Shown here in pieces: positions 1-64,000 of a stretch of 64,000 bases of DNA. The notes below the pieces were generated by a model. It saw nothing but the letters and a program-made list of their open reading frames with translations, was not told the DNA's origin and made no database searches. Position 1 is the stretch's first letter; each line of letters opens with the position of its first letter. The position numbers and the translations under genes were made by a program. The stretch comes from Crossiella cryophila (GTDB taxonomy: Bacteria; Actinomycetota; Actinomycetes; Mycobacteriales; Pseudonocardiaceae): contig NZ_JACHMH010000001.1 of NCBI RefSeq assembly GCF_014204915.1, positions 2,108,001 through 2,172,000 on the forward strand, in the 5' to 3' direction.

Positions 1-1200
1 TGGACCGACGACCCGGAATTCGACATCACCTACCACGTGCGCCGCTCGGCCCTGCCCAAACCGGGCAGCGAGGCCCAGCTGCACGAGCTGGTCGCCAGGC
101 TGATGTCCCGGCCGCTGGACCACACCCGCCCGCTGTGGGAGGTCTACCTGGTCGAGGGCCTGGCCAAGAACCGGGCCGCGGTGATCACCAAGACGCACCA
201 GGCCATGGTCGACGGCGCGGCCGCGATCGACCTGACCCAGGTGATCCTGGACGTCTCGCCCTCGCCCCGGCAGGCGGGCGAGGAGCTGTGGATGCCGCAG
301 CCGGAGCCGAGCACCGCCCAGCTGGTGCTGGACGCGATGGCCGAGATCGTGCAGCGGCCGGGCGAACTGGTGGAGAACATGCGGGCGGCCGCGCTGGACG
401 CCGCGGCCACCGTGCGCAAGGTCACCGACGCGGTCGGCGGCCTGGCCTCCGCGGTCGGCACCGCCTACCGGCCGGCCCCCGGCAGCCCGCTCAACGCCCG
501 GATCGGCACCCAGCGCCGGTACGCGGTGGCCCGCACCCAGCTGGAGGACTACCGCGCGGTCCGCCGTCGGCACGGCGGCACGGTCAACGACGTGATCCTC
601 ACCGTGCTCACCGGCGCGCTGCGCACCTGGCTGCTCTCCCGCGGCGAGGCGGTGACCTCCTCGACCACCATCAGGGCGATGGTCCCGCTCTCGGTCAGGG
701 AGACCGAGGGCGGCGTCAACGGCGCGGGCAGCAGCGTTGGCGGCAACGCGGTCTCCTCCTACCTGGTGGACCTGCCCGTCGGCGAGCCGAACGCGGTGGT
801 CCGGCTGCACCACGTCAGCCACGCCATGCGCGCGCACCAGGAATCCGGCCAGTCCGTCGCGGCCGACGCGATCGTTCGGCTGTCCGGGTTCGCCCCGCCC
901 ACCCTGCACGCGCTGGGCGCCCGTGCGGCCAGCTCGTTCTCCCGGCGGATCTTCAACCTGGTGGTGACCAACGTGCCGGGGCCGCAGTTACCGCTCTACG
1001 CCGCTGGAGCGAGGATGATGGAGATGTTCCCGGTCGTCCCGTTGGCGATGAACCAGGCACTGTCCATCGGGGTCACCTCCTACGACGGCGGTGTCTACTT
1101 CGGACTCAACGCCGATCGGGACGCCATGTCGGATGTGGACGTGCTCGCGAGCATGGTCGAGGAGTCCTTGGAGGAACTTGTGGGAGCGGTCTCGGCATGA
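1..1200 (+). CDS. WS/DGAT-family O-acyltransferase, 5' end outside window
   Basis: Wax ester synthase/diacylglycerol acyltransferase family member, which would join acyl-CoA to a fatty alcohol or diacylglycerol to make storage lipid. The reading frame is open from base 1, and its first visible residues (WTDDPEFDITYHV) already belong to the conserved domain, so the true start lies upstream. The acyltransferase motif appears as HQAMVDG, a variant of HHxxxDG with the second His replaced by Gln. The C-terminal WES domain follows, with a conserved NVPGP stretch. The stop overlaps the next ATG by four bases, so the two genes are probably translationally coupled. The family call is firm; the lipid substrate is not visible. 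Confidence 0.88.
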   Translation, partial: WTDDPEFDITYHVRRSALPKPGSEAQLHELVARLMSRPLDHTRPLWEVYLVEGLAKNRAAVITKTHQAMVDGAAAIDLTQVILDVSPSPRQAGEELWMPQPEPSTAQLVLDAMAEIVQRPGELVENMRAAALDAAATVRKVTDAVGGLASAVGTAYRPAPGSPLNARIGTQRRYAVARTQLEDYRAVRRRHGGTVNDVILTVLTGALRTWLLSRGEAVTSSTTIRAMVPLSVRETEGGVNGAGSSVGGNAVSSYLVDLPVGEPNAVVRLHHVSHAMRAHQESGQSVAADAIVRLSGFAPPTLHALGARAASSFSRRIFNLVVTNVPGPQLPLYAAGARMMEMFPVVPLAMNQALSIGVTSYDGGVYFGLNADRDAMSDVDVLASMVEESLEELVGAVSA

Positions 1201-1700
1201 GGGTCTACCTTCCGGCGACAGTGCCGATGTTGCGCAAGCTGGTCGACAGCGGCGAGATCACCGCGATCGGCGGCACGGCCTTCGCGCTCACCCCGATGCT
1301 GCGGGAGTCCTACGCGGCCGGGGACACCGAGGAGCTGGAGTACGCGGCGATGACCGAGGCATCCCGTGCCTCGCTACGCCTGATCGCGGCCGAACTGGAG
1401 AACGGGGACAAGCCGCCGCTGCGCCGCGCGGTGGTCTCCGCCGACATCGAGGGCGTCACGCTGCGGCCCGACCTGGACTACGCCGTGGTGAAGCTGCCCG
1501 GCGTGGTGAAGCTGTCCGAGGTGGCCGCGGTGCACGTGGACGGCCCGGACGCCGAGGACGCGGTCCGGGACGCCTCCGGGGTGGTGGACGCGGCCGATCT
1601 GGGTGATCCGGACGCCGAGTTCCTGCTCGGCGAGGCCGAGGACCACGAGCTGCAGTGGTACGCCACCCAGGAGCTGCCGTTCCTGCTGGAGCTGATGTAG
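1197..1700 (+). CDS. DUF6912 family protein
   Basis: A 167-residue actinobacterial protein of unknown function that I recognise as DUF6912-like. It starts MRVYLPATVPMLRKL and has an acidic C-terminal half without membrane segments or a signal peptide, so it is probably cytosolic. The start is fixed by the ATGA overlap with the acyltransferase upstream. This coupling suggests co-expression with the acyltransferase but does not reveal a reaction. The family assignment is from memory of its characteristic N-terminus. Confidence 0.75.
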   Translation: MRVYLPATVPMLRKLVDSGEITAIGGTAFALTPMLRESYAAGDTEELEYAAMTEASRASLRLIAAELENGDKPPLRRAVVSADIEGVTLRPDLDYAVVKLPGVVKLSEVAAVHVDGPDAEDAVRDASGVVDAADLGDPDAEFLLGEAEDHELQWYATQELPFLLELM

Positions 1701-1797
1701 CCCCCGTCACTGTGCGCTGGTCGGCTACCTGCCGGTACGGATGCGAGGATGGGCCGTACCGACCCGTCCCATGTCTCGCGCAAGGAGGCGCCTCACC

Positions 1798-3426
<1,629 letters not shown>

Positions 3427-3445
3427 GCCTGACGGCACAACGTGA

Positions 3446-3481
3446 AACGGCCCGCCGCGAGTTGATCGCTGGCGGGCCGTT
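3446..3481. terminator. Hairpin terminator between convergent genes
   Basis: A perfect 11-bp inverted repeat (AACGGCCCGCC with GGCGGGCCGTT) separated by 14 bases lies between the pruA stop and the stop of the converging lipoprotein gene. The short A/T runs on its flanks suit a bidirectional terminator. Confidence 0.75.
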
Positions 3482-3491
3482 CTCCGTTGGT

Positions 3492-4331
3492 TCAGCCCGC
3501 GGATACGCCGATCTGCGCGGCCGGGGGCGCGGCGATCTCCACCGGCTTGCCCCAGTCCTGGAACTTCGCGTCCACGGTGGAGGTGAACTCGACCTTGCCG
3601 GACTCGGTGGCCCGCCAGCGCAGCGGCAGGTTGTTCGCGTCCAGCCACACCTCGTGCTTGAGCGCGCTGCGGTTGAGCTTGATCTTGGACTCGAAGTTGC
3701 CCTTGACGAACTTGTCGGTGGTGGCCGCCACGACCTTGGCGTAGTCCACGGTGATCGTGTACTTGGTCGCGGCCACGCCGTCGACCTGCTCGGGGACCGG
3801 CGCGTCGAACTGCCCCGCTGTGCCGAAGTGCGCGATGCCCCGGCTCGGGTCGCTCGCCTCGGTCATCCGCACCACGACCGGCGTCATCACCTTCGAGAAG
3901 AGGTCGTCGCCGCCCGCCTTGACCTGCCGCCACGGCTTGCCGGGGGTCTCCTTCTCGTTGTCGGCGGTCTGCAGGAAGAACTCCGTGGGCAGCTGCACGA
4001 CGGTGGTCTTGCCCTCGCCGTCCTCCGCGACCAGCAGCGAGGAGACCTTGCCGCCCTCCTCGAACCGGAGCTGGGTCTTGGTCTTGGCGGACTCGGCGGG
4101 CTTGCGCGAGTCGGCGGCGGCGGTGCTCAGGTGCACCGTCTTCTTCGCCAGCATGGCCGCGTTGACCGCGGTGACGAACTCGGTGACGTTGGTCAGCTTG
4201 GCCGCGGCGGCCGCTGAGGTGGCCGCCGAGGAGGTGGCCGGGGCGCTACTGGACGGTGCGGCGCCGCCGGAGCAGGCGCCCAGCGCGGTCAGCAGCAGGA
4301 CGCTGGTGGTGGCGAGCAGGGGTCGACGCAT
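3492..4331 (-). CDS. LppX/LolA-like lipoprotein, paralogue 1
   Basis: A 279-residue predicted lipoprotein. The signal peptide MRRPLLATTSVLLLTALGAC ends in a lipobox (LGAC), followed by a Ser/Ala/Pro-rich linker, so the protein should be lipid-anchored on the outer face of the membrane. The mature part resembles LppX/LprG-type half-barrel lipoproteins that bind lipids (family inference). It shares KYTITVDYAKV-like and HEVWLDANNLPLRW segments and the ending DWGKPVEIAAPPA with the two following genes, so the three are tandem paralogues. The start is preceded by a purine-rich GGGAAACATC stretch also seen at the other copies. Confidence 0.8.
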   Translation of the reverse strand: MRRPLLATTSVLLLTALGACSGGAAPSSSAPATSSAATSAAAAAKLTNVTEFVTAVNAAMLAKKTVHLSTAAADSRKPAESAKTKTQLRFEEGGKVSSLLVAEDGEGKTTVVQLPTEFFLQTADNEKETPGKPWRQVKAGGDDLFSKVMTPVVVRMTEASDPSRGIAHFGTAGQFDAPVPEQVDGVAATKYTITVDYAKVVAATTDKFVKGNFESKIKLNRSALKHEVWLDANNLPLRWRATESGKVEFTSTVDAKFQDWGKPVEIAAPPAAQIGVSAG

Positions 4332-4358
4332 GATGTTTCCCTTTTTTCCGTGACCGGA

Positions 4359-5147
4359 TCAGCGAACTTGCTTGGCGGGCGGCGCCACGATCTCGACCGG
4401 TTTGCCCCAGTCCGAGTAGAGGATGTCGGTGCTGGCCGGCTGGCCGTTGGTGCGCAGCTCCAGCGTTGACCAGCGCAGCGGCAGGTGGTCCGCGCTGAGC
4501 CAGATCTCGTGCTTGGCCGAGGTCCGGCCCTTGTCGAGCCGCCGCTGCAGCTGGAGTCTCGCCGCCTTGTCCGTGACGGTGGTGATGGCCTTGGCCAGGT
4601 CGACGGTGAAGGCGTACTTGACCACCCGGACGCCGTTCAGCTCGTCCTGGGTCACGCCATCCAGGTTGGCCTGGGCGAGCAGGCCGATGTGCCTGCTCGG
4701 TTCGGCCAGCCAGGACACCCCGCCCTTGATGATCTTGGAGACGTACTCGAGTTCCGGGTCGTCCTCATCGTTGATCCGCAGCCACGGCCTGGCCGGGAAG
4801 TCCTCTTCGGAGTTCTTGGACTTGGCGAAGGTCCCCTCCGGCAGGCTGACGATGATCATGGGGTTGTGGCTGGTGGCCGTGTCGTCGTAGTGCGTGGACA
4901 CCCGGTCGCCCGGCTCGTGCCGGAGCAGAACCCGGGGGCGGACGGAGCCCACGTACCCGCTGTCCGGGTCGGTGATCGCGCCGGAGAGGCTGGCCGTCTT
5001 CTTCTCCCGCATGGCGGCGGTGACCTTGCTGATGAACTCCGCCGGATTGCCGAACTTGGGCAGCTCCGGCACCACCGGGGCGGCCGGGGTGCTCGCGCAC
5101 CCGGACAGGAGCAGTGCGCTCGCCGTGGCGAGCAGCAGTCGACGCAT
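4359..5147 (-). CDS. LppX/LolA-like lipoprotein, paralogue 2
   Basis: A 262-residue predicted lipoprotein with signal peptide MRRLLLATASALLLSGC (lipobox LSGC). It carries the paralogue signature HEIWLSADHLPLRW and ends DWGKPVEIVAPPAKQVR. The ATG at 5147 is chosen because it begins the signal peptide and follows GAGGAAACACC, matching the translation-start context of its neighbours; longer frames upstream run into non-coding C-rich sequence. The 27-base gap to paralogue 1 suggests one transcript. The long upstream region carries repeated six-base C runs and an inverted repeat that may regulate it. Lipid binding is inferred from family only. Confidence 0.78.
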   Translation of the reverse strand: MRRLLLATASALLLSGCASTPAAPVVPELPKFGNPAEFISKVTAAMREKKTASLSGAITDPDSGYVGSVRPRVLLRHEPGDRVSTHYDDTATSHNPMIIVSLPEGTFAKSKNSEEDFPARPWLRINDEDDPELEYVSKIIKGGVSWLAEPSRHIGLLAQANLDGVTQDELNGVRVVKYAFTVDLAKAITTVTDKAARLQLQRRLDKGRTSAKHEIWLSADHLPLRWSTLELRTNGQPASTDILYSDWGKPVEIVAPPAKQVR

Positions 5148-5174
5148 GGTGTTTCCTCGCGCTGCGCGAGAGAT

Positions 5175-5319
5175 CCCCCCTGTGGAACCCCCCTGAGAAC
5201 CAACCCGGGCTCGCAGTACGACGCCACGACGTCCCCCCTGGTCGTCGCAGGCGTCGTACCGCTGCCCTCCCCCCAGCAGCCGGCCGGTCAAGGCCGGCGA
5301 GCCTGCTGGTGTTCCCCCC
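5175..5319 (-). promoter_or_regulatory. Leader region with five C6 runs and an inverted repeat
   Basis: Upstream of paralogue 2 there are five runs of exactly six C (G on the coding strand), at 5175-5180, 5188-5193, 5233-5238, 5269-5274 and 5314-5319. A perfect 10-bp inverted repeat, GTACGACGCC at 5216-5225 with its complement at 5250-5259, lies among them. The arrangement could be an operator or a G-quadruplex-prone leader; no factor can be named from the sequence. Confidence 0.4.
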
Positions 5320-5352
5320 TGGAGAAGAACCTAAACAAACCCGCTGACGCCT

Positions 5353-5383
5353 CGCTGTCGTCGCACTAGCCGCGACGACAGCG
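5353..5383 (-). terminator. Perfect 12-bp hairpin terminator
   Basis: CGCTGTCGTCGC at 5353-5364 pairs perfectly with 5372-5383 around a seven-base loop. It begins 23 bases beyond the stop of paralogue 3 in the transcribed direction and is followed by a T-containing tail (GGGTTTGTTTAG), as expected for factor-independent termination. Confidence 0.75.
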
Positions 5384-5406
5384 GGCCGGTTAGCTGGGGG
5401 ATCGGG

Positions 5407-6255
5407 TCACTTCTGGATCTGCGCGGCGGGCGGCGCGGTGATCTCCGCGGCCTTGCCCCAGTCGGTGAAGCGGGTGTCGGTGATGGTGGGCTTGCCGCCG
5501 AGGCCGGTGGGCCAGGTGCGCTGCCAGCGCAGCGGCAGGTTGTCCGCGGTCAGCCAGATCTCGTGCTTGACGCTGGTGATGCCGGACTTCACGTCGGACT
5601 CCAGCTGGACCTGCTGCTGGAGGTCGCTGGTGGCCGCGGCGACCTTGGCCAGGTCCACGGTGATCGTGTAGCGGGTGGTGGCGGTGCCGTCCACGGTTTC
5701 CTCGGCGGTGGCCTCCAGCTTGCCGCCGGTGCGGAACCAGGCCAGCTGCTGGGTGGGCAGCGCGGTCTCGGCCAGGGTCTTCACCTCGATCAGCTCGCCG
5801 CTGTTCTGGCGGTCCCTGGTGGACTTCTCGCTGAGCAGCCGCCACGGCTTGGCCGGGTCCGCCTTGGTCGAGGCCTGGTCCTTGGCGTAGGTGGTCTCGC
5901 CCAGCACCACCGCGCTGAGGGCGATCGCGGCGAGCTTGGGGTTCTCCCCGGTCACCGTGAAGGAGACCTGCTCGTCCTCGAAGCGCACCGCTGCGGTGGC
6001 CTTGGTCGCGACGTTCGCGATCGGGGTGTCCACGGTGGTGTTCGCGGCGGCGGTCTTCTTGCCGCGCATCGCGGTGGTGATGGCGGTGGCCAGCGTGGTG
6101 GCGTCGGTGGGCTTGGCCACCGGCGGCGCGGCCGAGGTGGCCGCCGGGGTGCTGGACGGCGCGGGCGCCGGTGGCGGCGTGGGCGTGCCGGAGGTGCAGG
6201 CGGCCAGAGCGGTCAGCAGTACCAGGCCCGAGACAGCGGGCAGCGTCGTACGCAA
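5407..6255 (-). CDS. LppX/LolA-like lipoprotein, paralogue 3
   Basis: A 282-residue predicted lipoprotein with a signal peptide ending LLTALAAC (lipobox LAAC), then a Pro/Ser/Ala-rich linker. The body contains RYTITVDLAKV and HEIWLTADNLPLRW, and ends DWGKAAEITAPPAAQIQK like its two paralogues. I place the start at the TTG at 6255 because the signal peptide begins there (LRTTLPAV aligned to MRRPLLAT) and GGGGGAACATC precedes it in the same spacing as the other copies; no ATG or GTG fits. The gene is separated from paralogue 2 by a strong terminator, so it has its own transcript. Confidence 0.75.
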   Translation of the reverse strand: MRTTLPAVSGLVLLTALAACTSGTPTPPPAPAPSSTPAATSAAPPVAKPTDATTLATAITTAMRGKKTAAANTTVDTPIANVATKATAAVRFEDEQVSFTVTGENPKLAAIALSAVVLGETTYAKDQASTKADPAKPWRLLSEKSTRDRQNSGELIEVKTLAETALPTQQLAWFRTGGKLEATAEETVDGTATTRYTITVDLAKVAAATSDLQQQVQLESDVKSGITSVKHEIWLTADNLPLRWQRTWPTGLGGKPTITDTRFTDWGKAAEITAPPAAQIQK

Positions 6256-6374
6256 GATGTTCCCCCAGTGAATGCGCGTCACGACGCCCCGGTGTCCCCC
6301 ATGGTCACCGTCGACGTCGTGTCCGCCACCGTACGCGCGCCCGGCCCGGTACGCCCGGGTTTTCGCCGGTCCGC

Positions 6375-7391
6375 TCAGTCGACCAGCTCTTCCTTGCCTG
6401 ATTTGGAGACCAGCAGCCTGCGCAGCGAGACGATCCGGTCCGCGGTCGGGCCGCCCTTGGCGAGCAGCGTCTCCAGCGCGCAGTCCGGGTCGGCTGGCGG
6501 GCCGAGGTGGCCGCAGTTGACCGGGCATTCCTCGGCGGTCTCGGCCAGGTCGTCGAAGTGCTTGACCAGGTCATCCGGCTTCACGTGCGCCAGGCCGAAG
6601 GAGCGGATGCCGGGGGTGTCGATCACCCAGCCGCCCACCTCCACCGGCAGGGGCAGGGCCAGGGTGGAGGTGGAGGTGTGCCTGCCCTTGCCCACCCCGC
6701 TGACCGCGCCGGTGGCCCGGTCCACTCCCGGCAGCAGCTTGTTGACCAGGGTGGACTTGCCGACGCCGGAATGCCCGACCAGCGCGGAGACCTGTCCGGC
6801 CAGCAGCCTGCGCAGTTCGGCGGGCTCCTCGTCGAAGCGGGTCACCACCACGTTGAAGTCCAGGCCGGAGTAGGCGGCGAGCAGCGCTTCGGCGCCCGCC
6901 AGGTCGGCCTTGGTCAGGCACAGCACCGGGGCCAGCCCGCCCGCGTAGGCCGCGACCAGGCAGCGGTCGATGAAGCCGGGCCGGGGCGGCGGATCGGCCA
7001 GCGCGACCACGATCACCAGCTGACTGGCGTTGGCCACCACCACCCGCTCGAAGGCGTCGGTGTCATCGGCGGTGCGGCGCAGCACGCTGCTGCGCTCGGC
7101 CACCCGCACGATCCTGGCCAGGGTGTCGGTCTGGCCCGAGATGTCCCCGACCAGGTCGACCCGGTCGCCGACCACGATCGGCGTGCGGCCCAGCTCGCGG
7201 GCGCGCATCGCGGTGACCTTGCGGTCAGGGTCGTCGCCGACCGCGCAGGTCCACCGGCCGCGGTCCACGGTGATCACCATGGCCTGCTCGGCGTCAGAGT
7301 GCTTGGGTCGTTGCTTGCTGCGGGGCCGGGTGCCCTTGGTGGGGCGCACCCGCACATCGGACTCGTCCAGGTTGCGCCAGCCCTGCTTCAC
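6375..7391 (-). CDS. rsgA: Ribosome small subunit-dependent GTPase A
   Basis: RsgA (YjeQ) GTPase that checks late maturation of the 30S subunit. The 338-residue protein has an N-terminal OB-fold, then a circularly permuted GTPase domain in which the P-loop GHSGVGKST follows the G4-like CLTKAD motif. The C-terminal zinc finger is visible as CPVNCGHL followed by a Cys in DCALE. It lies 13 bases downstream of aroA on the same strand, so the two probably form an operon, a common actinobacterial arrangement. Length and motif order match the family. Confidence 0.93.
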   Translation of the reverse strand: MKQGWRNLDESDVRVRPTKGTRPRSKQRPKHSDAEQAMVITVDRGRWTCAVGDDPDRKVTAMRARELGRTPIVVGDRVDLVGDISGQTDTLARIVRVAERSSVLRRTADDTDAFERVVVANASQLVIVVALADPPPRPGFIDRCLVAAYAGGLAPVLCLTKADLAGAEALLAAYSGLDFNVVVTRFDEEPAELRRLLAGQVSALVGHSGVGKSTLVNKLLPGVDRATGAVSGVGKGRHTSTSTLALPLPVEVGGWVIDTPGIRSFGLAHVKPDDLVKHFDDLAETAEECPVNCGHLGPPADPDCALETLLAKGGPTADRIVSLRRLLVSKSGKEELVD

Positions 7392-7404
7392 CGCGGAACC
7401 CCGA

Positions 7405-8700
7405 TCACCCGGCGACCCCGACCGGCTGGCCGAGCATGGCGGTCCACATCCCGCGGAAGTCCGGGATGGTCTTGGTGGTGCTGAGGATGTCGTCGACCAC
7501 CACGTCTGGCACCCGCAGGCCGAGGATGGCGCCCGCGGTGGCCATCCGGTGGTCGGCGTAGGCCTGCCACGGCCCGCCGGTGAGCGGACGGGGCTGGATG
7601 CGCAGGCCGTCCTCGGTCTCCTCGACCTCGGCGCCCAGGTTGCCCAGTTCGGTGCGCAGTGCGGCCAGCCGGTCGGTCTCGTGGCCGCGGATGTGCGCCA
7701 CCCCGCGCAGCTGCGAGGGCCCCTCGGCCAGCGCGCACAGTGCCGCGATGGTCGGGGTCAGCTCGGAGACGTCCCGCAGGTCGGCGTCGATGCCCTGCAA
7801 GCGGTCGGGCCCGCGCACGGTCAGGCCGTCGGCGGTCAGTTCGACCTGGCAGCCCATCCTGGTCAGCAGCTCGCGGATGCCGTCCCCGGCCTGGGTGGTC
7901 TCACTCGGCCAGTGCGGCACGGTGACCTCGCCGCCGGTGACCGCGGCCGCGGCCAGGAACGGGGTGGCGTTGGACAGGTCCGGCTCGATCACCACGTCGT
8001 GCGCGGCGATCGGACCGGGCAGCACGGTCCAGACATCGGCCTGGGCGGTGTCCACGATGACCCCGGCCGCGCGCAGCATCGCCACGGTCATCTCGATGTG
8101 CGGCAGCGAGGGCACCGGCTTGCCGCTGTGCCGGACGATCACGCCCTGGTCGTAGCGGGCGCCGGAGAGCAGCAGCCCGGAGACGAACTGGGAGGAGCCG
8201 GAGGCGTCGATGGTGACCTGGCCGCCGCCGAGACCGCCCTGCCCGTGCACGGTGAACGGCAGCGCGTCGCCGGTGATCTCCGCGCCGAGCGCGCGCAGCG
8301 CGTCCAGCACGGTGCCCATCGGGCGCAGCCGGGCGTGCGGGTCGCCGTCGAAGCGGATCTCACCGTCGGCCAGCGCCGAGACCGGCGGCAGGAAGCGCAT
8401 CACGGTGCCCGCCAGCCCGCAGTCCACCTCGGCCGGACCGGCCAGCGGGGCGGGGGTGATCGTCCAGGAGCCGTCGGCCGGGTTGTCGGCCACCCCGACA
8501 CCGAGCGCGCGCAGGGCCTGGGCCATCAGCAGGGTGTCCCGGCTGCGCAGTGGCGCGTGCAGGGTGCTGACGTCCTCGGCCAGCGCGGCGATGACCAGGG
8601 CCCGGTTGGTGATCGACTTCGAGCCGGGGACCGGGACGGTCGCGCGCACCGGACCCTCGGCCAGGGGTGCGGACCACGGAGTGCTGACGGTGGCGTTCAC
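7405..8700 (-). CDS. aroA: 3-phosphoshikimate 1-carboxyvinyltransferase (EPSP synthase)
   Basis: Shikimate-pathway enzyme joining phosphoenolpyruvate to shikimate-3-phosphate. The N-terminal substrate motif [11 protein letters not shown], the GTVMRFLPP loop and the C-terminal DHRMATAG segment are all visible, and the length of about 430 residues is normal. Two GTG codons are possible starts (8706 and 8700); AGGGGA at 8711-8716 lies four bases from the first and ten from the second, and I favour 8700. It is transcribed divergently from a PadR gene across a short region holding a palindrome, and it leads the aroA-rsgA pair. Confidence 0.92.
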
Positions 8701-8765
8701 CCGCACATCGTCCCCTATCCCGCTGAACAGCCTCTGAACAGCCTCGATTCGTTCCGGTTTGCCGC

Positions 8766-8790
8766 TACCTTGCCGCGCAAGGTACCTTGC
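8766..8790 (+). promoter_or_regulatory. Likely PadR autoregulatory operator
   Basis: The perfect palindrome TACCTTGCCGCGCAAGGTA (8766-8784) is followed by an overlapping third half-site TACCTTGC at 8783-8790, ending five bases before the padR start codon. Position and symmetry are typical of an autorepressor site. It could also affect the divergent aroA gene. Confidence 0.65.
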
Positions 8791-8794
8791 GTCC

Positions 8795-9133
8795 GTGAGC
8801 ACCGATGCGCAACTCCTCGCCCAGCTCCGCCGGGGCGTGATCGAGCACTGTGTGCTGGCCCTGCTGGACCGGGGTCCCCGCTACGGCTTCGACCTGGTGC
8901 GCGCGCTGGCCGCGGTCGAGGGCCTCGGCACCACCGAGGGCACGATCTACCCGCTGCTGTCCCGGCTGCGGAAGGACGGGCTGCTGGAGACCAGCTGGCA
9001 GCCCTCGGACCAGGGCCCGCCGCGTCGCTACTACGAGCTGACCGGGCCGGGCCGGACCGCACTGGAGGGATTCCGCCGCCACTGGCGCAGTTTCAGTGCC
9101 GCGGTGGACCAGGTTCTCGAGGGAGAGAAATGA
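8795..9133 (+). CDS. PadR family transcriptional regulator
   Basis: A 112-residue PadR-type winged-helix repressor. The N-terminal helix-turn-helix contains YGFDLVRAL and the wing region has [17 protein letters not shown], both diagnostic; the short C-terminal helix is for dimerisation. The GTG at 8795 starts the conserved region directly downstream of the palindromic operator; an earlier in-frame ATG would place the palindrome inside the gene. Its stop overlaps the next ATG (ATGA), coupling it to a membrane protein with an HAAS domain, a standard partnership for this PadR subclass. The inducing signal is not known. Confidence 0.9.
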
Positions 9134-10278
9134 ACGCCCTGAGCCATCCGATCACCGAGGACTGGCTGGCGCGCTTCGACCGCGCCGCCGCCGCACTGCC
9201 CCAGCCCCGTCGCGGTGAACTGCGTGCCGAGCTGGTCGAACACCTGGACGCGCTGATCGCCGAGGGCGAGCCGGACCTGGCCGCCGCGGTGGCGCGGCTG
9301 GGCGATCCGGCCGAGATCGTGGCCGCCGAGGGCGCGCCGGCGGTGTCCGCCGCCCAGTCCCGCGCGGCCACCGGCCTGCTGCTGTTGCCGCTGACCGGCC
9401 TGCTCTACCTGGTCCCCGCGCTGCCACCGGGTTTGCTGAACATGGCGGTGATCCTGCTGGCCGCGATCACCGTGCTCACCCTGGTGCTGCGTTCCGGCGC
9501 GGCGGCGAGCGCCCGAGCACTGGGGGTGCTCGGCGCGCTCGCGCCGCCGCTGGCCGGACTCGGCGGCATCCTGGACAAGGTCTTCCAGGCAGGCGTGAAC
9601 CCCGGGGTGAACCTGCCGCTGGGGCCGGGCAAGGAACTGTCCGTCTCCTGGCACACCGATCCGTGGCTGGCCGCGCTCGGGCAGCTCGCGCTGCTGGTAC
9701 TCGGCCTCGGCCTGCCGGTGCTGGCCGGACTCCGCCTGCGCCGCCCGGCCGCCGCCGATTCCCGGCTGTTCCTTGGCGGGCTGGCCCTGCTGCTCACCGC
9801 GCCGGTCGGGCTGGCCACCGCGCTGCTGCTCTCCGGCGCGCGCCGCGACCGGGAGGTCAGCACGCTGGTGGGCACCCCGCTGATCGTGCTGGCCGGGGTG
9901 GCCGGCGTGCTGTTGCTGGCCGTGGGCGCGCTGCTGGTGACCAGGCCCGGCCTGGCGCTGACCGCCAAGGTGCTGATCGCGCTGGCCGTGGTCACCGCGC
10001 CGATCGGGGTGGTGCTGCTCGCCCAGCACACCACGAGCAACAACGGGATCCTCCGCCAGACCGCGCTGTACCCGCTGCCCGCCGACCCGGAGGAGCGCCG
10101 CAGGCTGGGCTCCGCCTGGTACGACGAGGCCCAGGCCCAGACCATCCCGGCCACCGCGTACGCGCCCGGCCCGGCCTGGGTGCCCGCCGACCGGAACCTG
10201 CGGCTGGGCCTCGGCCTGCTGTTCGTGGTCGCGCTGCCCCTGCTGGCCGCCTGGCGCACCGGCGTCGCCAGGCGGTGA
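9130..10278 (+). CDS. Membrane protein with N-terminal HAAS domain
   Basis: A 382-residue integral membrane protein of unknown function. Residues 1-70 form the HAAS signalling domain (RRGELRAELVEHLDALI followed by RLGDPAEIVA), which in this family accompanies PadR regulators. The rest holds about seven or eight hydrophobic segments separated by short Arg-rich loops, without recognisable catalytic motifs. The start is set by the four-base overlap with padR. The pair probably senses or adjusts a membrane state, but that is inference from context. Confidence 0.8.
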   Translation: MNALSHPITEDWLARFDRAAAALPQPRRGELRAELVEHLDALIAEGEPDLAAAVARLGDPAEIVAAEGAPAVSAAQSRAATGLLLLPLTGLLYLVPALPPGLLNMAVILLAAITVLTLVLRSGAAASARALGVLGALAPPLAGLGGILDKVFQAGVNPGVNLPLGPGKELSVSWHTDPWLAALGQLALLVLGLGLPVLAGLRLRRPAAADSRLFLGGLALLLTAPVGLATALLLSGARRDREVSTLVGTPLIVLAGVAGVLLLAVGALLVTRPGLALTAKVLIALAVVTAPIGVVLLAQHTTSNNGILRQTALYPLPADPEERRRLGSAWYDEAQAQTIPATAYAPGPAWVPADRNLRLGLGLLFVVALPLLAAWRTGVARR

Positions 10279-10304
10279 CGGCCCCGCCGCGTACCGTATG
10301 CACC

Positions 10305-11120
10305 ATGTGCGGGCGGTACTCGGCGGTGAAGGACCCGGCTCGGCTGGTGGAGGAGTTCGGCGCGGCGGACGCGACCGGCGGCCTGATCAACGGGCCGGAC
10401 TACAACGTCGCGCCGACCAAACCGGTGATCGCCGTGGTGCAGCGGCACCCACGCGACGCCGAGGGCAACCCCGACCCGGACACCACCGAACGCACCCTGC
10501 GGGTGATGCGCTGGGGGCTGGTGCCCAAGTGGGCCAAGGATCCCGGCATCGCGGCCAAGATGATCAACGCCCGGTCCGAGACCGCGGCCGAGAAGCCCGC
10601 CTACCGCACCTCGGTCAAGCACTACCGCTGCCTGATGCCTGCCGACGGCTGGTACGAGTGGCAGCAGGAGGGCGGCGTCAAGCAGCCCTTCTACGTGACC
10701 AACCCGGACGGCTCCAGCCTGGCCATGGCCGCGCTGTGGGCCACCTGGCGCCGGCCGGGCGCGCCGGATGAGTCCCCGCTGGTCACCTGCGCGGTGCTCA
10801 CCACCGACGCCTTCGGCCCGCTCGCCGGGATCCATCACCGGATGCCGTTGCTGCTGCCGCCGGAGAAGTGGGCCGACTGGCTGGACCCGGACCGCGGCGA
10901 GGTCGCCGACCTGCTCGCCCCGCCCGCGCCCGAACTGATCGAGGCACTGGAACTGCGGCCGGTGTCCACCGCGGTCAACAACGTCCGCAACAACACCGCC
11001 GAGCTGATGGACCGGGTCGAACCCGGCTCGGTCCAGCTCGACCCCGCGCCCAAGCGCAAGGCCCCGGCGAAGAAGAAGCAGCCCGCTGACGACGGCCAGG
11101 CCCTCTTCGAGCTGCCATGA
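10305..11120 (+). CDS. SRAP (YedK/HMCES) abasic-site protein
   Basis: SOS response-associated peptidase family protein that cross-links to abasic sites in single-stranded DNA and shields them. After Met removal the N-terminal Cys2 (MCGRYS) is the crosslinking residue. The conserved YNVAPT, RWGLVPKW, NARSET and CLMPADGWYEW segments and the late GIHHRMPLLL active-site His segment are all present. The 271-residue length includes a basic Lys/Ala/Pro-rich tail. It overlaps the following hydrolase gene by four bases. Confidence 0.92.
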   Translation: MCGRYSAVKDPARLVEEFGAADATGGLINGPDYNVAPTKPVIAVVQRHPRDAEGNPDPDTTERTLRVMRWGLVPKWAKDPGIAAKMINARSETAAEKPAYRTSVKHYRCLMPADGWYEWQQEGGVKQPFYVTNPDGSSLAMAALWATWRRPGAPDESPLVTCAVLTTDAFGPLAGIHHRMPLLLPPEKWADWLDPDRGEVADLLAPPAPELIEALELRPVSTAVNNVRNNTAELMDRVEPGSVQLDPAPKRKAPAKKKQPADDGQALFELP

Positions 11121-11728
11121 CCAGGATGGAGCTGGCCACCCCGCACGGCCCGGCCAGGGCCGAACTGCACTGCGCCGCCGAGGGCAGGGCCGCGCTGCTG
11201 CTCGGCCACGGCGCGGGCGGCGGCATCGACGCGCCCGACCTGGTCGCCGCGACCAGGGCCGCCACCGCCGCCGGGGTGCACGTGGTGCTGGTCGAACAGC
11301 CCTACCGGGTGGCGGGCCGCCGCGCGCCCGCCCCGGCCAAACAGCTCGACGCGGCCTGGCTGGCCGTGGTCGGGGAACTCGCGACCAGCTGGTGCGACGG
11401 CCTGCCGATGATCTTCGGCGGCCGGTCCTCCGGGGCCAGGGTGGCCTGCCGCACCGCCGCGCCCGGTCAGGCCGCGGCCGTGCTGTGCCTGGCCTTCCCG
11501 GTGCATCCGCCGGGCAAGCCGGAGAAGTCCCGGATGCCCGAACTGGACGGCATCGAGGTGCCCGCGCTGGTCGTGCAGGGCGTGCAGGACCCCTTCGGCA
11601 TGCCCGCTGCGGGTCACCACCGCGAACTGGTCACGCTGGCCGGGGACCACAGCCTCAAGGCCGACGTCGAGGGCGTCTACCGCGCGGTCGCCGACTGGCT
11701 GCCCAGGGTGCTGCGCCCACTCGACTAA
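11117..11728 (+). CDS. Alpha/beta hydrolase, KANL3/Tex30-like
   Basis: A small (203-residue) cytosolic alpha/beta hydrolase of the dienelactone-hydrolase-like group. It shows the oxyanion motif GHGAGGG, the nucleophile elbow GGRSSGARVA, an acid-loop VQGVQDPFG and a late catalytic His in GDHSLK, so the triad is complete. The start overlaps the SRAP gene stop by four bases, so the genes are probably co-transcribed. Its last four bases overlap the converging PPK2 gene. The substrate is unknown. Confidence 0.82.
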   Translation: MTRMELATPHGPARAELHCAAEGRAALLLGHGAGGGIDAPDLVAATRAATAAGVHVVLVEQPYRVAGRRAPAPAKQLDAAWLAVVGELATSWCDGLPMIFGGRSSGARVACRTAAPGQAAAVLCLAFPVHPPGKPEKSRMPELDGIEVPALVVQGVQDPFGMPAAGHHRELVTLAGDHSLKADVEGVYRAVADWLPRVLRPLD

Positions 11729-12555
11729 CGCAGCGGGTCGTCGGTGCGCAGCCGGGCCTGCTCGGCGGCGATGTCGTAGGCGGGCGGCGGGAACTTCGGG
11801 TCCAGCTCGCGCATGGTCTCCAGCAGCAACCGGCTCACCGCCCAGTTCCGGTACCACTTCCGGTCCGCGGGCACCGCGTACCAGGGCGTGGCCGAGCAGT
11901 TCTTCAGTGCCGCGGTGTATGCCTGCTGGTACTTCGACCACTTGGACCGGGCGTCGATGTCGGCCGGGTTGTACTTCCAGTGCTTGCGCGGATCGTCCAG
12001 CCGGGCCAGCAACCGCTCCCGCTGCACCTCCGGCGAGATGTGCAGGAAGCACTTCAGCACCGCCACCCCGGCCTCGGCCAGCTCGTGCTCGAACTCGTTG
12101 ATCTCCCGGTACCTGGCACGCAGTTCGGCCGCGGTGCGCAGGCCCTCGACCTTGGGCACCAGCACGTCCTCGTAGTGCGAGCGGTCGAACACACCGATCC
12201 GCCCCGGCTCCGGCAGCACCTTGCGCACCCGCCACAGGAAGTGGTGCCTGGCCTCGGCCCTGGTCGGCTTCTTGAACGAGGCGATGTGCACGCCCTGCGG
12301 GTTCACCAGCCCGAGCACGTGCCGGATGGTGCCGCCCTTGCCGGAGGTGTCCATGCCCTGCAACACCAGCAGCACCGCGCGGGCGTCCTCGGCGTAGAGC
12401 GCCTCCTGCAGGTCCTCCAGCTCGGCGCCGGTGGCGAGCAGGTCCTCGGCGGCGTCCTTCTTGGTCTTCGGACCGATCGGCCTGCCAGCCGGGTCCAGGG
12501 CGGACAGGTCCACCGCAGTCAGCCGCAGCACGTCCCGAACCGACTTCCTGGTCAT
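11725..12555 (-). CDS. Polyphosphate kinase 2 family protein
   Basis: PPK2-type kinase that transfers phosphate between polyphosphate and nucleotides. The 276-residue protein has the Walker A-like GMDTSGKGGT, the lid and Walker B segment FDRSHYEDVLVPKV, and the characteristic RKHWKYNPADIDAR stretch. The single-domain length is typical. It converges on the preceding hydrolase with a four-base overlap. Whether it prefers AMP, ADP or GDP cannot be decided here. Confidence 0.92.
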   Translation of the reverse strand: MTRKSVRDVLRLTAVDLSALDPAGRPIGPKTKKDAAEDLLATGAELEDLQEALYAEDARAVLLVLQGMDTSGKGGTIRHVLGLVNPQGVHIASFKKPTRAEARHHFLWRVRKVLPEPGRIGVFDRSHYEDVLVPKVEGLRTAAELRARYREINEFEHELAEAGVAVLKCFLHISPEVQRERLLARLDDPRKHWKYNPADIDARSKWSKYQQAYTAALKNCSATPWYAVPADRKWYRNWAVSRLLLETMRELDPKFPPPAYDIAAEQARLRTDDPLR

Positions 12556-12592
12556 GGCCGCAGCGTAGGGACCCGGCGGTGATCCCGCCTGT

Positions 12593-13072
12593 TCAGCCTG
12601 CCGCGATCGGCGCCAGCACCGCCTTGGTCAGGGTGGCCAGGTCAGCGGGGGCGAGTTCGACCTCCAGCCCGCGCCGCCCGGCACTGCAGAAGATCGTCTC
12701 GAAGCCCTGCGCGGAATCGTCGAGCACCAGCGGCAGCCGCTTCTTCTGCCCCAGCGGCGAGATCCCGCCCGCCACGTAGCCGGTGGCCCGCTCCGCGTCC
12801 GGGACCGCGGCCATCTTCGCCTTCTTGCCGCCCAGTGCCGCGGCCAGCGCCTTGAGGTCCAGCTGCGCGGTGACCGGCACCACACCCACCGCGAGCGCGC
12901 CGTCCACCTCGGCCACCAGGGTCTTGAACACCCGCTCGGGCGTCAGCCCCAGTGCTTCGGCGGCTTCCAGCCCGTAGGACTCGTGCCGGGGATCGTGCTC
13001 GTAGGAGTGCAGTGTGTGCGCGATCCGCTGCTTGACCAGCAGCGCGGTCGCCGGAGTGCCTCGTCCCGCCAT
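12593..13072 (-). CDS. ybaK: Cys-tRNA(Pro)/Cys-tRNA(Cys) deacylase, YbaK/EbsC family
   Basis: A 159-residue trans-editing protein that hydrolyses Cys wrongly attached to tRNA(Pro). It carries the YbaK signature: [10 protein letters not shown], the basic [14 protein letters not shown] segment and [16 protein letters not shown]. The ATG at 13072 gives the usual N-terminus and length. It is divergent from sigR, and the SigR-type promoter at 13123-13148 lies between them but faces sigR. Confidence 0.9.
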
Positions 13073-13122
13073 GACCGCGGAGCTTAGATCCAGGCTTTGT
13101 GGCGCACACCGCCCGCCGGCCC

Positions 13123-13148
13123 GGAATGCCCGCGCACCGCGCCGCGTT
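13123..13148 (+). promoter_or_regulatory. SigR-type promoter upstream of sigR
   Basis: GGAAT at 13123-13127, exactly 18 bases, then GTT at 13146-13148. This matches the SigR/SigH promoter consensus GGAAT-N18-GTT without a mismatch and faces the sigR gene, so positive autoregulation is expected. Transcription would begin near 13154-13157. Confidence 0.8.
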
Positions 13149-13325
13149 GTGCGAATCGTGGGAACCGAGATGACCTGCCCGCTCCGCCCGGCCGCCGCGC
13201 GGCCCGGCCGAGGCGCGCTGCGCGGCGTATCCTCAGCACCATCGCCGGCATTTCCGATGGTGGAGCTGCCTGCGGTTGTTACCACAAGCCCAAGCCCACG
13301 CTCCGGCGTGCGGGAAGGGAGCCAG

Positions 13326-13955
13326 GTGCCAGGCACCGCACCAGAGACCAGAACCGGGGACGAGACAACGGATGACCGCGCGGCCCGCTTCGAGCGGGAC
13401 GCGATGCCGTTGCTCGACCAGCTCTACGCGGCCGCGCTGCGGATGACCCGCAACCCGGCCGACGCCGAAGACCTCGTGCAGGAGACCTTCCTGAAGGCGT
13501 ACTCCGCCTTCTCCTCCTTCGCCGAGGGCACCAACCTCAAGGCCTGGCTGTACCGCATCCTGACCAACACCTACATCAACGGGTACCGGCGCAAGCAGCG
13601 GCAGCCGCAGCAGTCGCCGACCGACGAGATCGCCGACTGGCAGCTGGCCCAGGCCGAACGGCACAGCAGCACCGGTCTGCGCTCGGCCGAGGTGGAGGCG
13701 CTGGACCGGCTGCCGGACAGCGATGTCAAGGACGCGCTGCAGCAGCTGCCGGAGGACTTCCGGATGGCGGTCTACCTCGCCGACGTCGAGGGGTTCGCGT
13801 ACAAGGAGATCGCCGACATCATGGGCACGCCCATCGGCACCGTCATGTCCCGGCTGCACCGCGGCAGGCGTCAGCTCAAGGAACTGCTCACCGACGTGGC
13901 CAAGGACCGCGGTTTCCTGCGCGGCCGCGCCGCCCAGGAGGTGGCCGGGTCATGA
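13326..13955 (+). CDS. sigR: ECF RNA polymerase sigma factor SigR (SigH)
   Basis: Thiol-oxidative-stress sigma factor. Region 2 ([17 protein letters not shown] through [11 protein letters not shown]) and region 4 ([35 protein letters not shown]) match SigR/SigH. I choose the GTG at 13326, preceded by AAGGGAG, giving 209 residues. The frame is also open from an ATG at 13170, just after the expected start of the SigR-dependent transcript, and would add 52 residues; Streptomyces SigR has a comparable unstable long isoform. The stop overlaps rsrA (ATGA). Confidence 0.92.
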
Positions 13956-14311
13956 GCTGCGACGAATCCGCCGAGACCAACTGCAAGGACGTACTCGCCG
14001 AGGTCTGGATGTTCCTGGACCAGGAGTGCGACCGGACCCGCCGCGAACTGCTGCGCCAGCACCTGGACGAGTGCAGCCCGTGCCTGGAGCAGTACGGCAT
14101 CGACGAGTACCTCAAGGCCCTGCTGGCCCGGAAATGCGGTGGTGAGGCCGCCCCGGACACGCTGAAACAGCGGTTGCGCGCCTCCATCCGGCGGACCGTG
14201 CTGGAACAGGCCGAGGTCACCGTGGAATGCGGCCCGGACGGCAAGACCGTCGAGGTCTCCCTGCGGGTCGAGCGGATCGAACTGCACGAGCCGGTCAAAC
14301 AGGACGACTGA
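13952..14311 (+). CDS. rsrA: Mycothiol-system anti-sigma factor RsrA
   Basis: Zinc-binding redox-sensing anti-sigma factor that holds SigR inactive until disulfide stress releases it. The 119-residue protein has the ZAS motif HLDECSPC (His37, Cys41, Cys44) and further cysteines at 3, 11 and 62, the positions known from Streptomyces RsrA; an additional Cys lies at 26. Translational overlap with sigR fixes the start and ensures near-stoichiometric synthesis. A hairpin terminator follows 19 bases after the stop. Confidence 0.93.
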
Positions 14312-14330
14312 CCAGGCGCCAGACGCACGA

Positions 14331-14361
14331 AGCCCCCGAGGACCTGATGGTCCCGGGGGCT
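14331..14361 (+). terminator. Rho-independent terminator of sigR-rsrA
   Basis: AGCCCCCG...GACC pairs with GGTC...CGGGGGCT around a four-base TGAT loop and is followed by TTTGTTCT. It sits just beyond the rsrA stop and before the converging bL37 gene. Confidence 0.8.
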
Positions 14362-14394
14362 TTGTTCTGCCGGTTGGTCCGGCATGAACCACGA

Positions 14395-14469
14395 TCAGGC
14401 GTTGGGACGCTTGCCGTGGTTGGCGCCGCGCTTCTTGCGGTCGCGCTTCTTGCGGGCGCGCTTGGACAT
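14395..14469 (-). CDS. Ribosomal protein bL37 (24 residues)
   Basis: A very small gene encoding MSKRARKKRDRKKRGANHGK plus RPNA, which matches the actinobacterial large-subunit protein bL37 described from mycobacterial ribosomes. Almost half the residues are Lys or Arg, as expected for an rRNA-binding extension protein. AAGGAGA lies seven bases before the ATG at 14469, so the start is secure. It is antisense to the spacer between rsrA and pdtaS. It is easily missed because of its size. Confidence 0.9.
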   Translation of the reverse strand: MSKRARKKRDRKKRGANHGKRPNA

Positions 14470-14593
14470 CGCGTTCTCCTTGGTCCGGGACTTGCTTCCC
14501 CTCAGTCTGTCACGCCCGACGGCCGAGGTCGGCGGGGGGCTCGCCCCACCGGCTGGCCGACGGCGGGGCGCTGGTCGAGCACAATGGACCACC

Positions 14594-16096
14594 GTGTCCA
14601 CCCTGAGTGAGTTGCTCGCCGAACACACCCGCCTGCCGGGCGCCGCCGTCGACCACCTGCAACTGGTGGTGGGGGAGTGGCAGCTGCTCTCCGACCTGTC
14701 CTTCGCCGACTTCCTGATGTGGGTGCCGCTGGAGGCGGCCACCGCGGAGGGGGTCGCCGAGGAGCGATTCCTGTGCGTGGCCCAGGCCCGTCCGCAGACC
14801 GCGCCCACCGCGCACCCCGAGGACATGGTCAGCACGGTGGTCGCCGCGCCGGACCACCCGCAGCTGCGCCGGGCTGTGGTCGAGGAGCGGATCTGCCGGG
14901 AGGAGGACCCGCGCTGGCACCTCGGCGTGCCGGTGCGCCGGGAGACCATCCCGGTCCGCTTCGGCGGCAAGGTGGTCGCGGTGCTCAGCCGGGACATCAA
15001 CCTGGCCGTGCCCAGGGTGCCCAGCCCACTGGAGATCGCCTACCTGGGTAGCGCGGCCGATCTCTGCCAGATGATCGCCGACGGCACCTTCCCCGCGCCG
15101 GAGCCCTCGCCGGGCGCGCACACCAGTCCGCGCGTCGGCGACGGCCTGATCAGGCTCGATGCCGCAGGCACGGTGGTATTCGCCAGCCCGAACGCGCTCT
15201 CGGCCTACCACCGGATGGGCCACGCCGCCGACCTGGTCGGGGTGGCGCTCGCGCCGCTGACCCGCTCGCTGGTCTCCGACCCCTTCGACGCCACCGAGGT
15301 CGCGCAGCGGATGCGCACCGCGCTGGACGGCAACCCCAGCACCAGGGTGGAGGCCGAGGCCCGCGGCGCCACCGTGCTCTTCCGGGCGCTGCCACTGCGC
15401 CCGCGTGGCAAGGCGGCTGGCGCGTTGGTGCTGGTCCGCGACGTCACCGAGGTGACAAGGCGGGACCGGGCACTGATGTCCAAGGACGCGACCATCCGGG
15501 AGATCCACCACCGGGTCAAGAACAACCTGCAGACGGTGGCCGCGCTGCTGCGGCTGCAATCCCGCCGGACCAACAACACCGAGGCCCGGCAGGTGCTGGC
15601 CGAATCGGTCCGCCGGGTCACCTCGATCGCGCTGGTGCACGAGACGCTGTCCATGTCGGTGGACGAGCGGGTGTCCCTGGACGACGTGGTGGACCAGGTG
15701 ATCCCGATGATGAGCGACGTGGCCACCGCCGAGACCAGGGTGGTGGTCCGCCGCGAGGGCAAATTCGGGGTGGTACAGGCAGAACTGGCCACACCTTTGG
15801 TGATGGTGCTGACCGAGCTGGTGCAGAACGCCTTCGAGCACGCCTACACCCCAGGCCAGCGCGGGGAGGTGGTGGTGCACGCGGAACGCTCGGCGAAGTG
15901 GCTGGACGTGGTCATCACCGACGACGGCCGTGGCCTGCCGCAGGGCTTCTCACTGGAGCGCACCGACCGGCTCGGCCTGCAGATCGTGCGCACCCTGGTC
16001 GAGTCCGAACTGCGGGGTTCGCTCAGCCTGCGCCGCCGGCAGGGGACCAAGGGCACCGAGGCGGTACTGCGGGTGCCGCTGCAACGCCGCCGTTAG
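14594..16096 (+). CDS. pdtaS: Sensor histidine kinase PdtaS
   Basis: Cytosolic histidine kinase orthologous to mycobacterial PdtaS (Rv3220c), which signals to the RNA-binding antiterminator PdtaR. The 500-residue protein has an N-terminal GAF-like domain (about 1-145), a PAS domain (about 180-290), a HisKA_2 segment EIHHRVKNNLQTVAALL with the phosphoacceptor His near 305-306, and an HWE-type ATPase domain (NAFEHAY, DDGRGLPQGF). There are no membrane segments. GTG at 14594 starts the conserved region. Position between sigR-rsrA and whiB1 matches the mycobacterial gene order. The partner pdtaR is not in the window. Confidence 0.9.
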   Translation: MSTLSELLAEHTRLPGAAVDHLQLVVGEWQLLSDLSFADFLMWVPLEAATAEGVAEERFLCVAQARPQTAPTAHPEDMVSTVVAAPDHPQLRRAVVEERICREEDPRWHLGVPVRRETIPVRFGGKVVAVLSRDINLAVPRVPSPLEIAYLGSAADLCQMIADGTFPAPEPSPGAHTSPRVGDGLIRLDAAGTVVFASPNALSAYHRMGHAADLVGVALAPLTRSLVSDPFDATEVAQRMRTALDGNPSTRVEAEARGATVLFRALPLRPRGKAAGALVLVRDVTEVTRRDRALMSKDATIREIHHRVKNNLQTVAALLRLQSRRTNNTEARQVLAESVRRVTSIALVHETLSMSVDERVSLDDVVDQVIPMMSDVATAETRVVVRREGKFGVVQAELATPLVMVLTELVQNAFEHAYTPGQRGEVVVHAERSAKWLDVVITDDGRGLPQGFSLERTDRLGLQIVRTLVESELRGSLSLRRRQGTKGTEAVLRVPLQRRR

Positions 16097-16175
16097 ACCA
16101 TTAGAGATGTGGGTTTATCTAGTCATGTTTCTGCCAGTTCCAGCCGGGGTTTTCGCCGGAGAGGCAGAAAAAGCA

Positions 16176-16211
16176 ACTGACCGGCACTCGTTCGCGCGAG
16201 TGCCGGTCAGT
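16176..16211 (-). terminator. Perfect 15-bp hairpin terminator of whiB1
   Basis: ACTGACCGGCACTCG pairs perfectly with CGAGTGCCGGTCAGT around a six-base loop. On the whiB1 strand it is followed by TGCTTTTTCTG, a classic U-tract. It may also stop pdtaS transcription from the other side. Confidence 0.85.
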
Positions 16212-16236
16212 CGGCCGTTCGGAGGTTGCGACCCTC

Positions 16237-16491
16237 TCAGGCTCCAGTGCGAGCCCGGGTGCGGGCGTTGCGGCGCTTCAGCGCGCGTCGCTCGTCCTCG
16301 CTCATACCGCCCCAGACTCCCGCGTCCTGTCCAGACTCCAGCGCCCAGGTCAGGCAGTCGGACATCACGGGGCACCGGCGGCAGACGGTCTTCGCCTCGG
16401 CGATCTGGAGCAACGCAGGACCGCTGTTCCCAACGGGGAAGAACAGCTCGGGGTCCTCGTCGCGGCAGGTCGCGCGGTGGCGCCAGTCCAT
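16237..16491 (-). CDS. whiB1: WhiB1-type iron-sulfur transcription factor
   Basis: A Wbl-family [4Fe-4S] regulator of 84 residues, the length of mycobacterial WhiB1. Four cluster cysteines are present at positions 9, 37, 40 and 46, followed by the turn GVWGGMSEDERR and a basic C-terminal tail. The near-identity of DEDPELFFPVGNSGPAL to WhiB1 and the neighbourhood (pdtaS, sigR) support orthology. In mycobacteria WhiB1 binds the primary sigma factor and reacts with nitric oxide. The ATG at 16491 gives the canonical MDWRH N-terminus. A CRP-like site lies about 71-86 bases upstream. Confidence 0.93.
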   Translation of the reverse strand: MDWRHRATCRDEDPELFFPVGNSGPALLQIAEAKTVCRRCPVMSDCLTWALESGQDAGVWGGMSEDERRALKRRNARTRARTGA

Positions 16492-16561
16492 GGTTCCTTG
16501 CTCCTCGCTAGGCACATAGCAATAGTGCCGATAGTGGGTTTCGGGGGTGTTTGTGGGTGCT

Positions 16562-16577
16562 TGTGAATGCTTTCACG
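16562..16577. promoter_or_regulatory. CRP-like palindrome upstream of whiB1
   Basis: TGTGA, six bases (ATGCTT), TCACG: nine of ten conserved positions of the CRP consensus TGTGA-N6-TCACA. It lies 71-86 bases before the whiB1 start codon. Mycobacterial whiB1 is known to be controlled by the cAMP receptor protein, so conservation of this control is plausible. Confidence 0.6.
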
Positions 16578-16723
16578 AACTACGGCAAAGTCAAGAGGCC
16601 CGATCCAATCCGGTGAGGCAACTCACCCGAAAGATCGACACGCACTTGCTTGGCGGTTTCAAAGGGTGACATTCCGCGCGCTGGCGAAGGTCACGCCCAG
16701 GTGACGACCCGATCACGCACAGG

Positions 16724-17638
16724 TCACACCGCGACGGACAGTGCCGCCGGCACGGACATGAACCGCACATCGGTCCGCTCGCCAAGAAGATCGCCGTCTA
16801 CCTGGAGCCGGACCGGTTCCGCGCAGGTCACTCTAATCCACTCAACGTCATCCCGCCGCAACAAATTCCCGCCCTGCGGACTTCCGCCGGGCCGCAGGAT
16901 CTGCCATACGTGCTTCACGACGGTGGGTACCCCGACGTTACGGAGAGCAAACACACCCAATCCGTCCTCGAAGGAGGAACCCGGATTGATCCGCAGCGGC
17001 CGCTCACCCAGGTAGGTCCACGGATCGGTGTTGGACACGAAGGCCAGGTGCAGCCCGGTCTCCGGTTCGCCGTCGGGCAGGTGCACGGTGAGCTTCGGGT
17101 GCCCGTGGTCCAGCTTGAAGTAGCTGGTGGCGGCCATCCGCGCGTAGAGCATCGGGGTGGCCTTCTTGACCCGGTGCCGTTCGACCCCGGCGACCACGTC
17201 GGCGTCCCAGCCCAGTCCGGCGTTGAAGGTGAACCAGCGGTCATCCGCCCGGCCCAGCCCGACCCGGCGACTCGCACCGGCCTCGATCGCCTGCAGCAAC
17301 CGGTGCGTGGCCTCCACCGGATCGACCGGCAGACCCAGGGCGCGCGCGAAGACATTCGCGGATCCGCCCGGCACCACACCCAGCATCGGCACATCGTCCC
17401 GGACGCCGTCAGAGAGCAGTCCGTTCACGACCTCGTTGACCGTGCCATCCCCGCCGTGCGCCACCACGAGGTCAAAACCGTCGTGCGCGGCCTCGGCCGC
17501 GGCATCCGCCGCGTGCCCCCGGTAGCTGGTCTCGACGACGTCCAATTTCACGTCGCTGGCCAGTGCGTGGGCAATGACATCGCGCCCCGCCGCCGAGGTG
17601 GCGGTGGCCTGGGGATTGACCACTAGGAGTGCGCGCAC
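16724..17638 (-). CDS. Diacylglycerol kinase family lipid kinase
   Basis: A 304-residue DagK/YegS-like kinase acting on diacylglycerol or a related lipid. The N-terminal nucleotide-binding motif HGGDGTVNEVVNGL and PGGSANVFARALGLP are diagnostic, and the C-terminal beta-sandwich domain is of normal length. It starts at GTG 17638 (MRALLVVNP). It lies upstream of whiB1 with 232 bases between, as in mycobacteria. The exact lipid substrate cannot be told from sequence. Confidence 0.88.
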   Translation of the reverse strand: MRALLVVNPQATATSAAGRDVIAHALASDVKLDVVETSYRGHAADAAAEAAHDGFDLVVAHGGDGTVNEVVNGLLSDGVRDDVPMLGVVPGGSANVFARALGLPVDPVEATHRLLQAIEAGASRRVGLGRADDRWFTFNAGLGWDADVVAGVERHRVKKATPMLYARMAATSYFKLDHGHPKLTVHLPDGEPETGLHLAFVSNTDPWTYLGERPLRINPGSSFEDGLGVFALRNVGVPTVVKHVWQILRPGGSPQGGNLLRRDDVEWIRVTCAEPVRLQVDGDLLGERTDVRFMSVPAALSVAV

Positions 17639-17787
17639 GCCCTGAAGCGTATGACAGCCCGTGACGCCCCGCGCTCCACCCCTGACCCGATGGTGGAGGC
17701 CGAGCTGGGGCGTTGTGCCTGGATGATCACTGATATGCGGCGCAAGTCACGTCCGTGAGCTGCCAGATCGCCCCGAAAGAGCGATCC

Positions 17788-17949
17788 AGGGCCTGTGTGC
17801 GGAGCCGCGCACGCGATAGCCGCGCCGAGGCGGCCCCTGGCGGCACGGCCGGACCACCCGAATACGCCCGGTATGAGGGCGGCCCGGCCGCGCCACCAGG
17901 AACCACCTCGATCACGACTCTCACGCACGAGGCTCCGCACACAGGCCCT
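17788..17949 (-). repeat. Long quasi-palindrome element, copy 1
   Basis: A 162-bp inverted repeat with arms 17788-17865 and 17871-17949 around a five-base loop. The outermost 19 bp (AGGGCCTGTGTGCGGAGCC) are perfectly complementary. Inside, nearly all mismatches are transitions that become G-U pairs if the minus strand is transcribed. A second copy, in opposite orientation, lies at 37919-38082. The outer arms differ between the copies but each keeps its own pairing, with six compensated positions. It fills most of the gap between the lipid kinase and a membrane protein whose ATG is 12 bases away; apart from this element I see nothing coding in 17639-17960. No target-site duplication was found. 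Confidence 0.85.
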
Positions 17950-17960
17950 AGCCTGTCTGC

Positions 17961-18380
17961 ATGTCGCAAGCCCTGGGTGCGCCGCGTGCGGTGCGTGTGG
18001 CGGGTCTCCTGGTCGGGTTGCAGGGCCTGGCGGGGGTGGTGCTGGTGCTCGCCCTGCTGGTGCGCGCACTCGACGGCGCGCCCAAACCGGGCAACGTCTT
18101 CGGTGAGGCCGCCTACTTCGCGGTGCTGACCGCCGGGGTGCTCGCGGCCGCGATCGGGCTGCTGCGCGGCAAGCGCTGGGCGCGCTCGCCCGCGGTGGTG
18201 GTGGAGATCCTGTTGCTGGGCGTGGCCTGGTACACCCTCGGGCCGTCCGGGCGCTGGCTGATCGGCTCGCTGGCCGCGATCTACTGCGCGGCCGTGCTGG
18301 TGCTGCTGTTCAGCACGCACGCGCGGGCCTGGGTGCTGGGCATCGGGCCGTACGACGACTCGGAGCGGCAGCCCGGCTGA
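17961..18380 (+). CDS. Small integral membrane protein
   Basis: A 139-residue protein with about four hydrophobic helices (near residues 12-34, 50-66, 75-92 and 97-116) and a polar tail GPYDDSERQPG. No family motif is recognised. The ATG follows the palindrome element by only 11 bases and has no clear ribosome-binding site, so any transcript would have a strongly folded leader. Its last 100 bases overlap the converging EamA transporter gene. Confidence 0.6.
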   Translation: MSQALGAPRAVRVAGLLVGLQGLAGVVLVLALLVRALDGAPKPGNVFGEAAYFAVLTAGVLAAAIGLLRGKRWARSPAVVVEILLLGVAWYTLGPSGRWLIGSLAAIYCAAVLVLLFSTHARAWVLGIGPYDDSERQPG

Positions 18381-19258
18381 TCCGGCACTGGCTTGCGCGC
18401 CCTTGGCCTGACCACGCCCGAGGCCAGCGCCACCCCGATGATGACCAGCACCGCGGCGACCAGTCGCAGCGTGGTCAGCTCCTCGTTCAGCAGCAGCGCG
18501 GCCGAGGACATGCCGAACACCGGCACCAGCAACGAGAACGGCGCGACCGCGGTGGCCGGGTAGCTGCGCAGCAGGAAACCCCAGATGCCGAAGCCGGCCA
18601 GGGTCGCCGCCCAGCCCACGTAGAGCACCGCGCCGATCCCGGCCAGGTCCAGGTGCGCCAACGCGGTCAGCCCGGTGTCCACGCCCTCGAAGGTGGCCGA
18701 GAGCGCGAGCAGCGGCAGGATCGGCACCGCGCTGACCCAGACCATGAAGCGCAGCATGTCCGGCGGGGCCGCGTAGCGGGTGATGATGTTGGTCAGGCTC
18801 CACACCGCGGCCGCGCCGACCACCATCAGCAGCGCGCCCAGCGGGCTGCCCGCGCCGTAGTCGAGGATCACCAGCACCATGCCTGCCAGCGCGACCCCGG
18901 TCCCGGCCAGGCGCAGCGGGGTGGGCCGCTCCTTGAGCAGCAGCGCGGCGAAGAACACGGTGAACAGCACCTGGCTCTGCAGCACCAGCGAGGACAGTCC
19001 GGCCGGTGCGCCCGCGTACATGCCGCCGAAGAGCAGCCCGAACTTCACCACGCCCAGGGTCAGGCCCATCAGCAGCACCCAGCGCCAGGCCACCCGGGGC
19101 GAGCCGACGAAGAACAGCGCGGGCAGCGCGGCCACGGTGAAGCGCAGCGCGGAGAACAGGAACGGTGGCACCTCGGCCAGACCGACCTGGATGACCACGA
19201 AGTTGAGTCCCCAGATCAGCGCGACCAGGACGGCGAGGGCGACGTGTGCGGGCTTCAC
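18281..19258 (-). CDS. EamA/DMT superfamily transporter
   Basis: A drug/metabolite transporter with about ten transmembrane helices arranged as two EamA repeats (about residues 5-130 and 145-275). The N-terminus KPAHVALAVLVALIWGLNFV is typical of the family. I start at GTG 19258; an upstream GTG at 19291 is in frame but has no ribosome-binding site. The C-terminus runs about 40 residues past the last helix and is encoded antisense to the end of the 139-residue membrane protein. The divergent LysR gene probably controls it. The substrate is unknown. Confidence 0.82.
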   Translation of the reverse strand: MKPAHVALAVLVALIWGLNFVVIQVGLAEVPPFLFSALRFTVAALPALFFVGSPRVAWRWVLLMGLTLGVVKFGLLFGGMYAGAPAGLSSLVLQSQVLFTVFFAALLLKERPTPLRLAGTGVALAGMVLVILDYGAGSPLGALLMVVGAAAVWSLTNIITRYAAPPDMLRFMVWVSAVPILPLLALSATFEGVDTGLTALAHLDLAGIGAVLYVGWAATLAGFGIWGFLLRSYPATAVAPFSLLVPVFGMSSAALLLNEELTTLRLVAAVLVIIGVALASGVVRPRARKPVPDQPGCRSESSYGPMPSTQARACVLNSSTSTAAQ

Positions 19259-19330
19259 CAGCTCAGCCTGACCCGGCGGAGAGTTAAGCACCAGCGAAAC
19301 TATCTACCCGGATCTGTTTAGTATTGCTTC

Positions 19331-20254
19331 ATGCTCGATATCGGCAGACTGCGCGCGCTGCACGCCGTGGCAGTGCACGGCTCGGTCAACGCGGCCGCCG
19401 CCGCACTCGGCTACACCCCCTCCGCGGTGTCCCAGCAGCTGGCCAAACTGGAACGCGAGACCGGCACCACGCTGCTGGAACGCCGGGGCCGCGGCATCGC
19501 GCTCACCGACGCGGCCGCCGAGCTGGCAGGCACCGCCAAGGAGATCCTGGCCCTGGTCGAACAGGCCGAGGTGCGGCTGGAGGAACAGCGCGGCCAGCCG
19601 GTCGGGCGGCTCACCCTTGGCACCTTCGCCACCGCCGCCCGCGGCCTGCTGCCGGGGCCGCTGGCCGAACTGGCCCGCGAGTACCCGGAGCTGGACCTGC
19701 GGCTGACCGAACTGGACCCGCACCTGTCGCTGGACCTGGTCGCCAGGGGCGAGCTGGACCTGGCCGTGGTGCACGACTGGGAGAACACCCCGCTGCCCGT
19801 GCCCGAAGGGCTGGCCAGGGCCGACATCGGCGTGGACGTGGCCGATGTGCTGCTGCACGAGAGCCATCCGCTGGCCGCGCGGGCCGAACTGAGCCCGCTG
19901 GAACTCACCGGCGCGCGCTGGATCTGCCAGCCGCCCGGCTCGATCTGCCACGACTGGCTGATCCGCACCCTGCGCGGCGGCGGGGTGGAACCGGTGCTCG
20001 CGCACCAGGTCACCGAGTACCAGTCCCAGCTCGCGCTGGCCGCCAAGGGCCTTGGCGTGTGCCTGCTGCCCAGGCTCGGCCGCGGTCCGGTGCCCGCGCA
20101 CGTGGTGGTCCGGCCGCTGGTCCCGACGCCGACCAGGCGGTTGTTCGCGGTGTGGCGGCAGCAGGCCACCCGGAGGCCGGCGATCTCGGTGACGGTGGCC
20201 GCGCTGCGTGCGCACTGGGCCGATCGGGACACCGCTCCTGCTCCGATGGGTTGA
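19331..20254 (+). CDS. LysR family transcriptional regulator
   Basis: A 307-residue LysR regulator. The N-terminal winged helix-turn-helix (LRALHAVAVHGSVNAAAAAL, SAVSQQLAKLERETG) is followed by a periplasmic-binding-protein-like effector domain (about 90-295). It is transcribed divergently from the EamA transporter, with the shared intergenic region under 75 bp. This arrangement usually means the regulator controls itself and the exporter. It may also read into the following gene, 32 bases downstream. The effector is unknown. Confidence 0.9.
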   Translation: MLDIGRLRALHAVAVHGSVNAAAAALGYTPSAVSQQLAKLERETGTTLLERRGRGIALTDAAAELAGTAKEILALVEQAEVRLEEQRGQPVGRLTLGTFATAARGLLPGPLAELAREYPELDLRLTELDPHLSLDLVARGELDLAVVHDWENTPLPVPEGLARADIGVDVADVLLHESHPLAARAELSPLELTGARWICQPPGSICHDWLIRTLRGGGVEPVLAHQVTEYQSQLALAAKGLGVCLLPRLGRGPVPAHVVVRPLVPTPTRRLFAVWRQQATRRPAISVTVAALRAHWADRDTAPAPMG

Positions 20255-20286
20255 TCACTCAAAGAAGGGACTGGGAGCGCCCGCGC

Positions 20287-21018
20287 GTGTCGTGCTCCAA
20301 TCGATGTGTGACGCCTGACGGTCAGATCCCGCGACCGCGTACGTCCGTTGGCCGGGGCGGCCACGCGCTGCTCGCCCTCGGCCTCTTCGATCACGCCGAG
20401 GAGGATCTGCTCGGCTACGCGGGCTGGGCCGCTGGCAACTTCACCGCCGTGCAGGTGGTGCTGGTCGACCTGCCCGCGGCACACACCTACCGGGCGGTCG
20501 GCTACAAGACCCACCGCGCCCTGCACAAGGCCCGCAGCGAGGGCAAACGCCTGCAGGCCAGGGCCCGGCGCGCACTGGCCGTGCTCGGCCTGCCCGGTTC
20601 GCTGGTGGTGCCCTGGGCCGAGGTGGCCGCCCGCTACCGCTACCAGGTGCTCTTCGACCAGGTCCGGCACGCCTACGACAGCAGCCTGGTCTTCCGCGCG
20701 GCCTGCCTGCGGGCCACCGCGACCATGCTCGCCGACCGGGTGCCGGGCGCGCTGTGCTCCCGCGGCCAGGTGCAGATCGCCGTGCACTCCCTGCTGGCCG
20801 AACTGCCACTGGCCCTGGACGGCGCCGGGATCCTGGGCGTGCCCGAGTCCACCCGCTGCCAGCCCCGCCCGCTGGAACTCACCGAACTGCTCGCCGCCGC
20901 CCCACCCGAGTTGTGCCCACGGCCAGGCCAGCTCGCCCTGACCCTGCGCTCGGCGCCGGCTCAGCGGCCGAACACGGTGTCCGGATCGCAGTTGACCGAG
21001 ATCTCGCAGTCGCAGTAA
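20287..21018 (+). CDS. Cyclodipeptide-synthase-like protein lacking catalytic residues
   Basis: A 243-residue protein that aligns over its length with tRNA-dependent cyclodipeptide synthases such as AlbC, which form diketopiperazines from two aminoacyl-tRNAs. Shared features are HALL at the first strand, a basic helix (KTHRALHKARSEGKRL, RARRAL), LLAELP and ILGVPEST. By my manual alignment AlbC Ser37 is replaced by Gly, Tyr178 by Ser and Tyr202 by Gln, while Glu182 is kept. It is therefore probably not a normal synthase. GGGAG sits nine bases before GTG 20287. No cyclodipeptide oxidase or P450 gene is nearby. The 3' end overlaps the converging DUF2695 gene by 58 bases. Confidence 0.65.
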   Translation: MSCSNRCVTPDGQIPRPRTSVGRGGHALLALGLFDHAEEDLLGYAGWAAGNFTAVQVVLVDLPAAHTYRAVGYKTHRALHKARSEGKRLQARARRALAVLGLPGSLVVPWAEVAARYRYQVLFDQVRHAYDSSLVFRAACLRATATMLADRVPGALCSRGQVQIAVHSLLAELPLALDGAGILGVPESTRCQPRPLELTELLAAAPPELCPRPGQLALTLRSAPAQRPNTVSGSQLTEISQSQ

Positions 21019-21257
21019 CCACCCAGCTCGGCCAGCCCCTCGTCCAGGTCGGCCCAGTCCCGCCCGTGCGCGGCGGCCCAGACCTCGGCGAACCGGGTGC
21101 TGTGGTCGCAGCCGTGCAGTTCGACCGCGGCCTCCAGATCCGCCACGAGGTCGGCCAGCTCCTGCTCGGTGAGCGGGCACAGCGCGATCCGCCTGTCCCG
21201 CTCGGCGGCCTTGTGGGCCTCGCGCAACTGCTTCCGCCGCGCCTTGTCCTGGCTCAT
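20961..21257 (-). CDS. DUF2695 domain protein
   Basis: A 98-residue protein with the DUF2695 pattern: CPLTEQELADL, GCDHSTRFAEVW and GGYCDCEISVNCDPDTV. Conserved Cys and His residues suggest metal binding (inference). The N-terminal third is basic and helical (DKARRKQLREAHKAAERDRR). The start at 21257 is the only ATG giving this standard length. It converges on, and overlaps, the cyclodipeptide-synthase-like gene. Confidence 0.82.
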   Translation of the reverse strand: MSQDKARRKQLREAHKAAERDRRIALCPLTEQELADLVADLEAAVELHGCDHSTRFAEVWAAAHGRDWADLDEGLAELGGYCDCEISVNCDPDTVFGR

Positions 21258-21344
21258 GCGCCCAGTTTCACCCGTGGCGAAACCGGCCGCGGGCCCGGTC
21301 TTCCCCGGCGAGCATGACGACGTTCCCACCGAAGGAGTCCCGCC

Positions 21345-21866
21345 GTGGCCATGGTCCGAGAAGTCGCCGACGAACGGGACGCGCTGCTGGCGTTCCTGGC
21401 CGAACAGCGCGCCGCCCTGCGCCGCAGCGTGCTCAACCTGACCGAGCAGACCGCCACCAGCCGCCCGCTGGTCAGCGAGCTGACCCTGGCCGGGCTGGTC
21501 AAACACGTGGCCGGCGTGGAACGCAACTGGCTGGACATCGTGCGTGGCGTGCACATCGGCGACCGCGGCCCGGTGCACGCGCTCGGCCCCGGCGAGACCG
21601 TGGCCCAGGCCCTGGCCGAACTCGCCGAGGTCGCCGCCCGCACCGAGGACCAGGTGCGCGAGCTGGACCTGGACCAGCCGGTGGACGTCGGCCTGCAGGG
21701 CCACCCATTGGTCGCCGGCAAGGTGCGCACCGTGCGCTGGGTGCTGCTGCACCTGATCACCGAGCTGGCCAGGCACGCCGGTCACGCCGACCTGCTGCGC
21801 GAGTCCCTGGACGGCGCCACCGCGTTCCAGCTGGTGGCCGCCGCCGGGGACCCGCTGATCACCTGA
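21345..21866 (+). CDS. DinB family protein (DUF664)
   Basis: A 173-residue four-helix-bundle protein of the DinB/YfiT metal-dependent superfamily, whose actinobacterial members often use mycothiol or bind nickel or zinc. Candidate metal-binding histidines lie in LVKHVAGVERNW and in HLITELARHAGHADLLRE. GAAGGAGT lies six bases before GTG 21345, so I use that start rather than ATG 21351. The enzymatic role is not evident. Confidence 0.82.
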   Translation: MAMVREVADERDALLAFLAEQRAALRRSVLNLTEQTATSRPLVSELTLAGLVKHVAGVERNWLDIVRGVHIGDRGPVHALGPGETVAQALAELAEVAARTEDQVRELDLDQPVDVGLQGHPLVAGKVRTVRWVLLHLITELARHAGHADLLRESLDGATAFQLVAAAGDPLIT

Positions 21867-21867
21867 G

Positions 21868-22353
21868 TCAGGCCTGCTTGCCCAGCTCCGCCAGTGCGGC
21901 CCCGTCCACCCGGTAGACCGTCCACTCGTCCATGGCCACCGCGCCGAGGGACTTGTAGAAGTCGATGGCCGGTGTGTTCCAGTCCAGCACCGACCACTCG
22001 AACCGGGCGTAGCCGCGGCGCACGCACTCCTGGGCCAGCGCCACCAGCAACGCCTTGCCCAGCCCCGAACCCCGGTGCTCGGGCAGTACGAACAGGTCCT
22101 CCAGGTAGATGCCGTGCCTGCCCTCCCAGGTGGAGAAGTTCAGGAACCACAGGGCACAACCGACCACCACGCCGTCCAGTTCGGCGACGTGCCCGAACAG
22201 CGCCGGGCTGTCGCCGAACAGGGCGGTGCGCAGCTGGTCGGCGGTGATGGTGCAGGACTCCGGCGCGCGCTCGTACTCCGCGAGCCCCTCGATCAGTCCG
22301 ATCACGGCGTCCACATCGGACGGCCGGACCCGGCGAATGCGCTCGTCGGTCAC
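21868..22353 (-). CDS. GNAT family N-acetyltransferase
   Basis: A 161-residue GNAT acetyltransferase resembling spermidine/diamine acetyltransferases: it has EGLAEYERAPESC near the N-terminus and ALWFLNFSTWEGRHGIYLED before the acetyl-CoA loop VLPEHRGSGLGKALL, then WSVLDWNTPAIDFYKSLGA. GAGGA precedes GTG 22353. It lies 17 bases downstream of the histidine phosphatase gene on the same strand, so they are probably one transcript. The substrate is tentative. Confidence 0.87.
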   Translation of the reverse strand: MTDERIRRVRPSDVDAVIGLIEGLAEYERAPESCTITADQLRTALFGDSPALFGHVAELDGVVVGCALWFLNFSTWEGRHGIYLEDLFVLPEHRGSGLGKALLVALAQECVRRGYARFEWSVLDWNTPAIDFYKSLGAVAMDEWTVYRVDGAALAELGKQA

Positions 22354-22370
22354 GGTTTTCCTCCCCAGTG

Positions 22371-22967
22371 CTAGGCGGTCGGCAGGTTGAGCCGCACGAG
22401 TTGCGGCACACCCCGCTCGAATCCCAGCACAGCGATCCCCGCCGTGCCCAACCCGAACCGCACCCCGGCCGTCGCGGGCAGCTCCAGCCACCGCGCCACC
22501 AGCACCCGGCTGAAGTGCCCGTGCCCGACCAGCACCACGTCGGTCTCCGGCAACAACGCCCGCACCCGGTCCAGCAACCGGTCGGCGCGGGCGGTGACCT
22601 GTTCGGCGGATTCGCCGCCGGGGATCGGGTGCGTCCAGACGGTCCAGTCCGGCACGGACTCGCGGATCCGCGGTGTGGTCAGGCCCTCGTAGTCGCCGTA
22701 GTCCCACTCGGCCAGGTCCTCGGTGACCTCGTCGACGGTGAGCCCGGCCAGCTCGGCGGTCACCCTGGCGCGGTCGCGCGGGCTGGCCAGGACCCGGCCC
22801 TTGACGCCGAGCGCGGCCAGGGTACGGCCGGCGGCCTCGGCCTGGGCGCGGCCTTGCGGGGTGAGCGGGATGTCGGTGCGGCCGGTGTGCTGACCGGAGC
22901 GGGACCACTCGGTCTCACCGTGCCGCAGCAGGTAGACGGTGGGCTCCCGGTGCTCGTCGTGGGTCAC
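22371..22967 (-). CDS. Histidine phosphatase family protein
   Basis: A 198-residue member of the phosphoglycerate-mutase-like superfamily. The catalytic LLRHGETEW motif is at the N-terminus, SPRDRARVTAEL gives the substrate Arg, and VGHGHFSRVL supplies the second catalytic His. It probably hydrolyses a small phosphate ester rather than acting in glycolysis, judging by its short length. GTG 22967 is the closest start to the RHG motif consistent with the family. The likely partner is the GNAT gene downstream. Confidence 0.85.
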   Translation of the reverse strand: MTHDEHREPTVYLLRHGETEWSRSGQHTGRTDIPLTPQGRAQAEAAGRTLAALGVKGRVLASPRDRARVTAELAGLTVDEVTEDLAEWDYGDYEGLTTPRIRESVPDWTVWTHPIPGGESAEQVTARADRLLDRVRALLPETDVVLVGHGHFSRVLVARWLELPATAGVRFGLGTAGIAVLGFERGVPQLVRLNLPTA

Positions 22968-23003
22968 GCCGCCGATTCTGCGCCGAGTTGCCCAGGACAG
23001 CGA

Positions 23004-23038
23004 GACGCCCCAGCCACCACCCGGGTGACTGGGGCGTC
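23004..23038 (-). terminator. Hairpin terminator of sodN
   Basis: GACGCCCCAG (23004-23013) pairs perfectly with CTGGGGCGTC (23029-23038). It starts 12 bases past the sodN stop in the transcribed direction. Confidence 0.7.
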
Positions 23039-23050
23039 CCACCACACGAA

Positions 23051-23461
23051 TCAGGCCGCCTTCTTGGTCTCCCAGAAGATGGTGGAGATCTGTTCGATGT
23101 AGTCCAGCAGTTCAGCGCCGGTCTTGGGGTCGGTGGACCCCTTGGCGCCACCGGCGCCCGCGGCCTTGGTGGCCCGGTTGAACAGTTCGTGCAGTTCCGG
23201 GTACTTCTCGAAGTGCGGTGGCTTGAAGTAGTCCGTCCACAGCACCCACAGGTGGTGCTTGACGAGTTCGCAGCGCTGTTCCTTGATCTCGATCGCGCGC
23301 TGGCGGAACTCCGGGTCCTCGTTGGACTGGAACTTCTCCTGGATCGCCTTGACCGACTCGGCCTCGATCCGCGCCTGGGCTGGGTCGTACACGCCGCACG
23401 GGAGGTCGCAGTGCGCGGTGACCTCCAGACGCGGGGCGAGGATGCGCGACAACAGTCGCAT
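23051..23461 (-). CDS. sodN: Nickel superoxide dismutase precursor
   Basis: Ni-SOD converting superoxide to oxygen and peroxide in the cytoplasm. The nickel hook HCDLPCGVYDP follows a 16-residue leader (MRLLSRILAPRLEVTA) that must be removed to free His1, which with Cys2 and Cys6 binds nickel. The remaining four-helix body is of normal length. AGGAGG is five bases before the ATG at 23461, which I prefer over the adjacent ATG at 23464. The maturation protease gene sodX is divergent and adjacent. Confidence 0.95.
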   Translation of the reverse strand: MRLLSRILAPRLEVTAHCDLPCGVYDPAQARIEAESVKAIQEKFQSNEDPEFRQRAIEIKEQRCELVKHHLWVLWTDYFKPPHFEKYPELHELFNRATKAAGAGGAKGSTDPKTGAELLDYIEQISTIFWETKKAA

Positions 23462-23533
23462 CATGTCCTCCTGAACAATGGATGCTCCGACGCGGGTGAC
23501 CCTACTCCGGGCGTACCGGACCGGCAGGCGGAG

Positions 23534-23863
23534 GTGATCGTCCTGGGGCTCGGGCTTCTGCCGGTGCGCAGGTTGCTGGTGCGCGGGCCGTCCATGGCTC
23601 CGGCGCTGGCCGACGGGGATGTCGTGCTGGTCCGGCGGGGTGTCCGGCCGCGGGCCGGGGATGTGGTGCTGGTGCGCTGGGCGGCGCGGCCGGGGCAGTT
23701 GTCCGTCAAGCGGGCGGTGCGGCCGGTCGCCGGCGGCTGGTGGGTGTTGGGGGACAACACCTTCGGCTCCACCGACTCCGCCGCACTCGGCGCGGCCGAG
23801 GTGCTCGGGGTGGTGCGCTGGCGGCTGTGGCCGCGGCCGGGACGGGTGCGGCGGCGGGGCTGA
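23534..23863 (+). CDS. sodX: Nickel superoxide dismutase maturation protease SodX
   Basis: S26 signal-peptidase-like protease that trims the SodN leader. The catalytic Ser lies in GPSMAPALADGD and the Lys in SVKRAVRP; GDNTFGSTDS is the typical third box. From GTG 23534 the protein has 109 residues, shorter at the N-terminus than many homologues; upstream in-frame codons offer no ATG or GTG after the sodN start. The 72-base gap to sodN must contain the promoters of both genes, but I see no clear Nur box there. Confidence 0.88.
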   Translation: MIVLGLGLLPVRRLLVRGPSMAPALADGDVVLVRRGVRPRAGDVVLVRWAARPGQLSVKRAVRPVAGGWWVLGDNTFGSTDSAALGAAEVLGVVRWRLWPRPGRVRRRG

Positions 23864-23917
23864 GGCAGGCCCGCCAGGTCGTGGCGACGGTGGCCGACCT
23901 GGCGGGGGTGGGGAGCG

Positions 23918-24532
23918 TCAGGCGTTGGCGCGCAGGCTGGCGTAGTGGTCAACGCAGGTCTGGTACTTGGGCAGCAGACCGGCTGCCTCGGCCTCGGCCA
24001 GGCTGGGCGCGTCGGTGTCCTTGGCCGAGAGCACCGGCGCGGCGCCGTCCAGGTACTCCGCCCATGGCAGGCCCAGTGCCGGGTCCAGCGGGTTGATCGC
24101 GTGCTCGCGCGCGGGGGTGAACGGGGTCGAGCACAGGTAGTTCATCACCGTGTCGTCCTCCAGGGCGAGGAAGCAGTGCCCGAGACCCTCGCTGATGTAG
24201 ATCGAGTTGTAGGTCTCCGAGGACAGCCGCACCGCCTCCCACTTGCCGAAGGTCGGCGAGCCCAGCCGGATGTCGATGACGATGTCGATCAGGGCGCCGC
24301 GGGCGCAGTAGATGTACTTGGCCTGTCCCGGCGGGGTGTCGGCGAAGTGCACACCGCGGATGACCCCGCGGCGGGACACCGAGTGGTTGCTCTGGGCCAG
24401 CGGCAGCGGGTATCCGACGGTCTCGGCGACCAGGTCGGCCTGGAACGGAACCACCAGAAGTCCGCGGTCGTCCGGAAAACTTTTCGGAGTGAATTCGTAC
24501 GCATCGGGGATCGTCATTTTCCGCACCTGCAT
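23918..24532 (-). CDS. dTDP-4-dehydro-6-deoxyhexose 3,5-epimerase family protein
   Basis: A 204-residue RmlC-family cupin epimerase of nucleotide-activated deoxysugars. The signature VIRGVHFADTPPGQAKYIYCARGALIDIVIDIR with its catalytic His is present, followed by EGLGHCFLALEDDTVMNYL. It stands alone here, with no other rml gene in the window, so it may serve a glycosylated natural product or a remote rhamnose locus. The start is uncertain: ATG 24532 is used, but ATG 24517 is also possible, and neither has a strong ribosome-binding site. Confidence 0.85.
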   Translation of the reverse strand: MQVRKMTIPDAYEFTPKSFPDDRGLLVVPFQADLVAETVGYPLPLAQSNHSVSRRGVIRGVHFADTPPGQAKYIYCARGALIDIVIDIRLGSPTFGKWEAVRLSSETYNSIYISEGLGHCFLALEDDTVMNYLCSTPFTPAREHAINPLDPALGLPWAEYLDGAAPVLSAKDTDAPSLAEAEAAGLLPKYQTCVDHYASLRANA

Positions 24533-24853
24533 GGTGCTTGAGCTTACGGCGCGAGTCCCGCGACCTGCGGAGGACCGCCTGTGGCGGAAACAAGCCGGAC
24601 GGACGTCTTGCAAAACACGTCCTGACCTGCGCCGGAAGGAAAAAGGTAACTGTGATCCCCGCCGCAGACACGATCAGGAAGTGGTGCCACACTGTCGACA
24701 CCGCAGCGTGTGTTGATCACCGGACTCCACCCCGTAGTCCAGTGGTCGACCCGTTGATCCCGCGAAACGCCAGGGTGCGACAGCGTCCGGCGGACCGCGT
24801 CACGTGCCTATTCGGGCACGCCCACAACTCTCGCCCCCTCCAGGAGGGACGCT
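24533..24853. other. Non-coding region before malic enzyme
   Basis: Divergent intergenic region of 321 bases. It holds GGACGT (24601-24606) with its perfect complement ACGTCC (24617-24622), and a small hairpin CGTGCC-loop-GGCACG (24803-24820) in the malic enzyme leader. No gene, known riboswitch or tRNA is recognised. Confidence 0.5.
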
Positions 24854-26035
24854 GTGACAACCGTGGACGACCAGGCCACCGGTCAGCTCACCGATGAGGA
24901 GATCTTCTCCGCGCACGAGGCCGGCAAGCTCGCGATCGCCCCGACCGCCTCACTCGCCGACCCGCGTGCGCTGTCCATCGCCTACACGCCGGGGGTGGCC
25001 AAGGTCAGCCTGGCCATCGCGGCCGACCCGAGCCTCGCCGCCCGCTACACCTGGACCCACCGCCTGGTGGCCGTGGTGAGCGACGGTACCGCGGTGCTCG
25101 GCCTCGGCGACATCGGCCCGCGCGCCTCCCTGCCCGTGATGGAGGGCAAGTCCGCGCTGTTCAAGACCTTCGGCGGACTCGACTCGATCCCGCTGGTGCT
25201 GGACACCACCGACGTGGACGAGATCGTGGAGACGCTGGTCCGGCTGCGCCCCTCCTTCGGCGCGGTCAACCTGGAGGACGTGGCCGCACCGCGCTGCTTC
25301 GAGCTGGAGGCGCGGCTGATCGAGGCGCTGGACTGCCCGGTCATGCACGATGACCAGCACGGCACCGCGATCATCGTGCTGGCCGCCCTGCGTGGCGCCG
25401 CTGCCGCGCTCAAGCGCGAGTTCGCCCCGCTCAAGGTGGTCATCTCCGGCGCGGGCGCGGCTGGGGTGGCCTGCGCGAAGATCCTGCACGCGGCCGGGGT
25501 CGCGGACGTGGCCGTGCTCGACTCCCGCGGCATCATCAGCAAGGGACGGGACGGGCTCAACCCGGTCAAGGCCGAACTGGCCGAGATCACCAACCCGCGT
25601 GGCCTGACCGGTGCCCTGGACGAGGCGCTCAAGGGCGCGGACGTGTTCATCGGGCTGTCCTCCTCCAAGGTCGGACTGGAGCAGATCCAGCTCATGGCCG
25701 CGGACTCCATCGTGTTCGCGCTGTCCAACCCGGATCCGGAGATCCACCCGGAACTGGCCGCCCAGCACGCCGCGGTGGTCGCCACCGGCCGCAGCGACTT
25801 CCCCAACCAGATCAACAACGTGCTCGCCTTCCCCGGCGTGTTCCGCGGCGCGCTGGACTGCGGCGCCCGGCGGATCACCGAGAACATGAAGCTGGCCGCG
25901 GCCGAGGCCATCTTCCAGGTCGCCGCCGAGGACCTGTCGGTGGACGCGATCGTGCCCAGCGCCCTCGACCCGCGCGTTCCGCTCGAAGTCGCCGCCGCGG
26001 TGGCCGAAGCGGCCCGCCGGGACGGGGTAGCCTGA
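24854..26035 (+). CDS. NAD(P)-dependent malic enzyme
   Basis: Oxidative decarboxylation of malate to pyruvate. The 393-residue protein is the short bacterial form without a phosphotransacetylase domain. The malate-binding segment SIAYTPGVAKV, the catalytic Lys in MEGKSALFKTFGG, the metal site DDQHGTA and the NAD-binding ISGAGAAGVACAKIL are visible. AGGAGGG five bases before GTG 24854 sets the start. It is probably a single-gene transcript preceded by a roughly 320-base leader and promoter region. Confidence 0.93.
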   Translation: MTTVDDQATGQLTDEEIFSAHEAGKLAIAPTASLADPRALSIAYTPGVAKVSLAIAADPSLAARYTWTHRLVAVVSDGTAVLGLGDIGPRASLPVMEGKSALFKTFGGLDSIPLVLDTTDVDEIVETLVRLRPSFGAVNLEDVAAPRCFELEARLIEALDCPVMHDDQHGTAIIVLAALRGAAAALKREFAPLKVVISGAGAAGVACAKILHAAGVADVAVLDSRGIISKGRDGLNPVKAELAEITNPRGLTGALDEALKGADVFIGLSSSKVGLEQIQLMAADSIVFALSNPDPEIHPELAAQHAAVVATGRSDFPNQINNVLAFPGVFRGALDCGARRITENMKLAAAEAIFQVAAEDLSVDAIVPSALDPRVPLEVAAAVAEAARRDGVA

Positions 26036-26099
26036 AAGGGTCGGGGCACAAGGTTCACCGGGTTACCGAGCGTTCCGGCTACTCAGCGCTATCACTGAC

Positions 26100-26202
26100 C
26101 GAGTGAAGGCAGTTCTCCCAGCTCTTGGCGTTTGTCAAGTTGCCGCTGAATTGCCAACTCTGGGGGGTGGGCCAACCGGGTCCCACCTACTACCTTCACT
26201 CG
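26100..26202. repeat. Inverted repeat upstream of the GGDEF-EAL gene
   Basis: CGAGTGAAGG (26100-26109) is repeated as its exact complement CCTTCACTCG (26193-26202), 83 bases apart, in the 281-base gap between malic enzyme and the GGDEF-EAL gene. The intervening sequence does not fit the c-di-GMP riboswitch consensus I know. Its role is unknown. Confidence 0.35.
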
Positions 26203-26316
26203 TTCAGGTAGGCATCCGGGTGGGGGTTGGCGTGGCCACCCCGACTCGGGTGCACTGCTGAGACAGCCGCCGGCCGGGCCACCCTGCGCCGCGGCGGTCG
26301 ATGCGGAAGGGTGGAC

Positions 26317-29300
26317 ATGGTGACCGAGCAGGTCCAGCGGGCGTTGCGGGGACCGCACGTGCTCGAACCCGCGGAGGCCGCTGCGCCATGTCCGGACAAC
26401 GGCGCCCCGGCCACCGCCGAGGAGGTCGGCCCGGCCGCCGACGCCGACTCGGTGGAGTCCCTGGAGATCGCTTTCCCGGACGCCGCCGCGCTGCTCTGTG
26501 ACGCCAACACCTACGTGGTCAGGGCGAACAAGGCCGCCGCCGAACTGGCAGGCGCCACCGTGGACGAACTCATCGGCCTCGAGCTGGGCGCGCTGCTGAT
26601 CGGCGCCGACCCGGACACCAGACTGTGCCGCCCGGCAGGCGGCGAGGTGCCGGTGCGGGTGGTCCGGCTGCCCGCGCCAGGGCTGGGCAGGCAGATCGTG
26701 CTGCTGGTGGACATCTCCGACCTGGCCAGCGCCGCGCAGGACCTGCGCGAGGAGGAGCGCCGGCTCAACGACGTGCAGCGGGTCGCCGGGATCGCCTCCT
26801 GGGAGTTCGACCCGGCCACCGGCGAGACCATCTGGTCGGCCAACCACTACGACATCCTCGGCCTGACCCCCGGCACGGTCACCCCTGGTGCGCAGGCCGT
26901 GCTGGACGTGGCCCACCCCGAGGACCGGGACCTGGTCGCGGCCTACTGGAGCGATCACAAGCACTCCGGCGACGCCATCGACATCGAGTACCGGGTGATC
27001 CGCCCGGACGGGAACATCCGGCGCATCCGCGGTGAGGCCAAATCGCACTGCGACGCCCGCGGCGAACTGGTCCGGATCACCGGCTACATCCGGGACATCA
27101 CCGAGGCGTGGCTGGTGGAGAACGAGCTGGCCAAGGAGCGGGTCCGGCTGCTGGAGGCACAGCGGATCGCGCGCATGGGCAGCTGGACCTACGAGGTCGC
27201 CGCGGGCACGATCTACCGCAGCGAGGCGCTGATCGAGCTGTTCGACGAGGTCGGTTCGGTGCCGGACAACGACATCCTCTCCGGCGTGCACCCCGGCGAC
27301 CTCAAGGCGCTGGCCGATCTGCGGGACCGGCTGCTGGTGGCCGAGCACGGCGAGACCGCCGAGACCGAGTTCCGCGGCGAGCTGGGCGACAAGGTCTACA
27401 TGCTGCGGGTGCGCGCCGAGCACGGCGAGGACCGCAAGGTGGCCCGGTTGCAGGCCACCGTGCAGAACGTGACCGAGCAGCGCGCGCTGGAACGCCAGCT
27501 GCTGCGCGACCGGCGCAGGCTGGACGACGCGCAGCGGGTGTCCCGGCTGGGCACCTGGGAGTGGTACCCGGGCACCGGCGAGACCTCCTGGTCGGAGATG
27601 CTCTTCGAGCTGTACGGCGTGCCGCCCGGCCAGCGCACCACCTACCAGGACTACCTCAACCTGGTGCACCCAGAGGACCGGCAGTGGGTGGACGAGCTGT
27701 GGCAGCAGCTCGCCGCGGACGAGCAGCCGGTGGAGTGCGAGCACCGGCTGGTGCGCGGGGACGGCGCGGTGCGGGTCTTCCGCTGTCACGGCGCCGCGGT
27801 GCTCTCGCCGGAGGGCGTCACGGTGATGGTGGGCACCGCCCAGGACATCACCGAGCAGCGGGTGGTGGAGACCCGGATGCAGCGCTCCAGCCAGCGCTTC
27901 GCCGATCTGGTCTCGGTCACCCCGGTGGGCATCGGCATCTTCGACGACAGCGAACGGCTGGTCGACGCCAACGACGCGCTGTGCGAGCTGCTCGGCTTCG
28001 ACCTGGAGCAGCTGCGCGGGATGACCGCCGAACAGCTCACCCACCCCGACGAGCCCGCCGAACAGCTCTCCGTCGGCGCGCTGATGGCCGCCGAGGACCA
28101 GAAGAACCTCAAGATCCCGCAGCGGGTGCTGCTGCGTTCGGACAACGAGCCGGTCTACTGTGAACTGCACGTGGCGCTGTCCGTGCAGGACGACGGCCGC
28201 CGGTTCTCCCTGGTGGTCTTCCAGGACATCACCGAGCGCAGGCGCACCGCCGAGGCGCTCAAGCACCAGGCCACCCACGACGACCTGACCGGCCTGCCCA
28301 ACCGGGCCGCGGTCAAGGAGCTGCTGGCCGGACTGCTGCACGGCGACCACCCGCACGGGGTCGCGGTGCTGTTCTGCGATATCGACAACTTCAAGCGGGT
28401 CAACGACTCCCTCGGCCACGACGCCGGGGACGAGTTGCTGGTGGTGCTGGCCAGGCGGCTGGAGGGCGGCCTGCCAAAGGGCTGCACCGCGGCCAGGCTC
28501 TCCGGCGACGAGTACGTGATCATCTGCGAGAACATCGACGAGGTCGGCGGGGTGGACGCGCTGGCCACCAAGGTCTCCAGCCTGCTGCGCACGGTGGTCC
28601 CGGTGCACGGCCAGCTGGTCCGGATCTCCGCCTCGATCGGCGCCGCGGTGCCCAACGGCTCCCGCGCCACCGGCGATGACCTGCTGCGCTTCGCCGACGC
28701 GGCCATGTTCGAGGCCAAGCGGCGGGGCGCCGGGCGGGTCTCGCTGGCCAGTGCCGCGCTGATGGCCTCGGCGGACTGGCAGGTGCACCTGGAGGGTCAG
28801 CTGCGGGACGCGCTGGCCCGCGACGGCCTTGCCCTGCACTTCCAGCCGGTGGTGGATCCCTCCGGCACCATCGTCACGGCCGAGGCGCTGGTCCGCTGGC
28901 CGCACCCGGATCGCGGCCTGCTCTCCCCCGATGTGTTCCTGCCGGTGGCCGAACAGGGCGACCTGCTGCGCGAGCTGGACCGCTGGGTGCTGCGCACCGC
29001 GTTGAAGGAGGCGGCGAACTGGCCGTCGGCCAACGGCGCCAAGGCCCCTGGCGTAGCGGTCAACCTGGCCGGGCTGCTGCCGGGTGACCAGGACTTCGTG
29101 GACATCGTGGCCACCGCGGTGGCCGAGGCGGGCATCGAGTGGGACCGGGTGATCCTGGAGCTGGTGGAGACCAGCCTGGTCGACCTGCCGTCCAAGACCA
29201 GGGCGGTGATGGCCGAGCTGGTCGAGCGTGGGGTGCGCTTCGCGGTGGACGACTTCGGCACCGGCTACTCCTCGCTGGCCCGGCTCAAGGACCTGCCCGC

Positions 29301-29577
29301 GCAGATCATCAAGGTGGACCGGCGGTTCGTCGCCGGGGTCGGCAAGGACCCCTCGGACTTCGCGGTGGCCCGCGCGGTGGTGGACATGGCCCGCGCGATG
29401 GGCCGCAGCTGCGTGGCCGAGGGCGTGGAGACCGCGACCCAGTTCAACATCCTGCAGGGCGTCGGTGTGGACGCCTACCAGGGCTGGCTGTTCTCCAGGG
29501 CGGTGCCGCCGAGGGAGTTCCGCGCGGTGCTCTCGCTCGGGCGGCTGCACGTGCCCAAGGCGGACTCCGGCGTCTAG
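26317..29577 (+). CDS. Multi-PAS GGDEF-EAL cyclic-di-GMP protein
   Basis: A 1086-residue cytosolic sensor for cyclic-di-GMP turnover. Five PAS-type modules can be followed: about 45-130, 155-270, 285-390, 405-515 and 525-640. The GGDEF domain begins at DDLTGLPNR (about 655), with its signature as SGDEY (about 729) rather than GGDEF. The EAL domain begins near 835 with EAL in TAEALVRWP (about 856), NLAGLL, ELVETSLVDLP, VDDFGTGYSSL (about 978) and AEGVET, so phosphodiesterase activity is likely. No membrane segments are seen. AAGGG lies five bases before ATG 26317. Confidence 0.9.
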   Translation: MVTEQVQRALRGPHVLEPAEAAAPCPDNGAPATAEEVGPAADADSVESLEIAFPDAAALLCDANTYVVRANKAAAELAGATVDELIGLELGALLIGADPDTRLCRPAGGEVPVRVVRLPAPGLGRQIVLLVDISDLASAAQDLREEERRLNDVQRVAGIASWEFDPATGETIWSANHYDILGLTPGTVTPGAQAVLDVAHPEDRDLVAAYWSDHKHSGDAIDIEYRVIRPDGNIRRIRGEAKSHCDARGELVRITGYIRDITEAWLVENELAKERVRLLEAQRIARMGSWTYEVAAGTIYRSEALIELFDEVGSVPDNDILSGVHPGDLKALADLRDRLLVAEHGETAETEFRGELGDKVYMLRVRAEHGEDRKVARLQATVQNVTEQRALERQLLRDRRRLDDAQRVSRLGTWEWYPGTGETSWSEMLFELYGVPPGQRTTYQDYLNLVHPEDRQWVDELWQQLAADEQPVECEHRLVRGDGAVRVFRCHGAAVLSPEGVTVMVGTAQDITEQRVVETRMQRSSQRFADLVSVTPVGIGIFDDSERLVDANDALCELLGFDLEQLRGMTAEQLTHPDEPAEQLSVGALMAAEDQKNLKIPQRVLLRSDNEPVYCELHVALSVQDDGRRFSLVVFQDITERRRTAEALKHQATHDDLTGLPNRAAVKELLAGLLHGDHPHGVAVLFCDIDNFKRVNDSLGHDAGDELLVVLARRLEGGLPKGCTAARLSGDEYVIICENIDEVGGVDALATKVSSLLRTVVPVHGQLVRISASIGAAVPNGSRATGDDLLRFADAAMFEAKRRGAGRVSLASAALMASADWQVHLEGQLRDALARDGLALHFQPVVDPSGTIVTAEALVRWPHPDRGLLSPDVFLPVAEQGDLLRELDRWVLRTALKEAANWPSANGAKAPGVAVNLAGLLPGDQDFVDIVATAVAEAGIEWDRVILELVETSLVDLPSKTRAVMAELVERGVRFAVDDFGTGYSSLARLKDLPAQIIKVDRRFVAGVGKDPSDFAVARAVVDMARAMGRSCVAEGVETATQFNILQGVGVDAYQGWLFSRAVPPREFRAVLSLGRLHVPKADSGV

Positions 29578-30344
29578 CCGAGACTCGCCGCGGCGGTGCG
29601 GATCAGCCTGGCCACCGCGGCCGGGCGGGAGACCGGGGCCAGGTGGCCGGTGTCGAGTTCGACCGTGCGCGCGCCCATCCGCCCGGCCACGAATCGCTGG
29701 AGTTCGGGTGCGGTGGTCCGGTCCCGCCGGGACACCGCGTACCAGGACGGCTTGTGCCGCCAGGCCGCGATGCTGGTCCGGCCGGCGAACAGGGTGGCGG
29801 CCACCCGGCCCTGCGCGGCGTAGAGCGCGCGGGCCTGGCGGGGTGGCACGTCGACCGCGAAGTCGCGCAGGAAGGCCGTTTCGGTGAGTCGCCGGAAGCC
29901 GCCGGACTCGATGATCCCGGCGTTGGCCGGCGGGGTGGGGAAGTGGGCGGCGAGCGCGGCGTAGTCCTCGTCCACCTCGGGGGCGCGGGCGGCCAGGTAG
30001 ACCAGACCGGCCACGTTGGGGTGCAGCCCGGCCTGGGTGATGACCGCGCCGCCCCAGGAGTGCCCGGCCAGCACGGCCGGTCCGGTCAGCTCGTCGAGCA
30101 CCCGGTTGGTCGCGGCCACGTCCTCGGCCAGCGAGGTGAGCGGGTTCTGCACCGAGGTCACCCGCAGGCCGGCGTCCTGCAGGCGCTCGATGACCGCGCC
30201 GAAGCAGGAGCCGTCGGCGTAGGCGCCGTGCACCAGCACCACCTCCCGCACGCCGCGCGGGGTGGCCGCCGCGGCCGGCAGGCCGGTCATCGAGGTCAGT
30301 GCCGCGCCCGCGCCCAGCGCGGTGAACGCCCTTCTGCTGATCAT
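29574..30344 (-). CDS. Secreted alpha/beta hydrolase with Tat-like signal
   Basis: A 256-residue alpha/beta hydrolase exported through an N-terminal MISRRAFTALGAGAALT signal with twin arginines, ending near LPAAAA. The mature enzyme has HGAYADGS (oxyanion loop), GHSWGG (nucleophile Ser) and a late His in DTGHLAPVS, matching the salicylate-esterase/hydroxynitrile-lyase-like subgroup. Its stop overlaps the converging GGDEF-EAL gene by four bases. The physiological substrate is unknown. Confidence 0.85.
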   Translation of the reverse strand: MISRRAFTALGAGAALTSMTGLPAAAATPRGVREVVLVHGAYADGSCFGAVIERLQDAGLRVTSVQNPLTSLAEDVAATNRVLDELTGPAVLAGHSWGGAVITQAGLHPNVAGLVYLAARAPEVDEDYAALAAHFPTPPANAGIIESGGFRRLTETAFLRDFAVDVPPRQARALYAAQGRVAATLFAGRTSIAAWRHKPSWYAVSRRDRTTAPELQRFVAGRMGARTVELDTGHLAPVSRPAAVARLIRTAAASLG

Positions 30345-30396
30345 GTCCCGAAGCTAGCCCCGGAACCCGCGCCGCCGGGTGATCGACTGGGTGTTG

Positions 30397-31950
30397 TCAG
30401 CGATCGGTAAGAACTTCCGCGCCCAGTGCGGTGAGCAGCTCGGCGAGCTGGTGCCGGGGCAGGTCGATCAGGCGGGCGCTGAGGTCGAGGTGCGGCACCA
30501 GCCCGGTGATCCGGGCGCGGGCCTCGTTCTTGGTCAGGCCGGTCCTGGTGAGCGCCTCGCGCCAGATGTTGCCGGGCTTGCCGTGCGCGCGATCCAGCAG
30601 CGCGCGCTGGATCCGTTGTGGCTCAGTGGTTTCGCTGATCCGGTCGGCGACGATCACCGCGGACTTCGGGTCCGGGTTGCTGCGCAGGAAGCGGAGTTTG
30701 TATTTACTGGCAACGAGATCGGCCAGGCCGCGCTGGCCGCGTTCGCTGGTGATGTCCGGGTGGTTGTTGTCCACCAGCAGCAGCACCCGGTCGGCGGAGA
30801 TGGCCAGCAGGTGCCGCAGTGCCCACGGGCCGGGGTCGGCGGTGGTGTCCAGCACGACCGCGCCGCGGGCGGTCACCGGGGCGGCCCAACCCGGTTGGCG
30901 GAGCACGACTTCCAGGCCGTCCCTGGCGGCGAGTTCGCGTACCGGGCCGGTGCGGTCGGTGGCGGTGGACTCGATCGACTGTGGGCCGTGGGTGTAGATC
31001 CCGGTGCCGGCAACGGTTTTCTTCGCCTTGGCGGTCGGGCGGCAGACGTAGAGCGAACTCGCGCTGCCCACCGCCTGCGCGCCGACATACCGGTCGAAGT
31101 CGGGCAGCAGCGCCTCCAGGACCAGGCCGAGCCGGAGCAGTTCCTGCTGCACCTTCCAGCCAAGGGCCGGGCTGCGCTCGCTGAAGCCGTAGGCCAGGTG
31201 GATCCGTCCGGTGGCCGGATCACGCAACGATTCCACCGCGCGGGTGGCGAACAGGCCCATGCCCTCGGGGGTGTAGGGCGGGTCGGTGAAGACCAGGTCG
31301 GCCCAGCCGATGGCCGGGGGCGGGAAGCCGAAGCGCAGGTCGGCGTGCAGGCAGCGGATCCGGTGGCCGCGCTCGCGGGCGGTGGCGTCGATGTGCGCGA
31401 GCAGGCGTTCGTCCAGGTCGACCACGGTGATCTCGAGGTCGGGGCGCACCGCGGCCAGCGCCAGCGAGGTCAGGTCGTGATCACCCAGGCACAGCACCCT
31501 GGCGCCGGCCAGGTCGTAGGTGCGCTCCAGCCACAGCGCGCGGCGCAGCACCGACTCCGCGGTGGCAGGCACGTGGTCCAGCGCGGGCAGCGGCGGCGGA
31601 TTGCCCGCGATGTCGGTTCGGATGGTGGACAGCGTGGCTGTGTGCTGGCTCACAGCCTCGGCCAGTGGATCCGCCGGTGCGGGGATTTCGTCCAGCTCGA
31701 AGGCGGTGCGGTAGGCCGCGGCCCTGGCGGGGTGGATGCGGTGCCGATCGCCCTGGCTCTCCAGGTCCGGCCCGAGCAGTGCCAGCAGCTCCTCCACCGA
31801 GCGGCGCGGGGCGGCTGGCCTGCGGATCAACTCGGCCAGCGGCTGCCAGCCGCCGGCCAGCAGGGCGAGTACGCGGCGTAGCCGGCGGGCGGCCGGACCG
31901 GCCGCGGACAGGTGGGCAGCGAGCGGGTCCAGCGGCGCTTCGACGGTCAC
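30397..31950 (-). CDS. Branched polyamine synthase-like aminopropyltransferase
   Basis: A 517-residue protein like bis-aminopropyl (branched) spermidine synthase (BpsA), which adds aminopropyl groups from decarboxylated S-adenosylmethionine to spermidine. The Rossmann core shows GDHDLTSLAL, VVDLDERLLAHID and the catalytic FTDPPYTPEGM. An N-terminal winged-helix-like region and a C-terminal extension of about 200 residues flank it. I start at GTG 31950; a longer frame to 32055 would consume the promoter region shared with the divergent ABC operon. TACAGT about nine bases upstream suggests a leaderless transcript (inference). Confidence 0.75.
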   Translation of the reverse strand: MTVEAPLDPLAAHLSAAGPAARRLRRVLALLAGGWQPLAELIRRPAAPRRSVEELLALLGPDLESQGDRHRIHPARAAAYRTAFELDEIPAPADPLAEAVSQHTATLSTIRTDIAGNPPPLPALDHVPATAESVLRRALWLERTYDLAGARVLCLGDHDLTSLALAAVRPDLEITVVDLDERLLAHIDATARERGHRIRCLHADLRFGFPPPAIGWADLVFTDPPYTPEGMGLFATRAVESLRDPATGRIHLAYGFSERSPALGWKVQQELLRLGLVLEALLPDFDRYVGAQAVGSASSLYVCRPTAKAKKTVAGTGIYTHGPQSIESTATDRTGPVRELAARDGLEVVLRQPGWAAPVTARGAVVLDTTADPGPWALRHLLAISADRVLLLVDNNHPDITSERGQRGLADLVASKYKLRFLRSNPDPKSAVIVADRISETTEPQRIQRALLDRAHGKPGNIWREALTRTGLTKNEARARITGLVPHLDLSARLIDLPRHQLAELLTALGAEVLTDR

Positions 31951-32073
31951 AAAACGTTTACTGTAAAGGGCTGGCCACTGGGTGTTGACCTCGCCGTTGT
32001 CAGTCCATCGGACTAAGGTCGATTGCTCAGGCGGCGGCCGGCCAGTGGCCGTCACGACCTTAAGGGGGCTCGC

Positions 32074-33168
32074 GTGATCGAGTTCCAGGCCGTGACCAAA
32101 CGCTTCGATGACGGCACCGTCGCCGTCGACGAGCTGACCCTTTCCGTACAGGCGGGCACGATCACCGTGTTCGTCGGGCCGTCCGGCTGCGGGAAGACCA
32201 CCTCACTGCGGATGGTCAACCGGATGGTGGAACCCACCGGTGGCACCATCCTGGTGAACGGGAAGGACATCAGGGACTCCGACCCGGCGCTGCTGCGCCG
32301 CGGCATCGGCTACGTGATCCAGCAGGCCGGACTGTTCCCGCACCGCAGCGTGCTGGACAACATCGCCACCGTGCCGCTGCTGTCGGGCTGGACCCGGCGC
32401 AAGGCGCGCGCCCGCGCGGCCGAGCTGCTGGAGACGGTCGGGCTGCCGGTGGAACTGGGCAAGCGGTACCCGGCCCAGCTCTCCGGCGGGCAGCAGCAGC
32501 GGGTGGGGGTGGCCCGTGCGCTGGCCGCCGATCCGCCGGTGCTGCTCATGGACGAGCCGTTCAGCGCGGTGGATCCCGTTGTGCGCGAAGGACTTCAGGA
32601 CGAACTGCTGCGGTTGCAGGCCGAACTGGACAAGACCATCGTCTTCGTCACCCACGATATCGACGAGGCGGTCCGGATCGGCGAGAAGATCGCGGTGTTC
32701 CGGCAGGGCGGCGTGCTCGCCCAGTACGCCACCCCGGCGGAGCTGCTGACCAGGCCCGCCAACGATTTCGTGGCCAACTTCGTCGGCAAGGACCGCGGCT
32801 ACCGCGGACTGTCCTTTGTGGAGGACGGCGAGCTGGACGTGCGCTCGGTGGACACCGTGCAGGTCGGTGCGCGACGGCAGGCCGGCACCGGTTGGACACT
32901 GGCCCTGGACGCGGACAACCACCCGCGTGGCTGGCTGCCGCCGGAGTCCATCGCGGACGGCCAGGTGGCGGAAAGCTCGCTGGTGCCCGGTGGTTCGCTG
33001 CACGTGCGTGGCACCGCGCTGCGCGGCGCGCTGGACGCGGCGCTGTCCTCCCCGGCCGGGCTCGGCGTGGTGGTGGACGAGGGCGGCGGGTACACCGGCG
33101 TGGTCACCGCGCAGCAGGTGCTCGACCTGCTGGAGCACCGCCGCGAGCAGGAGACGGGCAGGGTCTGA
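32074..33168 (+). CDS. Glycine betaine/choline ABC transporter ATP-binding protein
   Basis: ATPase of an OpuC/ProU-type compatible-solute importer. Walker A GPSGCGKTTSLRM, the Q-loop, the signature LSGGQQQRVGVARALA, Walker B LLMDEPFSAVDP and the switch His in VTHDIDEA are complete. After the ATPase (about 1-240) a C-terminal regulatory part ends in a CBS-like stretch (VVDEGGGYTGVVTAQQVLDLL) that in OpuA-type systems senses ionic strength. AAGGGGG is five bases before GTG 32074. It is the first gene of a tightly spaced four-gene operon. Confidence 0.92.
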   Translation: MIEFQAVTKRFDDGTVAVDELTLSVQAGTITVFVGPSGCGKTTSLRMVNRMVEPTGGTILVNGKDIRDSDPALLRRGIGYVIQQAGLFPHRSVLDNIATVPLLSGWTRRKARARAAELLETVGLPVELGKRYPAQLSGGQQQRVGVARALAADPPVLLMDEPFSAVDPVVREGLQDELLRLQAELDKTIVFVTHDIDEAVRIGEKIAVFRQGGVLAQYATPAELLTRPANDFVANFVGKDRGYRGLSFVEDGELDVRSVDTVQVGARRQAGTGWTLALDADNHPRGWLPPESIADGQVAESSLVPGGSLHVRGTALRGALDAALSSPAGLGVVVDEGGGYTGVVTAQQVLDLLEHRREQETGRV

Positions 33169-33170
33169 GG

Positions 33171-33842
33171 GTGTTCGACGACCTCGCCAAGTACCTCGGC
33201 AACCCGCGCAACGTCGGCGCGGTGCTCGACGGGCTGCTCCAGCACGTCTACCTGTCGCTGGCGCCGGTGCTGATCGGGTTGCTGCTGGCCATCCCGCTTG
33301 GCTGGCTGGCCCAGCGCACCCGCTGGCTGCGCACGGTCTTCCTGGGCACCGCCAACATCGTCTACACCATCCCGTCGCTGGCGTTGTTCGTGGTGATCCC
33401 CGGCCTGCTGGGCACCCGGATCACCGATCCGCTCAACGTGGTGGTGGCGCTGACGGTCTACACCACCGCGCTGCTGGTGCGCCCGGTGATCGACGCGCTG
33501 GACTCGCTGCCCAGCCCGGTGCTGGCCGCGGCCACCGCGATCGGGTTCAAGCCCGCGCACCGGTTCTTCGTGGTCGACCTGCCGCTGTCGGTCCCGGTGC
33601 TCACCGCCGGGGTGCGGGTGGCCGCGGTGAGCAACATCAGCCTGGTCAGCGTGGGCGCGCTGATCGGCACCGGCGGGCTGGGCGTGCTGTTCACCTCCGG
33701 CTTCGGCATCCAGTACCTGCCGCCGATCATCGTCGGCATCGTGCTGACCCTGCTGCTGGCCGCGCTGGTGGACCTGACCCTGGTCGCGCTGCGCCGCCTG
33801 CTCACCCCGTGGACCCGCCTCGGCACCGGAGGCGCGCCGTGA
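33171..33842 (+). CDS. Glycine betaine/choline ABC transporter permease 1
   Basis: A 223-residue inner-membrane permease with about six helices and the EAA-type loop AAATAIGFKPAHRFFVVDLPLSVPVLTAG. It follows the ATPase gene by two bases and overlaps the second permease by four (GTGA), so translation is coupled. Two separate permeases plus a lipoprotein match OpuB/OpuC architecture. Confidence 0.9.
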   Translation: MFDDLAKYLGNPRNVGAVLDGLLQHVYLSLAPVLIGLLLAIPLGWLAQRTRWLRTVFLGTANIVYTIPSLALFVVIPGLLGTRITDPLNVVVALTVYTTALLVRPVIDALDSLPSPVLAAATAIGFKPAHRFFVVDLPLSVPVLTAGVRVAAVSNISLVSVGALIGTGGLGVLFTSGFGIQYLPPIIVGIVLTLLLAALVDLTLVALRRLLTPWTRLGTGGAP

Positions 33843-34621
33843 TCCAGCAACTCTTCGCCTGGCTGGCCGATCCGGCGCACTGGCAGGGCACCGACGGCCT
33901 GCCCACCCGGCTGGCCGAGCACCTCTACTACACGCTGATCGCGGTCTTCGGGGCCGCGGCCATCGGCATCCCGCTCGGGCTGTTCGTCGGGCACACCGGA
34001 CGCGGCGGGCTGGTGCTGGTCGGCGCGTCCAACGCGATGCGCGCGCTGCCCACCCTTGGCCTGGTCACCTTCCTGTTCCTGCTCGGCGGCGGCTCCCAGG
34101 TCTCCACCCTGATCGCGCTGATCGTGCTCGCGGTGCCGCCGATCCTGGCCGGCACCTACGCGGGTGTGCAGGACACCGACGCCGGGGTGGTCGACGCCGC
34201 CCGCGGCATGGGCATGACCGGCTGGCAACGACTGTGGCAGGTCGAGGTGCCCAACGCGCTGCCGCTGCTGCTCGGCGGCCTGCGCAACGCCATGCTCCAG
34301 GTGGTGGCCACCGCCGCGGTGGCGGCCTACGTGGGCCTCGGCGGGCTGGGCCGGGTGCTGCTGGACGGCATGCGGATCTATGACTACCCCAAGGTGGTGG
34401 CGGGCGCGTTCGCGGTGGCGCTGCTCGCGGTGACGCTGGACCTGCTGCTCGCGGGTCTGCAGCGGATCGTGGTGCCGCGTGGGCTGCGGGTGGCCGCGCG
34501 CGCGGCGGCACTGGCCCGCGGGGCCACCCGGGTGCGGGTGAAACCCAACGGGCACAACAACTTGACCAAGATCGAGACCCGGACCACGGAGTCCGGTGTC
34601 GCTGGAGGGACAAAGTCATGA
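33839..34621 (+). CDS. Glycine betaine/choline ABC transporter permease 2
   Basis: A 260-residue permease with about six helices and the loop DAARGMGMTGWQRLWQVEVP. The C-terminal 40 residues are hydrophilic and basic (RGLRVAARAAALARG), longer than usual. GTG 33839 overlaps permease 1 and the stop overlaps the binding-protein ATG, continuing the coupled operon. It pairs with permease 1 to form the membrane channel. Confidence 0.9.
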   Translation: MIQQLFAWLADPAHWQGTDGLPTRLAEHLYYTLIAVFGAAAIGIPLGLFVGHTGRGGLVLVGASNAMRALPTLGLVTFLFLLGGGSQVSTLIALIVLAVPPILAGTYAGVQDTDAGVVDAARGMGMTGWQRLWQVEVPNALPLLLGGLRNAMLQVVATAAVAAYVGLGGLGRVLLDGMRIYDYPKVVAGAFAVALLAVTLDLLLAGLQRIVVPRGLRVAARAAALARGATRVRVKPNGHNNLTKIETRTTESGVAGGTKS

Positions 34622-35508
34622 AGCGGAATCTGGCGGCCGTGGCCGTGCTGGTCGTGGCCGCGGTGAGCGCCTGCGGGGCGCCCGCGGACCCGCTCAAGAA
34701 CGGCGCGCCGGTCACCGACAAGACCATCCACGTCGGCTCGGTGGACTTCCCGGAGAACAAGCTGCTGGCCGAGATCTACGCCGCGGTGCTCGACGACGCC
34801 GGGGCCGAGGTCAAGGTGCAGAGCCCGGTCTCCGCGCGCGAGGTGATGCTCAAGGGCCTCAAGGACGGCTCGTTCACCCTGGTGCCGGACTACAGCGGAA
34901 ACCTGTTGCAGGCACTGGATTCCAGCAACACCGCGACCAAGTCCGAGGACATCTTCGCCGCGCTCAAGACCAAGGTCGGCCCGGACCTGGAGGTCCTGGA
35001 GCCCGCGCCGGGTGAGGACAAGGACGTGCTGGTGGTGACCCAGCAGGTGGCCCAGCAGTTCGGGCTGAAGTCCCTGGCCGACCTGGGGCCGAAGTGCTCG
35101 CAGCTCACCCTGGCCGCGGCCGGTGAGTGGAAGACCCGCTGGGAAGCCAAGATCAAGCAGCTCTACGGCTGCACCTTCAAGGAGATCCGCTCCACCGACG
35201 CCGGTGGCCCGGTCACCCTGGACGCGATCAAGTCCGGCACCGCGCAGGTGGCCAACCTGTTCACCACCGCATCGGCGATCGGCACCAACAACTTCGTGCA
35301 GCTGGCCGACCCGAAGAACATGTACCCGGCGCAGAACATCATCCCGCTGTTCAAGTCCGGCAAGCTGACCGACGCCGCCAAGCTGGCGCTCAACCAGATC
35401 TCCAAGAAGATCACCACCGAGAAGCTGGCCGCCGCGGTCAAGCGGATCGAGGTCGACAAGGAGAACCCGGTGGACGTGGCCGCGGACTTCGTCAAGCAGA
35501 ACGCCTGA
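34618..35508 (+). CDS. Glycine betaine/choline substrate-binding lipoprotein
   Basis: A 296-residue OpuAC/OpuCC-type binding protein. The signal peptide ends in lipobox VSAC, anchoring it to the membrane surface. The mature domain begins with TIHVGSVDFPENKLLAEIYA and carries LVPDYSGNLLQAL and DAGGPVTLDAIKSG, typical of quaternary-amine-binding proteins with an aromatic cage. It is the last gene of the operon; its stop is four bases from the converging IclR gene's stop. Whether choline or betaine is preferred is not visible. Confidence 0.9.
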   Translation: MKRNLAAVAVLVVAAVSACGAPADPLKNGAPVTDKTIHVGSVDFPENKLLAEIYAAVLDDAGAEVKVQSPVSAREVMLKGLKDGSFTLVPDYSGNLLQALDSSNTATKSEDIFAALKTKVGPDLEVLEPAPGEDKDVLVVTQQVAQQFGLKSLADLGPKCSQLTLAAAGEWKTRWEAKIKQLYGCTFKEIRSTDAGGPVTLDAIKSGTAQVANLFTTASAIGTNNFVQLADPKNMYPAQNIIPLFKSGKLTDAAKLALNQISKKITTEKLAAAVKRIEVDKENPVDVAADFVKQNA

Positions 35509-35512
35509 TCCC

Positions 35513-36304
35513 TCAGCTCCCGGCGCGGCCGGGCTGACCGCCGATCCTGGCCGTCAGCCCGGCCGCGCTTTGCACTGCCTCGGCGGCGAGTTCGGGCCAG
35601 TCCTGGCCGCATTCCTGCTCGCACTCGTGCCGGACGGTCAGACTGATCGCGGCCACCGGCCGCCCGCTGTGGTCGAAGACCGGCACCGCGACCGAGGCGA
35701 AGCCGGGGGTGACGTGGCCGTCCTCCACCGACCAGCCGCGCTGCCGTTCGGCGGTGAGCAGCCTGCGCAGCGCCGGCAGGTCGCGCGGGCCGCGGCCGGT
35801 GCGGTCCACGAACGCCCGCGCGGACGGGAACAGCGCCCGCACCTGGGCGGCGGGCAGGCCGCTGAGGATGGCCCGGCCGGAGGCGGTGAGCTGGGCCGGC
35901 AGCCGCACGCCGATGTCGGTGACCAGGGTCTGCGGCCGGTGCGGTTGCTCCTTGAGCAGGTAGAGGGCTTCCGCGCCGTGCAGCACGCCCAGGTGCGCGG
36001 TGGTCTCCACTCGGTCCACCAGGCGGCGCAGCAGCGGCCGGGCCAGCCGCTCCAGCGGGTCGTGGCGCAGGTAGGCCGAGCCAAGCTCGAAGGTGGCCAC
36101 GCCGAGGCCGTAGCGGCGTTCCTCGGTCAGATGGGTGACGAATCCGGCCGCCACCAGCTCGGTGAGCAGGTGGTACGTGGTCGAGCGGGGCAGCTCCAGC
36201 TCACGCGCGATGGCGGCCGCGGAGATCGGGCCCGCCCGCTTGGCCAGCAGCCGCAGCACGGCCAGCCCACGCCGTAGCGCGGGGACGTCGCTGCTCTCGC
36301 CCAC
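35513..36304 (-). CDS. IclR family regulator, probable hut operon regulator
   Basis: A 263-residue IclR regulator: N-terminal winged helix (GLAVLRLLAKRAGPISAAAIARELELPRSTTYHLL) and C-terminal effector-binding domain from about residue 85, with the Cys-containing end HECEQECGQDWPELAAE. It is transcribed from GTG 36304, divergently from hutH, and two palindromes lie in the shared 89-base gap. This context makes it the likely regulator of histidine utilisation, responding to histidine or urocanate (inference). Repressor or activator function cannot be told from sequence. Confidence 0.88.
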   Translation of the reverse strand: MGESSDVPALRRGLAVLRLLAKRAGPISAAAIARELELPRSTTYHLLTELVAAGFVTHLTEERRYGLGVATFELGSAYLRHDPLERLARPLLRRLVDRVETTAHLGVLHGAEALYLLKEQPHRPQTLVTDIGVRLPAQLTASGRAILSGLPAAQVRALFPSARAFVDRTGRGPRDLPALRRLLTAERQRGWSVEDGHVTPGFASVAVPVFDHSGRPVAAISLTVRHECEQECGQDWPELAAEAVQSAAGLTARIGGQPGRAGS

Positions 36305-36323
36305 TCGGCCCGCTCCTCAACAC

Positions 36324-36339
36324 GTCTGGGATCCCAGAC
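36324..36339. promoter_or_regulatory. Perfect 16-bp palindrome, probable IclR operator
   Basis: GTCTGGGATCCCAGAC is a perfect palindrome 20 bases upstream of the iclR-family start codon and 55 bases upstream of hutH. IclR regulators bind such inverted repeats in divergent promoters. Confidence 0.65.
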
Positions 36340-36362
36340 AGTGTCACCCCAACCGGCATGGC

Positions 36363-36377
36363 GTGCCAGCCTGGCAC
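36363..36377. promoter_or_regulatory. Second palindrome close to the hutH start
   Basis: GTGCCAG-C-CTGGCAC is a perfect odd palindrome, 17 bases before the hutH ATG. It could be a second operator or a block to translation initiation. Its half-site (CCAG) resembles that of the 36324 palindrome. Confidence 0.5.
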
Positions 36378-36393
36378 AGGTTCTGATGGGCAC

Positions 36394-37932
36394 ATGCAGC
36401 AACCGGTACCCGTCGGCTTGAAGCCGCTCTCCCGCGAGCAGGTCGTCGCGGTGGCCCGCGGCGGCGCGTCCGTGGAGATCACCACGGAGGCCCAGGAGGC
36501 CATGGCGGCCACCAGGGCGCACATCGAGGCACTGGCCGAGGCGACCACGCCCACCTACGGCGTGTCCACCGGCTTCGGCGCGCTCGCCGTCCGGCACATC
36601 CCGCCGGAGAAACGCGCCCAGCTGCAGCGTTCGCTGGTCCGCTCGCACGCCGCAGGCGCCGGGCCGGAGGTCGAGGCCGAGGTGGTCCGCGCGCTGATGC
36701 TGCTCCGGCTGCGCACGCTGACCAGCGGGCACACCGGCATCCGGCCGCGCACCGCGGCCACCATGGCCGCGCTGCTCAACGCCGGACTGGTGCCGGTGGT
36801 GCACGAGTACGGCTCGCTCGGCTGCTCCGGCGACCTCGCGCCGCTGTCCGCGGTGGCGCTGGCGCTGATGGGGGAGGGGCAGGTCCGGGACGAGTCCGGG
36901 CTGCTGCGCCCCACCGCCGAGGCCATGCGCGAACACCGGATCGAACCGGTGCAGCTGGCCGAGAAGGAGGGCCTGGCGCTGATCAACGGCACCGACGGCA
37001 TGCTCGGCATGCTGGTCATGGCCGCCGCCGACCTGCACCGGCTGCTCGACCTGGCCGATCTCACCGCGGCGATGAGCGTGGAGGCGCTGCTGGGCACCGA
37101 CCGGCCCTTCGCCCCCGAACTCCAGGCCCTGCGCCCGCACCCGGGCCAGGCCCGCTCGGCCGCCCGGATGTTCGCCGCGCTGGCCGGCTCGCCGATCGTG
37201 GCCAGCCACCGCGGCCCGGACTGCACCAGGGTGCAGGACGCCTACTCGCTGCGCTGCTCCCCGCAGGTGCACGGCGCGGCCAGGGACACCCTGGCCTACG
37301 TGGAGACCGTGGCCGACCGGGAACTGGCCGCCGCGGTGGACAACCCGGTGGTGCTGGCCGACGGCCGGGTGGAGTCCAACGGCAACTTCCACGGCGCGCC
37401 GGTGGCCTACGCGCTGGACTTCCTGGCCATCCCGATCGCCGATGTGGCCAGCATCGCCGAACGCCGCACCGACCGGATGCTGGACGTGTCCCGCTCGCAC
37501 GGCCTGCCGCCGTTCCTGGCCCACGACCCCGGCGTGGACTCCGGCCACATGATCGCCCAGTACACCCAGGCCGCCCTGGTCTCCGAGCTGAAGCGGCTGG
37601 CCAACCCGGCCTCGGTCGACTCCATCCCCAGCTCGGCCATGCAGGAGGACCACGTCTCCATGGGCTGGTCCGCCGCGCGCAAGCTGCGCAAGGCGGTGGA
37701 CGGGCTGACCACCGTGCTGGCCATCGAACTGCTCACCGCGGCCCGCGCGCTGGACCTGCGCGCCCCGCTCGAACCGGCCCCGGCCACCGCCGCCGCGCTG
37801 CGCGTGCTCCGCGAGCACGTCGCCGGTCCGGGCCCCGACCGCCACCTGGCCCCGGAGATCGCCGCCGCCGAACGCGTGGTGCGTTCCGGCGAGCTGCACG
37901 CCGCGGTCGAACCGCACCTTGGGTCTGCATGA
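36394..37932 (+). CDS. hutH: Histidine ammonia-lyase
   Basis: First enzyme of histidine degradation, releasing ammonia to give urocanate. The 512-residue protein has the MIO prosthetic-group triad as Cys144-Ser145-Gly146 in GCSGDLAPLS, the HAL form with Cys instead of Ala. YGVSTGFG near the N-terminus and NPVVLADGRVESNGNFHG are further family signatures. ATG 36394 is closest to the conserved start. The last five codons and the stop lie inside the 37919-38082 palindrome, so the mRNA 3' end of hutH can fold into that hairpin. Confidence 0.95.
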   Translation: MQQPVPVGLKPLSREQVVAVARGGASVEITTEAQEAMAATRAHIEALAEATTPTYGVSTGFGALAVRHIPPEKRAQLQRSLVRSHAAGAGPEVEAEVVRALMLLRLRTLTSGHTGIRPRTAATMAALLNAGLVPVVHEYGSLGCSGDLAPLSAVALALMGEGQVRDESGLLRPTAEAMREHRIEPVQLAEKEGLALINGTDGMLGMLVMAAADLHRLLDLADLTAAMSVEALLGTDRPFAPELQALRPHPGQARSAARMFAALAGSPIVASHRGPDCTRVQDAYSLRCSPQVHGAARDTLAYVETVADRELAAAVDNPVVLADGRVESNGNFHGAPVAYALDFLAIPIADVASIAERRTDRMLDVSRSHGLPPFLAHDPGVDSGHMIAQYTQAALVSELKRLANPASVDSIPSSAMQEDHVSMGWSAARKLRKAVDGLTTVLAIELLTAARALDLRAPLEPAPATAAALRVLREHVAGPGPDRHLAPEIAAAERVVRSGELHAAVEPHLGSA

Positions 37933-38082
37933 GGAATCGTGTGCGTGAGAGTCGTGATCGAGGTGGTTCCTGGCGGTGCGGCCGGACCGTCCTCATACCG
38001 GACGTATTCGGATGGTCCGGCCGTGCCGCTAGGGGCCGCCTCGGCGCGGCTATTGCGTGCGCGATTCCTTATGCAGACCCAA
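37919..38082 (+). repeat. Long quasi-palindrome element, copy 2, inside the hut operon
   Basis: A 164-bp inverted repeat: left arm 37919-37998, loop CGGAC 37999-38003, right arm 38004-38082. The outer arm TTGGGTCTGCATGAGGAATC pairs with the far end with one G-U. Along the arms, almost all non-Watson-Crick positions are G-U pairs when read from the plus strand, the direction of the hut mRNA. Relative to copy 1 (17788-17949, opposite strand), six outer-arm positions have changed on both sides, preserving pairing. The inner roughly 120 bases are nearly identical between copies. It lies between hutH and hutU and ends 22 bases before the hutU start. Confidence 0.85.
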
Positions 38083-38104
38083 TCGCCATCAATGGGAGGG
38101 TGAA

Positions 38105-39796
38105 GTGAGTACCGCAGGCCCCCGTCCGGTGCGCGCCGCGCGCGGAACCGAGCTGACCGCGCGTGACTGGTCCACCGAGGCCGCACTGCGCATGTTCCAC
38201 AACAACCTCGACCCCGAGGTCGCCGAACGCCCGGACGACCTGGTCGTCTACGGCGGCACCGGCAAGGCCGCCAGGGACTGGAACAGCTTCGACGCGATCA
38301 GCCGCGAGCTGACCACGCTGGCCCCGGACGAGACGCTGCTGGTGCAGTCCGGCCGCCCGGTCGGCGTGATGCGCACGCACGAGTGGGCGCCTCGGGTGCT
38401 CATCGCCAACTCCAACCTGGTCGGCGACTGGGCCACCTGGCCGGAGTTCCGGCGGCTGGAACAGCTCGGGCTCACCATGTACGGCCAGATGACCGCGGGC
38501 TCCTGGATCTACATCGGCACCCAGGGCATCCTGCAGGGCACCTACGAGACCTTCGCCGCGGTGGCCAACAAGCGCTTCGGCGGCACCCTGGCCGGCACCC
38601 TCACCCTCACCGGCGGCCTCGGCGGCATGGGCGGCGCCCAGCCGCTGGCAGTCACCATGAACGAGGGCGTCGCGCTGTGCGTGGAGGTCGACCCCGACCG
38701 CGCCCGCCGCCGCCTGGAAACCCGCTACCTGGACGAGATCGCCGACGACCTCGACGACGCGATCGAGCGTTGCCTGGCCGCCAAGCGGGACCGGCGCGCG
38801 CTGTCCGTCGCGGTCATCGGCAACGCCGCCGAGGTCTTCCCCGAGCTGCTGCGCCGGGGCGTGGACATCGACGTGGTCACCGACCAGACCTCCGCGCACG
38901 ACCCGCTGGCCTACCTGCCCAAGGGCGTCGCGCTGGCCGACTGGCACGACTACGCGGCCAAGAAGCCGGATGAGTTCACCGACCGGTCCCGGGAGTCGAT
39001 GGCCGAGCAGGTCGAGGCCATGGTCGGCTTCATGGACCGCGGCGCCGAGGTCTTCGACTACGGCAACTCCATCCGCGGCGAGGCCAAGCTCGGCGGCTAC
39101 GAGCGGGCCTTCGACTTCCCCGGCTTCGTGCCCGCCTACATCCGCCCGCTCTTCTGCGAGGGCAAGGGCCCCTTCCGCTGGGCCGCGCTGTCGGGTGACC
39201 CCAAGGACATCGAGGCCACCGACCGGGCCATCCTGGAGCTGTTCCCGGAGAACAAGCAGCTGCACCGGTGGATCACCATGGCCCAGGAGCGGGTCGAGTT
39301 CCAGGGCCTGCCCGCCCGGATCTGCTGGCTCGGCTACGGCGAACGCCACCTGGCCGGCCTGAAGTTCAACGAGATGGTGGCCAGCGGCGAACTCTCCGCC
39401 CCCATCGTCATCGGCCGGGACCACCTGGACTGCGGCTCGGTCGCCTCCCCGTACCGGGAGACCGAGGCCATGGCCGACGGCTCCGACGCCATCGCGGACT
39501 GGCCCCTGCTCAACGCCCTGATCAACACCGCCAGCGGCGCCACCTGGGTGTCCATCCACCACGGCGGCGGCGTGGGCATCGGCCGCTCCATCCACGCCGG
39601 CCAGGTCACCGTCGCCGACGGCACCGAACTGGCCGCGCAGAAGCTCGAACGCGTGCTGACCAACGACCCCGCCATGGGCGTCATCCGCCACGTCGACGCC
39701 GGGTACTCCCGGGCGGACGAGGTTGCGGCGGAACGCGGTGTGCGGGTGCCCATGGAAGGAAGCTCCGGCGCCCAGCATCCTGGGCAGGCTGGCTGA
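38105..39796 (+). CDS. hutU: Urocanate hydratase
   Basis: Second histidine-degradation enzyme, forming imidazolonepropionate from urocanate with tightly bound NAD. The 563-residue protein shows the NAD-binding [13 protein letters not shown] and the active-site [18 protein letters not shown] with its conserved Cys. GGGAGGG four bases before GTG 38105 sets the start. The final 12 residues after RGVRVPM ([13 protein letters not shown]) look non-conserved and may have been altered by the neighbouring tnpB insertion, which begins two bases after the stop. Confidence 0.94.
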
Positions 39797-39798
39797 CA

Positions 39799-41118
39799 GT
39801 GTCCGGCCGCGCGGTGGTCCAGGCATATCAGTACGCGCTTGACCCGACCCCTGAACAGGAACGCACTCTGCGGTCGCACTGTGGTGCGCAGCGGTATGCG
39901 TTCAACTGGGGACTGCGTCTGGTGCGCGCGAACCTGGATCAGCGCGCGGCCGAGCGCTCCTATGGCATCACCGACGCCGGTCTCACCCCTTCGTCGAACT
40001 GGTCTGCCTACGGCCTGCGCAAGACCTGGAACCAGCGCAAGGACGAGGTGGCGCCGTGGTGGTCGGAGAACTCCAAGGAGGCATACAGCTCAGGATTGGC
40101 GAACCTGGCGAGTGCACTGCGGAACTGGAACGACTCCCGCACCGGTAAGCGTGCTGGCCGCGTGGTCCGGTTTCCCCGGTTCAAGAGCAAGCGGGTGGCT
40201 GGTTCATGTCGGTTCTCCACGGGTGCGTTCGGCCTGGTCGAGGACGATCGACGACACGTGCGACTGCCCAGGATCGGCACCGTGCGAACCCACGAGAGCA
40301 CCCGCAAGCTCTTTCGCCACCTCCAGCGCGGCACTGCGCGAGTTCGGTCGGCCACGGTGGCACACCGGCTCGGTCGATGGCAGGTGTCGTTCTCGGTGGA
40401 GATCACCAGGGTGGATCCCGCCCCGACCCGGCCGGGCGAGGTGGTGGGCATTGATCTCGGTGTGCGGTACCTGGCGGTGCTGTCCACCGGGGAAACGGTG
40501 CCCAACCCGCGGCCGCTGGAGACCGCGTTGCCCCGGCTGCGCCGGTTTCGGCGGAGAATGTCCCGACGCAGCGGCCCGGACCGACGAACGGGACAACTGC
40601 CCTCGAGGCGATGGCTCCGGGCCAGAGCCCGCATCTCAGCACTGCACCTCATGATCCGCTCGGGGATGCTGGGCAACCGCGGATTGGCCCGTCGGGTCGC
40701 TGATGTCGGCATGGCTGAATTCCGGCGACAGATCGAGTACAAGGCCGCCTGGTCGGGCGTGCGCGTTCAGCGTGCTGACCGGTGGTTTCCCTCTTCCAGG
40801 ACATGTTCGGGTTGTGGCGTGGTGAGAACCAAGCTTCGTCTGTCCGAACGTACTTTTGACTGCGAACACTGCGGCGTCGTCATGGACCGCGATCACAACG
40901 CGGCCAGGAACCTGGCCGCGTTGGCTGGCGCGCAGGCAGCAGACACGTCCTCCCTGAGTCGCAGGGCGACGGAAAACGGGCCCGCTGGAAACCCACGTCA
41001 GACCTGCATCGCGCGGGCAACGGGTAATGCCACGGGAAGCCCCACGAGGGCAACGCGGCGCCGCGAGGCGATGGCTCAGGACACGTTTTCAGACGTCTCC
41101 CGAACGGTATCGGAGTAA
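39799..41118 (+). CDS. tnpB: Solo TnpB (IS1341-type), RuvC-II segment deleted
   Basis: RNA-guided nuclease-like protein of IS200/IS605-family elements, 439 residues. Present are the N-terminal helix-turn-helix region (AYQYALDPTPEQERTLRSH), the RuvC-I Asp in GIDLGVRYLAVLS (D219), the zinc ribbon CSGCG...CEHCG and the RuvC-III Asp in MDRDHNAARNLAAL. Between ARISALH and SGMLGNRGLARR about 28 residues normally found in homologues are absent, including the VVEDL motif with the catalytic Glu. The change keeps the frame. No tnpA is nearby. It sits between hutU and the next hut gene; the low-complexity C-terminal tail would overlap any guide RNA. Nuclease activity is unlikely. Confidence 0.85.
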   Translation: MSGRAVVQAYQYALDPTPEQERTLRSHCGAQRYAFNWGLRLVRANLDQRAAERSYGITDAGLTPSSNWSAYGLRKTWNQRKDEVAPWWSENSKEAYSSGLANLASALRNWNDSRTGKRAGRVVRFPRFKSKRVAGSCRFSTGAFGLVEDDRRHVRLPRIGTVRTHESTRKLFRHLQRGTARVRSATVAHRLGRWQVSFSVEITRVDPAPTRPGEVVGIDLGVRYLAVLSTGETVPNPRPLETALPRLRRFRRRMSRRSGPDRRTGQLPSRRWLRARARISALHLMIRSGMLGNRGLARRVADVGMAEFRRQIEYKAAWSGVRVQRADRWFPSSRTCSGCGVVRTKLRLSERTFDCEHCGVVMDRDHNAARNLAALAGAQAADTSSLSRRATENGPAGNPRQTCIARATGNATGSPTRATRRREAMAQDTFSDVSRTVSE

Positions 41119-41120
41119 GT

Positions 41121-42323
41121 ATGAGCACTGCGACGGGGTTGCTGTCGGACATCAGCGGCGTCGGGGCCGACCGCCAGCGCGGCGGGTACTCCCGGCACGG
41201 GTTCGACGTGGTGGAACTGGAACTGCGCGAGTGGTTCATCGCCGAGGCCGGCAAACGCGGCCTGACGGTGGACAACGACCGCAACGGCAACCTGTGGGCC
41301 TGGTGGGGCGCGCCCGGCAAGGACGCGGTCATCACCGGCAGCCACCTCGACTCAGTGCCCGGCGGCGGCGCCTTCGACGGGCCGCTCGGCGTGGTCTCCG
41401 CGCTGGCCGCGGTGGATGTGTTGCAGGCAAGGGGATTCCAGCCGCGGCGGCCGTTCGCGGTGACCGTGTTCGCCGAGGAGGAGGGCGGGCGCTTCGGCGT
41501 GCCCTGCCTCGGCTCCCGGCTGATGGCCGGCAGCATCGATCCGGACGCGGCGCGGCGGCTCACCGACCTCAATGGGATCACCCTGGCCGACGCGGTGGAC
41601 GCGGCCGGGTTCGACCCGGCCCGGCTCGGGCCGGACCCGGAAGCACTGGCCGGTATCGGCTGCTTCGTCGAATTGCACGTGGAACAGGGCAAGGGGCTGG
41701 TCGACGTGGACGCGCCGGTCGGGGTGGCCAGCTCGATCCTGGCGCACGGCCGCTGGCGGTTCCGGTTCACCGGCGAGGGCAACCACGCCGGGGCCACCCT
41801 GATCGGCGACCGCACCGACCCGATGCTGCCGGCCGCCCAGCTGGTGCTGGCCGCGCGGGCCGCGGCGCGGGCGGTGGACGGGGCTCGGGCCACGGTGGGC
41901 AAGCTCATCCCGAATCCGGGCGGTACCAACGTGATCGCCTCCGCGGTGGACGTCTGGCTGGACGCGCGGGCGGCCACCGACGAGGTCACCCGCAACGTGG
42001 TCGCCGAGATCACCGCCGCGGCCAGGGACGCCGCCGAGGCCGAGGGCTGCGAGGTCGCGGTGACCGAGGAGTCCTACGGCGATACGGTGATCTTCGATCC
42101 GGCCCTGCGTGATCAGCTCGCCGCCCAGCTCGGCGGGGTGCCCGCGCTGCCGACCGGGGCCGGGCACGACGCCGGGATCCTGGCCGCCAAGGTGCCCACC
42201 GCGATGCTGTTCGTGCGCAACCCCACCGGCATCAGCCACGCCCCGGCCGAACACGCCGAACCGGCCGACTGCGAGGCCGGGGTCACCGCACTGGCCCACG
42301 TCGTGGAACAGCTCACCCGATGA
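41121..42323 (+). CDS. M20 family amidohydrolase (allantoate/N-carbamoyl amino acid type), hut-associated
   Basis: A 400-residue zinc-dependent amidohydrolase of the AllC/AmaB group. Metal ligands are visible in GSHLDSVPGGGAFDGPLG, AEEEGGRF and HVEQG, and the late His in ISHAPAEH. Within a hut operon lacking a canonical hutG it probably removes the formyl group from N-formylglutamate, the product of HutF (inference). The ribosome-binding GGAG is formed by the last bases of tnpB. The stop overlaps the hutF ATG. Confidence 0.85.
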   Translation: MSTATGLLSDISGVGADRQRGGYSRHGFDVVELELREWFIAEAGKRGLTVDNDRNGNLWAWWGAPGKDAVITGSHLDSVPGGGAFDGPLGVVSALAAVDVLQARGFQPRRPFAVTVFAEEEGGRFGVPCLGSRLMAGSIDPDAARRLTDLNGITLADAVDAAGFDPARLGPDPEALAGIGCFVELHVEQGKGLVDVDAPVGVASSILAHGRWRFRFTGEGNHAGATLIGDRTDPMLPAAQLVLAARAAARAVDGARATVGKLIPNPGGTNVIASAVDVWLDARAATDEVTRNVVAEITAAARDAAEAEGCEVAVTEESYGDTVIFDPALRDQLAAQLGGVPALPTGAGHDAGILAAKVPTAMLFVRNPTGISHAPAEHAEPADCEAGVTALAHVVEQLTR

Positions 42324-43630
42324 GCAGCTACTGGTGTGAACAGGCCTGGCTGCCCGGCGGAGTGACCAGCGGCGTGCTGATCCGCACCGAGGACGGCCTG
42401 TTCACCGAGGTGTCCACAGTGGACAGACCGCCACTTGGTGCCCGGCGGCTGCCGGGGGTGGTGCTGCCCGGGTTCGCCAACGCGCACTCGCACGCCTTCC
42501 ACCGGGCGCTGCGCGGGCGCACGCACGGCGACGGCGGCACCTTCTGGACCTGGCGGGAGGGCATGTACGCGCTGGCCGCCAAGCTCAACCCGGACAACTA
42601 CCGGCGGCTGGCCCGCGCGGTGTACGCCGAGATGGCGCTGTCCGGGGTGACCGCGGTCGGCGAGTTCCACTACGTGCACCACGCCCCCGGCGGCAAGCCC
42701 TACCGCGACCCCAACGCGATGGGCGAGGCCCTGCGCCAGGCCGCCGCCGAGGCAGGCATCCGGCTCACCCTGCTGGACACCTGCTACCTGTCCGCGGGCT
42801 TCGGCGCTCCGCTCGCCCCGGAACAACTCCGCTTCGGCGACGGCGACGCGGCGAGCTGGGCCGCCCGGGTCGCCGCCATGCCCGAGGACGCCAACACCCG
42901 GATCGGCGCGGCCATCCACTCGGTCCGCGCGGTGCCCCGCGACCAGCTCGCCGACGTGGTCGCGGGCGCTTCGGGCCGTCCACTGCACGTGCACCTGTCC
43001 GAACAGCCAGCCGAGAACGAGGCCTGCCAGGCCGCGCACGGCCTGACCCCGGCCGAACTCCTGCACGCCGCGGGCGCGCTGTCCCCGCACACCACCGCGG
43101 TGCACGCCACCCACCTGACCCCCGGCGACATCGCACTGCTCGGCGAGACCGGCACCGGCTCCTGCTTCTGCCCGACCACCGAGGCCGACCTCGCCGACGG
43201 CATCGGCCCGGCCCGCGAGCTGGCCGACGCGGGCAGCCCGCTCTCCCTGGGCAGTGACCAGCACGCGGTCAACGACCCGATCCTGGAAGCCAGGGCGCTG
43301 GAGCACCACGAACGCCTGCGCACCGGCCAGCGCGGCCGGTTCACCCCGGCCGAACTGCTCAAAGCATCCACAGTGGACGGTCACCGGGCACTCGGCTGGC
43401 CGGACGCGGGCCAGATCGCGGTCGGCCAGCGAGCCGATCTGGTGGCACTGCGGCTGGACTCGGTGCGTACCGCGGGCTGCCGTCCGGACCAGGTCCTGCT
43501 GGCAGCCACCGCGTCCGATGTGGACAGTGTGGTCAACGGCGGCCAGATGGTCGTCCGGCATGGTGAACACGTCCGGCTCGGCCCGGTGGGTCCGTTGCTG
43601 GCCAAGGCGATCAACGAGGTGTGGGCATGA
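42320..43630 (+). CDS. hutF: Formimidoylglutamate deiminase
   Basis: A 436-residue amidohydrolase-superfamily enzyme converting N-formimidoylglutamate to N-formylglutamate and ammonia. The metal motif [14 protein letters not shown], the His in [11 protein letters not shown], the HLSEQPAE segment and GSDQHAV provide the expected ligands. It overlaps both neighbours by four bases, confirming its start and operon position. The presence of HutF defines the five-step (deiminase) histidine pathway. Confidence 0.93.
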
Positions 43631-44784
43631 CCGTCCTGATCACCGGCATCGGTGAGCTGACCACCAACGACCCCGGACTGGGCCAGTTGACCGACGCCGC
43701 CCTGGTGCTCGACGGCGACCGGGTGGTCTGGGCCGGTCCGGCCGCGAGCGCGCCCGCCGCGGACAACCTGGTCGACGTCGAGGGCCGGGCCGTGCTGCCC
43801 GGCTGGGTGGACAGCCACACCCACCTGCTCTTCGCCGGCGACCGCACCGCCGAGTTCACCGCTCGCATGGCGGGCCAGCCGTACAAAGCCGGTGGCATCG
43901 CGGTGACCGTCAACGCCACCCGCGAGGCCACCGACACCGAGCTGCTCGAGGGCCTGCGCCGCCACCTCGCCGAAGCCGTCGCCCAGGGCACCACCTACCT
44001 GGAAACCAAAACCGGCTATGGCCTCAACACCGAACACGAACTCCGCTCCGCCCGCATCGCCGCCCAACTCGCCGACGAGGTCACCTTCCTGGGCGCACAC
44101 CTGGTGCCACCAGGCTGGGACGCCGACGACTACGTGGATCTGGTCTGTGGCGAGATGCTGGACGCGGTCGCCCCGCACGTCCGCTGGGCCGACGTCTTCT
44201 GCGAAACCGGCGCCTTCGACGAGGACCAGTCCCGCACCGTCCTGAAAGCCGCCGCCGCCAAGGGCCTCGGCCTGCGCGTGCACGGCAACCAGCTCGGCTA
44301 CGGCCCCGGCGTCCGCCTGGCGGTGGAACTCGGCGCAGCCAGCGTCGACCACTGCACCCACCTGACCCCCAGCGACATCGACGCCCTCGCCAACTCCAAC
44401 ACCGTCGCCACCCTGCTCCCCGCCTGCGACCTCTCCACCCGCCAGCCGCTGCCCGAAGCCCGCAAGCTGGTGGACGCCGGGGCCACCATTGCCCTGGCCT
44501 CCAACTGCAACCCCGGCTCCAGCTACACCTCGTCCATGGCCTTCTGCGTGACCACCGCGGTCCTCCAGATGCGCCTCACGGTGGAGGAAGCGGTGCGCGC
44601 GGCCACCTGGGGTGGGGCGCGGGCGCTGGGGCGGGAGAGCGGGGATGGGGCGGTCGGGGTGCTGCGTCCGGGTTCTCGCGCGGACGTGCATGTGTTGAAC
44701 GCGCCGTCGGCGACGCACCTGGCTTACCGGCCGGGGGTGCCGTTGACTCACTCGGTCTGGCGGTCCGGGCTGCGGGTCAAGTAG
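43627..44784 (+). CDS. hutI: Imidazolonepropionase
   Basis: A 385-residue amidohydrolase opening imidazolonepropionate to N-formimidoylglutamate. Motifs include [15 protein letters not shown] (metal His), [14 protein letters not shown] and [16 protein letters not shown] 43627 overlaps the hutF stop. It is the last hut gene; its final 37 bases overlap the converging pentapeptide-repeat gene. Together with hutH, hutU, the M20 hydrolase and hutF it completes conversion of histidine to glutamate and formate. Confidence 0.95.
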
Positions 44785-45809
44785 CCCCAGGTCCCTGGCA
44801 GACCGTCGATCCGGCCCTCGGCCTCGCGGGCCGGTGGCCGCACGATCCAGCCCTCGGGCCAGTGATCATCGGTGCCGACCCGGGTGCGGGCCAGGTCCAG
44901 ATCGACCTTGTCCGGCACCGGATCGCTGAAGACCGCGGGCACCGTGAAGACCGCTCCCAGGAAACTGGCCATCCAAGGGAATTTCGCGTAGCCGAAGTCG
45001 ACGGAACCGAGGAAACGCGCCTCCTCGAAGCTCGCGTGGGCCAGATCGACATCGGCGAACTCGGCTCGGCGGGTGAACTTCGCGCCGGTGAAGTCGGTGG
45101 ACAGGTGAACCTCGGTCCCCGAGAAGTCCGCGTCACCCTGGAACTCGGCGTCGCGGAAGTTCACGCTGTCCACCACGCACTGACTCAGGGTGAAGTCCAG
45201 CAGAACCGCGCCGCTGAGGTCGAGGCTGATCGCTGGCCAGAACTGCGCGGTCTCCCGCAGCAGGTGCCAGGCCAGAATCCGCTGCGCGGTAAGCCGGACC
45301 TGGCGCTCCTCCTCTCCGCCCTCGTACGGCATCCGCAGGTACGCGCAAAACAGGTTCATCACCGTCTGCCGGTGGTCCGGATTGCCCTCGCCCAGCCGCT
45401 CCAGCGCGTACAACCCCGCCAGTCGCACCGGCGCCTTGTCCGACCCCAGCTGATCCGCCGCTTTCGTATACAGCTCAGTGATCCGCTTCTCCGCCGCGTC
45501 ATGCCGGACGTCCGCCGCCACCTGCTCCTTCTGCGCCAGATCCGCGTCCTGCAACCCCAGCCCGATCTCGGTCGCCCGCTGCCGCCGCACCGCCAGCAGC
45601 AACGCCAGCGCCGCACCCACCCCCGCCGAGGTGGTCAGCCCGGTCCGGATCGCCTCGATCTGCGCCTTCGTCGCCTCCGGCTCCGGCAACCCACCCGCCG
45701 CCCGCCACAACCACCACCCGATCCCCAGCCCCGCCAGCACGACCACCCCAGCCGACACGGCAACCCACCACCAGCGCAACGGCGTCAACGGCACCCGCGG
45801 AGCAGTCAT
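44748..45809 (-). CDS. Pentapeptide-repeat membrane protein
   Basis: A 353-residue protein with one or two N-terminal membrane helices (near residues 13-32 and 55-70), a helical cytoplasmic middle ([34 protein letters not shown], with R/H-rich repeats in the form [18 protein letters not shown]), and a pentapeptide-repeat region around 210-300 ([33 protein letters not shown]). This layout is common in actinomycetes and of unknown function. The start is ATG 45809. It converges on hutI with a 37-base overlap. Confidence 0.82.
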
Positions 45810-45915
45810 CCGCCCATGGTCCCAGCCCGCCCGGGTGATCTTGGCTTTCGGTTGGTTTTCCCCCTGTTTCGGTTGACTGCTCGTGGTTTTCCCACCTACA
45901 CCAAGGAGAAATTCC

Positions 45916-46236
45916 ATGAGGTCGCTGAAGTCCATCCTCCTGGTCGGCGCGCTGGCCATCGGGCTGCCGTTGGGTACCGCTTCGGTCGCCATGGCGGACG
46001 AGGCCGCGAAGCCGGGCAAGCCGGGAGTGATCTCGTTCGGGGCCGCCGCCCTCGCGGAGACCGCGGACCAGGCCATCCGGCTGGCGCAGGACGGGGTGGA
46101 CCGGGGTATCGCCGAGCACGAGAAGCGGACCGGGACCACCTGCAAGAAGCTGGGTGGGCTGGTCACGGTGGAGAAGAAGTCGGAGAAGCTCTACCTGGGG
46201 TCGGCGCACGTCAAGGCCGCCTGCCGCAAGGGCTGA
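45916..46236 (+). CDS. Small secreted protein
   Basis: A 106-residue protein with a Sec signal peptide (MRSLKSILLVGALAIGLPLG, cleavage near VAMA|DE). The mature part of about 80 residues contains two cysteines (in TTCKKLGG and VKAACRKG), likely forming a disulfide. No family is recognised. AAGGAGAA precedes ATG 45916. It stands alone between a divergent membrane protein and a converging two-component system. Confidence 0.7.
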   Translation: MRSLKSILLVGALAIGLPLGTASVAMADEAAKPGKPGVISFGAAALAETADQAIRLAQDGVDRGIAEHEKRTGTTCKKLGGLVTVEKKSEKLYLGSAHVKAACRKG

Positions 46237-46258
46237 GGTCCGGGGCCGGGTGGGGTGG

Positions 46259-47467
46259 TCAGCCCTGCCCGGCCGGCTGGGGTGACGCGGTGCGGTGTGC
46301 GGCCGTCTGATCCGGTAGCCACAGCACGAAGGTGCAGCCCTGGCCGGGGACGCTGTGCACGGTGACGCGGCCGTCGTGGCCCTCCATGATCTGCCGCACG
46401 ATCGCCAGGCCCAGTCCGCTGTGGCCGTTGTGCGCGGCGTGTTCGCCGGCCTGCCAGAACCGGTCGAAAACCCGGGGCTGGTCGTCCGGGCGGATGCCGG
46501 GGCCCTCGTCGTGCACCGCGATCCAGCACCAGCCGTCGCCGCGGCCGGTGGCCAGCCGCACCGCGCTGCCCTCGGGGGCGAAGCGCAGCGCGTTGCTCAA
46601 CAGGTTGGCGGTGGCGCGTTTCAGCGCGTCGCGGTCGCCGATCACCCGCAGCCCTGGGGTCAGCTCTCGGGTGAGGGCGAGCCCGGCCTCGGTGGCGAGC
46701 TGGTCGTGTTCGGCGGCTGATTCCTCGGCCAGTGCGGCGAGGTCGGACTCGGTCTCGGCGAAGGCGGGCGCGTCCCGGCGGCCGGTGGCCAGCAGGTCCT
46801 CGACCAGGCCGCTCATCCGCAGCACCGCCCGGCGCACCACCTCACCCGCCTGGTCGCGTTCGGACACCGTCGCGTCCGGGCGGGTGAGCACCGCGTCCAC
46901 GTTGGCCTGGATGATCGCCAGCGGGTTGCGCAGCTCGTGCGAGGCGTCGCCGAGCAGGCGGCGCTGGTCGGCGAAGGCGGTGTCCAGCCTGGCCAGCATG
47001 TCGTCGATGGTGTCGGCCAGGCCGCGCAGTTCGTCAGGGGGACCGTCCAGGGCGATCCGGCGGGACAGGTCGGTGGCGCCGATCTCCCTGGCGCGCTGGG
47101 TGATCCGGCGGATCGGGCGCAGTGCGCGGCCGGCCTGCCACCAGCCGATGAGCAGGCTCAGCAGGAACAACGCGGACAGCGCGATCGCGGAGTACCGGCC
47201 GAGCAGGGAGATCGCCCGGTACTGGATCTTGCGCTCGAAGCTCTCCACCGCGTTCTGCTTGTCCACCGTCCAGCCCATCGTGGTGCCCCCGACGTCATGG
47301 ATGAACACCTTGAGCCCCTCCTGCTCCAACGGCGGGGCGCTCTCCAGCGTGTACAGCACGCCGAGGTAGATCGAGGTGATCACCAGCGCGCCCAGCACGA
47401 ACACCCAGGCCGAGTAGGACACGGTGAGCCGGAACCGGATCGTGGTCAGCCAGCGGCGCGCGCTCAC
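46259..47467 (-). CDS. Two-component sensor histidine kinase
   Basis: A 402-residue membrane kinase. Two transmembrane helices (about 12-34 and 93-113) flank a short extracellular loop, then HAMP (about 115-170), HisKA with phosphoacceptor in GDASHELRNPLAIIQANVD, and an HATPase domain with NLLSNALRFAP, HDEGPGI and GHSGLGLAIVRQI. GTG 47467 overlaps the stop of the response regulator gene, so the pair is coupled. Its stimulus is unknown; the small loop suggests membrane or metal stress rather than a bulky ligand (inference). Confidence 0.9.
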   Translation of the reverse strand: MSARRWLTTIRFRLTVSYSAWVFVLGALVITSIYLGVLYTLESAPPLEQEGLKVFIHDVGGTTMGWTVDKQNAVESFERKIQYRAISLLGRYSAIALSALFLLSLLIGWWQAGRALRPIRRITQRAREIGATDLSRRIALDGPPDELRGLADTIDDMLARLDTAFADQRRLLGDASHELRNPLAIIQANVDAVLTRPDATVSERDQAGEVVRRAVLRMSGLVEDLLATGRRDAPAFAETESDLAALAEESAAEHDQLATEAGLALTRELTPGLRVIGDRDALKRATANLLSNALRFAPEGSAVRLATGRGDGWCWIAVHDEGPGIRPDDQPRVFDRFWQAGEHAAHNGHSGLGLAIVRQIMEGHDGRVTVHSVPGQGCTFVLWLPDQTAAHRTASPQPAGQG

Positions 47468-48132
47468 CGGTCCACCAGCCGGTAGCCGCGGCCGATCACG
47501 GTCTCGATCGGCGGCGTCCCGCCGGGGCTGGACACCTTGCGCCGCAACGTGCCCACCGTCACCCGCACGGTCTCGGTGAACGGGTTGGCGAACTCGTCCC
47601 ACACGTGTTCGAGCAGTTCCTCGGCCGGGATCAGCCTGCCGGGCCTGGACATCAGGTAGCGCAGCACGCCGAACTCCTTGCGGGTCAACGTGATCGGCAC
47701 CCCACCCCGGGACACCTCGCCGCTGGCCGGATCCAGTTCCAGCCCGCCGGCGCGCAGCACCGGCTCCCCGGTGTCCCCGTCCCGGCGCAGCAGTGCGCGC
47801 AGCCGGGCCAGCAACTCGGCCAGCGCGAACGGCTTGACCAGGTAGTCATCCGCGCCGTGGTCCAGGCCGCGCACCCGGTCGGCCAGGCTGGCGCGGGCGG
47901 TGAGCATCAGGATGCGCACCCCGCTGACCGAGCGGATCCGGCGGCACAGCAGCAGCCCGTCCCCGTCCGGCAGGTTCAGGTCCAGCACCACCAGGTCGTA
48001 GGCGTGCACCCCGAACTTGGCCAGCGCCTCGGCGCCGGTGGCCGCGGTGTCCACCGCGTACCCGGCGTGGCTCAGGCCGGTGCGCAGCGCACTGGCCAGG
48101 TCCGCCTCGTCCTCCACGATCAGCAGTCGCAC
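47464..48132 (-). CDS. OmpR/PhoB-family response regulator
   Basis: A 222-residue regulator: receiver domain with acidic pocket LLIVEDEADL, phosphoacceptor Asp in LVVLDLNLPDGDG, and Lys in DDYLVKPFALAEL; then a winged-helix DNA-binding domain (LTRKEFGVLRYLM, VTVGTLRRKV). GTG 48132 gives the standard N-terminus. It is the first gene of the pair with the sensor kinase downstream. Confidence 0.92.
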   Translation of the reverse strand: MRLLIVEDEADLASALRTGLSHAGYAVDTAATGAEALAKFGVHAYDLVVLDLNLPDGDGLLLCRRIRSVSGVRILMLTARASLADRVRGLDHGADDYLVKPFALAELLARLRALLRRDGDTGEPVLRAGGLELDPASGEVSRGGVPITLTRKEFGVLRYLMSRPGRLIPAEELLEHVWDEFANPFTETVRVTVGTLRRKVSSPGGTPPIETVIGRGYRLVDR

Positions 48133-48199
48133 CCCGCCGACGGTATCCCGCCGCCGACCCCGGGTCCGGCCACGCTTTCGGTGGATTTTCGGCCCGGAC

Positions 48200-48751
48200 T
48201 CAGCCCTCGGCCAGCCGGTACGCGCCGCGGGCGATCCCGGCCAGCACCGCGGTGGTGGTGTCCTCGGCGTCCAGCGACCCGGAGTCGACGACGTGCCGTT
48301 CCAGCTCACCCAGTCCGCTGAACTGCTTGTACAGCGACCGGATCGGCGCCACCTCGGTCAGCGCGCCGGGCCCCCGGTCCACCGCCCGGCCGATGGTGAT
48401 CGCCTCGTTGGGCCGCAGCACCACGTAGTGCACGGCGAACCCGGCGCCCGCCTTGCGGAAGACGTCCAGGAACCACGGGCCGATCACGCCGTCCACCACC
48501 ACGTCGTAGCCACCGGCTGCGTAGCCGAAGGCGGCGGTGGCCAGCACGTCGATCACGATCTCGTTCTGCCGCTGGGCCTCGGGCAGGTAGGGCGCGATCG
48601 CGCCGCGCCGGATGAACTTGTAGAAGTCGTCGGTGTGCAGGTGCACGCTGGGCGACAGCTCATCGGCCAGCAACCGCGCCACCGTGCTCTTGCCCGCTCC
48701 CGGCGGGCCGGTGAGCACGATGACCTGTCCTGGTGACACGGGCTCGCTCAT
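48200..48751 (-). CDS. P-loop NTPase/kinase-like protein
   Basis: A 183-residue AAA/zeta-toxin-like small-molecule kinase fold. Walker A is GPPGAGKSTVARLL; HTDDFYKFIRRG and VVDGVIGPWFLDVF are consistent with a phosphotransferase acting on a small substrate; a lid Arg region (VDRGPGALTE) follows. No toxin partner is visible beside it, so a metabolic role is more likely. The start is ATG 48751, overlooking a 69-base divergent gap with the aldo/keto reductase. Confidence 0.78.
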   Translation of the reverse strand: MSEPVSPGQVIVLTGPPGAGKSTVARLLADELSPSVHLHTDDFYKFIRRGAIAPYLPEAQRQNEIVIDVLATAAFGYAAGGYDVVVDGVIGPWFLDVFRKAGAGFAVHYVVLRPNEAITIGRAVDRGPGALTEVAPIRSLYKQFSGLGELERHVVDSGSLDAEDTTTAVLAGIARGAYRLAEG

Positions 48752-48820
48752 GCCGTCGATGATGGCCCAGGGACTGGAAATGCGCTGCCGCGCGGGCGAG
48801 GGCGGCGTAGGTTCGGCCGC

Positions 48821-49789
48821 ATGGAGTATGTGAAGCTGGGGGCCACCGGGCTGGATGTCTCGCGGATCTGCCTGGGGTGCATGAGCTACGGCGTGCCCGA
48901 GCGCGGCACCCACCCGTGGTCGCTGACCGAGGAGCAGAGCAGGCCGTTCATCAAGAAGGCGGTCGAGCTGGGGATCAACTTCTTCGACACCGCGAACGCC
49001 TACAGCGACGGCACCAGTGAGGAGATCGTCGGCAAGCTGCTCGGCGAGTACGGGCGGCGGGACGAGATCGTGCTGGCCACCAAGGTGTACCTGCCGATGG
49101 GGGAGGGGCCGAACCGGCGCGGGCTGTCCCGGAAGGCGATCTTCACCGAGCTGGACAACAGCCTGCGCAGGCTGGGCACCGACTACATCGACCTGTACCA
49201 GATCCACCGCTTCGACCGGCACACCCCGATCGAGGAGACCCTGGAAGCCCTGCACGACGCGGTGAAGTCGGGCAAGGTCCGCTACCTGGGCGCCTCCTCG
49301 ATGCACGGCTACCAGTTCGCCAAGATGCTCTACCTGGCCGACCTCAACGGCTGGACCCGGTTCGTCTCCATGCAGAACCACTACAATCTGATCTACCGCG
49401 AGGAAGAGCGCGAGATGCTGCCGCTGTGCGCGGAGGAGGGCATCGGCGTCATCCCGTGGAGCCCACTGGCCCGCGGCCGCCTCACCAGGGACTGGGACGA
49501 GGTCACCGCCCGCACCGAGACCGACGGCTTCGGCCGGACCCTCTACCAGGACAGCGACCGGGTCGTGGTGGACGCGGTGGCGGCGGTGGCCGCCGAACGC
49601 GGGGTGCCCAGGGCCCAGGTCGGCCTGGCCTGGCTGCTGCACAACCCCGCGGTGACCGCCCCCATCGTGGGCGCCACCAAGATGTCGCACCTGGACGACG
49701 CGGTCGCCTCGGTCGGGCTTGAGCTGTCCGAGGATGAGATCGCCCGGCTGGAGGCGCCCTACACGCCGCACGCCGTCTCGGGGTTCTAG
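48821..49789 (+). CDS. Aldo/keto reductase
   Basis: A 322-residue NADPH-dependent oxidoreductase, of the YhdN/IolS-like AKR group. The catalytic tetrad is visible: Asp and Tyr in DTANAYSDGTSEE, Lys in LATKVYLP and His in YQIHRFD. The NADP-binding GATKMSHLDDAV is near the C-terminus. It is monocistronic, ending in a strong hairpin. The substrate is unknown. Confidence 0.92.
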   Translation: MEYVKLGATGLDVSRICLGCMSYGVPERGTHPWSLTEEQSRPFIKKAVELGINFFDTANAYSDGTSEEIVGKLLGEYGRRDEIVLATKVYLPMGEGPNRRGLSRKAIFTELDNSLRRLGTDYIDLYQIHRFDRHTPIEETLEALHDAVKSGKVRYLGASSMHGYQFAKMLYLADLNGWTRFVSMQNHYNLIYREEEREMLPLCAEEGIGVIPWSPLARGRLTRDWDEVTARTETDGFGRTLYQDSDRVVVDAVAAVAAERGVPRAQVGLAWLLHNPAVTAPIVGATKMSHLDDAVASVGLELSEDEIARLEAPYTPHAVSGF

Positions 49790-49800
49790 CCAACGCAAAT

Positions 49801-49837
49801 GTCCTGCGGCGGTGGACGGCGTTCGCCGCCGCAGGAC
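49801..49837 (+). terminator. Hairpin terminator after the aldo/keto reductase
   Basis: GTCCTGCGGCGG (49801-49812) pairs perfectly with 49826-49837. It starts 12 bases after the stop codon and separates housekeeping genes from the defence-like island. Confidence 0.75.
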
Positions 49838-49888
49838 GCCGTGGATTCCGGCAATTCGGCCGACTGAGGTGCTTGCCAGAATGGCACA

Positions 49889-50311
49889 GTGGAGCCACTG
49901 GAGACGACGCCTGCCGTTCGGGCTCGGATGAGCAAGCAGAGTTCGCGCGATACCCAGGTGGAGCTGGCCCTGCGTCGCGCGTTGTACGCGGCGGGTCTGC
50001 GGTACCGGGTTCACCGGCGGCCGGTGCGCGGGGTTCGGCGGGAGGCCGACATCGTTTTCGTGTCGGCCCGGGTAGCGGTGTTCGTTGACGGGTGCTTCTG
50101 GCACGGCTGCCCCGAACACGCCACCTGGCCGAAGCGCAATGCCGAGTTCTGGCGAACCAAGATCGAGGGCAATCGGAGCCGAGACCTCGATACGGATACC
50201 CGGCTTGCCGAGGCCGGGTGGCTGGCCGTTCGAGTGTGGGAGCACGAGTCGGCGGAGGCGGCGGCCGAGCGGGTGCGTGCGGTGGTGGAACTCCGCCGAG
50301 CTGCCCACTGA
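49889..50311 (+). CDS. vsr: Very-short-patch-repair (Vsr) endonuclease
   Basis: A 140-residue Vsr-family nuclease, which nicks DNA next to T:G mismatches arising from deaminated 5-methylcytosine. The signature ADIVFVSARVAVFVDGCFWHGCPEH carries the catalytic Asp and metal ligands; NAEFWRTKIEGNRSRD and the final VWEHE complete the fold. GTG 49889 is used; ATG 49928 (MSKQSSRDTQVE) is an alternative. It heads an island that includes two C5-methyltransferase-family genes, its usual partners. In some restriction systems Vsr-like proteins act as the restriction nuclease instead. Confidence 0.92.
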   Translation: MEPLETTPAVRARMSKQSSRDTQVELALRRALYAAGLRYRVHRRPVRGVRREADIVFVSARVAVFVDGCFWHGCPEHATWPKRNAEFWRTKIEGNRSRDLDTDTRLAEAGWLAVRVWEHESAEAAAERVRAVVELRRAAH

Positions 50312-50318
50312 CCTGCTT

Positions 50319-50354
50319 GTTTGACATCATTTGACGAGTGATGGATAGTCAAAC
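50319..50354 (+). promoter_or_regulatory. Promoter and palindrome before the GHKL gene
   Basis: A perfect inverted repeat GTTTGAC (50319-50325) and GTCAAAC (50348-50354), with an extra TTTGAC at 50330-50335. It overlaps a good promoter: TTGACA at 50321-50326, 17 bases, GATAGT at 50344-50349. The XRE domain of the following protein may bind here to limit its own expression. Confidence 0.6.
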
Positions 50355-50414
50355 GGACGACATTCCGCTCCTGCCTCATGTTCGGGGTCGGGACCGCAAC
50401 GGAGGGTGCCGCCC

Positions 50415-52514
50415 GTGTTGAACGCGGACCAGGACAAGGAATTCGGCCCGTGGCTGGGCCGCCAGCTCCGGCGGGCAGGCATGACCCAGGCTCAGCTCGC
50501 CGACAAGCTGAATCTCACCCGCGCCGCGGTCTCCGCCTGGATAACCAGTCGCGCCGTGCCCCGTGCGGAGACCCAGCGCAGGATCGCCGAGATCCTCGAG
50601 ATCGACATGGACGCGGTCCGCAACCTGGCCGACAACGTGGCAGGCAACCTGCCGCTCCAATGGCACCATCGGCCCGCGCACCCCGACGGCGGCCGGGAGT
50701 ACGGGAACGCCGCCGCCTTCGCCTTTGGCGCGGACCTGTCGGTGCTCGCCCGCGAGGCTACCCAGAACTCCCTCGACGAACGTCGGGATCCAACCAGCCC
50801 GGTGCGGGTGCATTACACGCTGCACGAGCTGACCGGCGAGCACCTGGACGCCTTCCTCAAGTCACTGCGTTGGGATGAGCTGGCCGAGCACTACCGAGCG
50901 GCCGCGGACACTCAGCAGAAGGTCGGCCGCAGTCTCCGTGCCGCCTTGGACGACCTGGATGCCAGTCGGTCCCTGCTCCTGCTGCGCATCGACGACTACA
51001 ACGCCTCCGGGCTCACCGGTCCGGAGTACAGCGACGGTCGGTTCGCGGCGGTGGTGCGCAGGCAGTTGGACAGCCACAACAAGTCGGACAAGGCAGCGGG
51101 TGGGTCCTACGGCCTCGGCAAGGTCACCCTGTGGGCCACCAGCCGCTTCAGCCTGGTGCTGATGAACTCCACCCTCTCCGAACCGCACGAGGGCCACACC
51201 GAGCGGCGGCTCGTCGGCAGGCTGGACCTGCCCTGGCGTACGGTCGACGGCCAGGCGTACGCGGGGCCCGCCTGGTTCGGCGAACCCGACACCGAGCCGA
51301 GCCACCACGGTGTCTCCCGCTCATGGTGGGCCGACGAGCGCACGGTCCGCGATCTGCACCTGGAGCGGCCCGTCGCCGATCCCGGCACCTCGTTCCTGGT
51401 GGTCGGCGCGCATGACGCCTCCGGCGATGCCGAGGGCCTGTCGGACATGCACGAGAAGCTGGTCAACTCGCTGGCCGAGGCGTTCTGGGCCGCGATGATC
51501 GGCGGCCGAGACGCGGGCCCACTGCTGGAGGCCCGGGTCACCACCCTGCGCAACGGCCACGTGCTCATCCCCGAGCAGCGGGTCGACCCCCGCACCAGCA
51601 GGCCTGCACTGTGCCGGGCGTTCCAGGCATACCTGGACGGCGAGACAGTCGATGCGTTGATCTCCGGCGACCAGGTTGCCAAGACCGTCGTCCCGTTGAC
51701 CGTTCCGCCGTTGCGCTCGGCGGGGCGGACCACGGGCGAGGAGTGCGTGCACTCGGCCGTCCTGTTGCTCACGCCCGCGGACGACACCGAACAGCGCAAC
51801 AAGATCGTGTACATGCGTGGCAACCGGATGACGGTCGTGGAGCGGCGGCCGCGGGATCTGCCACTGGGCGCCTCCCCGTTCCAAGCCGTCCTGTTGGCCG
51901 GGTACGCGACCGGCGGCAACGGCCCGGAGACCGAACTCGCCGAGCGGTTCCTGCGTGCCTCCGAACCCCCGGAGCACAACCAGTGGGGCCGCACGGAGGA
52001 ACTGACCTCGATCTACCAGCGGGGGGCGCTCAGCAGGCTGCGCGAGTTCCGGGAAGCGATCGACGAGGCCGTACGCAACCTGATCGGGCGCCGTGAGATC
52101 CGCAGTGACGGCGGGCCATCGGTGCTACGTGAATTGCTGAAGTTGGACGGGCCGGGAGCAGTGGGCAAGCGCAGAGCGCCCAACGTGCCGACGGTACGCA
52201 GCGTTATTGCCGAGGTCGAGGAATCCGGCTCCTGGCACGTCCGAGTCGATCTCAGACTGCCCGATGCCGAGGACCCGTGGCTGCTCACCCCGGTCGCCAA
52301 GTTCGACGTGCGCTCCGGTGGCAGACCGGTGGTCGGCTGGTCGCTGCTGACCGCAGCCGACAACTGCCGGATCGAGAACGGCAACCTGGTCGTCGCCGCA
52401 GGGGCCCGCTCGGCCGTCTTCACCGGCCTGACCGATCCGCGCACGCACCCCGTGCGCAGCAGCTACGCCCGGCTGATCGTGGACGTGCACAAGGCTCGTG
52501 GAGGTGCTGCGTGA
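50415..52514 (+). CDS. XRE helix-turn-helix plus GHKL (MORC/MutL-like) ATPase
   Basis: A 699-residue fusion. Residues 8-70 are an XRE-type DNA-binding domain (GMTQAQLADKLNLTRAAVSAWI). A GHKL ATPase follows, with the N box REATQNSLDE (about 112), the Mg-binding RIDDYNASGLTGPE (about 190) and the G box GGSYGLGKVTLW (about 228). The C-terminal 350 residues have no recognised domain. MutL/MORC-type GHKL ATPases are known in restriction-modification operons, where they may couple recognition to cleavage. CGGAGGG lies eight bases before GTG 50415. It overlaps the next gene by four bases. Confidence 0.8.
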   Translation: MLNADQDKEFGPWLGRQLRRAGMTQAQLADKLNLTRAAVSAWITSRAVPRAETQRRIAEILEIDMDAVRNLADNVAGNLPLQWHHRPAHPDGGREYGNAAAFAFGADLSVLAREATQNSLDERRDPTSPVRVHYTLHELTGEHLDAFLKSLRWDELAEHYRAAADTQQKVGRSLRAALDDLDASRSLLLLRIDDYNASGLTGPEYSDGRFAAVVRRQLDSHNKSDKAAGGSYGLGKVTLWATSRFSLVLMNSTLSEPHEGHTERRLVGRLDLPWRTVDGQAYAGPAWFGEPDTEPSHHGVSRSWWADERTVRDLHLERPVADPGTSFLVVGAHDASGDAEGLSDMHEKLVNSLAEAFWAAMIGGRDAGPLLEARVTTLRNGHVLIPEQRVDPRTSRPALCRAFQAYLDGETVDALISGDQVAKTVVPLTVPPLRSAGRTTGEECVHSAVLLLTPADDTEQRNKIVYMRGNRMTVVERRPRDLPLGASPFQAVLLAGYATGGNGPETELAERFLRASEPPEHNQWGRTEELTSIYQRGALSRLREFREAIDEAVRNLIGRREIRSDGGPSVLRELLKLDGPGAVGKRRAPNVPTVRSVIAEVEESGSWHVRVDLRLPDAEDPWLLTPVAKFDVRSGGRPVVGWSLLTAADNCRIENGNLVVAAGARSAVFTGLTDPRTHPVRSSYARLIVDVHKARGGAA

Positions 52515-53491
52515 AACCGGTGTTCCCGTACCAGACGTTCATCGGGATCGTCGAGCTCGAGGTGGTTGCGGTGACCGTGGACGGCATCGAGCTGCCTTAC
52601 AGCAAGATCTCCAAGCTCGACCAGGCAGTGGCACTGCACCAGATCGGTCGGGACGAATGGGAGATTGCCTCGCTGCGTCTGCGAGCCACGCTGCCCGACC
52701 AGGAGATCGCGGCAGGCCCGTGGACCGACCTGGTGTGCCTGGCGGTGCTGGCGGAGAAGGCCACCAACGCCCGGCACACCGCACGCCTCAAGCGGGCCGA
52801 TGACGGTAGGTGGCAAGGCGCCATCGATCTGGTCCGTTCTCGGCACCTGAACCGGGCCGAACTGTCCCTCACCGTGGTGGGAACGGTCAGCGGCGTGGCA
52901 GGCCGCGCCGTCGGCACCACGGAGCGGGACTGGTACGTCGACCTCAACCGGGACGTACCCGTGCGGCAGCAAGAGATCCCCATCGTGCAGACCGATTTCC
53001 GCGAGGGCGATCCCGACTGGTTGCGCTCCTTCAAAGAATCCTTGTGGGTCGTCGAGACAACCGGGGATACCCCGGTCGTTTACCTCAACACCACGGCGGT
53101 GGAGGGGTTGCTGGATGTTGTGGACGGCACGGGCGGTACGGCTGCGGAGAAGGTGGTGCGGGAGATGACGGCCAGCCAGATCGCCCAGGACGCCTGGACC
53201 GCCATGTTCCACACCGCGATCAGCGACCTCGACACCGACGAAGACGACACCCCGGTCATGCCCGCAGGCTGGCGGGAACAGGTGCTGCGCATGATGCTGC
53301 CGGACGTGCTGCCCGAGCGACAGCTCACCGACGCGCTGTTCAACATCAACGAACGGCGCACCAAGGGCTACGGCTGGCCGGAGCTGCAGACCAGGATCCA
53401 ATATGCCGCGGGCAAACGCAGCCAGGTCACCAAGAAGCTGACCAACGCGATGCGGTCGCTGGACCGCGCCGAGGAGGGCAGGAAGCCATGA
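52511..53491 (+). CDS. Unknown protein of the GHKL/Vsr island, 326 residues
   Basis: A 326-residue protein not recognised as any characterised family. It starts KPVFPYQTFIGIVELEVVAV, is rich in beta-strand-like segments in its first 170 residues and more helical afterwards, with a basic C-terminus (KRSQVTKKLTNAMRSL). There are no membrane segments, signal peptide or nuclease motifs that I can identify. GTG 52511 overlaps the ATPase stop, and its own stop overlaps the next ATG, so the three genes form one translationally coupled unit and probably a complex. Confidence 0.7.
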   Translation: MKPVFPYQTFIGIVELEVVAVTVDGIELPYSKISKLDQAVALHQIGRDEWEIASLRLRATLPDQEIAAGPWTDLVCLAVLAEKATNARHTARLKRADDGRWQGAIDLVRSRHLNRAELSLTVVGTVSGVAGRAVGTTERDWYVDLNRDVPVRQQEIPIVQTDFREGDPDWLRSFKESLWVVETTGDTPVVYLNTTAVEGLLDVVDGTGGTAAEKVVREMTASQIAQDAWTAMFHTAISDLDTDEDDTPVMPAGWREQVLRMMLPDVLPERQLTDALFNINERRTKGYGWPELQTRIQYAAGKRSQVTKKLTNAMRSLDRAEEGRKP

Positions 53492-54369
53492 GTCGCAACA
53501 CTCCCGCCATCCCGTCGGGGCTGGGACTGCTGTCCGACGCGGCCGTCACCAAGTACCTCAGCCGCGGGATGCAGGCAGGCCAGGAGAAACCGCCCCGGGG
53601 TGCGCTGGCCAAGATGTCCGTGGCGCTGCCGGAGACCGAGGAGCGTTGGCACGTCGAGCCGGTGCGCAGGCTGCTCGACGAGGCGATGAACCGTTTTGAC
53701 GGTGATCCGCCTCTGGCCGACCGCTGGCTCGCGCCGCGTCTACACGCCACCCTGCGGATGACCAGGGCCGAGGCGGCTGACAGCCGCCGGTGGAACTTCC
53801 TGAGCATGATCGTCGCACCGGACTACGTGGTCTGGCGGCATCGGCGCAGGGAGATCGCACAGGTCGCTCGTTTTGTCGGACCGCACTACACCCAGGCGTT
53901 CTCCCGCCTCTGGTGGGCCGCCGAGTTGTTCCGCAGTGGCGAGGACTACCGCCCGGTGGAAGTCGCCTGCCGCATCCAGGACGTGCTGAACACCACCATG
54001 CGGCTGGACGTCATCGACCACCGGCCGACTGCAGCGGCGATCATCCAACTCCTGCAACGGCTGGAAGACAGCGGTGTCTCCGGACTCGGCGACCGGGCCA
54101 ACACCCTGTCCTCCGCGGTGAACGCGGCAGGCAGCACCCTGGTCTACGACGTCCTGGCGCCGGACGAGCCCGCTGACGAGGACGCACTGGCGGACTGGAT
54201 CACCGCGGGAGCACTGGCCCCGGCAGTCCCATGGGATCGCCTGCCCGACGGACCGGACGACGGAGCGGTGAGCCAACACGCGGTGGACGCGTTGCTGCCC
54301 CTGTTCGAGCGGTTGCTCGCCGAAGCTCCACTCCGGCAACGGCAACGGGCGGTAGAGGAGGACGAGTGA
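53488..54369 (+). CDS. DUF6339-like protein of the GHKL/Vsr island
   Basis: A 293-residue mainly helical protein that I tentatively place in DUF6339. A conserved-looking core is SRRWNFLSMIVAPDYVVWRH followed by an Arg-rich stretch and RLWWAAELFRSG. No catalytic motif is recognised. ATG 53488 overlaps the preceding stop (ATGA). It is the last gene of the plus-strand unit and converges on the methyltransferase pair 15 bases away. The family name is uncertain. Confidence 0.6.
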   Translation: MSRNTPAIPSGLGLLSDAAVTKYLSRGMQAGQEKPPRGALAKMSVALPETEERWHVEPVRRLLDEAMNRFDGDPPLADRWLAPRLHATLRMTRAEAADSRRWNFLSMIVAPDYVVWRHRRREIAQVARFVGPHYTQAFSRLWWAAELFRSGEDYRPVEVACRIQDVLNTTMRLDVIDHRPTAAAIIQLLQRLEDSGVSGLGDRANTLSSAVNAAGSTLVYDVLAPDEPADEDALADWITAGALAPAVPWDRLPDGPDDGAVSQHAVDALLPLFERLLAEAPLRQRQRAVEEDE

Positions 54370-54384
54370 GCGCGGTGCTCGGGG

Positions 54385-55680
54385 TCAGTCGTCCTCGCCG
54401 GGGAGCCGGGGAGCCAGCGGCTTGCTGCTCTTGGTCTCCTCCCACGGCCCGTAGACGGCGTCCTTCAGCGCGTGCTGGTCGAGCTGCCATCCCAGTGTGG
54501 CGGCCAGGATGTGTGCGGCCAGGCGCGGCGGAATGGCATTGCCGATCTGCTGCGCCTGGTCCTTGCCTGACCAGGGGTACTTGGCCGGGAATGTCTGCAA
54601 CCTGCCGGCCTCGTCCAGGCTTAGCCGAGGTGAATCAGACTTGAGTGCGGTGCCATCCAGCCGTTCGAGCCGGTTCCGGGACACCTTCCCGGTGATGGTG
54701 GCGGCAGGTTGGTTGAACGTGCGCTGCCCCCGTGCCTTGGGATCGCCGCCGGTGCCGTAGTTGGAGATCACCTTGAACTCTTCGGAGCGTTTGAGCGCAT
54801 CCTGCATCGTGGTGCACTCGATCCGCTTCAGTTCCTCCTCGGAGTACTTGCCTTGCTTGCGGTACGGCTGGTGGGTTTGCTCCGGAAGGCTGGGTGCGCA
54901 ACCGAGTCGGGCAATCAGAATGGCTCGGCGGCGGGTCTGGGGGACCCCGAACTCCTCAGTACGCAGGATCCCGCACACCACCTGGTAGCCGAGCTGTTCG
55001 AGTACTTCCTTCACCGCCAACCACACCGGGAGCACGGTCTGAACCTGCTCCAACACGATGGCGTCATAGGGCCGCTTCGCCTCGTGCGCCTGCAGCACCC
55101 ACCGCAGCGGTTCGACCACCAGGCCCGTGCGCACATCGTCCAGCTCGTCCAGCCGTGCGTTGATGCCCTGCCATTTGGCGGCCGGATCCTCCCCTGAGGT
55201 GGGAGACATGGCCTTCACCAGCTCGAGTACTTCGTTCAGCGCCCGTCGACCTGCACCGCCGCCTGCCACCGTGTAGGTCTGGCAGGGGGGCCCACCGGCC
55301 AAGATCCGAAAATCGCCGGAATCGTAGAACTCCGCAGGCCCGTGGTCGCGCACATCGCCTTCTACCGTGCGAAGTCCGGCTGCGTCGCGGGTGGCGCAGG
55401 CGTTCGCGTCCATTTCGATCCCGTCGACCTGCAAACCCAGCCAGTGCGCGGCCACATCGAGTCCGCCAGGGCCCGCGAACAGATCGACCATGTGGATCCG
55501 GTCGGGCCGCGTTCGCACGGTCAGTTCTCGAGCAGGAGTGAGCTTGGCCCGCTCCAGCTCGCCGACCTCGATGTCCAAGTGGAGTTGTTCCTCCGCGAGA
55601 CAGGACGACGGTGCTGGAGCGGGAGACATGAGATCGGATGTTATAGGGCCGTCGGCGACGACCCTTCGACGTGCCCTCAT
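54385..55680 (-). CDS. DNA (cytosine-5) methyltransferase, complete motif set
   Basis: A 431-residue C5 methyltransferase. Motif I is VDLFAGPGGLDVAA, motif IV with the catalytic Cys is GGPPCQTYTVAGG, motif VI is VLEQV (usually ENV), motif VIII QTRRRAILIARL and motif X QQIGNAIPPRLAAHI. The target-recognition region lies around 270-350. It is probably active and protects host DNA or marks targets for the neighbouring system. ATG 55680 overlaps the stop of the upstream methyltransferase-like gene by four bases. Confidence 0.92.
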   Translation of the reverse strand: MRARRRVVADGPITSDLMSPAPAPSSCLAEEQLHLDIEVGELERAKLTPARELTVRTRPDRIHMVDLFAGPGGLDVAAHWLGLQVDGIEMDANACATRDAAGLRTVEGDVRDHGPAEFYDSGDFRILAGGPPCQTYTVAGGGAGRRALNEVLELVKAMSPTSGEDPAAKWQGINARLDELDDVRTGLVVEPLRWVLQAHEAKRPYDAIVLEQVQTVLPVWLAVKEVLEQLGYQVVCGILRTEEFGVPQTRRRAILIARLGCAPSLPEQTHQPYRKQGKYSEEELKRIECTTMQDALKRSEEFKVISNYGTGGDPKARGQRTFNQPAATITGKVSRNRLERLDGTALKSDSPRLSLDEAGRLQTFPAKYPWSGKDQAQQIGNAIPPRLAAHILAATLGWQLDQHALKDAVYGPWEETKSSKPLAPRLPGEDD

Positions 55681-56663
55681 CCTGCGTTCAGCGCGTCCCG
55701 GATGGCAGTGCCCAGCGCCTTGCCCACCGCAGGCGGTGAGGCGTTTCCGACCTGACGGTAGCTCGCGGTCTTGCGCCCGGCGAACGTCCAGTCAGCCGGG
55801 AAACCCTGCAACAGAGCGGCTTGCCGCACTGTCAGCCGCACCATCTTGCGCGGATCCGTCTCGGCTGGATCCCAGCGGAACTCCGGCCCGGGTACCTCGT
55901 TCGCGACCGTGCCGCCGTTCACTCCCATCTTTGCCCAGATCCGCTTTGAGCCGGTTGGTCCGAGATCGGCGCCACCTCGTTCCCAGGAGCCGCCGACCAG
56001 CGTCGGCGCGACCCGGTTCGCCTGCGCTGCCCACTCGTCGGCTTGCGGCCAACCACGAGACGCCATGGATTCCCGCAGCGCGTCCCCCACCGTGATCGTC
56101 TCCCCCAGCAGGGGTGCGGGCTGTTTGAACGCCGCCATCGCATCCCCGGCGAGCGCGACCAGCACACCCTGCTTCCGGTCCTGCGGAACGCCGTGGTCCA
56201 TCGCGTTGATCACAAACCACTCGAACCGGTATTCCAGGTGGTGGAGTTCCTGCTCCACGAAATCGCGGATCGGAGCGTACTCGTCCTTGGTCACCAAGGC
56301 AGGCACATTCTCGATCAACAACGCTCGCGGGCGAACCCCGTGCACGAGCATTACGGCGGCCTTGAGCAGCTCGAGTTCGATGTCGCTGCCACGAGTGCGG
56401 TGCACCGTGGCAGCGGCCTGTACCCGCGGAAGTCCTGCCGACAGCAGGTCCACGTCGTAGACCTGCTTGTGGTGCACCGGGTCGAAGTCGATCAGATCGT
56501 GCTGCAGGACCGGCCAGTTGGGACGGTTGGCTGTCAGTGTCGTGCAGGCGACGGGGCGGTTTTCCAGGAGCAGTTGCGGCTCGAAGCCTGCCTGCTCCAA
56601 GCCGAGCGCCAGGCCACCTGCGCCTGCGCAGATTTCCAGCGAGGTAAGTCGTTCCGTCGACAT
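55677..56663 (-). CDS. C5-methyltransferase homologue lacking the catalytic Pro-Cys
   Basis: A 328-residue protein with cytosine methyltransferase architecture: motif I LEICAGAGGLALGLEQAGF, motif VI-like LIENVPALV, motif VIII-like GVPQDRKQGVLVAL, and QVGNASPPAVGKALG at the end. At motif IV, where PCQ is expected, it reads SAGLPRVQAAATV, so the catalytic Cys is absent. It may be a specificity or DNA-binding partner for the complete methyltransferase downstream, with which it is translationally coupled. Similar PRV variants occur in other actinomycetes as far as I recall. Confidence 0.85.
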   Translation of the reverse strand: MSTERLTSLEICAGAGGLALGLEQAGFEPQLLLENRPVACTTLTANRPNWPVLQHDLIDFDPVHHKQVYDVDLLSAGLPRVQAAATVHRTRGSDIELELLKAAVMLVHGVRPRALLIENVPALVTKDEYAPIRDFVEQELHHLEYRFEWFVINAMDHGVPQDRKQGVLVALAGDAMAAFKQPAPLLGETITVGDALRESMASRGWPQADEWAAQANRVAPTLVGGSWERGGADLGPTGSKRIWAKMGVNGGTVANEVPGPEFRWDPAETDPRKMVRLTVRQAALLQGFPADWTFAGRKTASYRQVGNASPPAVGKALGTAIRDALNAG

Positions 56664-56756
56664 GGTCTGCTTTCCCTTCGAGCCACGGTCGTGATTCCAG
56701 GGTAGAGCCGACCACTGTCAATTCCTTGGCGCAGAGCAGGTGCCTCGGTGCAGGCG

Positions 56757-58049
56757 TCACCGACCGTGGTGATTCCCCTGGGTAGTGCAGGCCACCGTGG
56801 TCGTTCCAGGCAGCAGGCCGAACCGCCCGGCCGGGTCCAGCCGCGCCTTCAGCTCGTGCAGCCGGCGCGGGTAGCGGGCCTGGGCCGGGTCGGTGAGGAA
56901 GTTGCGGAAGCGGCCGCCGCTGGTCCACGGGGCCAGCGCGGCGAACAGCGCCTCGTGCGCGGCGGCGGTGGCCTGCTCCGGGCGCAGCGTGGTGATGGTG
57001 GCCAGGTACTTCGCGTCCCGGCCGCCCACCGCGTTCGGCGCCGGGCTGGCCAGCGCGCCGCCCAGGTGGCGGAGTTCGGTGATGTGCGGGCCAGCCGGGG
57101 TGTGGGCGAGCAGGCGGCGGGTGGTGAGGGCGTCGGCGTCGCGGAGCAGGCGGTTGGTGGAGTAGTACGGGGCCGGGGTGGTGGGGTCGCTGTAGATCGT
57201 GCCGACCTCGGTCAGCTTCATCGGGCCCAGGGTGTCCAGGAACGGGCCCAGGGCGCGTAGTGGGGTCACCAGGGCGTCGGCGGCTGGGCCTGCCTGGGTG
57301 ATGCGGATGTGGGCGACGCGGCGGCCGCGGAGCAGGTCGGGCACGCCGGGGAAGTCCGGGTACGGGATGACCGCGATCGAGCTGGTCAGGGTGTCCGGGA
57401 CGGTCGGGGTCCACTCGGTCCAGGTCCGCAGTGCCTCGGGGATCAGGTCGGCGTCGAAGAACAACCCGCCCGCCCACAGCTCCGGCATCGGGACCAGCTC
57501 GAAGGTCAACTCGGTGACGATGCCCAGGTTCGCGCCACCGCCGAGCAGGGCCCAGTACAGGTCCGAGCCGGGGACCGCCCGCTGGAGTTCGCCGTCGGCG
57601 GTGACCACCTCCAGTTCGCGGACCCGGTCGGCGGCCCAGCCGAAGGCCCGGCCGAACAGGCTCAGGCCGCCGCCCACGGTGTAGCCGGGCACGCCGACGT
57701 GCGGGGCGCTGCCCAGCAGCGGGACCAGGCCGTGCGGGGCGGCGGCGTCGAGGACCTCGCCCCAGCGCACTCCGGCGGCGACCCGGGCGGTGCGTTCGAT
57801 CGGGTCGATGGCCAGCTCGCGCATCCGGTGGGTGGTGATCAGCACTCCGGGTTCTCCCGTGGGAGCGAGGCCGTGGCCGGTGGACTGGACCGCGACCGGC
57901 AGGTTCCGCTCGGCGGCCAGCCGGACCGCGGCCCGCACATCGGCGGCGGAGGTGGCGCCGACGACCAGGGCCGGGCGGTAGCCGGAGTTGGTCTGGAAGG
58001 CGGCGCGTTCGGTGTCGTAGCCGGGGGAGTGCGGCTCGAAGGTCAACAT
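56757..58049 (-). CDS. FAD-dependent oxidoreductase, BBE-like
   Basis: A 430-residue flavoprotein of the PCMH/berberine-bridge-enzyme group. The FAD-binding domain has VQSTGHGLA, where the His can bind FAD covalently, and GVPGYTVGGGLSLFGRAFG. The C-terminal BBE segment (FRNFLTDPAQARYPRRLHELKARLDPAGRF) is present but lacks the second-attachment Cys, as far as can be seen. It is transcribed divergently from a WYL regulator across a palindromic operator. Substrate is unknown; carbohydrate or natural product oxidation is typical. Confidence 0.87.
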   Translation of the reverse strand: MLTFEPHSPGYDTERAAFQTNSGYRPALVVGATSAADVRAAVRLAAERNLPVAVQSTGHGLAPTGEPGVLITTHRMRELAIDPIERTARVAAGVRWGEVLDAAAPHGLVPLLGSAPHVGVPGYTVGGGLSLFGRAFGWAADRVRELEVVTADGELQRAVPGSDLYWALLGGGANLGIVTELTFELVPMPELWAGGLFFDADLIPEALRTWTEWTPTVPDTLTSSIAVIPYPDFPGVPDLLRGRRVAHIRITQAGPAADALVTPLRALGPFLDTLGPMKLTEVGTIYSDPTTPAPYYSTNRLLRDADALTTRRLLAHTPAGPHITELRHLGGALASPAPNAVGGRDAKYLATITTLRPEQATAAAHEALFAALAPWTSGGRFRNFLTDPAQARYPRRLHELKARLDPAGRFGLLPGTTTVACTTQGNHHGR

Positions 58050-58066
58050 GCGGCCCACGTTAGGAG

Positions 58067-58095
58067 CCGTTCCGGACAGGTTCTGTCCGCAACGG
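58067..58095. promoter_or_regulatory. Palindromic operator in the FAD oxidoreductase/WYL gap
   Basis: Arms of 13 bp (CCGTTCCGGACAG with CTGTCCGCAACGG) match at 12 of 13 positions around a GTT centre; the inner CGGACAG/CTGTCCG part is perfect. It lies 17 bases from the oxidoreductase start and 15 from the WYL regulator start, so it is well placed to control both. Confidence 0.65.
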
Positions 58096-58110
58096 TGACA
58101 GGCTGGGGGC

Positions 58111-59064
58111 ATGAGTCCACTGGCCAGGGTCATGCGGTTGCTGTCGTTGTTGCAGGCCCGCCGGGAGTGGTCGGGGGCGGAGCTGGCGCAGCGGCTGGCG
58201 GTCACCGACCGGACCGTGCGCCGCGATGTGGAGAAGCTGCGCGAACTGGGCTACCCGGTGCACGCCTCCACCGGCACCGCGGGCGGCTACCGGCTGGTCT
58301 CCGGCCGGAACATGCCGCCGCTGGCCCTGGACGAGGAGGAGGCGGTCGCGGTGGCCGCCGGGCTGCTCACCGCGGCGGGCAGCGGGGTCGGCGGGGTGGC
58401 CGAGACCGCGGTGCGCGCGCTGGCCAAGCTGTCCCAGATCCTGCCCTCCCGGCTGCGGCACCGGGTGGCGGTGCTGGCCCAGGCCACCGAGTCGGTACCG
58501 GCGGTCAGCGGCGCGCAGGTCGACCCCGCGGTGCTGGCCGTGCTGGGCGCGGCGGTGCGGGACGGGGAGCTGCTGGGCTTCGGCTACCGGCGGCGGGACG
58601 GCTCGGCCGGGGACCGGCGGGTCGAACCGCACCGGCTGGTCACCGCCTACCGGCTCTGGTACCTGCTGGCCTACGACCCGGAACGGGCCGACTGGCGCAC
58701 CTTCCGGGTGGACCGGATCACCGATCCGCGCCCCACCGGCCGCCGGTTCCCGCCGCGCGAGCTGCCCGCCGCGGACACCGGCGCCTACTTGGACCGGGTG
58801 CTGGCCACCACGCCCTACCGGCACCGCGCGGTGGTCCGGATCGCCGCGCCACCGCGGGAGGTGCTCGGCTGGGTGTTCCGGCTGCTGCCCGCGCGGGTCA
58901 CCGAGGCCGAGGGCGGCAGCGAGGTGCTGCTGAGCGCCGACCAGCCGCGCGAGGTGGCCAGGGATGTGCTGAGCCTGGCCGCGCTGGGGGCCGGGCTGGA
59001 GATCGTCGAGGCGGACGAGCTGGTCCGGGCCGAGCTGGGCGCGGCCCGGGACCGGCTGGGCTAG
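58111..59064 (+). CDS. WYL-domain transcriptional regulator (YafY-like)
   Basis: A 317-residue regulator with an N-terminal HTH_11 domain (MRLLSLLQARREWSGAELAQRLAVTDRTVRRDVEKL), a central WYL domain (GFGYRRRDG, VEPHRLVTAYRLWYLLAYD) and a C-terminal WCX extension. WYL domains bind small ligands or nucleic acid. The divergent palindrome points to control of the FAD oxidoreductase and of itself. Its stop overlaps the converging DUF6104 gene by four bases. Confidence 0.9.
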   Translation: MSPLARVMRLLSLLQARREWSGAELAQRLAVTDRTVRRDVEKLRELGYPVHASTGTAGGYRLVSGRNMPPLALDEEEAVAVAAGLLTAAGSGVGGVAETAVRALAKLSQILPSRLRHRVAVLAQATESVPAVSGAQVDPAVLAVLGAAVRDGELLGFGYRRRDGSAGDRRVEPHRLVTAYRLWYLLAYDPERADWRTFRVDRITDPRPTGRRFPPRELPAADTGAYLDRVLATTPYRHRAVVRIAAPPREVLGWVFRLLPARVTEAEGGSEVLLSADQPREVARDVLSLAALGAGLEIVEADELVRAELGAARDRLG

Positions 59065-59243
59065 TCGTCCAGGTCGTCGGCGTCGTCGCGGGCCAGGAAG
59101 GTGGCCAGCCGCTCGATGGTGGTCTCGAAGTCCGGGTTGGCGTCGACGAAGGCGCGCAGTTTGTCGGCCACCCAGGCCAGGGTGACCTCCTCCTCGCCGC
59201 GCCGCTGCTCCAGCTCCTCGATACCGCGGTCGGTGAAGTACAC
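59061..59243 (-). CDS. DUF6104 family small protein
   Basis: A 60-residue acidic protein conserved in actinomycetes next to kgd: it begins (M)YFTDRGIEELEQRRGEEE and ends in an Asp-rich tail. No membrane segment or motif suggests a role. GTG 59243 follows GGAGGAAATCC, an excellent ribosome-binding site. It lies downstream of kgd on the same strand, but a strong hairpin lies between, so it depends on read-through or its own promoter. Confidence 0.82.
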   Translation of the reverse strand: MYFTDRGIEELEQRRGEEEVTLAWVADKLRAFVDANPDFETTIERLATFLARDDADDLDD

Positions 59244-59263
59244 GGATTTCCTCCGGGATAAGG

Positions 59264-59300
59264 CCGAGCCGCCAAGTCCACAGTGGACCTGGCGGCTCGG
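59264..59300 (-). terminator. Long hairpin downstream of kgd
   Basis: Arms 59264-59281 and 59283-59300 pair at 17 of 18 positions (CCGAGCCGCC...GTCCAC with GTGGAC...GGCGGCTCGG) with a one-base centre. It starts 16 bases past the kgd stop, and is followed by the DUF6104 ribosome-binding site. Confidence 0.75.
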
Positions 59301-59315
59301 AAACACTTCAAACGA

Positions 59316-62300
59316 TCAGTCGAAAGCCTTGGCGATCAGCGCCGCCTGCTCGACCTCGTGCACCTTGCTGGACCCGGCCGACGGGGCGGCCATCGCGCGC
59401 CGCGAGACGCGCTTGAGCCCGGCCAGCCGCTCCGGCAGCAGTTCCGGCAGGGACAGCCCCAGGAACGGCCACGCGCCCTGGTTGGCAGGCTCCTCCTGGA
59501 CCCAGCGGACGTCCTTGGCGTTGGGGTACTTGTCCAGCACCAGGGCCAGCTTCTTGTGCGGCACCGGGTAGAGCTGCTCGATGCGCACGATCGCCACGTT
59601 GTCCGCGCCGCGCTTCTGCCGCTCGGCGTTGAGTTCGTAGCTGATCTTGCCGCTGCACAGCAGCACCCGGTCGACCTTGTTCGCATCGGCCACCAGCGGG
59701 TCGGCCAGCACCGAGTGGAACTTGCTCTCGGTGAAGTCCTCGACCGGGCTGGTCGCGGTCTTCAGGCGCAGCATCGACTTGGGGGTGAACACCACCAGCG
59801 GGCGGTTGATCCCGTCCAGGGCGTGCCGGCGCAGCAGGTGGAAGTAGCTGGCCGGGGTGGAGGGCACCGCCACGGTCATCGAGCCCTCGGCGCACAGCTG
59901 CAGGAACCGCTCGATCCGGCCCGAGGTGTGGTCGGGGCCCTGGCCCTCGTGGCCGTGCGGCAGCAGCAGCACGACGTCGGAGCGCTGGCCCCACTTGGCC
60001 TCGCCCGAGGAGATGAACTCGTCGATGATCGGCTGGGCGCCGTTGACGAAGTCACCGAACTGGGCTTCCCAGAGCACCAGCGCGTCCGGGTTGGCCACCG
60101 AGTAGCCGTACTCGAAGCCGAGCGCGGCGAACTCCGACAGCGCCGAGTCGTAGACCAGGAACTTGGCCTGGTCGTCGGACAGGTTCTGCAGCGGGGTGTA
60201 TTCCTTGCCGGTCTTGCGGTCGATCAGCACCGAGTGCCGCTGCACGAAGGTGCCGCGGCGGGAGTCCTGACCGGCCAGCCGGACCCGGCGCTGCTCCATC
60301 ACCAGCGAACCGAAGGCCAGCAGCTCGGCGAAGGCCCAGTCGATGCCGCCCTCGCGGGCCATCTTGGCCCGGCGTTCCAGCACCGGCTTGACCCGAGGGT
60401 GCGGGCTGAAGCCCTCCGGCAGGTTGACGTGCGCGTCGGCGATGTGGGTCAGCGTCTCCAGCGAGATCGCGGTCTTGAGCTTGGTCGGGATGACCTGCTC
60501 GGCCTCCACCGACGGGCTCACCACGGCCGGGTGCTTCTCCAGCTCGCGGACCTCGTTGAAGACGTGCTCCAGCTGGCTGCCGAAGTCCTTCAGCGCGCTC
60601 TCGGCCTCCTCGACCGAGATGTCGCCCCGGCCGATCAGCGCCTCGGTGTAGGTCTTGCGGACCGAGCGCTTGGTGTCGATCAGGTCGTACATGGCCGGCT
60701 GGGTCATCGACGGGTCGTCGCCCTCGTTGTGACCACGGCGCCGGTAGCAGATCATGTCGATCACGACGTCCTTGCCGAAGGCCCGGCGGTACTCCATCGC
60801 CAGCTTCGCCACCCAGACACAGGCCTCGGGGTCGTCGCCGTTGACGTGGAAGACCGGCGCCTCGATCATCTTGGCGACGTCGGTGCAGTACTGGCTGGAG
60901 CGCGAGTACTCCGGCGCGGTGGTGAAGCCCACCTGGTTGTTGACCACCACGTGCACGGTGCCGCCGGTGCGGTATCCGCGCAGCAGCGCCAGGTTCAGCG
61001 TCTCGGCCACCACACCCTGGCCGGCGAAGGCCGCGTCGCCGTGCAGCATGACCGGCACCACGGTGAAGCCCTCGGCGCCCTTGTCCAGGATGTCCTGCTT
61101 GGCCCGGACGATGCCTTCCAGCACCGGGTCCACGGCTTCCAGGTGCGAGGGGTTACAGGTCAGCGAGACCTTGACCTCGCCGTCGCCGAACATCCGGAAG
61201 TACTTGCCCTCGGCGCCGAGGTGGTACTTCACGTCGCCGGAGCCGTGCGCCTGGCCCGGGTCCAGGTTGCCCTCGAACTCGCGGAAGATCTGCGAGATCG
61301 GCTTGCCGACGATGTTGGCCAGCACGTTGAGGCGGCCCCGGTGCGGCATGCCGATGACGACCTCGTCCAGGTCGTACTCGGCTGCCTTGTCCAGCACCGC
61401 GTCCAGCAGCGGGATGACCGTCTCGCCGCCTTCGAGGGAGAACCGCTTCTGCCCGACGTACTTGGTCTGCAGGAAGGTCTCGAAGGCCTCGGCCGCGTTG
61501 AGCTTGCTCAGGATGTAGATCTGCTCGGCCTGGTCCGGCTTGGAGTGCGGGACCTCGATCCGCTCCTGCAGCCACTTGCGCTCGGCCGGGCCGAGGATGT
61601 GGGTGTACTCGATGCCCACGGTGCGGCAGTAGGAGTTGCGCAGCACGCCGAGGACATCGCGCAGCTTCATCCGCTCCTGGGCCGCGAAGCCGCCGACGGC
61701 GAACTCCCGGTCCAGGTCCCACAGGGTCAGGCCGTGCGAGAGCACGTCCAGGTCCGGGTGGCGGCGCTGGCGGTAGTTCAGCGGGTCGGTGTCGGCCATC
61801 AGGTGGCCGCGGCTGCGGAAGGCGTCGATCAGCTCCAGCACGCGGGCGGTCTTGTCCACCGCGCCGTCCGGGATGTCGGCCACCCAGCGGATCGGCTCGT
61901 ACGGGATGCGCAGCGAGGCGAAGATGCTGTCGTAGAAGCCGTCCTCGCCCAGCAGCAGCTGGTGGATCCGGCGCAGGAACTCGCCGGACTCGGCGCCCTG
62001 GATGATCCGGTGGTCGTAGGTGGACGTCAGCGTGATGATCTTGCTGATGCCCATCTTGATCAGGGCCTTCTCGCTGGCGCCCTGGAACTCGGCCGGGTAC
62101 TCCATCGCGCCGACGCCGATGATCGCGCCCTGGCCTGCGGTCAGCCGGGGCACCGAGTGGTTGGTGCCGATGGTGCCGGGGTTGGTCAGCGAGATCGTGG
62201 TGCCGGTGAAGTCGTCGTTGCCGAGCTTGCCGCCACGCGCCTTGCGGATCAGGTCCTCATACGCCTGCCAGAACTGCAGGAAGGACATGGACTCGCAGCT

Positions 62301-63008
62301 CTTGATGGAGGCCACCACGAGCGTGCGGGCGCCGTCCTTGCCCGGCAGGTCGATGGCCAGGCCGAGGTTGACGTGCTCCGGCGTGCCGATGGTCGGCTTG
62401 CCGTCGGTCTCGGCGAAGAACCGGTTCATGTTCGGGTAGCTCTCCAGCGCCCGAACGATCGCGTAACCGATGAGGTGGGTGAAGGAGACCTTCCCACCGC
62501 GGGTCCGCTTGAGGTGGTTGTTGATCACGATCCGGTTGTCCGCGAGCAGCTTGGCCGGGACCGAACGCACCGAGGTGGCGGTCGGCACGGTCAGCGACTG
62601 CTCCATGTTCCGCGCGATAGCCGCGGCCGCGCCGCGCAGCGGCTTGCGCTCGCCGGGGCCCGCGGGCTGCTTCACCGGGGTCGCGGTCGCGGCGGCCGAC
62701 GGGGTCGGCTTCGCCTTGGCCGGGGTGACCGCCTTGGGAGCGGCGGCCGGGGCCTGACCGTTGGTGTTGGTTTCCGGCGCCTTCGGGGGGGCTGCCTGGG
62801 TTGTTGTCACAGTGCTGGCGGCGGCCGACTGCGCCGCTGTCTCGCCGGTGTCGGCGGACTTCTGCGTCGGCTTGTAGTCGGCGAAGAAGTCATGCCACGC
62901 CGGGTCTACGGAGGTGGGATCAGCGAGGAAGTTCTCGTACATTTCCTCGACTAGCCACTCATTGGGGCCGAACTGTGACGCAGGGCTGCTGCTGGACACG
63001 GCCGACAC
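59316..63008 (-). CDS. kgd: Multifunctional 2-oxoglutarate decarboxylase/dehydrogenase E1-E2 fusion
   Basis: A 1230-residue actinobacterial Kgd/OdhA-type enzyme. A short E1o-like N-terminus ([16 protein letters not shown]), a Pro/Ala/Lys linker (40-115), an E2o-type succinyltransferase domain with catalytic [17 protein letters not shown] (about 330), then a thiamine-diphosphate E1 domain ([28 protein letters not shown]) and transketolase C-terminal part. It feeds 2-oxoglutarate into the TCA cycle and can make succinic semialdehyde or hydroxy-oxoadipate. Thr in the N-terminal linker-free region may bind regulatory GarA/OdhI (family knowledge). GTG 63008 starts it. Confidence 0.95.
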
Positions 63009-63188
63009 TCGCCTCGATCCATCTGCTCGGGGTAAGACACACTCTCTTTTAGGCTAGTCCTACCGCGCGCCACCGTGGTACAGGGCGGGGGCAGCTCGCG
63101 GAGGGCTAGGTCACAGAATCGTTTACTGGATCGTTTTAGTGTGAAATCGGCACCTCAAGCCCAGCTCAAGCGGGGTCTCCGCACCCGC

Positions 63189-63362
63189 GTGTTGGCCGTT
63201 TTGGTACGCCGTGTTGGCCGTTGCGGTACGGCGTGTCCCGTCGCGAGCGGGCTCCGGCGGGCCGCCCCCAGGCCCTGCGGTCCGAGCGTCCGCCCGGACC
63301 GCCCACAACGGCCAACACCCCGTACGAGAACGGCCAACACGGCGTACGAGAACGGCCAACAC
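63189..63362. repeat. 22-bp phased repeat array in inverted arrangement
   Basis: Within the 371-base region between kgd and the ABC gene, the 12-mer GTGTTGGCCGTT occurs at 63189 and 63211, and its exact complement AACGGCCAACAC at 63307, 63329 and 63351. Spacing inside each cluster is exactly 22 bp, about two helical turns, and most units continue with a GTACG core. The clusters face each other across 84 bases and could fold together or bind a dimeric protein array. No gene is seen in 63009-63379, although open frames run through the repeats. Confidence 0.75.
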
Positions 63363-63379
63363 GCCGGGTGGGGTGGGGG

Positions 63380-64000
63380 TTAGGCGGCGTCTAGGGAGCC
63401 GGCGGTCCAGAGGCGGGTGTAGGCGCCGCCCATGGCGAGGAGTTGGGTGTGGGTGCCTTCCTCTTCGATGCGGCCGTTGGCGAGGACCACGATGCGGTCC
63501 GCTCGGGCGGCGGTGGCCAGGCGGTGGGCGACCACGAAGGTGGTGCGTTCGCCGCTGAGGCGGTCGCTGGCGTCCAGGACGGCGGCTTCGGTGGCCGGGT
63601 CGAGGGCGGCGGTGGCCTCGTCCAGGAGCAGCAGGTCCGGGTCCACCAGGCGGGCTCTGGCCAGGGCGACGAGTTGGCGCTGGCCAGCGGAGAGGCCCTG
63701 GCCGCGTTCGCCAACCGGCTGGCGGAAGCCCGCGCGCAGGCCGGCGATCATGGGTAGCGCGCCGACCGAGCGGGCGGCTGCCTCCAGGTCGGCCGGGGTG
63801 GATTCCGTTCTGCCGTAACCGATGTTGCCCGCCACGTCGCCGGTGAACAGGTGTGCCTCCTGCGGCACCACGCCCAGCCTGCCGCGGTAGCCGGGCAGGT
63901 CGTAGGCGCGGATGTCCACGCCGTCGACCAGCACCGCGCCCTGCGTGGCGTCGTAGAACCGGGCGATCAGCTTGACCAGGGTGGACTTGCCAGCGCCGGT
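63380..64000 (-). CDS. ABC exporter ATP-binding domain, 5' end outside window
   Basis: C-terminal part of an ABC-transporter ATPase, of the exporter (fused permease-ATPase) type judging by its motifs. The frame is open to the window edge, where TGAGKSTLVKLIARFYDATQG is the Walker A region. It continues with the Q-loop VVPQEAHLFTGDVAGNIGYG, signature LSAGQRQLVALARA, Walker B LLLLDEATAALDP and switch His in VVAHRLATA. It ends EEEGTHTQLLAMGGAYTRLW. A heterodimeric multidrug or peptide exporter is likely. Divergent partners cannot be judged because the gene leaves the window. Confidence 0.88.
   Translation of the reverse strand, partial: TGAGKSTLVKLIARFYDATQGAVLVDGVDIRAYDLPGYRGRLGVVPQEAHLFTGDVAGNIGYGRTESTPADLEAAARSVGALPMIAGLRAGFRQPVGERGQGLSAGQRQLVALARARLVDPDLLLLDEATAALDPATEAAVLDASDRLSGERTTFVVAHRLATAARADRIVVLANGRIEEEGTHTQLLAMGGAYTRLWTAGSLDAA

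Follow-up and report, generated by a model that had tools for sequence, protein, structure and literature searches.

Two long hairpins in the 64,000-nucleotide stretch of Crossiella cryophila DNA that was analysed (the window) are, by sequence comparison, copies of a widespread actinobacterial mini-transposon family. The element has moved and is mobile DNA. It is most probably a non-autonomous MITE of ~160 bp that generates a 2-bp TA duplication and is moved in trans by IS5-type transposases, with a core that may act as a folded single strand and with gene conversion that would reshuffle its arms and cores. The coordinates of the two copies and of their parts are given in Table 1.

Table 1. 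Window coordinates of the two hairpin elements, their terminal inverted repeats and their cores.
Feature	Positions	Strand	Basis
Copy 1, transposition unit (GGGCC...GGCCC)	17789..17948	-	Sequence; covariance match; boundaries set by clean TA duplications at other copies
Copy 1, left terminal inverted repeat (sense orientation)	17929..17948	-	Family ends match IS5-family ends in register
Copy 1, right terminal inverted repeat (sense orientation)	17789..17808	-	IS5-end match of the family; pairs with left repeat
Copy 1, conserved core hairpin (unit sense positions 29-132)	17817..17920	-	97/104 identity to copy 2; boundaries from diversity profile
Copy 2, transposition unit (GGGTC...GACCC)	37921..38080	+	Sequence; covariance match; empty site in G001-G004
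Copy 2, left terminal inverted repeat	37921..37940	+	Pairs with right repeat; IS-end match weaker than in most copies
Copy 2, right terminal inverted repeat	38061..38080	+	Pairs with left repeat; IS-end match weaker than in most copies
Copy 2, conserved core hairpin	37949..38052	+	97/104 identity to copy 1; diversity profile

Sequence and fold place both hairpins, each with a five-base loop, at the positions and in the orientations reported in the first-pass annotation, whose span for copy 1 (17788-17949) comprises the unit and one flanking base per side. Copy 1 is flanked by TA (17949-17950) and CA (17787-17788), while copy 2 is flanked by TT and AA, representing eroded or variant target bases. 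Folded as RNA, each copy forms one long hairpin (-155.5 kcal/mol, z-score: -16.3 for copy 1; -143.3 kcal/mol, z-score: -18.0 for copy 2), and for neither copy did any of 200 shuffles fold equally well. In an ungapped alignment from the GGG the two copies are identical at 137/160 positions overall and at 97/104 positions of the core, and the left-arm differences are at positions 4, 8, 9, 12, 16, 17, 19 and 20. At the first six of these the right arm is altered to match in each copy, as had been noted. These six paired changes are located in the terminal inverted repeats and are therefore not, on their own, proof of selection on an RNA, since paired changes in the outer arms are expected if a single transposase has to recognize both ends. 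It had furthermore been claimed that most remaining arm mismatches are G-U pairs on the same strand of both copies. Over the first 30 positions this largely holds, with five internal mismatches in copy 1 and seven in copy 2, these 12 being of the G-T type on the sense strand with the exceptions of T/G at position 19 (copy 1) and G/T at position 29 (both copies).

The hairpins had been described as a two-copy family, which is incorrect. A DNA search returned nine strong copies in the C. cryophila genome, and a covariance model based on 56 copies located the element at 16 distinct places in it (E-value up to 0.01). Matches are present in all five genomes of the genus and, in DNA searches of the family, in 115/390 genomes and 14/46 genera (E-value up to 1e-5). 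Seven exact-pattern matches carried names, namely four Crossiella and three Actinokineospora stretches. The first covariance model matched 19 of 296 genomes in a sample of the class, while a second model, built from 21 copies from other families (21 of 26, L104-L129, were taken into the alignment), matched 35 of 396 genomes in a sample of the phylum, C. cryophila being included in both counts. The weakest phylum-level matches (E-value near 1e-4) may be unrelated palindromes. Among eight phylum-level loci that were inspected, the CAAGG / AACGC core motif could be recognized in seven (L309-L311 and L313-L316), and the eighth (L312) has a variant motif and a poor fold. One of the copies from other families matched 62 plasmid records by blastn, 58 of which are from Streptomyces, with 80% of the query covered by one place in only 13 of the records. 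A copy of the Streptomyces type had no blastn match among phages, and the window copy had none among plasmids and phages. No Rfam family matched in the window at the gathering score, and eight related loci gave just two weak Rfam matches, both outside the hairpins. The first-pass annotation had staked its reading on a covariance search finding further copies and covariation, and both were found.

Evidence for mobility was derived from empty sites. The flanks of the 16 C. cryophila copies were joined and searched in four congeners (G001-G004), a comparison with relatives that had been suggested earlier, and for all 16 copies at least one of the four has the site without the full element. At one copy (L092) the sole such site has some 15 additional bases, another copy (L094) is common to C. 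cryophila and G002, the site of L102 is split in G004, and remnants persist at some sites, such as that of L095 in G002. Sixteen copies of G003 were likewise searched in its close congener G004, where 11 sites could be aligned. A clean 2-bp TA duplication is evident in five of these (L252, L040, L243, L062 and L255). Erosion or ambiguity affects the remaining six, and the site of a further copy (L259) is split. A clean TA duplication was also seen at L088. The insertion target is TA, usually within CTAG and often the TAG stop codon of a gene. Because the filled sites duplicate the TA of the empty sites, the unit can be delimited as GGG...CCC or similar, flanked by TA.

The ends of the element point to the transposases that would move it. 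Close to a related end in G571 there is a transposase of Pfam DUF4096/DDE_Tnp_1 and NCBIfam IS5, and in Crossiella genomes such transposases are found in elements of 933-951 bp with TA or CTAG flanks, the repeats of which start with GGGCGTGTCCTCAAAG, GAGCCTGTCCTGTAAG or GGTCGTGTCCTGCGG. For other DUF4096 loci in this search, the ends were of another kind or were not found. The outer ~20 bp of the hairpins align in register with the terminal repeats of these ~0.95-kb IS427-like elements of the IS5 family in the genus, the best match being between the C. cryophila copy L089 and the end of the IS element L218 (20/21 bases at the exact termini). Matches of at least 15/20 to the L218 ends were observed for 35 of 250 arm ends and for none of 2,500 left ends after mononucleotide shuffling. 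The terminal motif alone carries no weight as evidence, because TAGGSCSTGTC is not enriched in the C. cryophila genome (7 forward and 9 reverse occurrences) over the reversed control (29 and 37). A 178-bp remnant in the C. cryophila genome contains a sub-threshold DUF4096 match and shares 18/20 bases with the L089 end. Two observations count against the preferred explanation: the C. cryophila genome, where the DUF4096 matches are weak or fragmentary, yielded no intact IS with matching ends, and the ends of copy 2 are poor matches to the known IS ends, with 9-10/20 bases shared with the IS5 remnant of this genome.

The empty sites, the TA duplication and the ends in register with IS5-family terminal repeats together identify the element as a MITE. 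It is short (about 160 bp), multicopy and dispersed, it has terminal inverted repeats and a target-site duplication, and its ends match those of an autonomous element. The interior of a MITE is usually, not universally, derived from the autonomous element as well. Here, none of the three IS elements compared is meaningfully similar to the core, the best core matches among those shown having E-values of 0.18 or weaker, and a plain deletion derivative of these IS elements can thus be ruled out. MITEs are usually viewed as hollowed-out insertion sequences; here the core is unlike the compared insertion sequences, can be recognized in Crossiella, in Streptomyces and further afield, and carries signs that selection favours a fold on one strand only.

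These signs were sought in pairing and covariation. In the alignment of 56 copies, 97.9% of the 3,917 cells are paired. Two-sided changes occur in 519 cells, compared with 127 on average after shuffling and 67-86 after sliding. Covariation extends beyond what matched ends would produce, with two-sided changes in 27 of the 50 pairs of the inner helix. The wobble count used a strand-neutral pairing of each of 125 copies (123 distinct) against its reverse complement. It left out the truncated or partial copies L249, L269 and L277, rows on the opposite strand, the second hairpin match in L108 (1337-1500) and L261, which had no match. Wobbles on the sense strand outnumber those on the antisense strand by 1,266 to 84 (G-T versus A-C mismatches on one strand; 125 copies), counts that are not independent because the copies share ancestry. 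For copies from the family to which C. cryophila belongs, the ratios are 283:29 in the arms and 794:21 in the core; for those from other families they are 37:9 and 152:25, respectively. Per copy, the arms lean to the sense strand in 111, to the antisense strand in two and to neither in 12. By position (123 distinct copies), the ratio is 46:7 for bases 11-20, 241:15 for bases 21-30 and 906:43 for the rest, and the bias is mild for bases 1-10 (29:15), which counts against the preferred explanation. These by-position ratios suggest that the outer 20 bp are mainly a DNA site and the rest a one-strand stem. All 123 distinct copies fold better on the sense strand, which was assigned by the wobble-aware model and with which a sequence-only profile agrees in 47 of 47 loci compared. 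Strand-specific folding thus appears to be under selection, and the wobble excess favours the folding of single-stranded DNA as well as of RNA.

The claim of selection on a transcribed RNA, as made in the first-pass annotation, is therefore sustained in part: the one-strand G-T excess and the covariation of the stem beyond the terminal repeats speak for selection on a strand-specific fold, and the six paired changes are what matched transposase sites would be expected to show. More generally, the paired changes of a palindrome are not proof of an RNA by themselves, since matched transposase sites mimic the pattern, and a one-strand wobble count helps to tell the two apart. The template switching that had been offered as an alternative does occur in the family, as exemplified by a 65-bp perfect palindrome in L177 and an inverted apex in L042, but switching alone would leave no G-T mismatches confined to one strand.

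From the sequences compared, the arms and the core behave as separate modules. Among 26 pairs of C. cryophila copies with a core divergence below 3%, the arms differ by 23% on average, and diversity among nine close copies drops at about position 31 and rises at about position 139. The reverse is seen in G003, where identical inner-arm stretches accompany cores that are 2-8% apart. The arms are not hypermutable in place, since five orthologous insertion pairs differ at only 1 of 280 arm positions; their cores differ at 18 of 521. In one of these pairs (L041/L254), seven of the eight core differences are alleles found in other copies of both genomes, and the picture is mixed in the three other pairs with differences, where several changes are unique. 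The L041/L254 pattern is as gene conversion would give and is the main support for it, while arms may also be exchanged at transposition. Comparison of each copy with its nearest neighbour found this in the same genome for 35.3/73 cores and 32.0/73 arms (shuffle means: about 21; shuffle maxima: 34.3 for cores and 30.0 for arms). The grouping of cores by genome is weak and hardly stronger than that of the arms, so that it gives concerted evolution of the cores no strong support.

We infer that IS5-type transposases bind the outer repeats and mobilise the element in trans, and that copies with differing arms would suit different transposases. The core would act as a folded single strand, most likely in an RNA produced from the element and less likely as single-stranded DNA in a mobility step. 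Ectopic gene conversion would pass cores between resident copies, halting where the homology of the arms ends, with the outcome that arms and cores are reshuffled. A related and less probable reading, although one that retains some weight, holds that the core is itself the lineage, a selfish structured nucleic acid whose fold, as RNA or single-stranded DNA, is obligatory for its spread and whose arms are swapped to suit the resident IS5 transposase, such that one core stands behind many different ends across the phylum. The element offers a testable case both of a mini-transposon requiring an RNA or single-strand stage and of a core and ends that evolve as separate modules.

We consider it rather unlikely that the element is an ordinary MITE with a functionless core, in which template switching and the need for matched ends keep the arms paired and the wobble excess reflects mutation bias or shared ancestry. 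The template-switch products, the outer covariation that matched ends account for and the relatedness of the copies by descent would all agree with this, but the two-sided changes in more than half of the inner-helix pairs, a wobble excess that is maintained across many genera and a core motif that is recognizable in nearly all of the distant loci inspected would not. An immobile or host-encoded repeated structured RNA, either a small RNA or a cis-regulator, towards which the first-pass annotation leaned, is very improbable. Its proponents could cite the covariation and the one-strand pairing, but the empty sites, TA duplications and IS5-like ends oppose it, it is already contradicted by the clean insertions, and the copies lack a bias in orientation relative to genes (see below). 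Elements of the Y1 type are not known to duplicate their target on insertion. Movement of a REP-like element as single-stranded DNA by a Y1 (RAYT/IS200-type) transposase is the least probable of the readings considered, since the need for a single-stranded DNA substrate would explain the one-strand folding, but not the symmetric terminal repeats, the TA duplication or the in-register identity with the ends of DDE-type IS5 elements.

Among known systems, the closest parallels are other palindromic MITEs. ERIC and Correia elements target TA. One study (PMC10969869) describes them as short, dispersed, intergenic, foldable over nearly their whole length and without a transposase of their own, and in these respects the Crossiella element, a palindromic MITE that folds over nearly its whole length and encodes no transposase, resembles them. 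It differs in its hosts, in having no Rfam match, and probably in having a conserved one-strand core with arms that vary between copies sharing this core. With the IS5 family the element shares terminal repeats, the TA duplication and, presumably, the transposase family. For the IS427 group, a Paracoccus study (PMC3281130) gives two overlapping ORFs and, for 10 of the 11 elements considered here, repeats of 2 bp; two overlapping ORFs are likewise present in each of the IS elements L218 and L280. In contrast, the hairpin element contains no transposase, and its core lacks meaningful similarity to the three IS elements. REP and REPIN sequences are also short dispersed palindromes, for the evolution of which gene conversion has been proposed, by the title of a 1988 review. 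However, the present element is about 160 bp long, with terminal repeats and a TA duplication, and its ends are of the CTAG type, compared to the GTAG/CGTC tags named for REP in the title of PMC3733652. A general remark in PMC4681348 places some of the short and abundant RNAs found in Streptomyces coelicolor and Escherichia coli at palindromes. No named family for the element was found in Rfam or in the literature searched, most subscription papers being outside its scope, and, as far as could be found, the conserved one-strand core is a new feature compared to palindromic MITEs.

By a simple coding score, an adjoining gene takes its stop codon, which is TAG in nearly all cases, from an end of the element in 62 of 125 copies; the left end provides it for a sense gene in 37, the right end for an antisense gene in 38, and both ends do so in 13. 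As the gene orientation is even, selection within host mRNAs is unlikely, and a fixed-orientation regulator in gene 3′ ends can be ruled out. In the window, copy 1 is located between a lipid-kinase-like gene and an ORF without a family match, while copy 2 is flanked by hutH and hutU.

The second family copy in the window is flanked by hutH and hutU (37921-38105), and the TGA that terminates the hutH reading frame lies within the element, from which it follows that the end of HutH is one rewritten by the insertion. The hutU gene is itself located directly upstream of a reading frame encoding TnpB.

Coordinates of reading frames around the second copy
Feature	Window position	Annotation
hutH	36358-37932	reading frame
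hutU	start 38105	reading frame
TnpB	39805-41115	RNA-guided endonuclease, IS607-type per NCBIfam

Two Actinokineospora spheciospongiae contigs (loci L026 and L031) terminate within the core hairpin, which means that the element probably interrupts assembly and that too few of its copies are counted in draft genomes.

In genome G649, a perfect palindrome of 65 bp (L177:237-301) shares its ends with the family, and its sequence looks like that of a single arm copied back onto itself. Copies in genome G571 (L171-L174) are 223-344 bp in length, with expanded G+C-rich repeats within one arm or both. Locus L108 (1337-1667) harbors two adjacent hairpin matches on opposite strands. An additional inverted repeat, with 53 nt arms of 87% complementarity and containing GGCCGTT/AACGGCC units, is found at 63184-63367 in the window.
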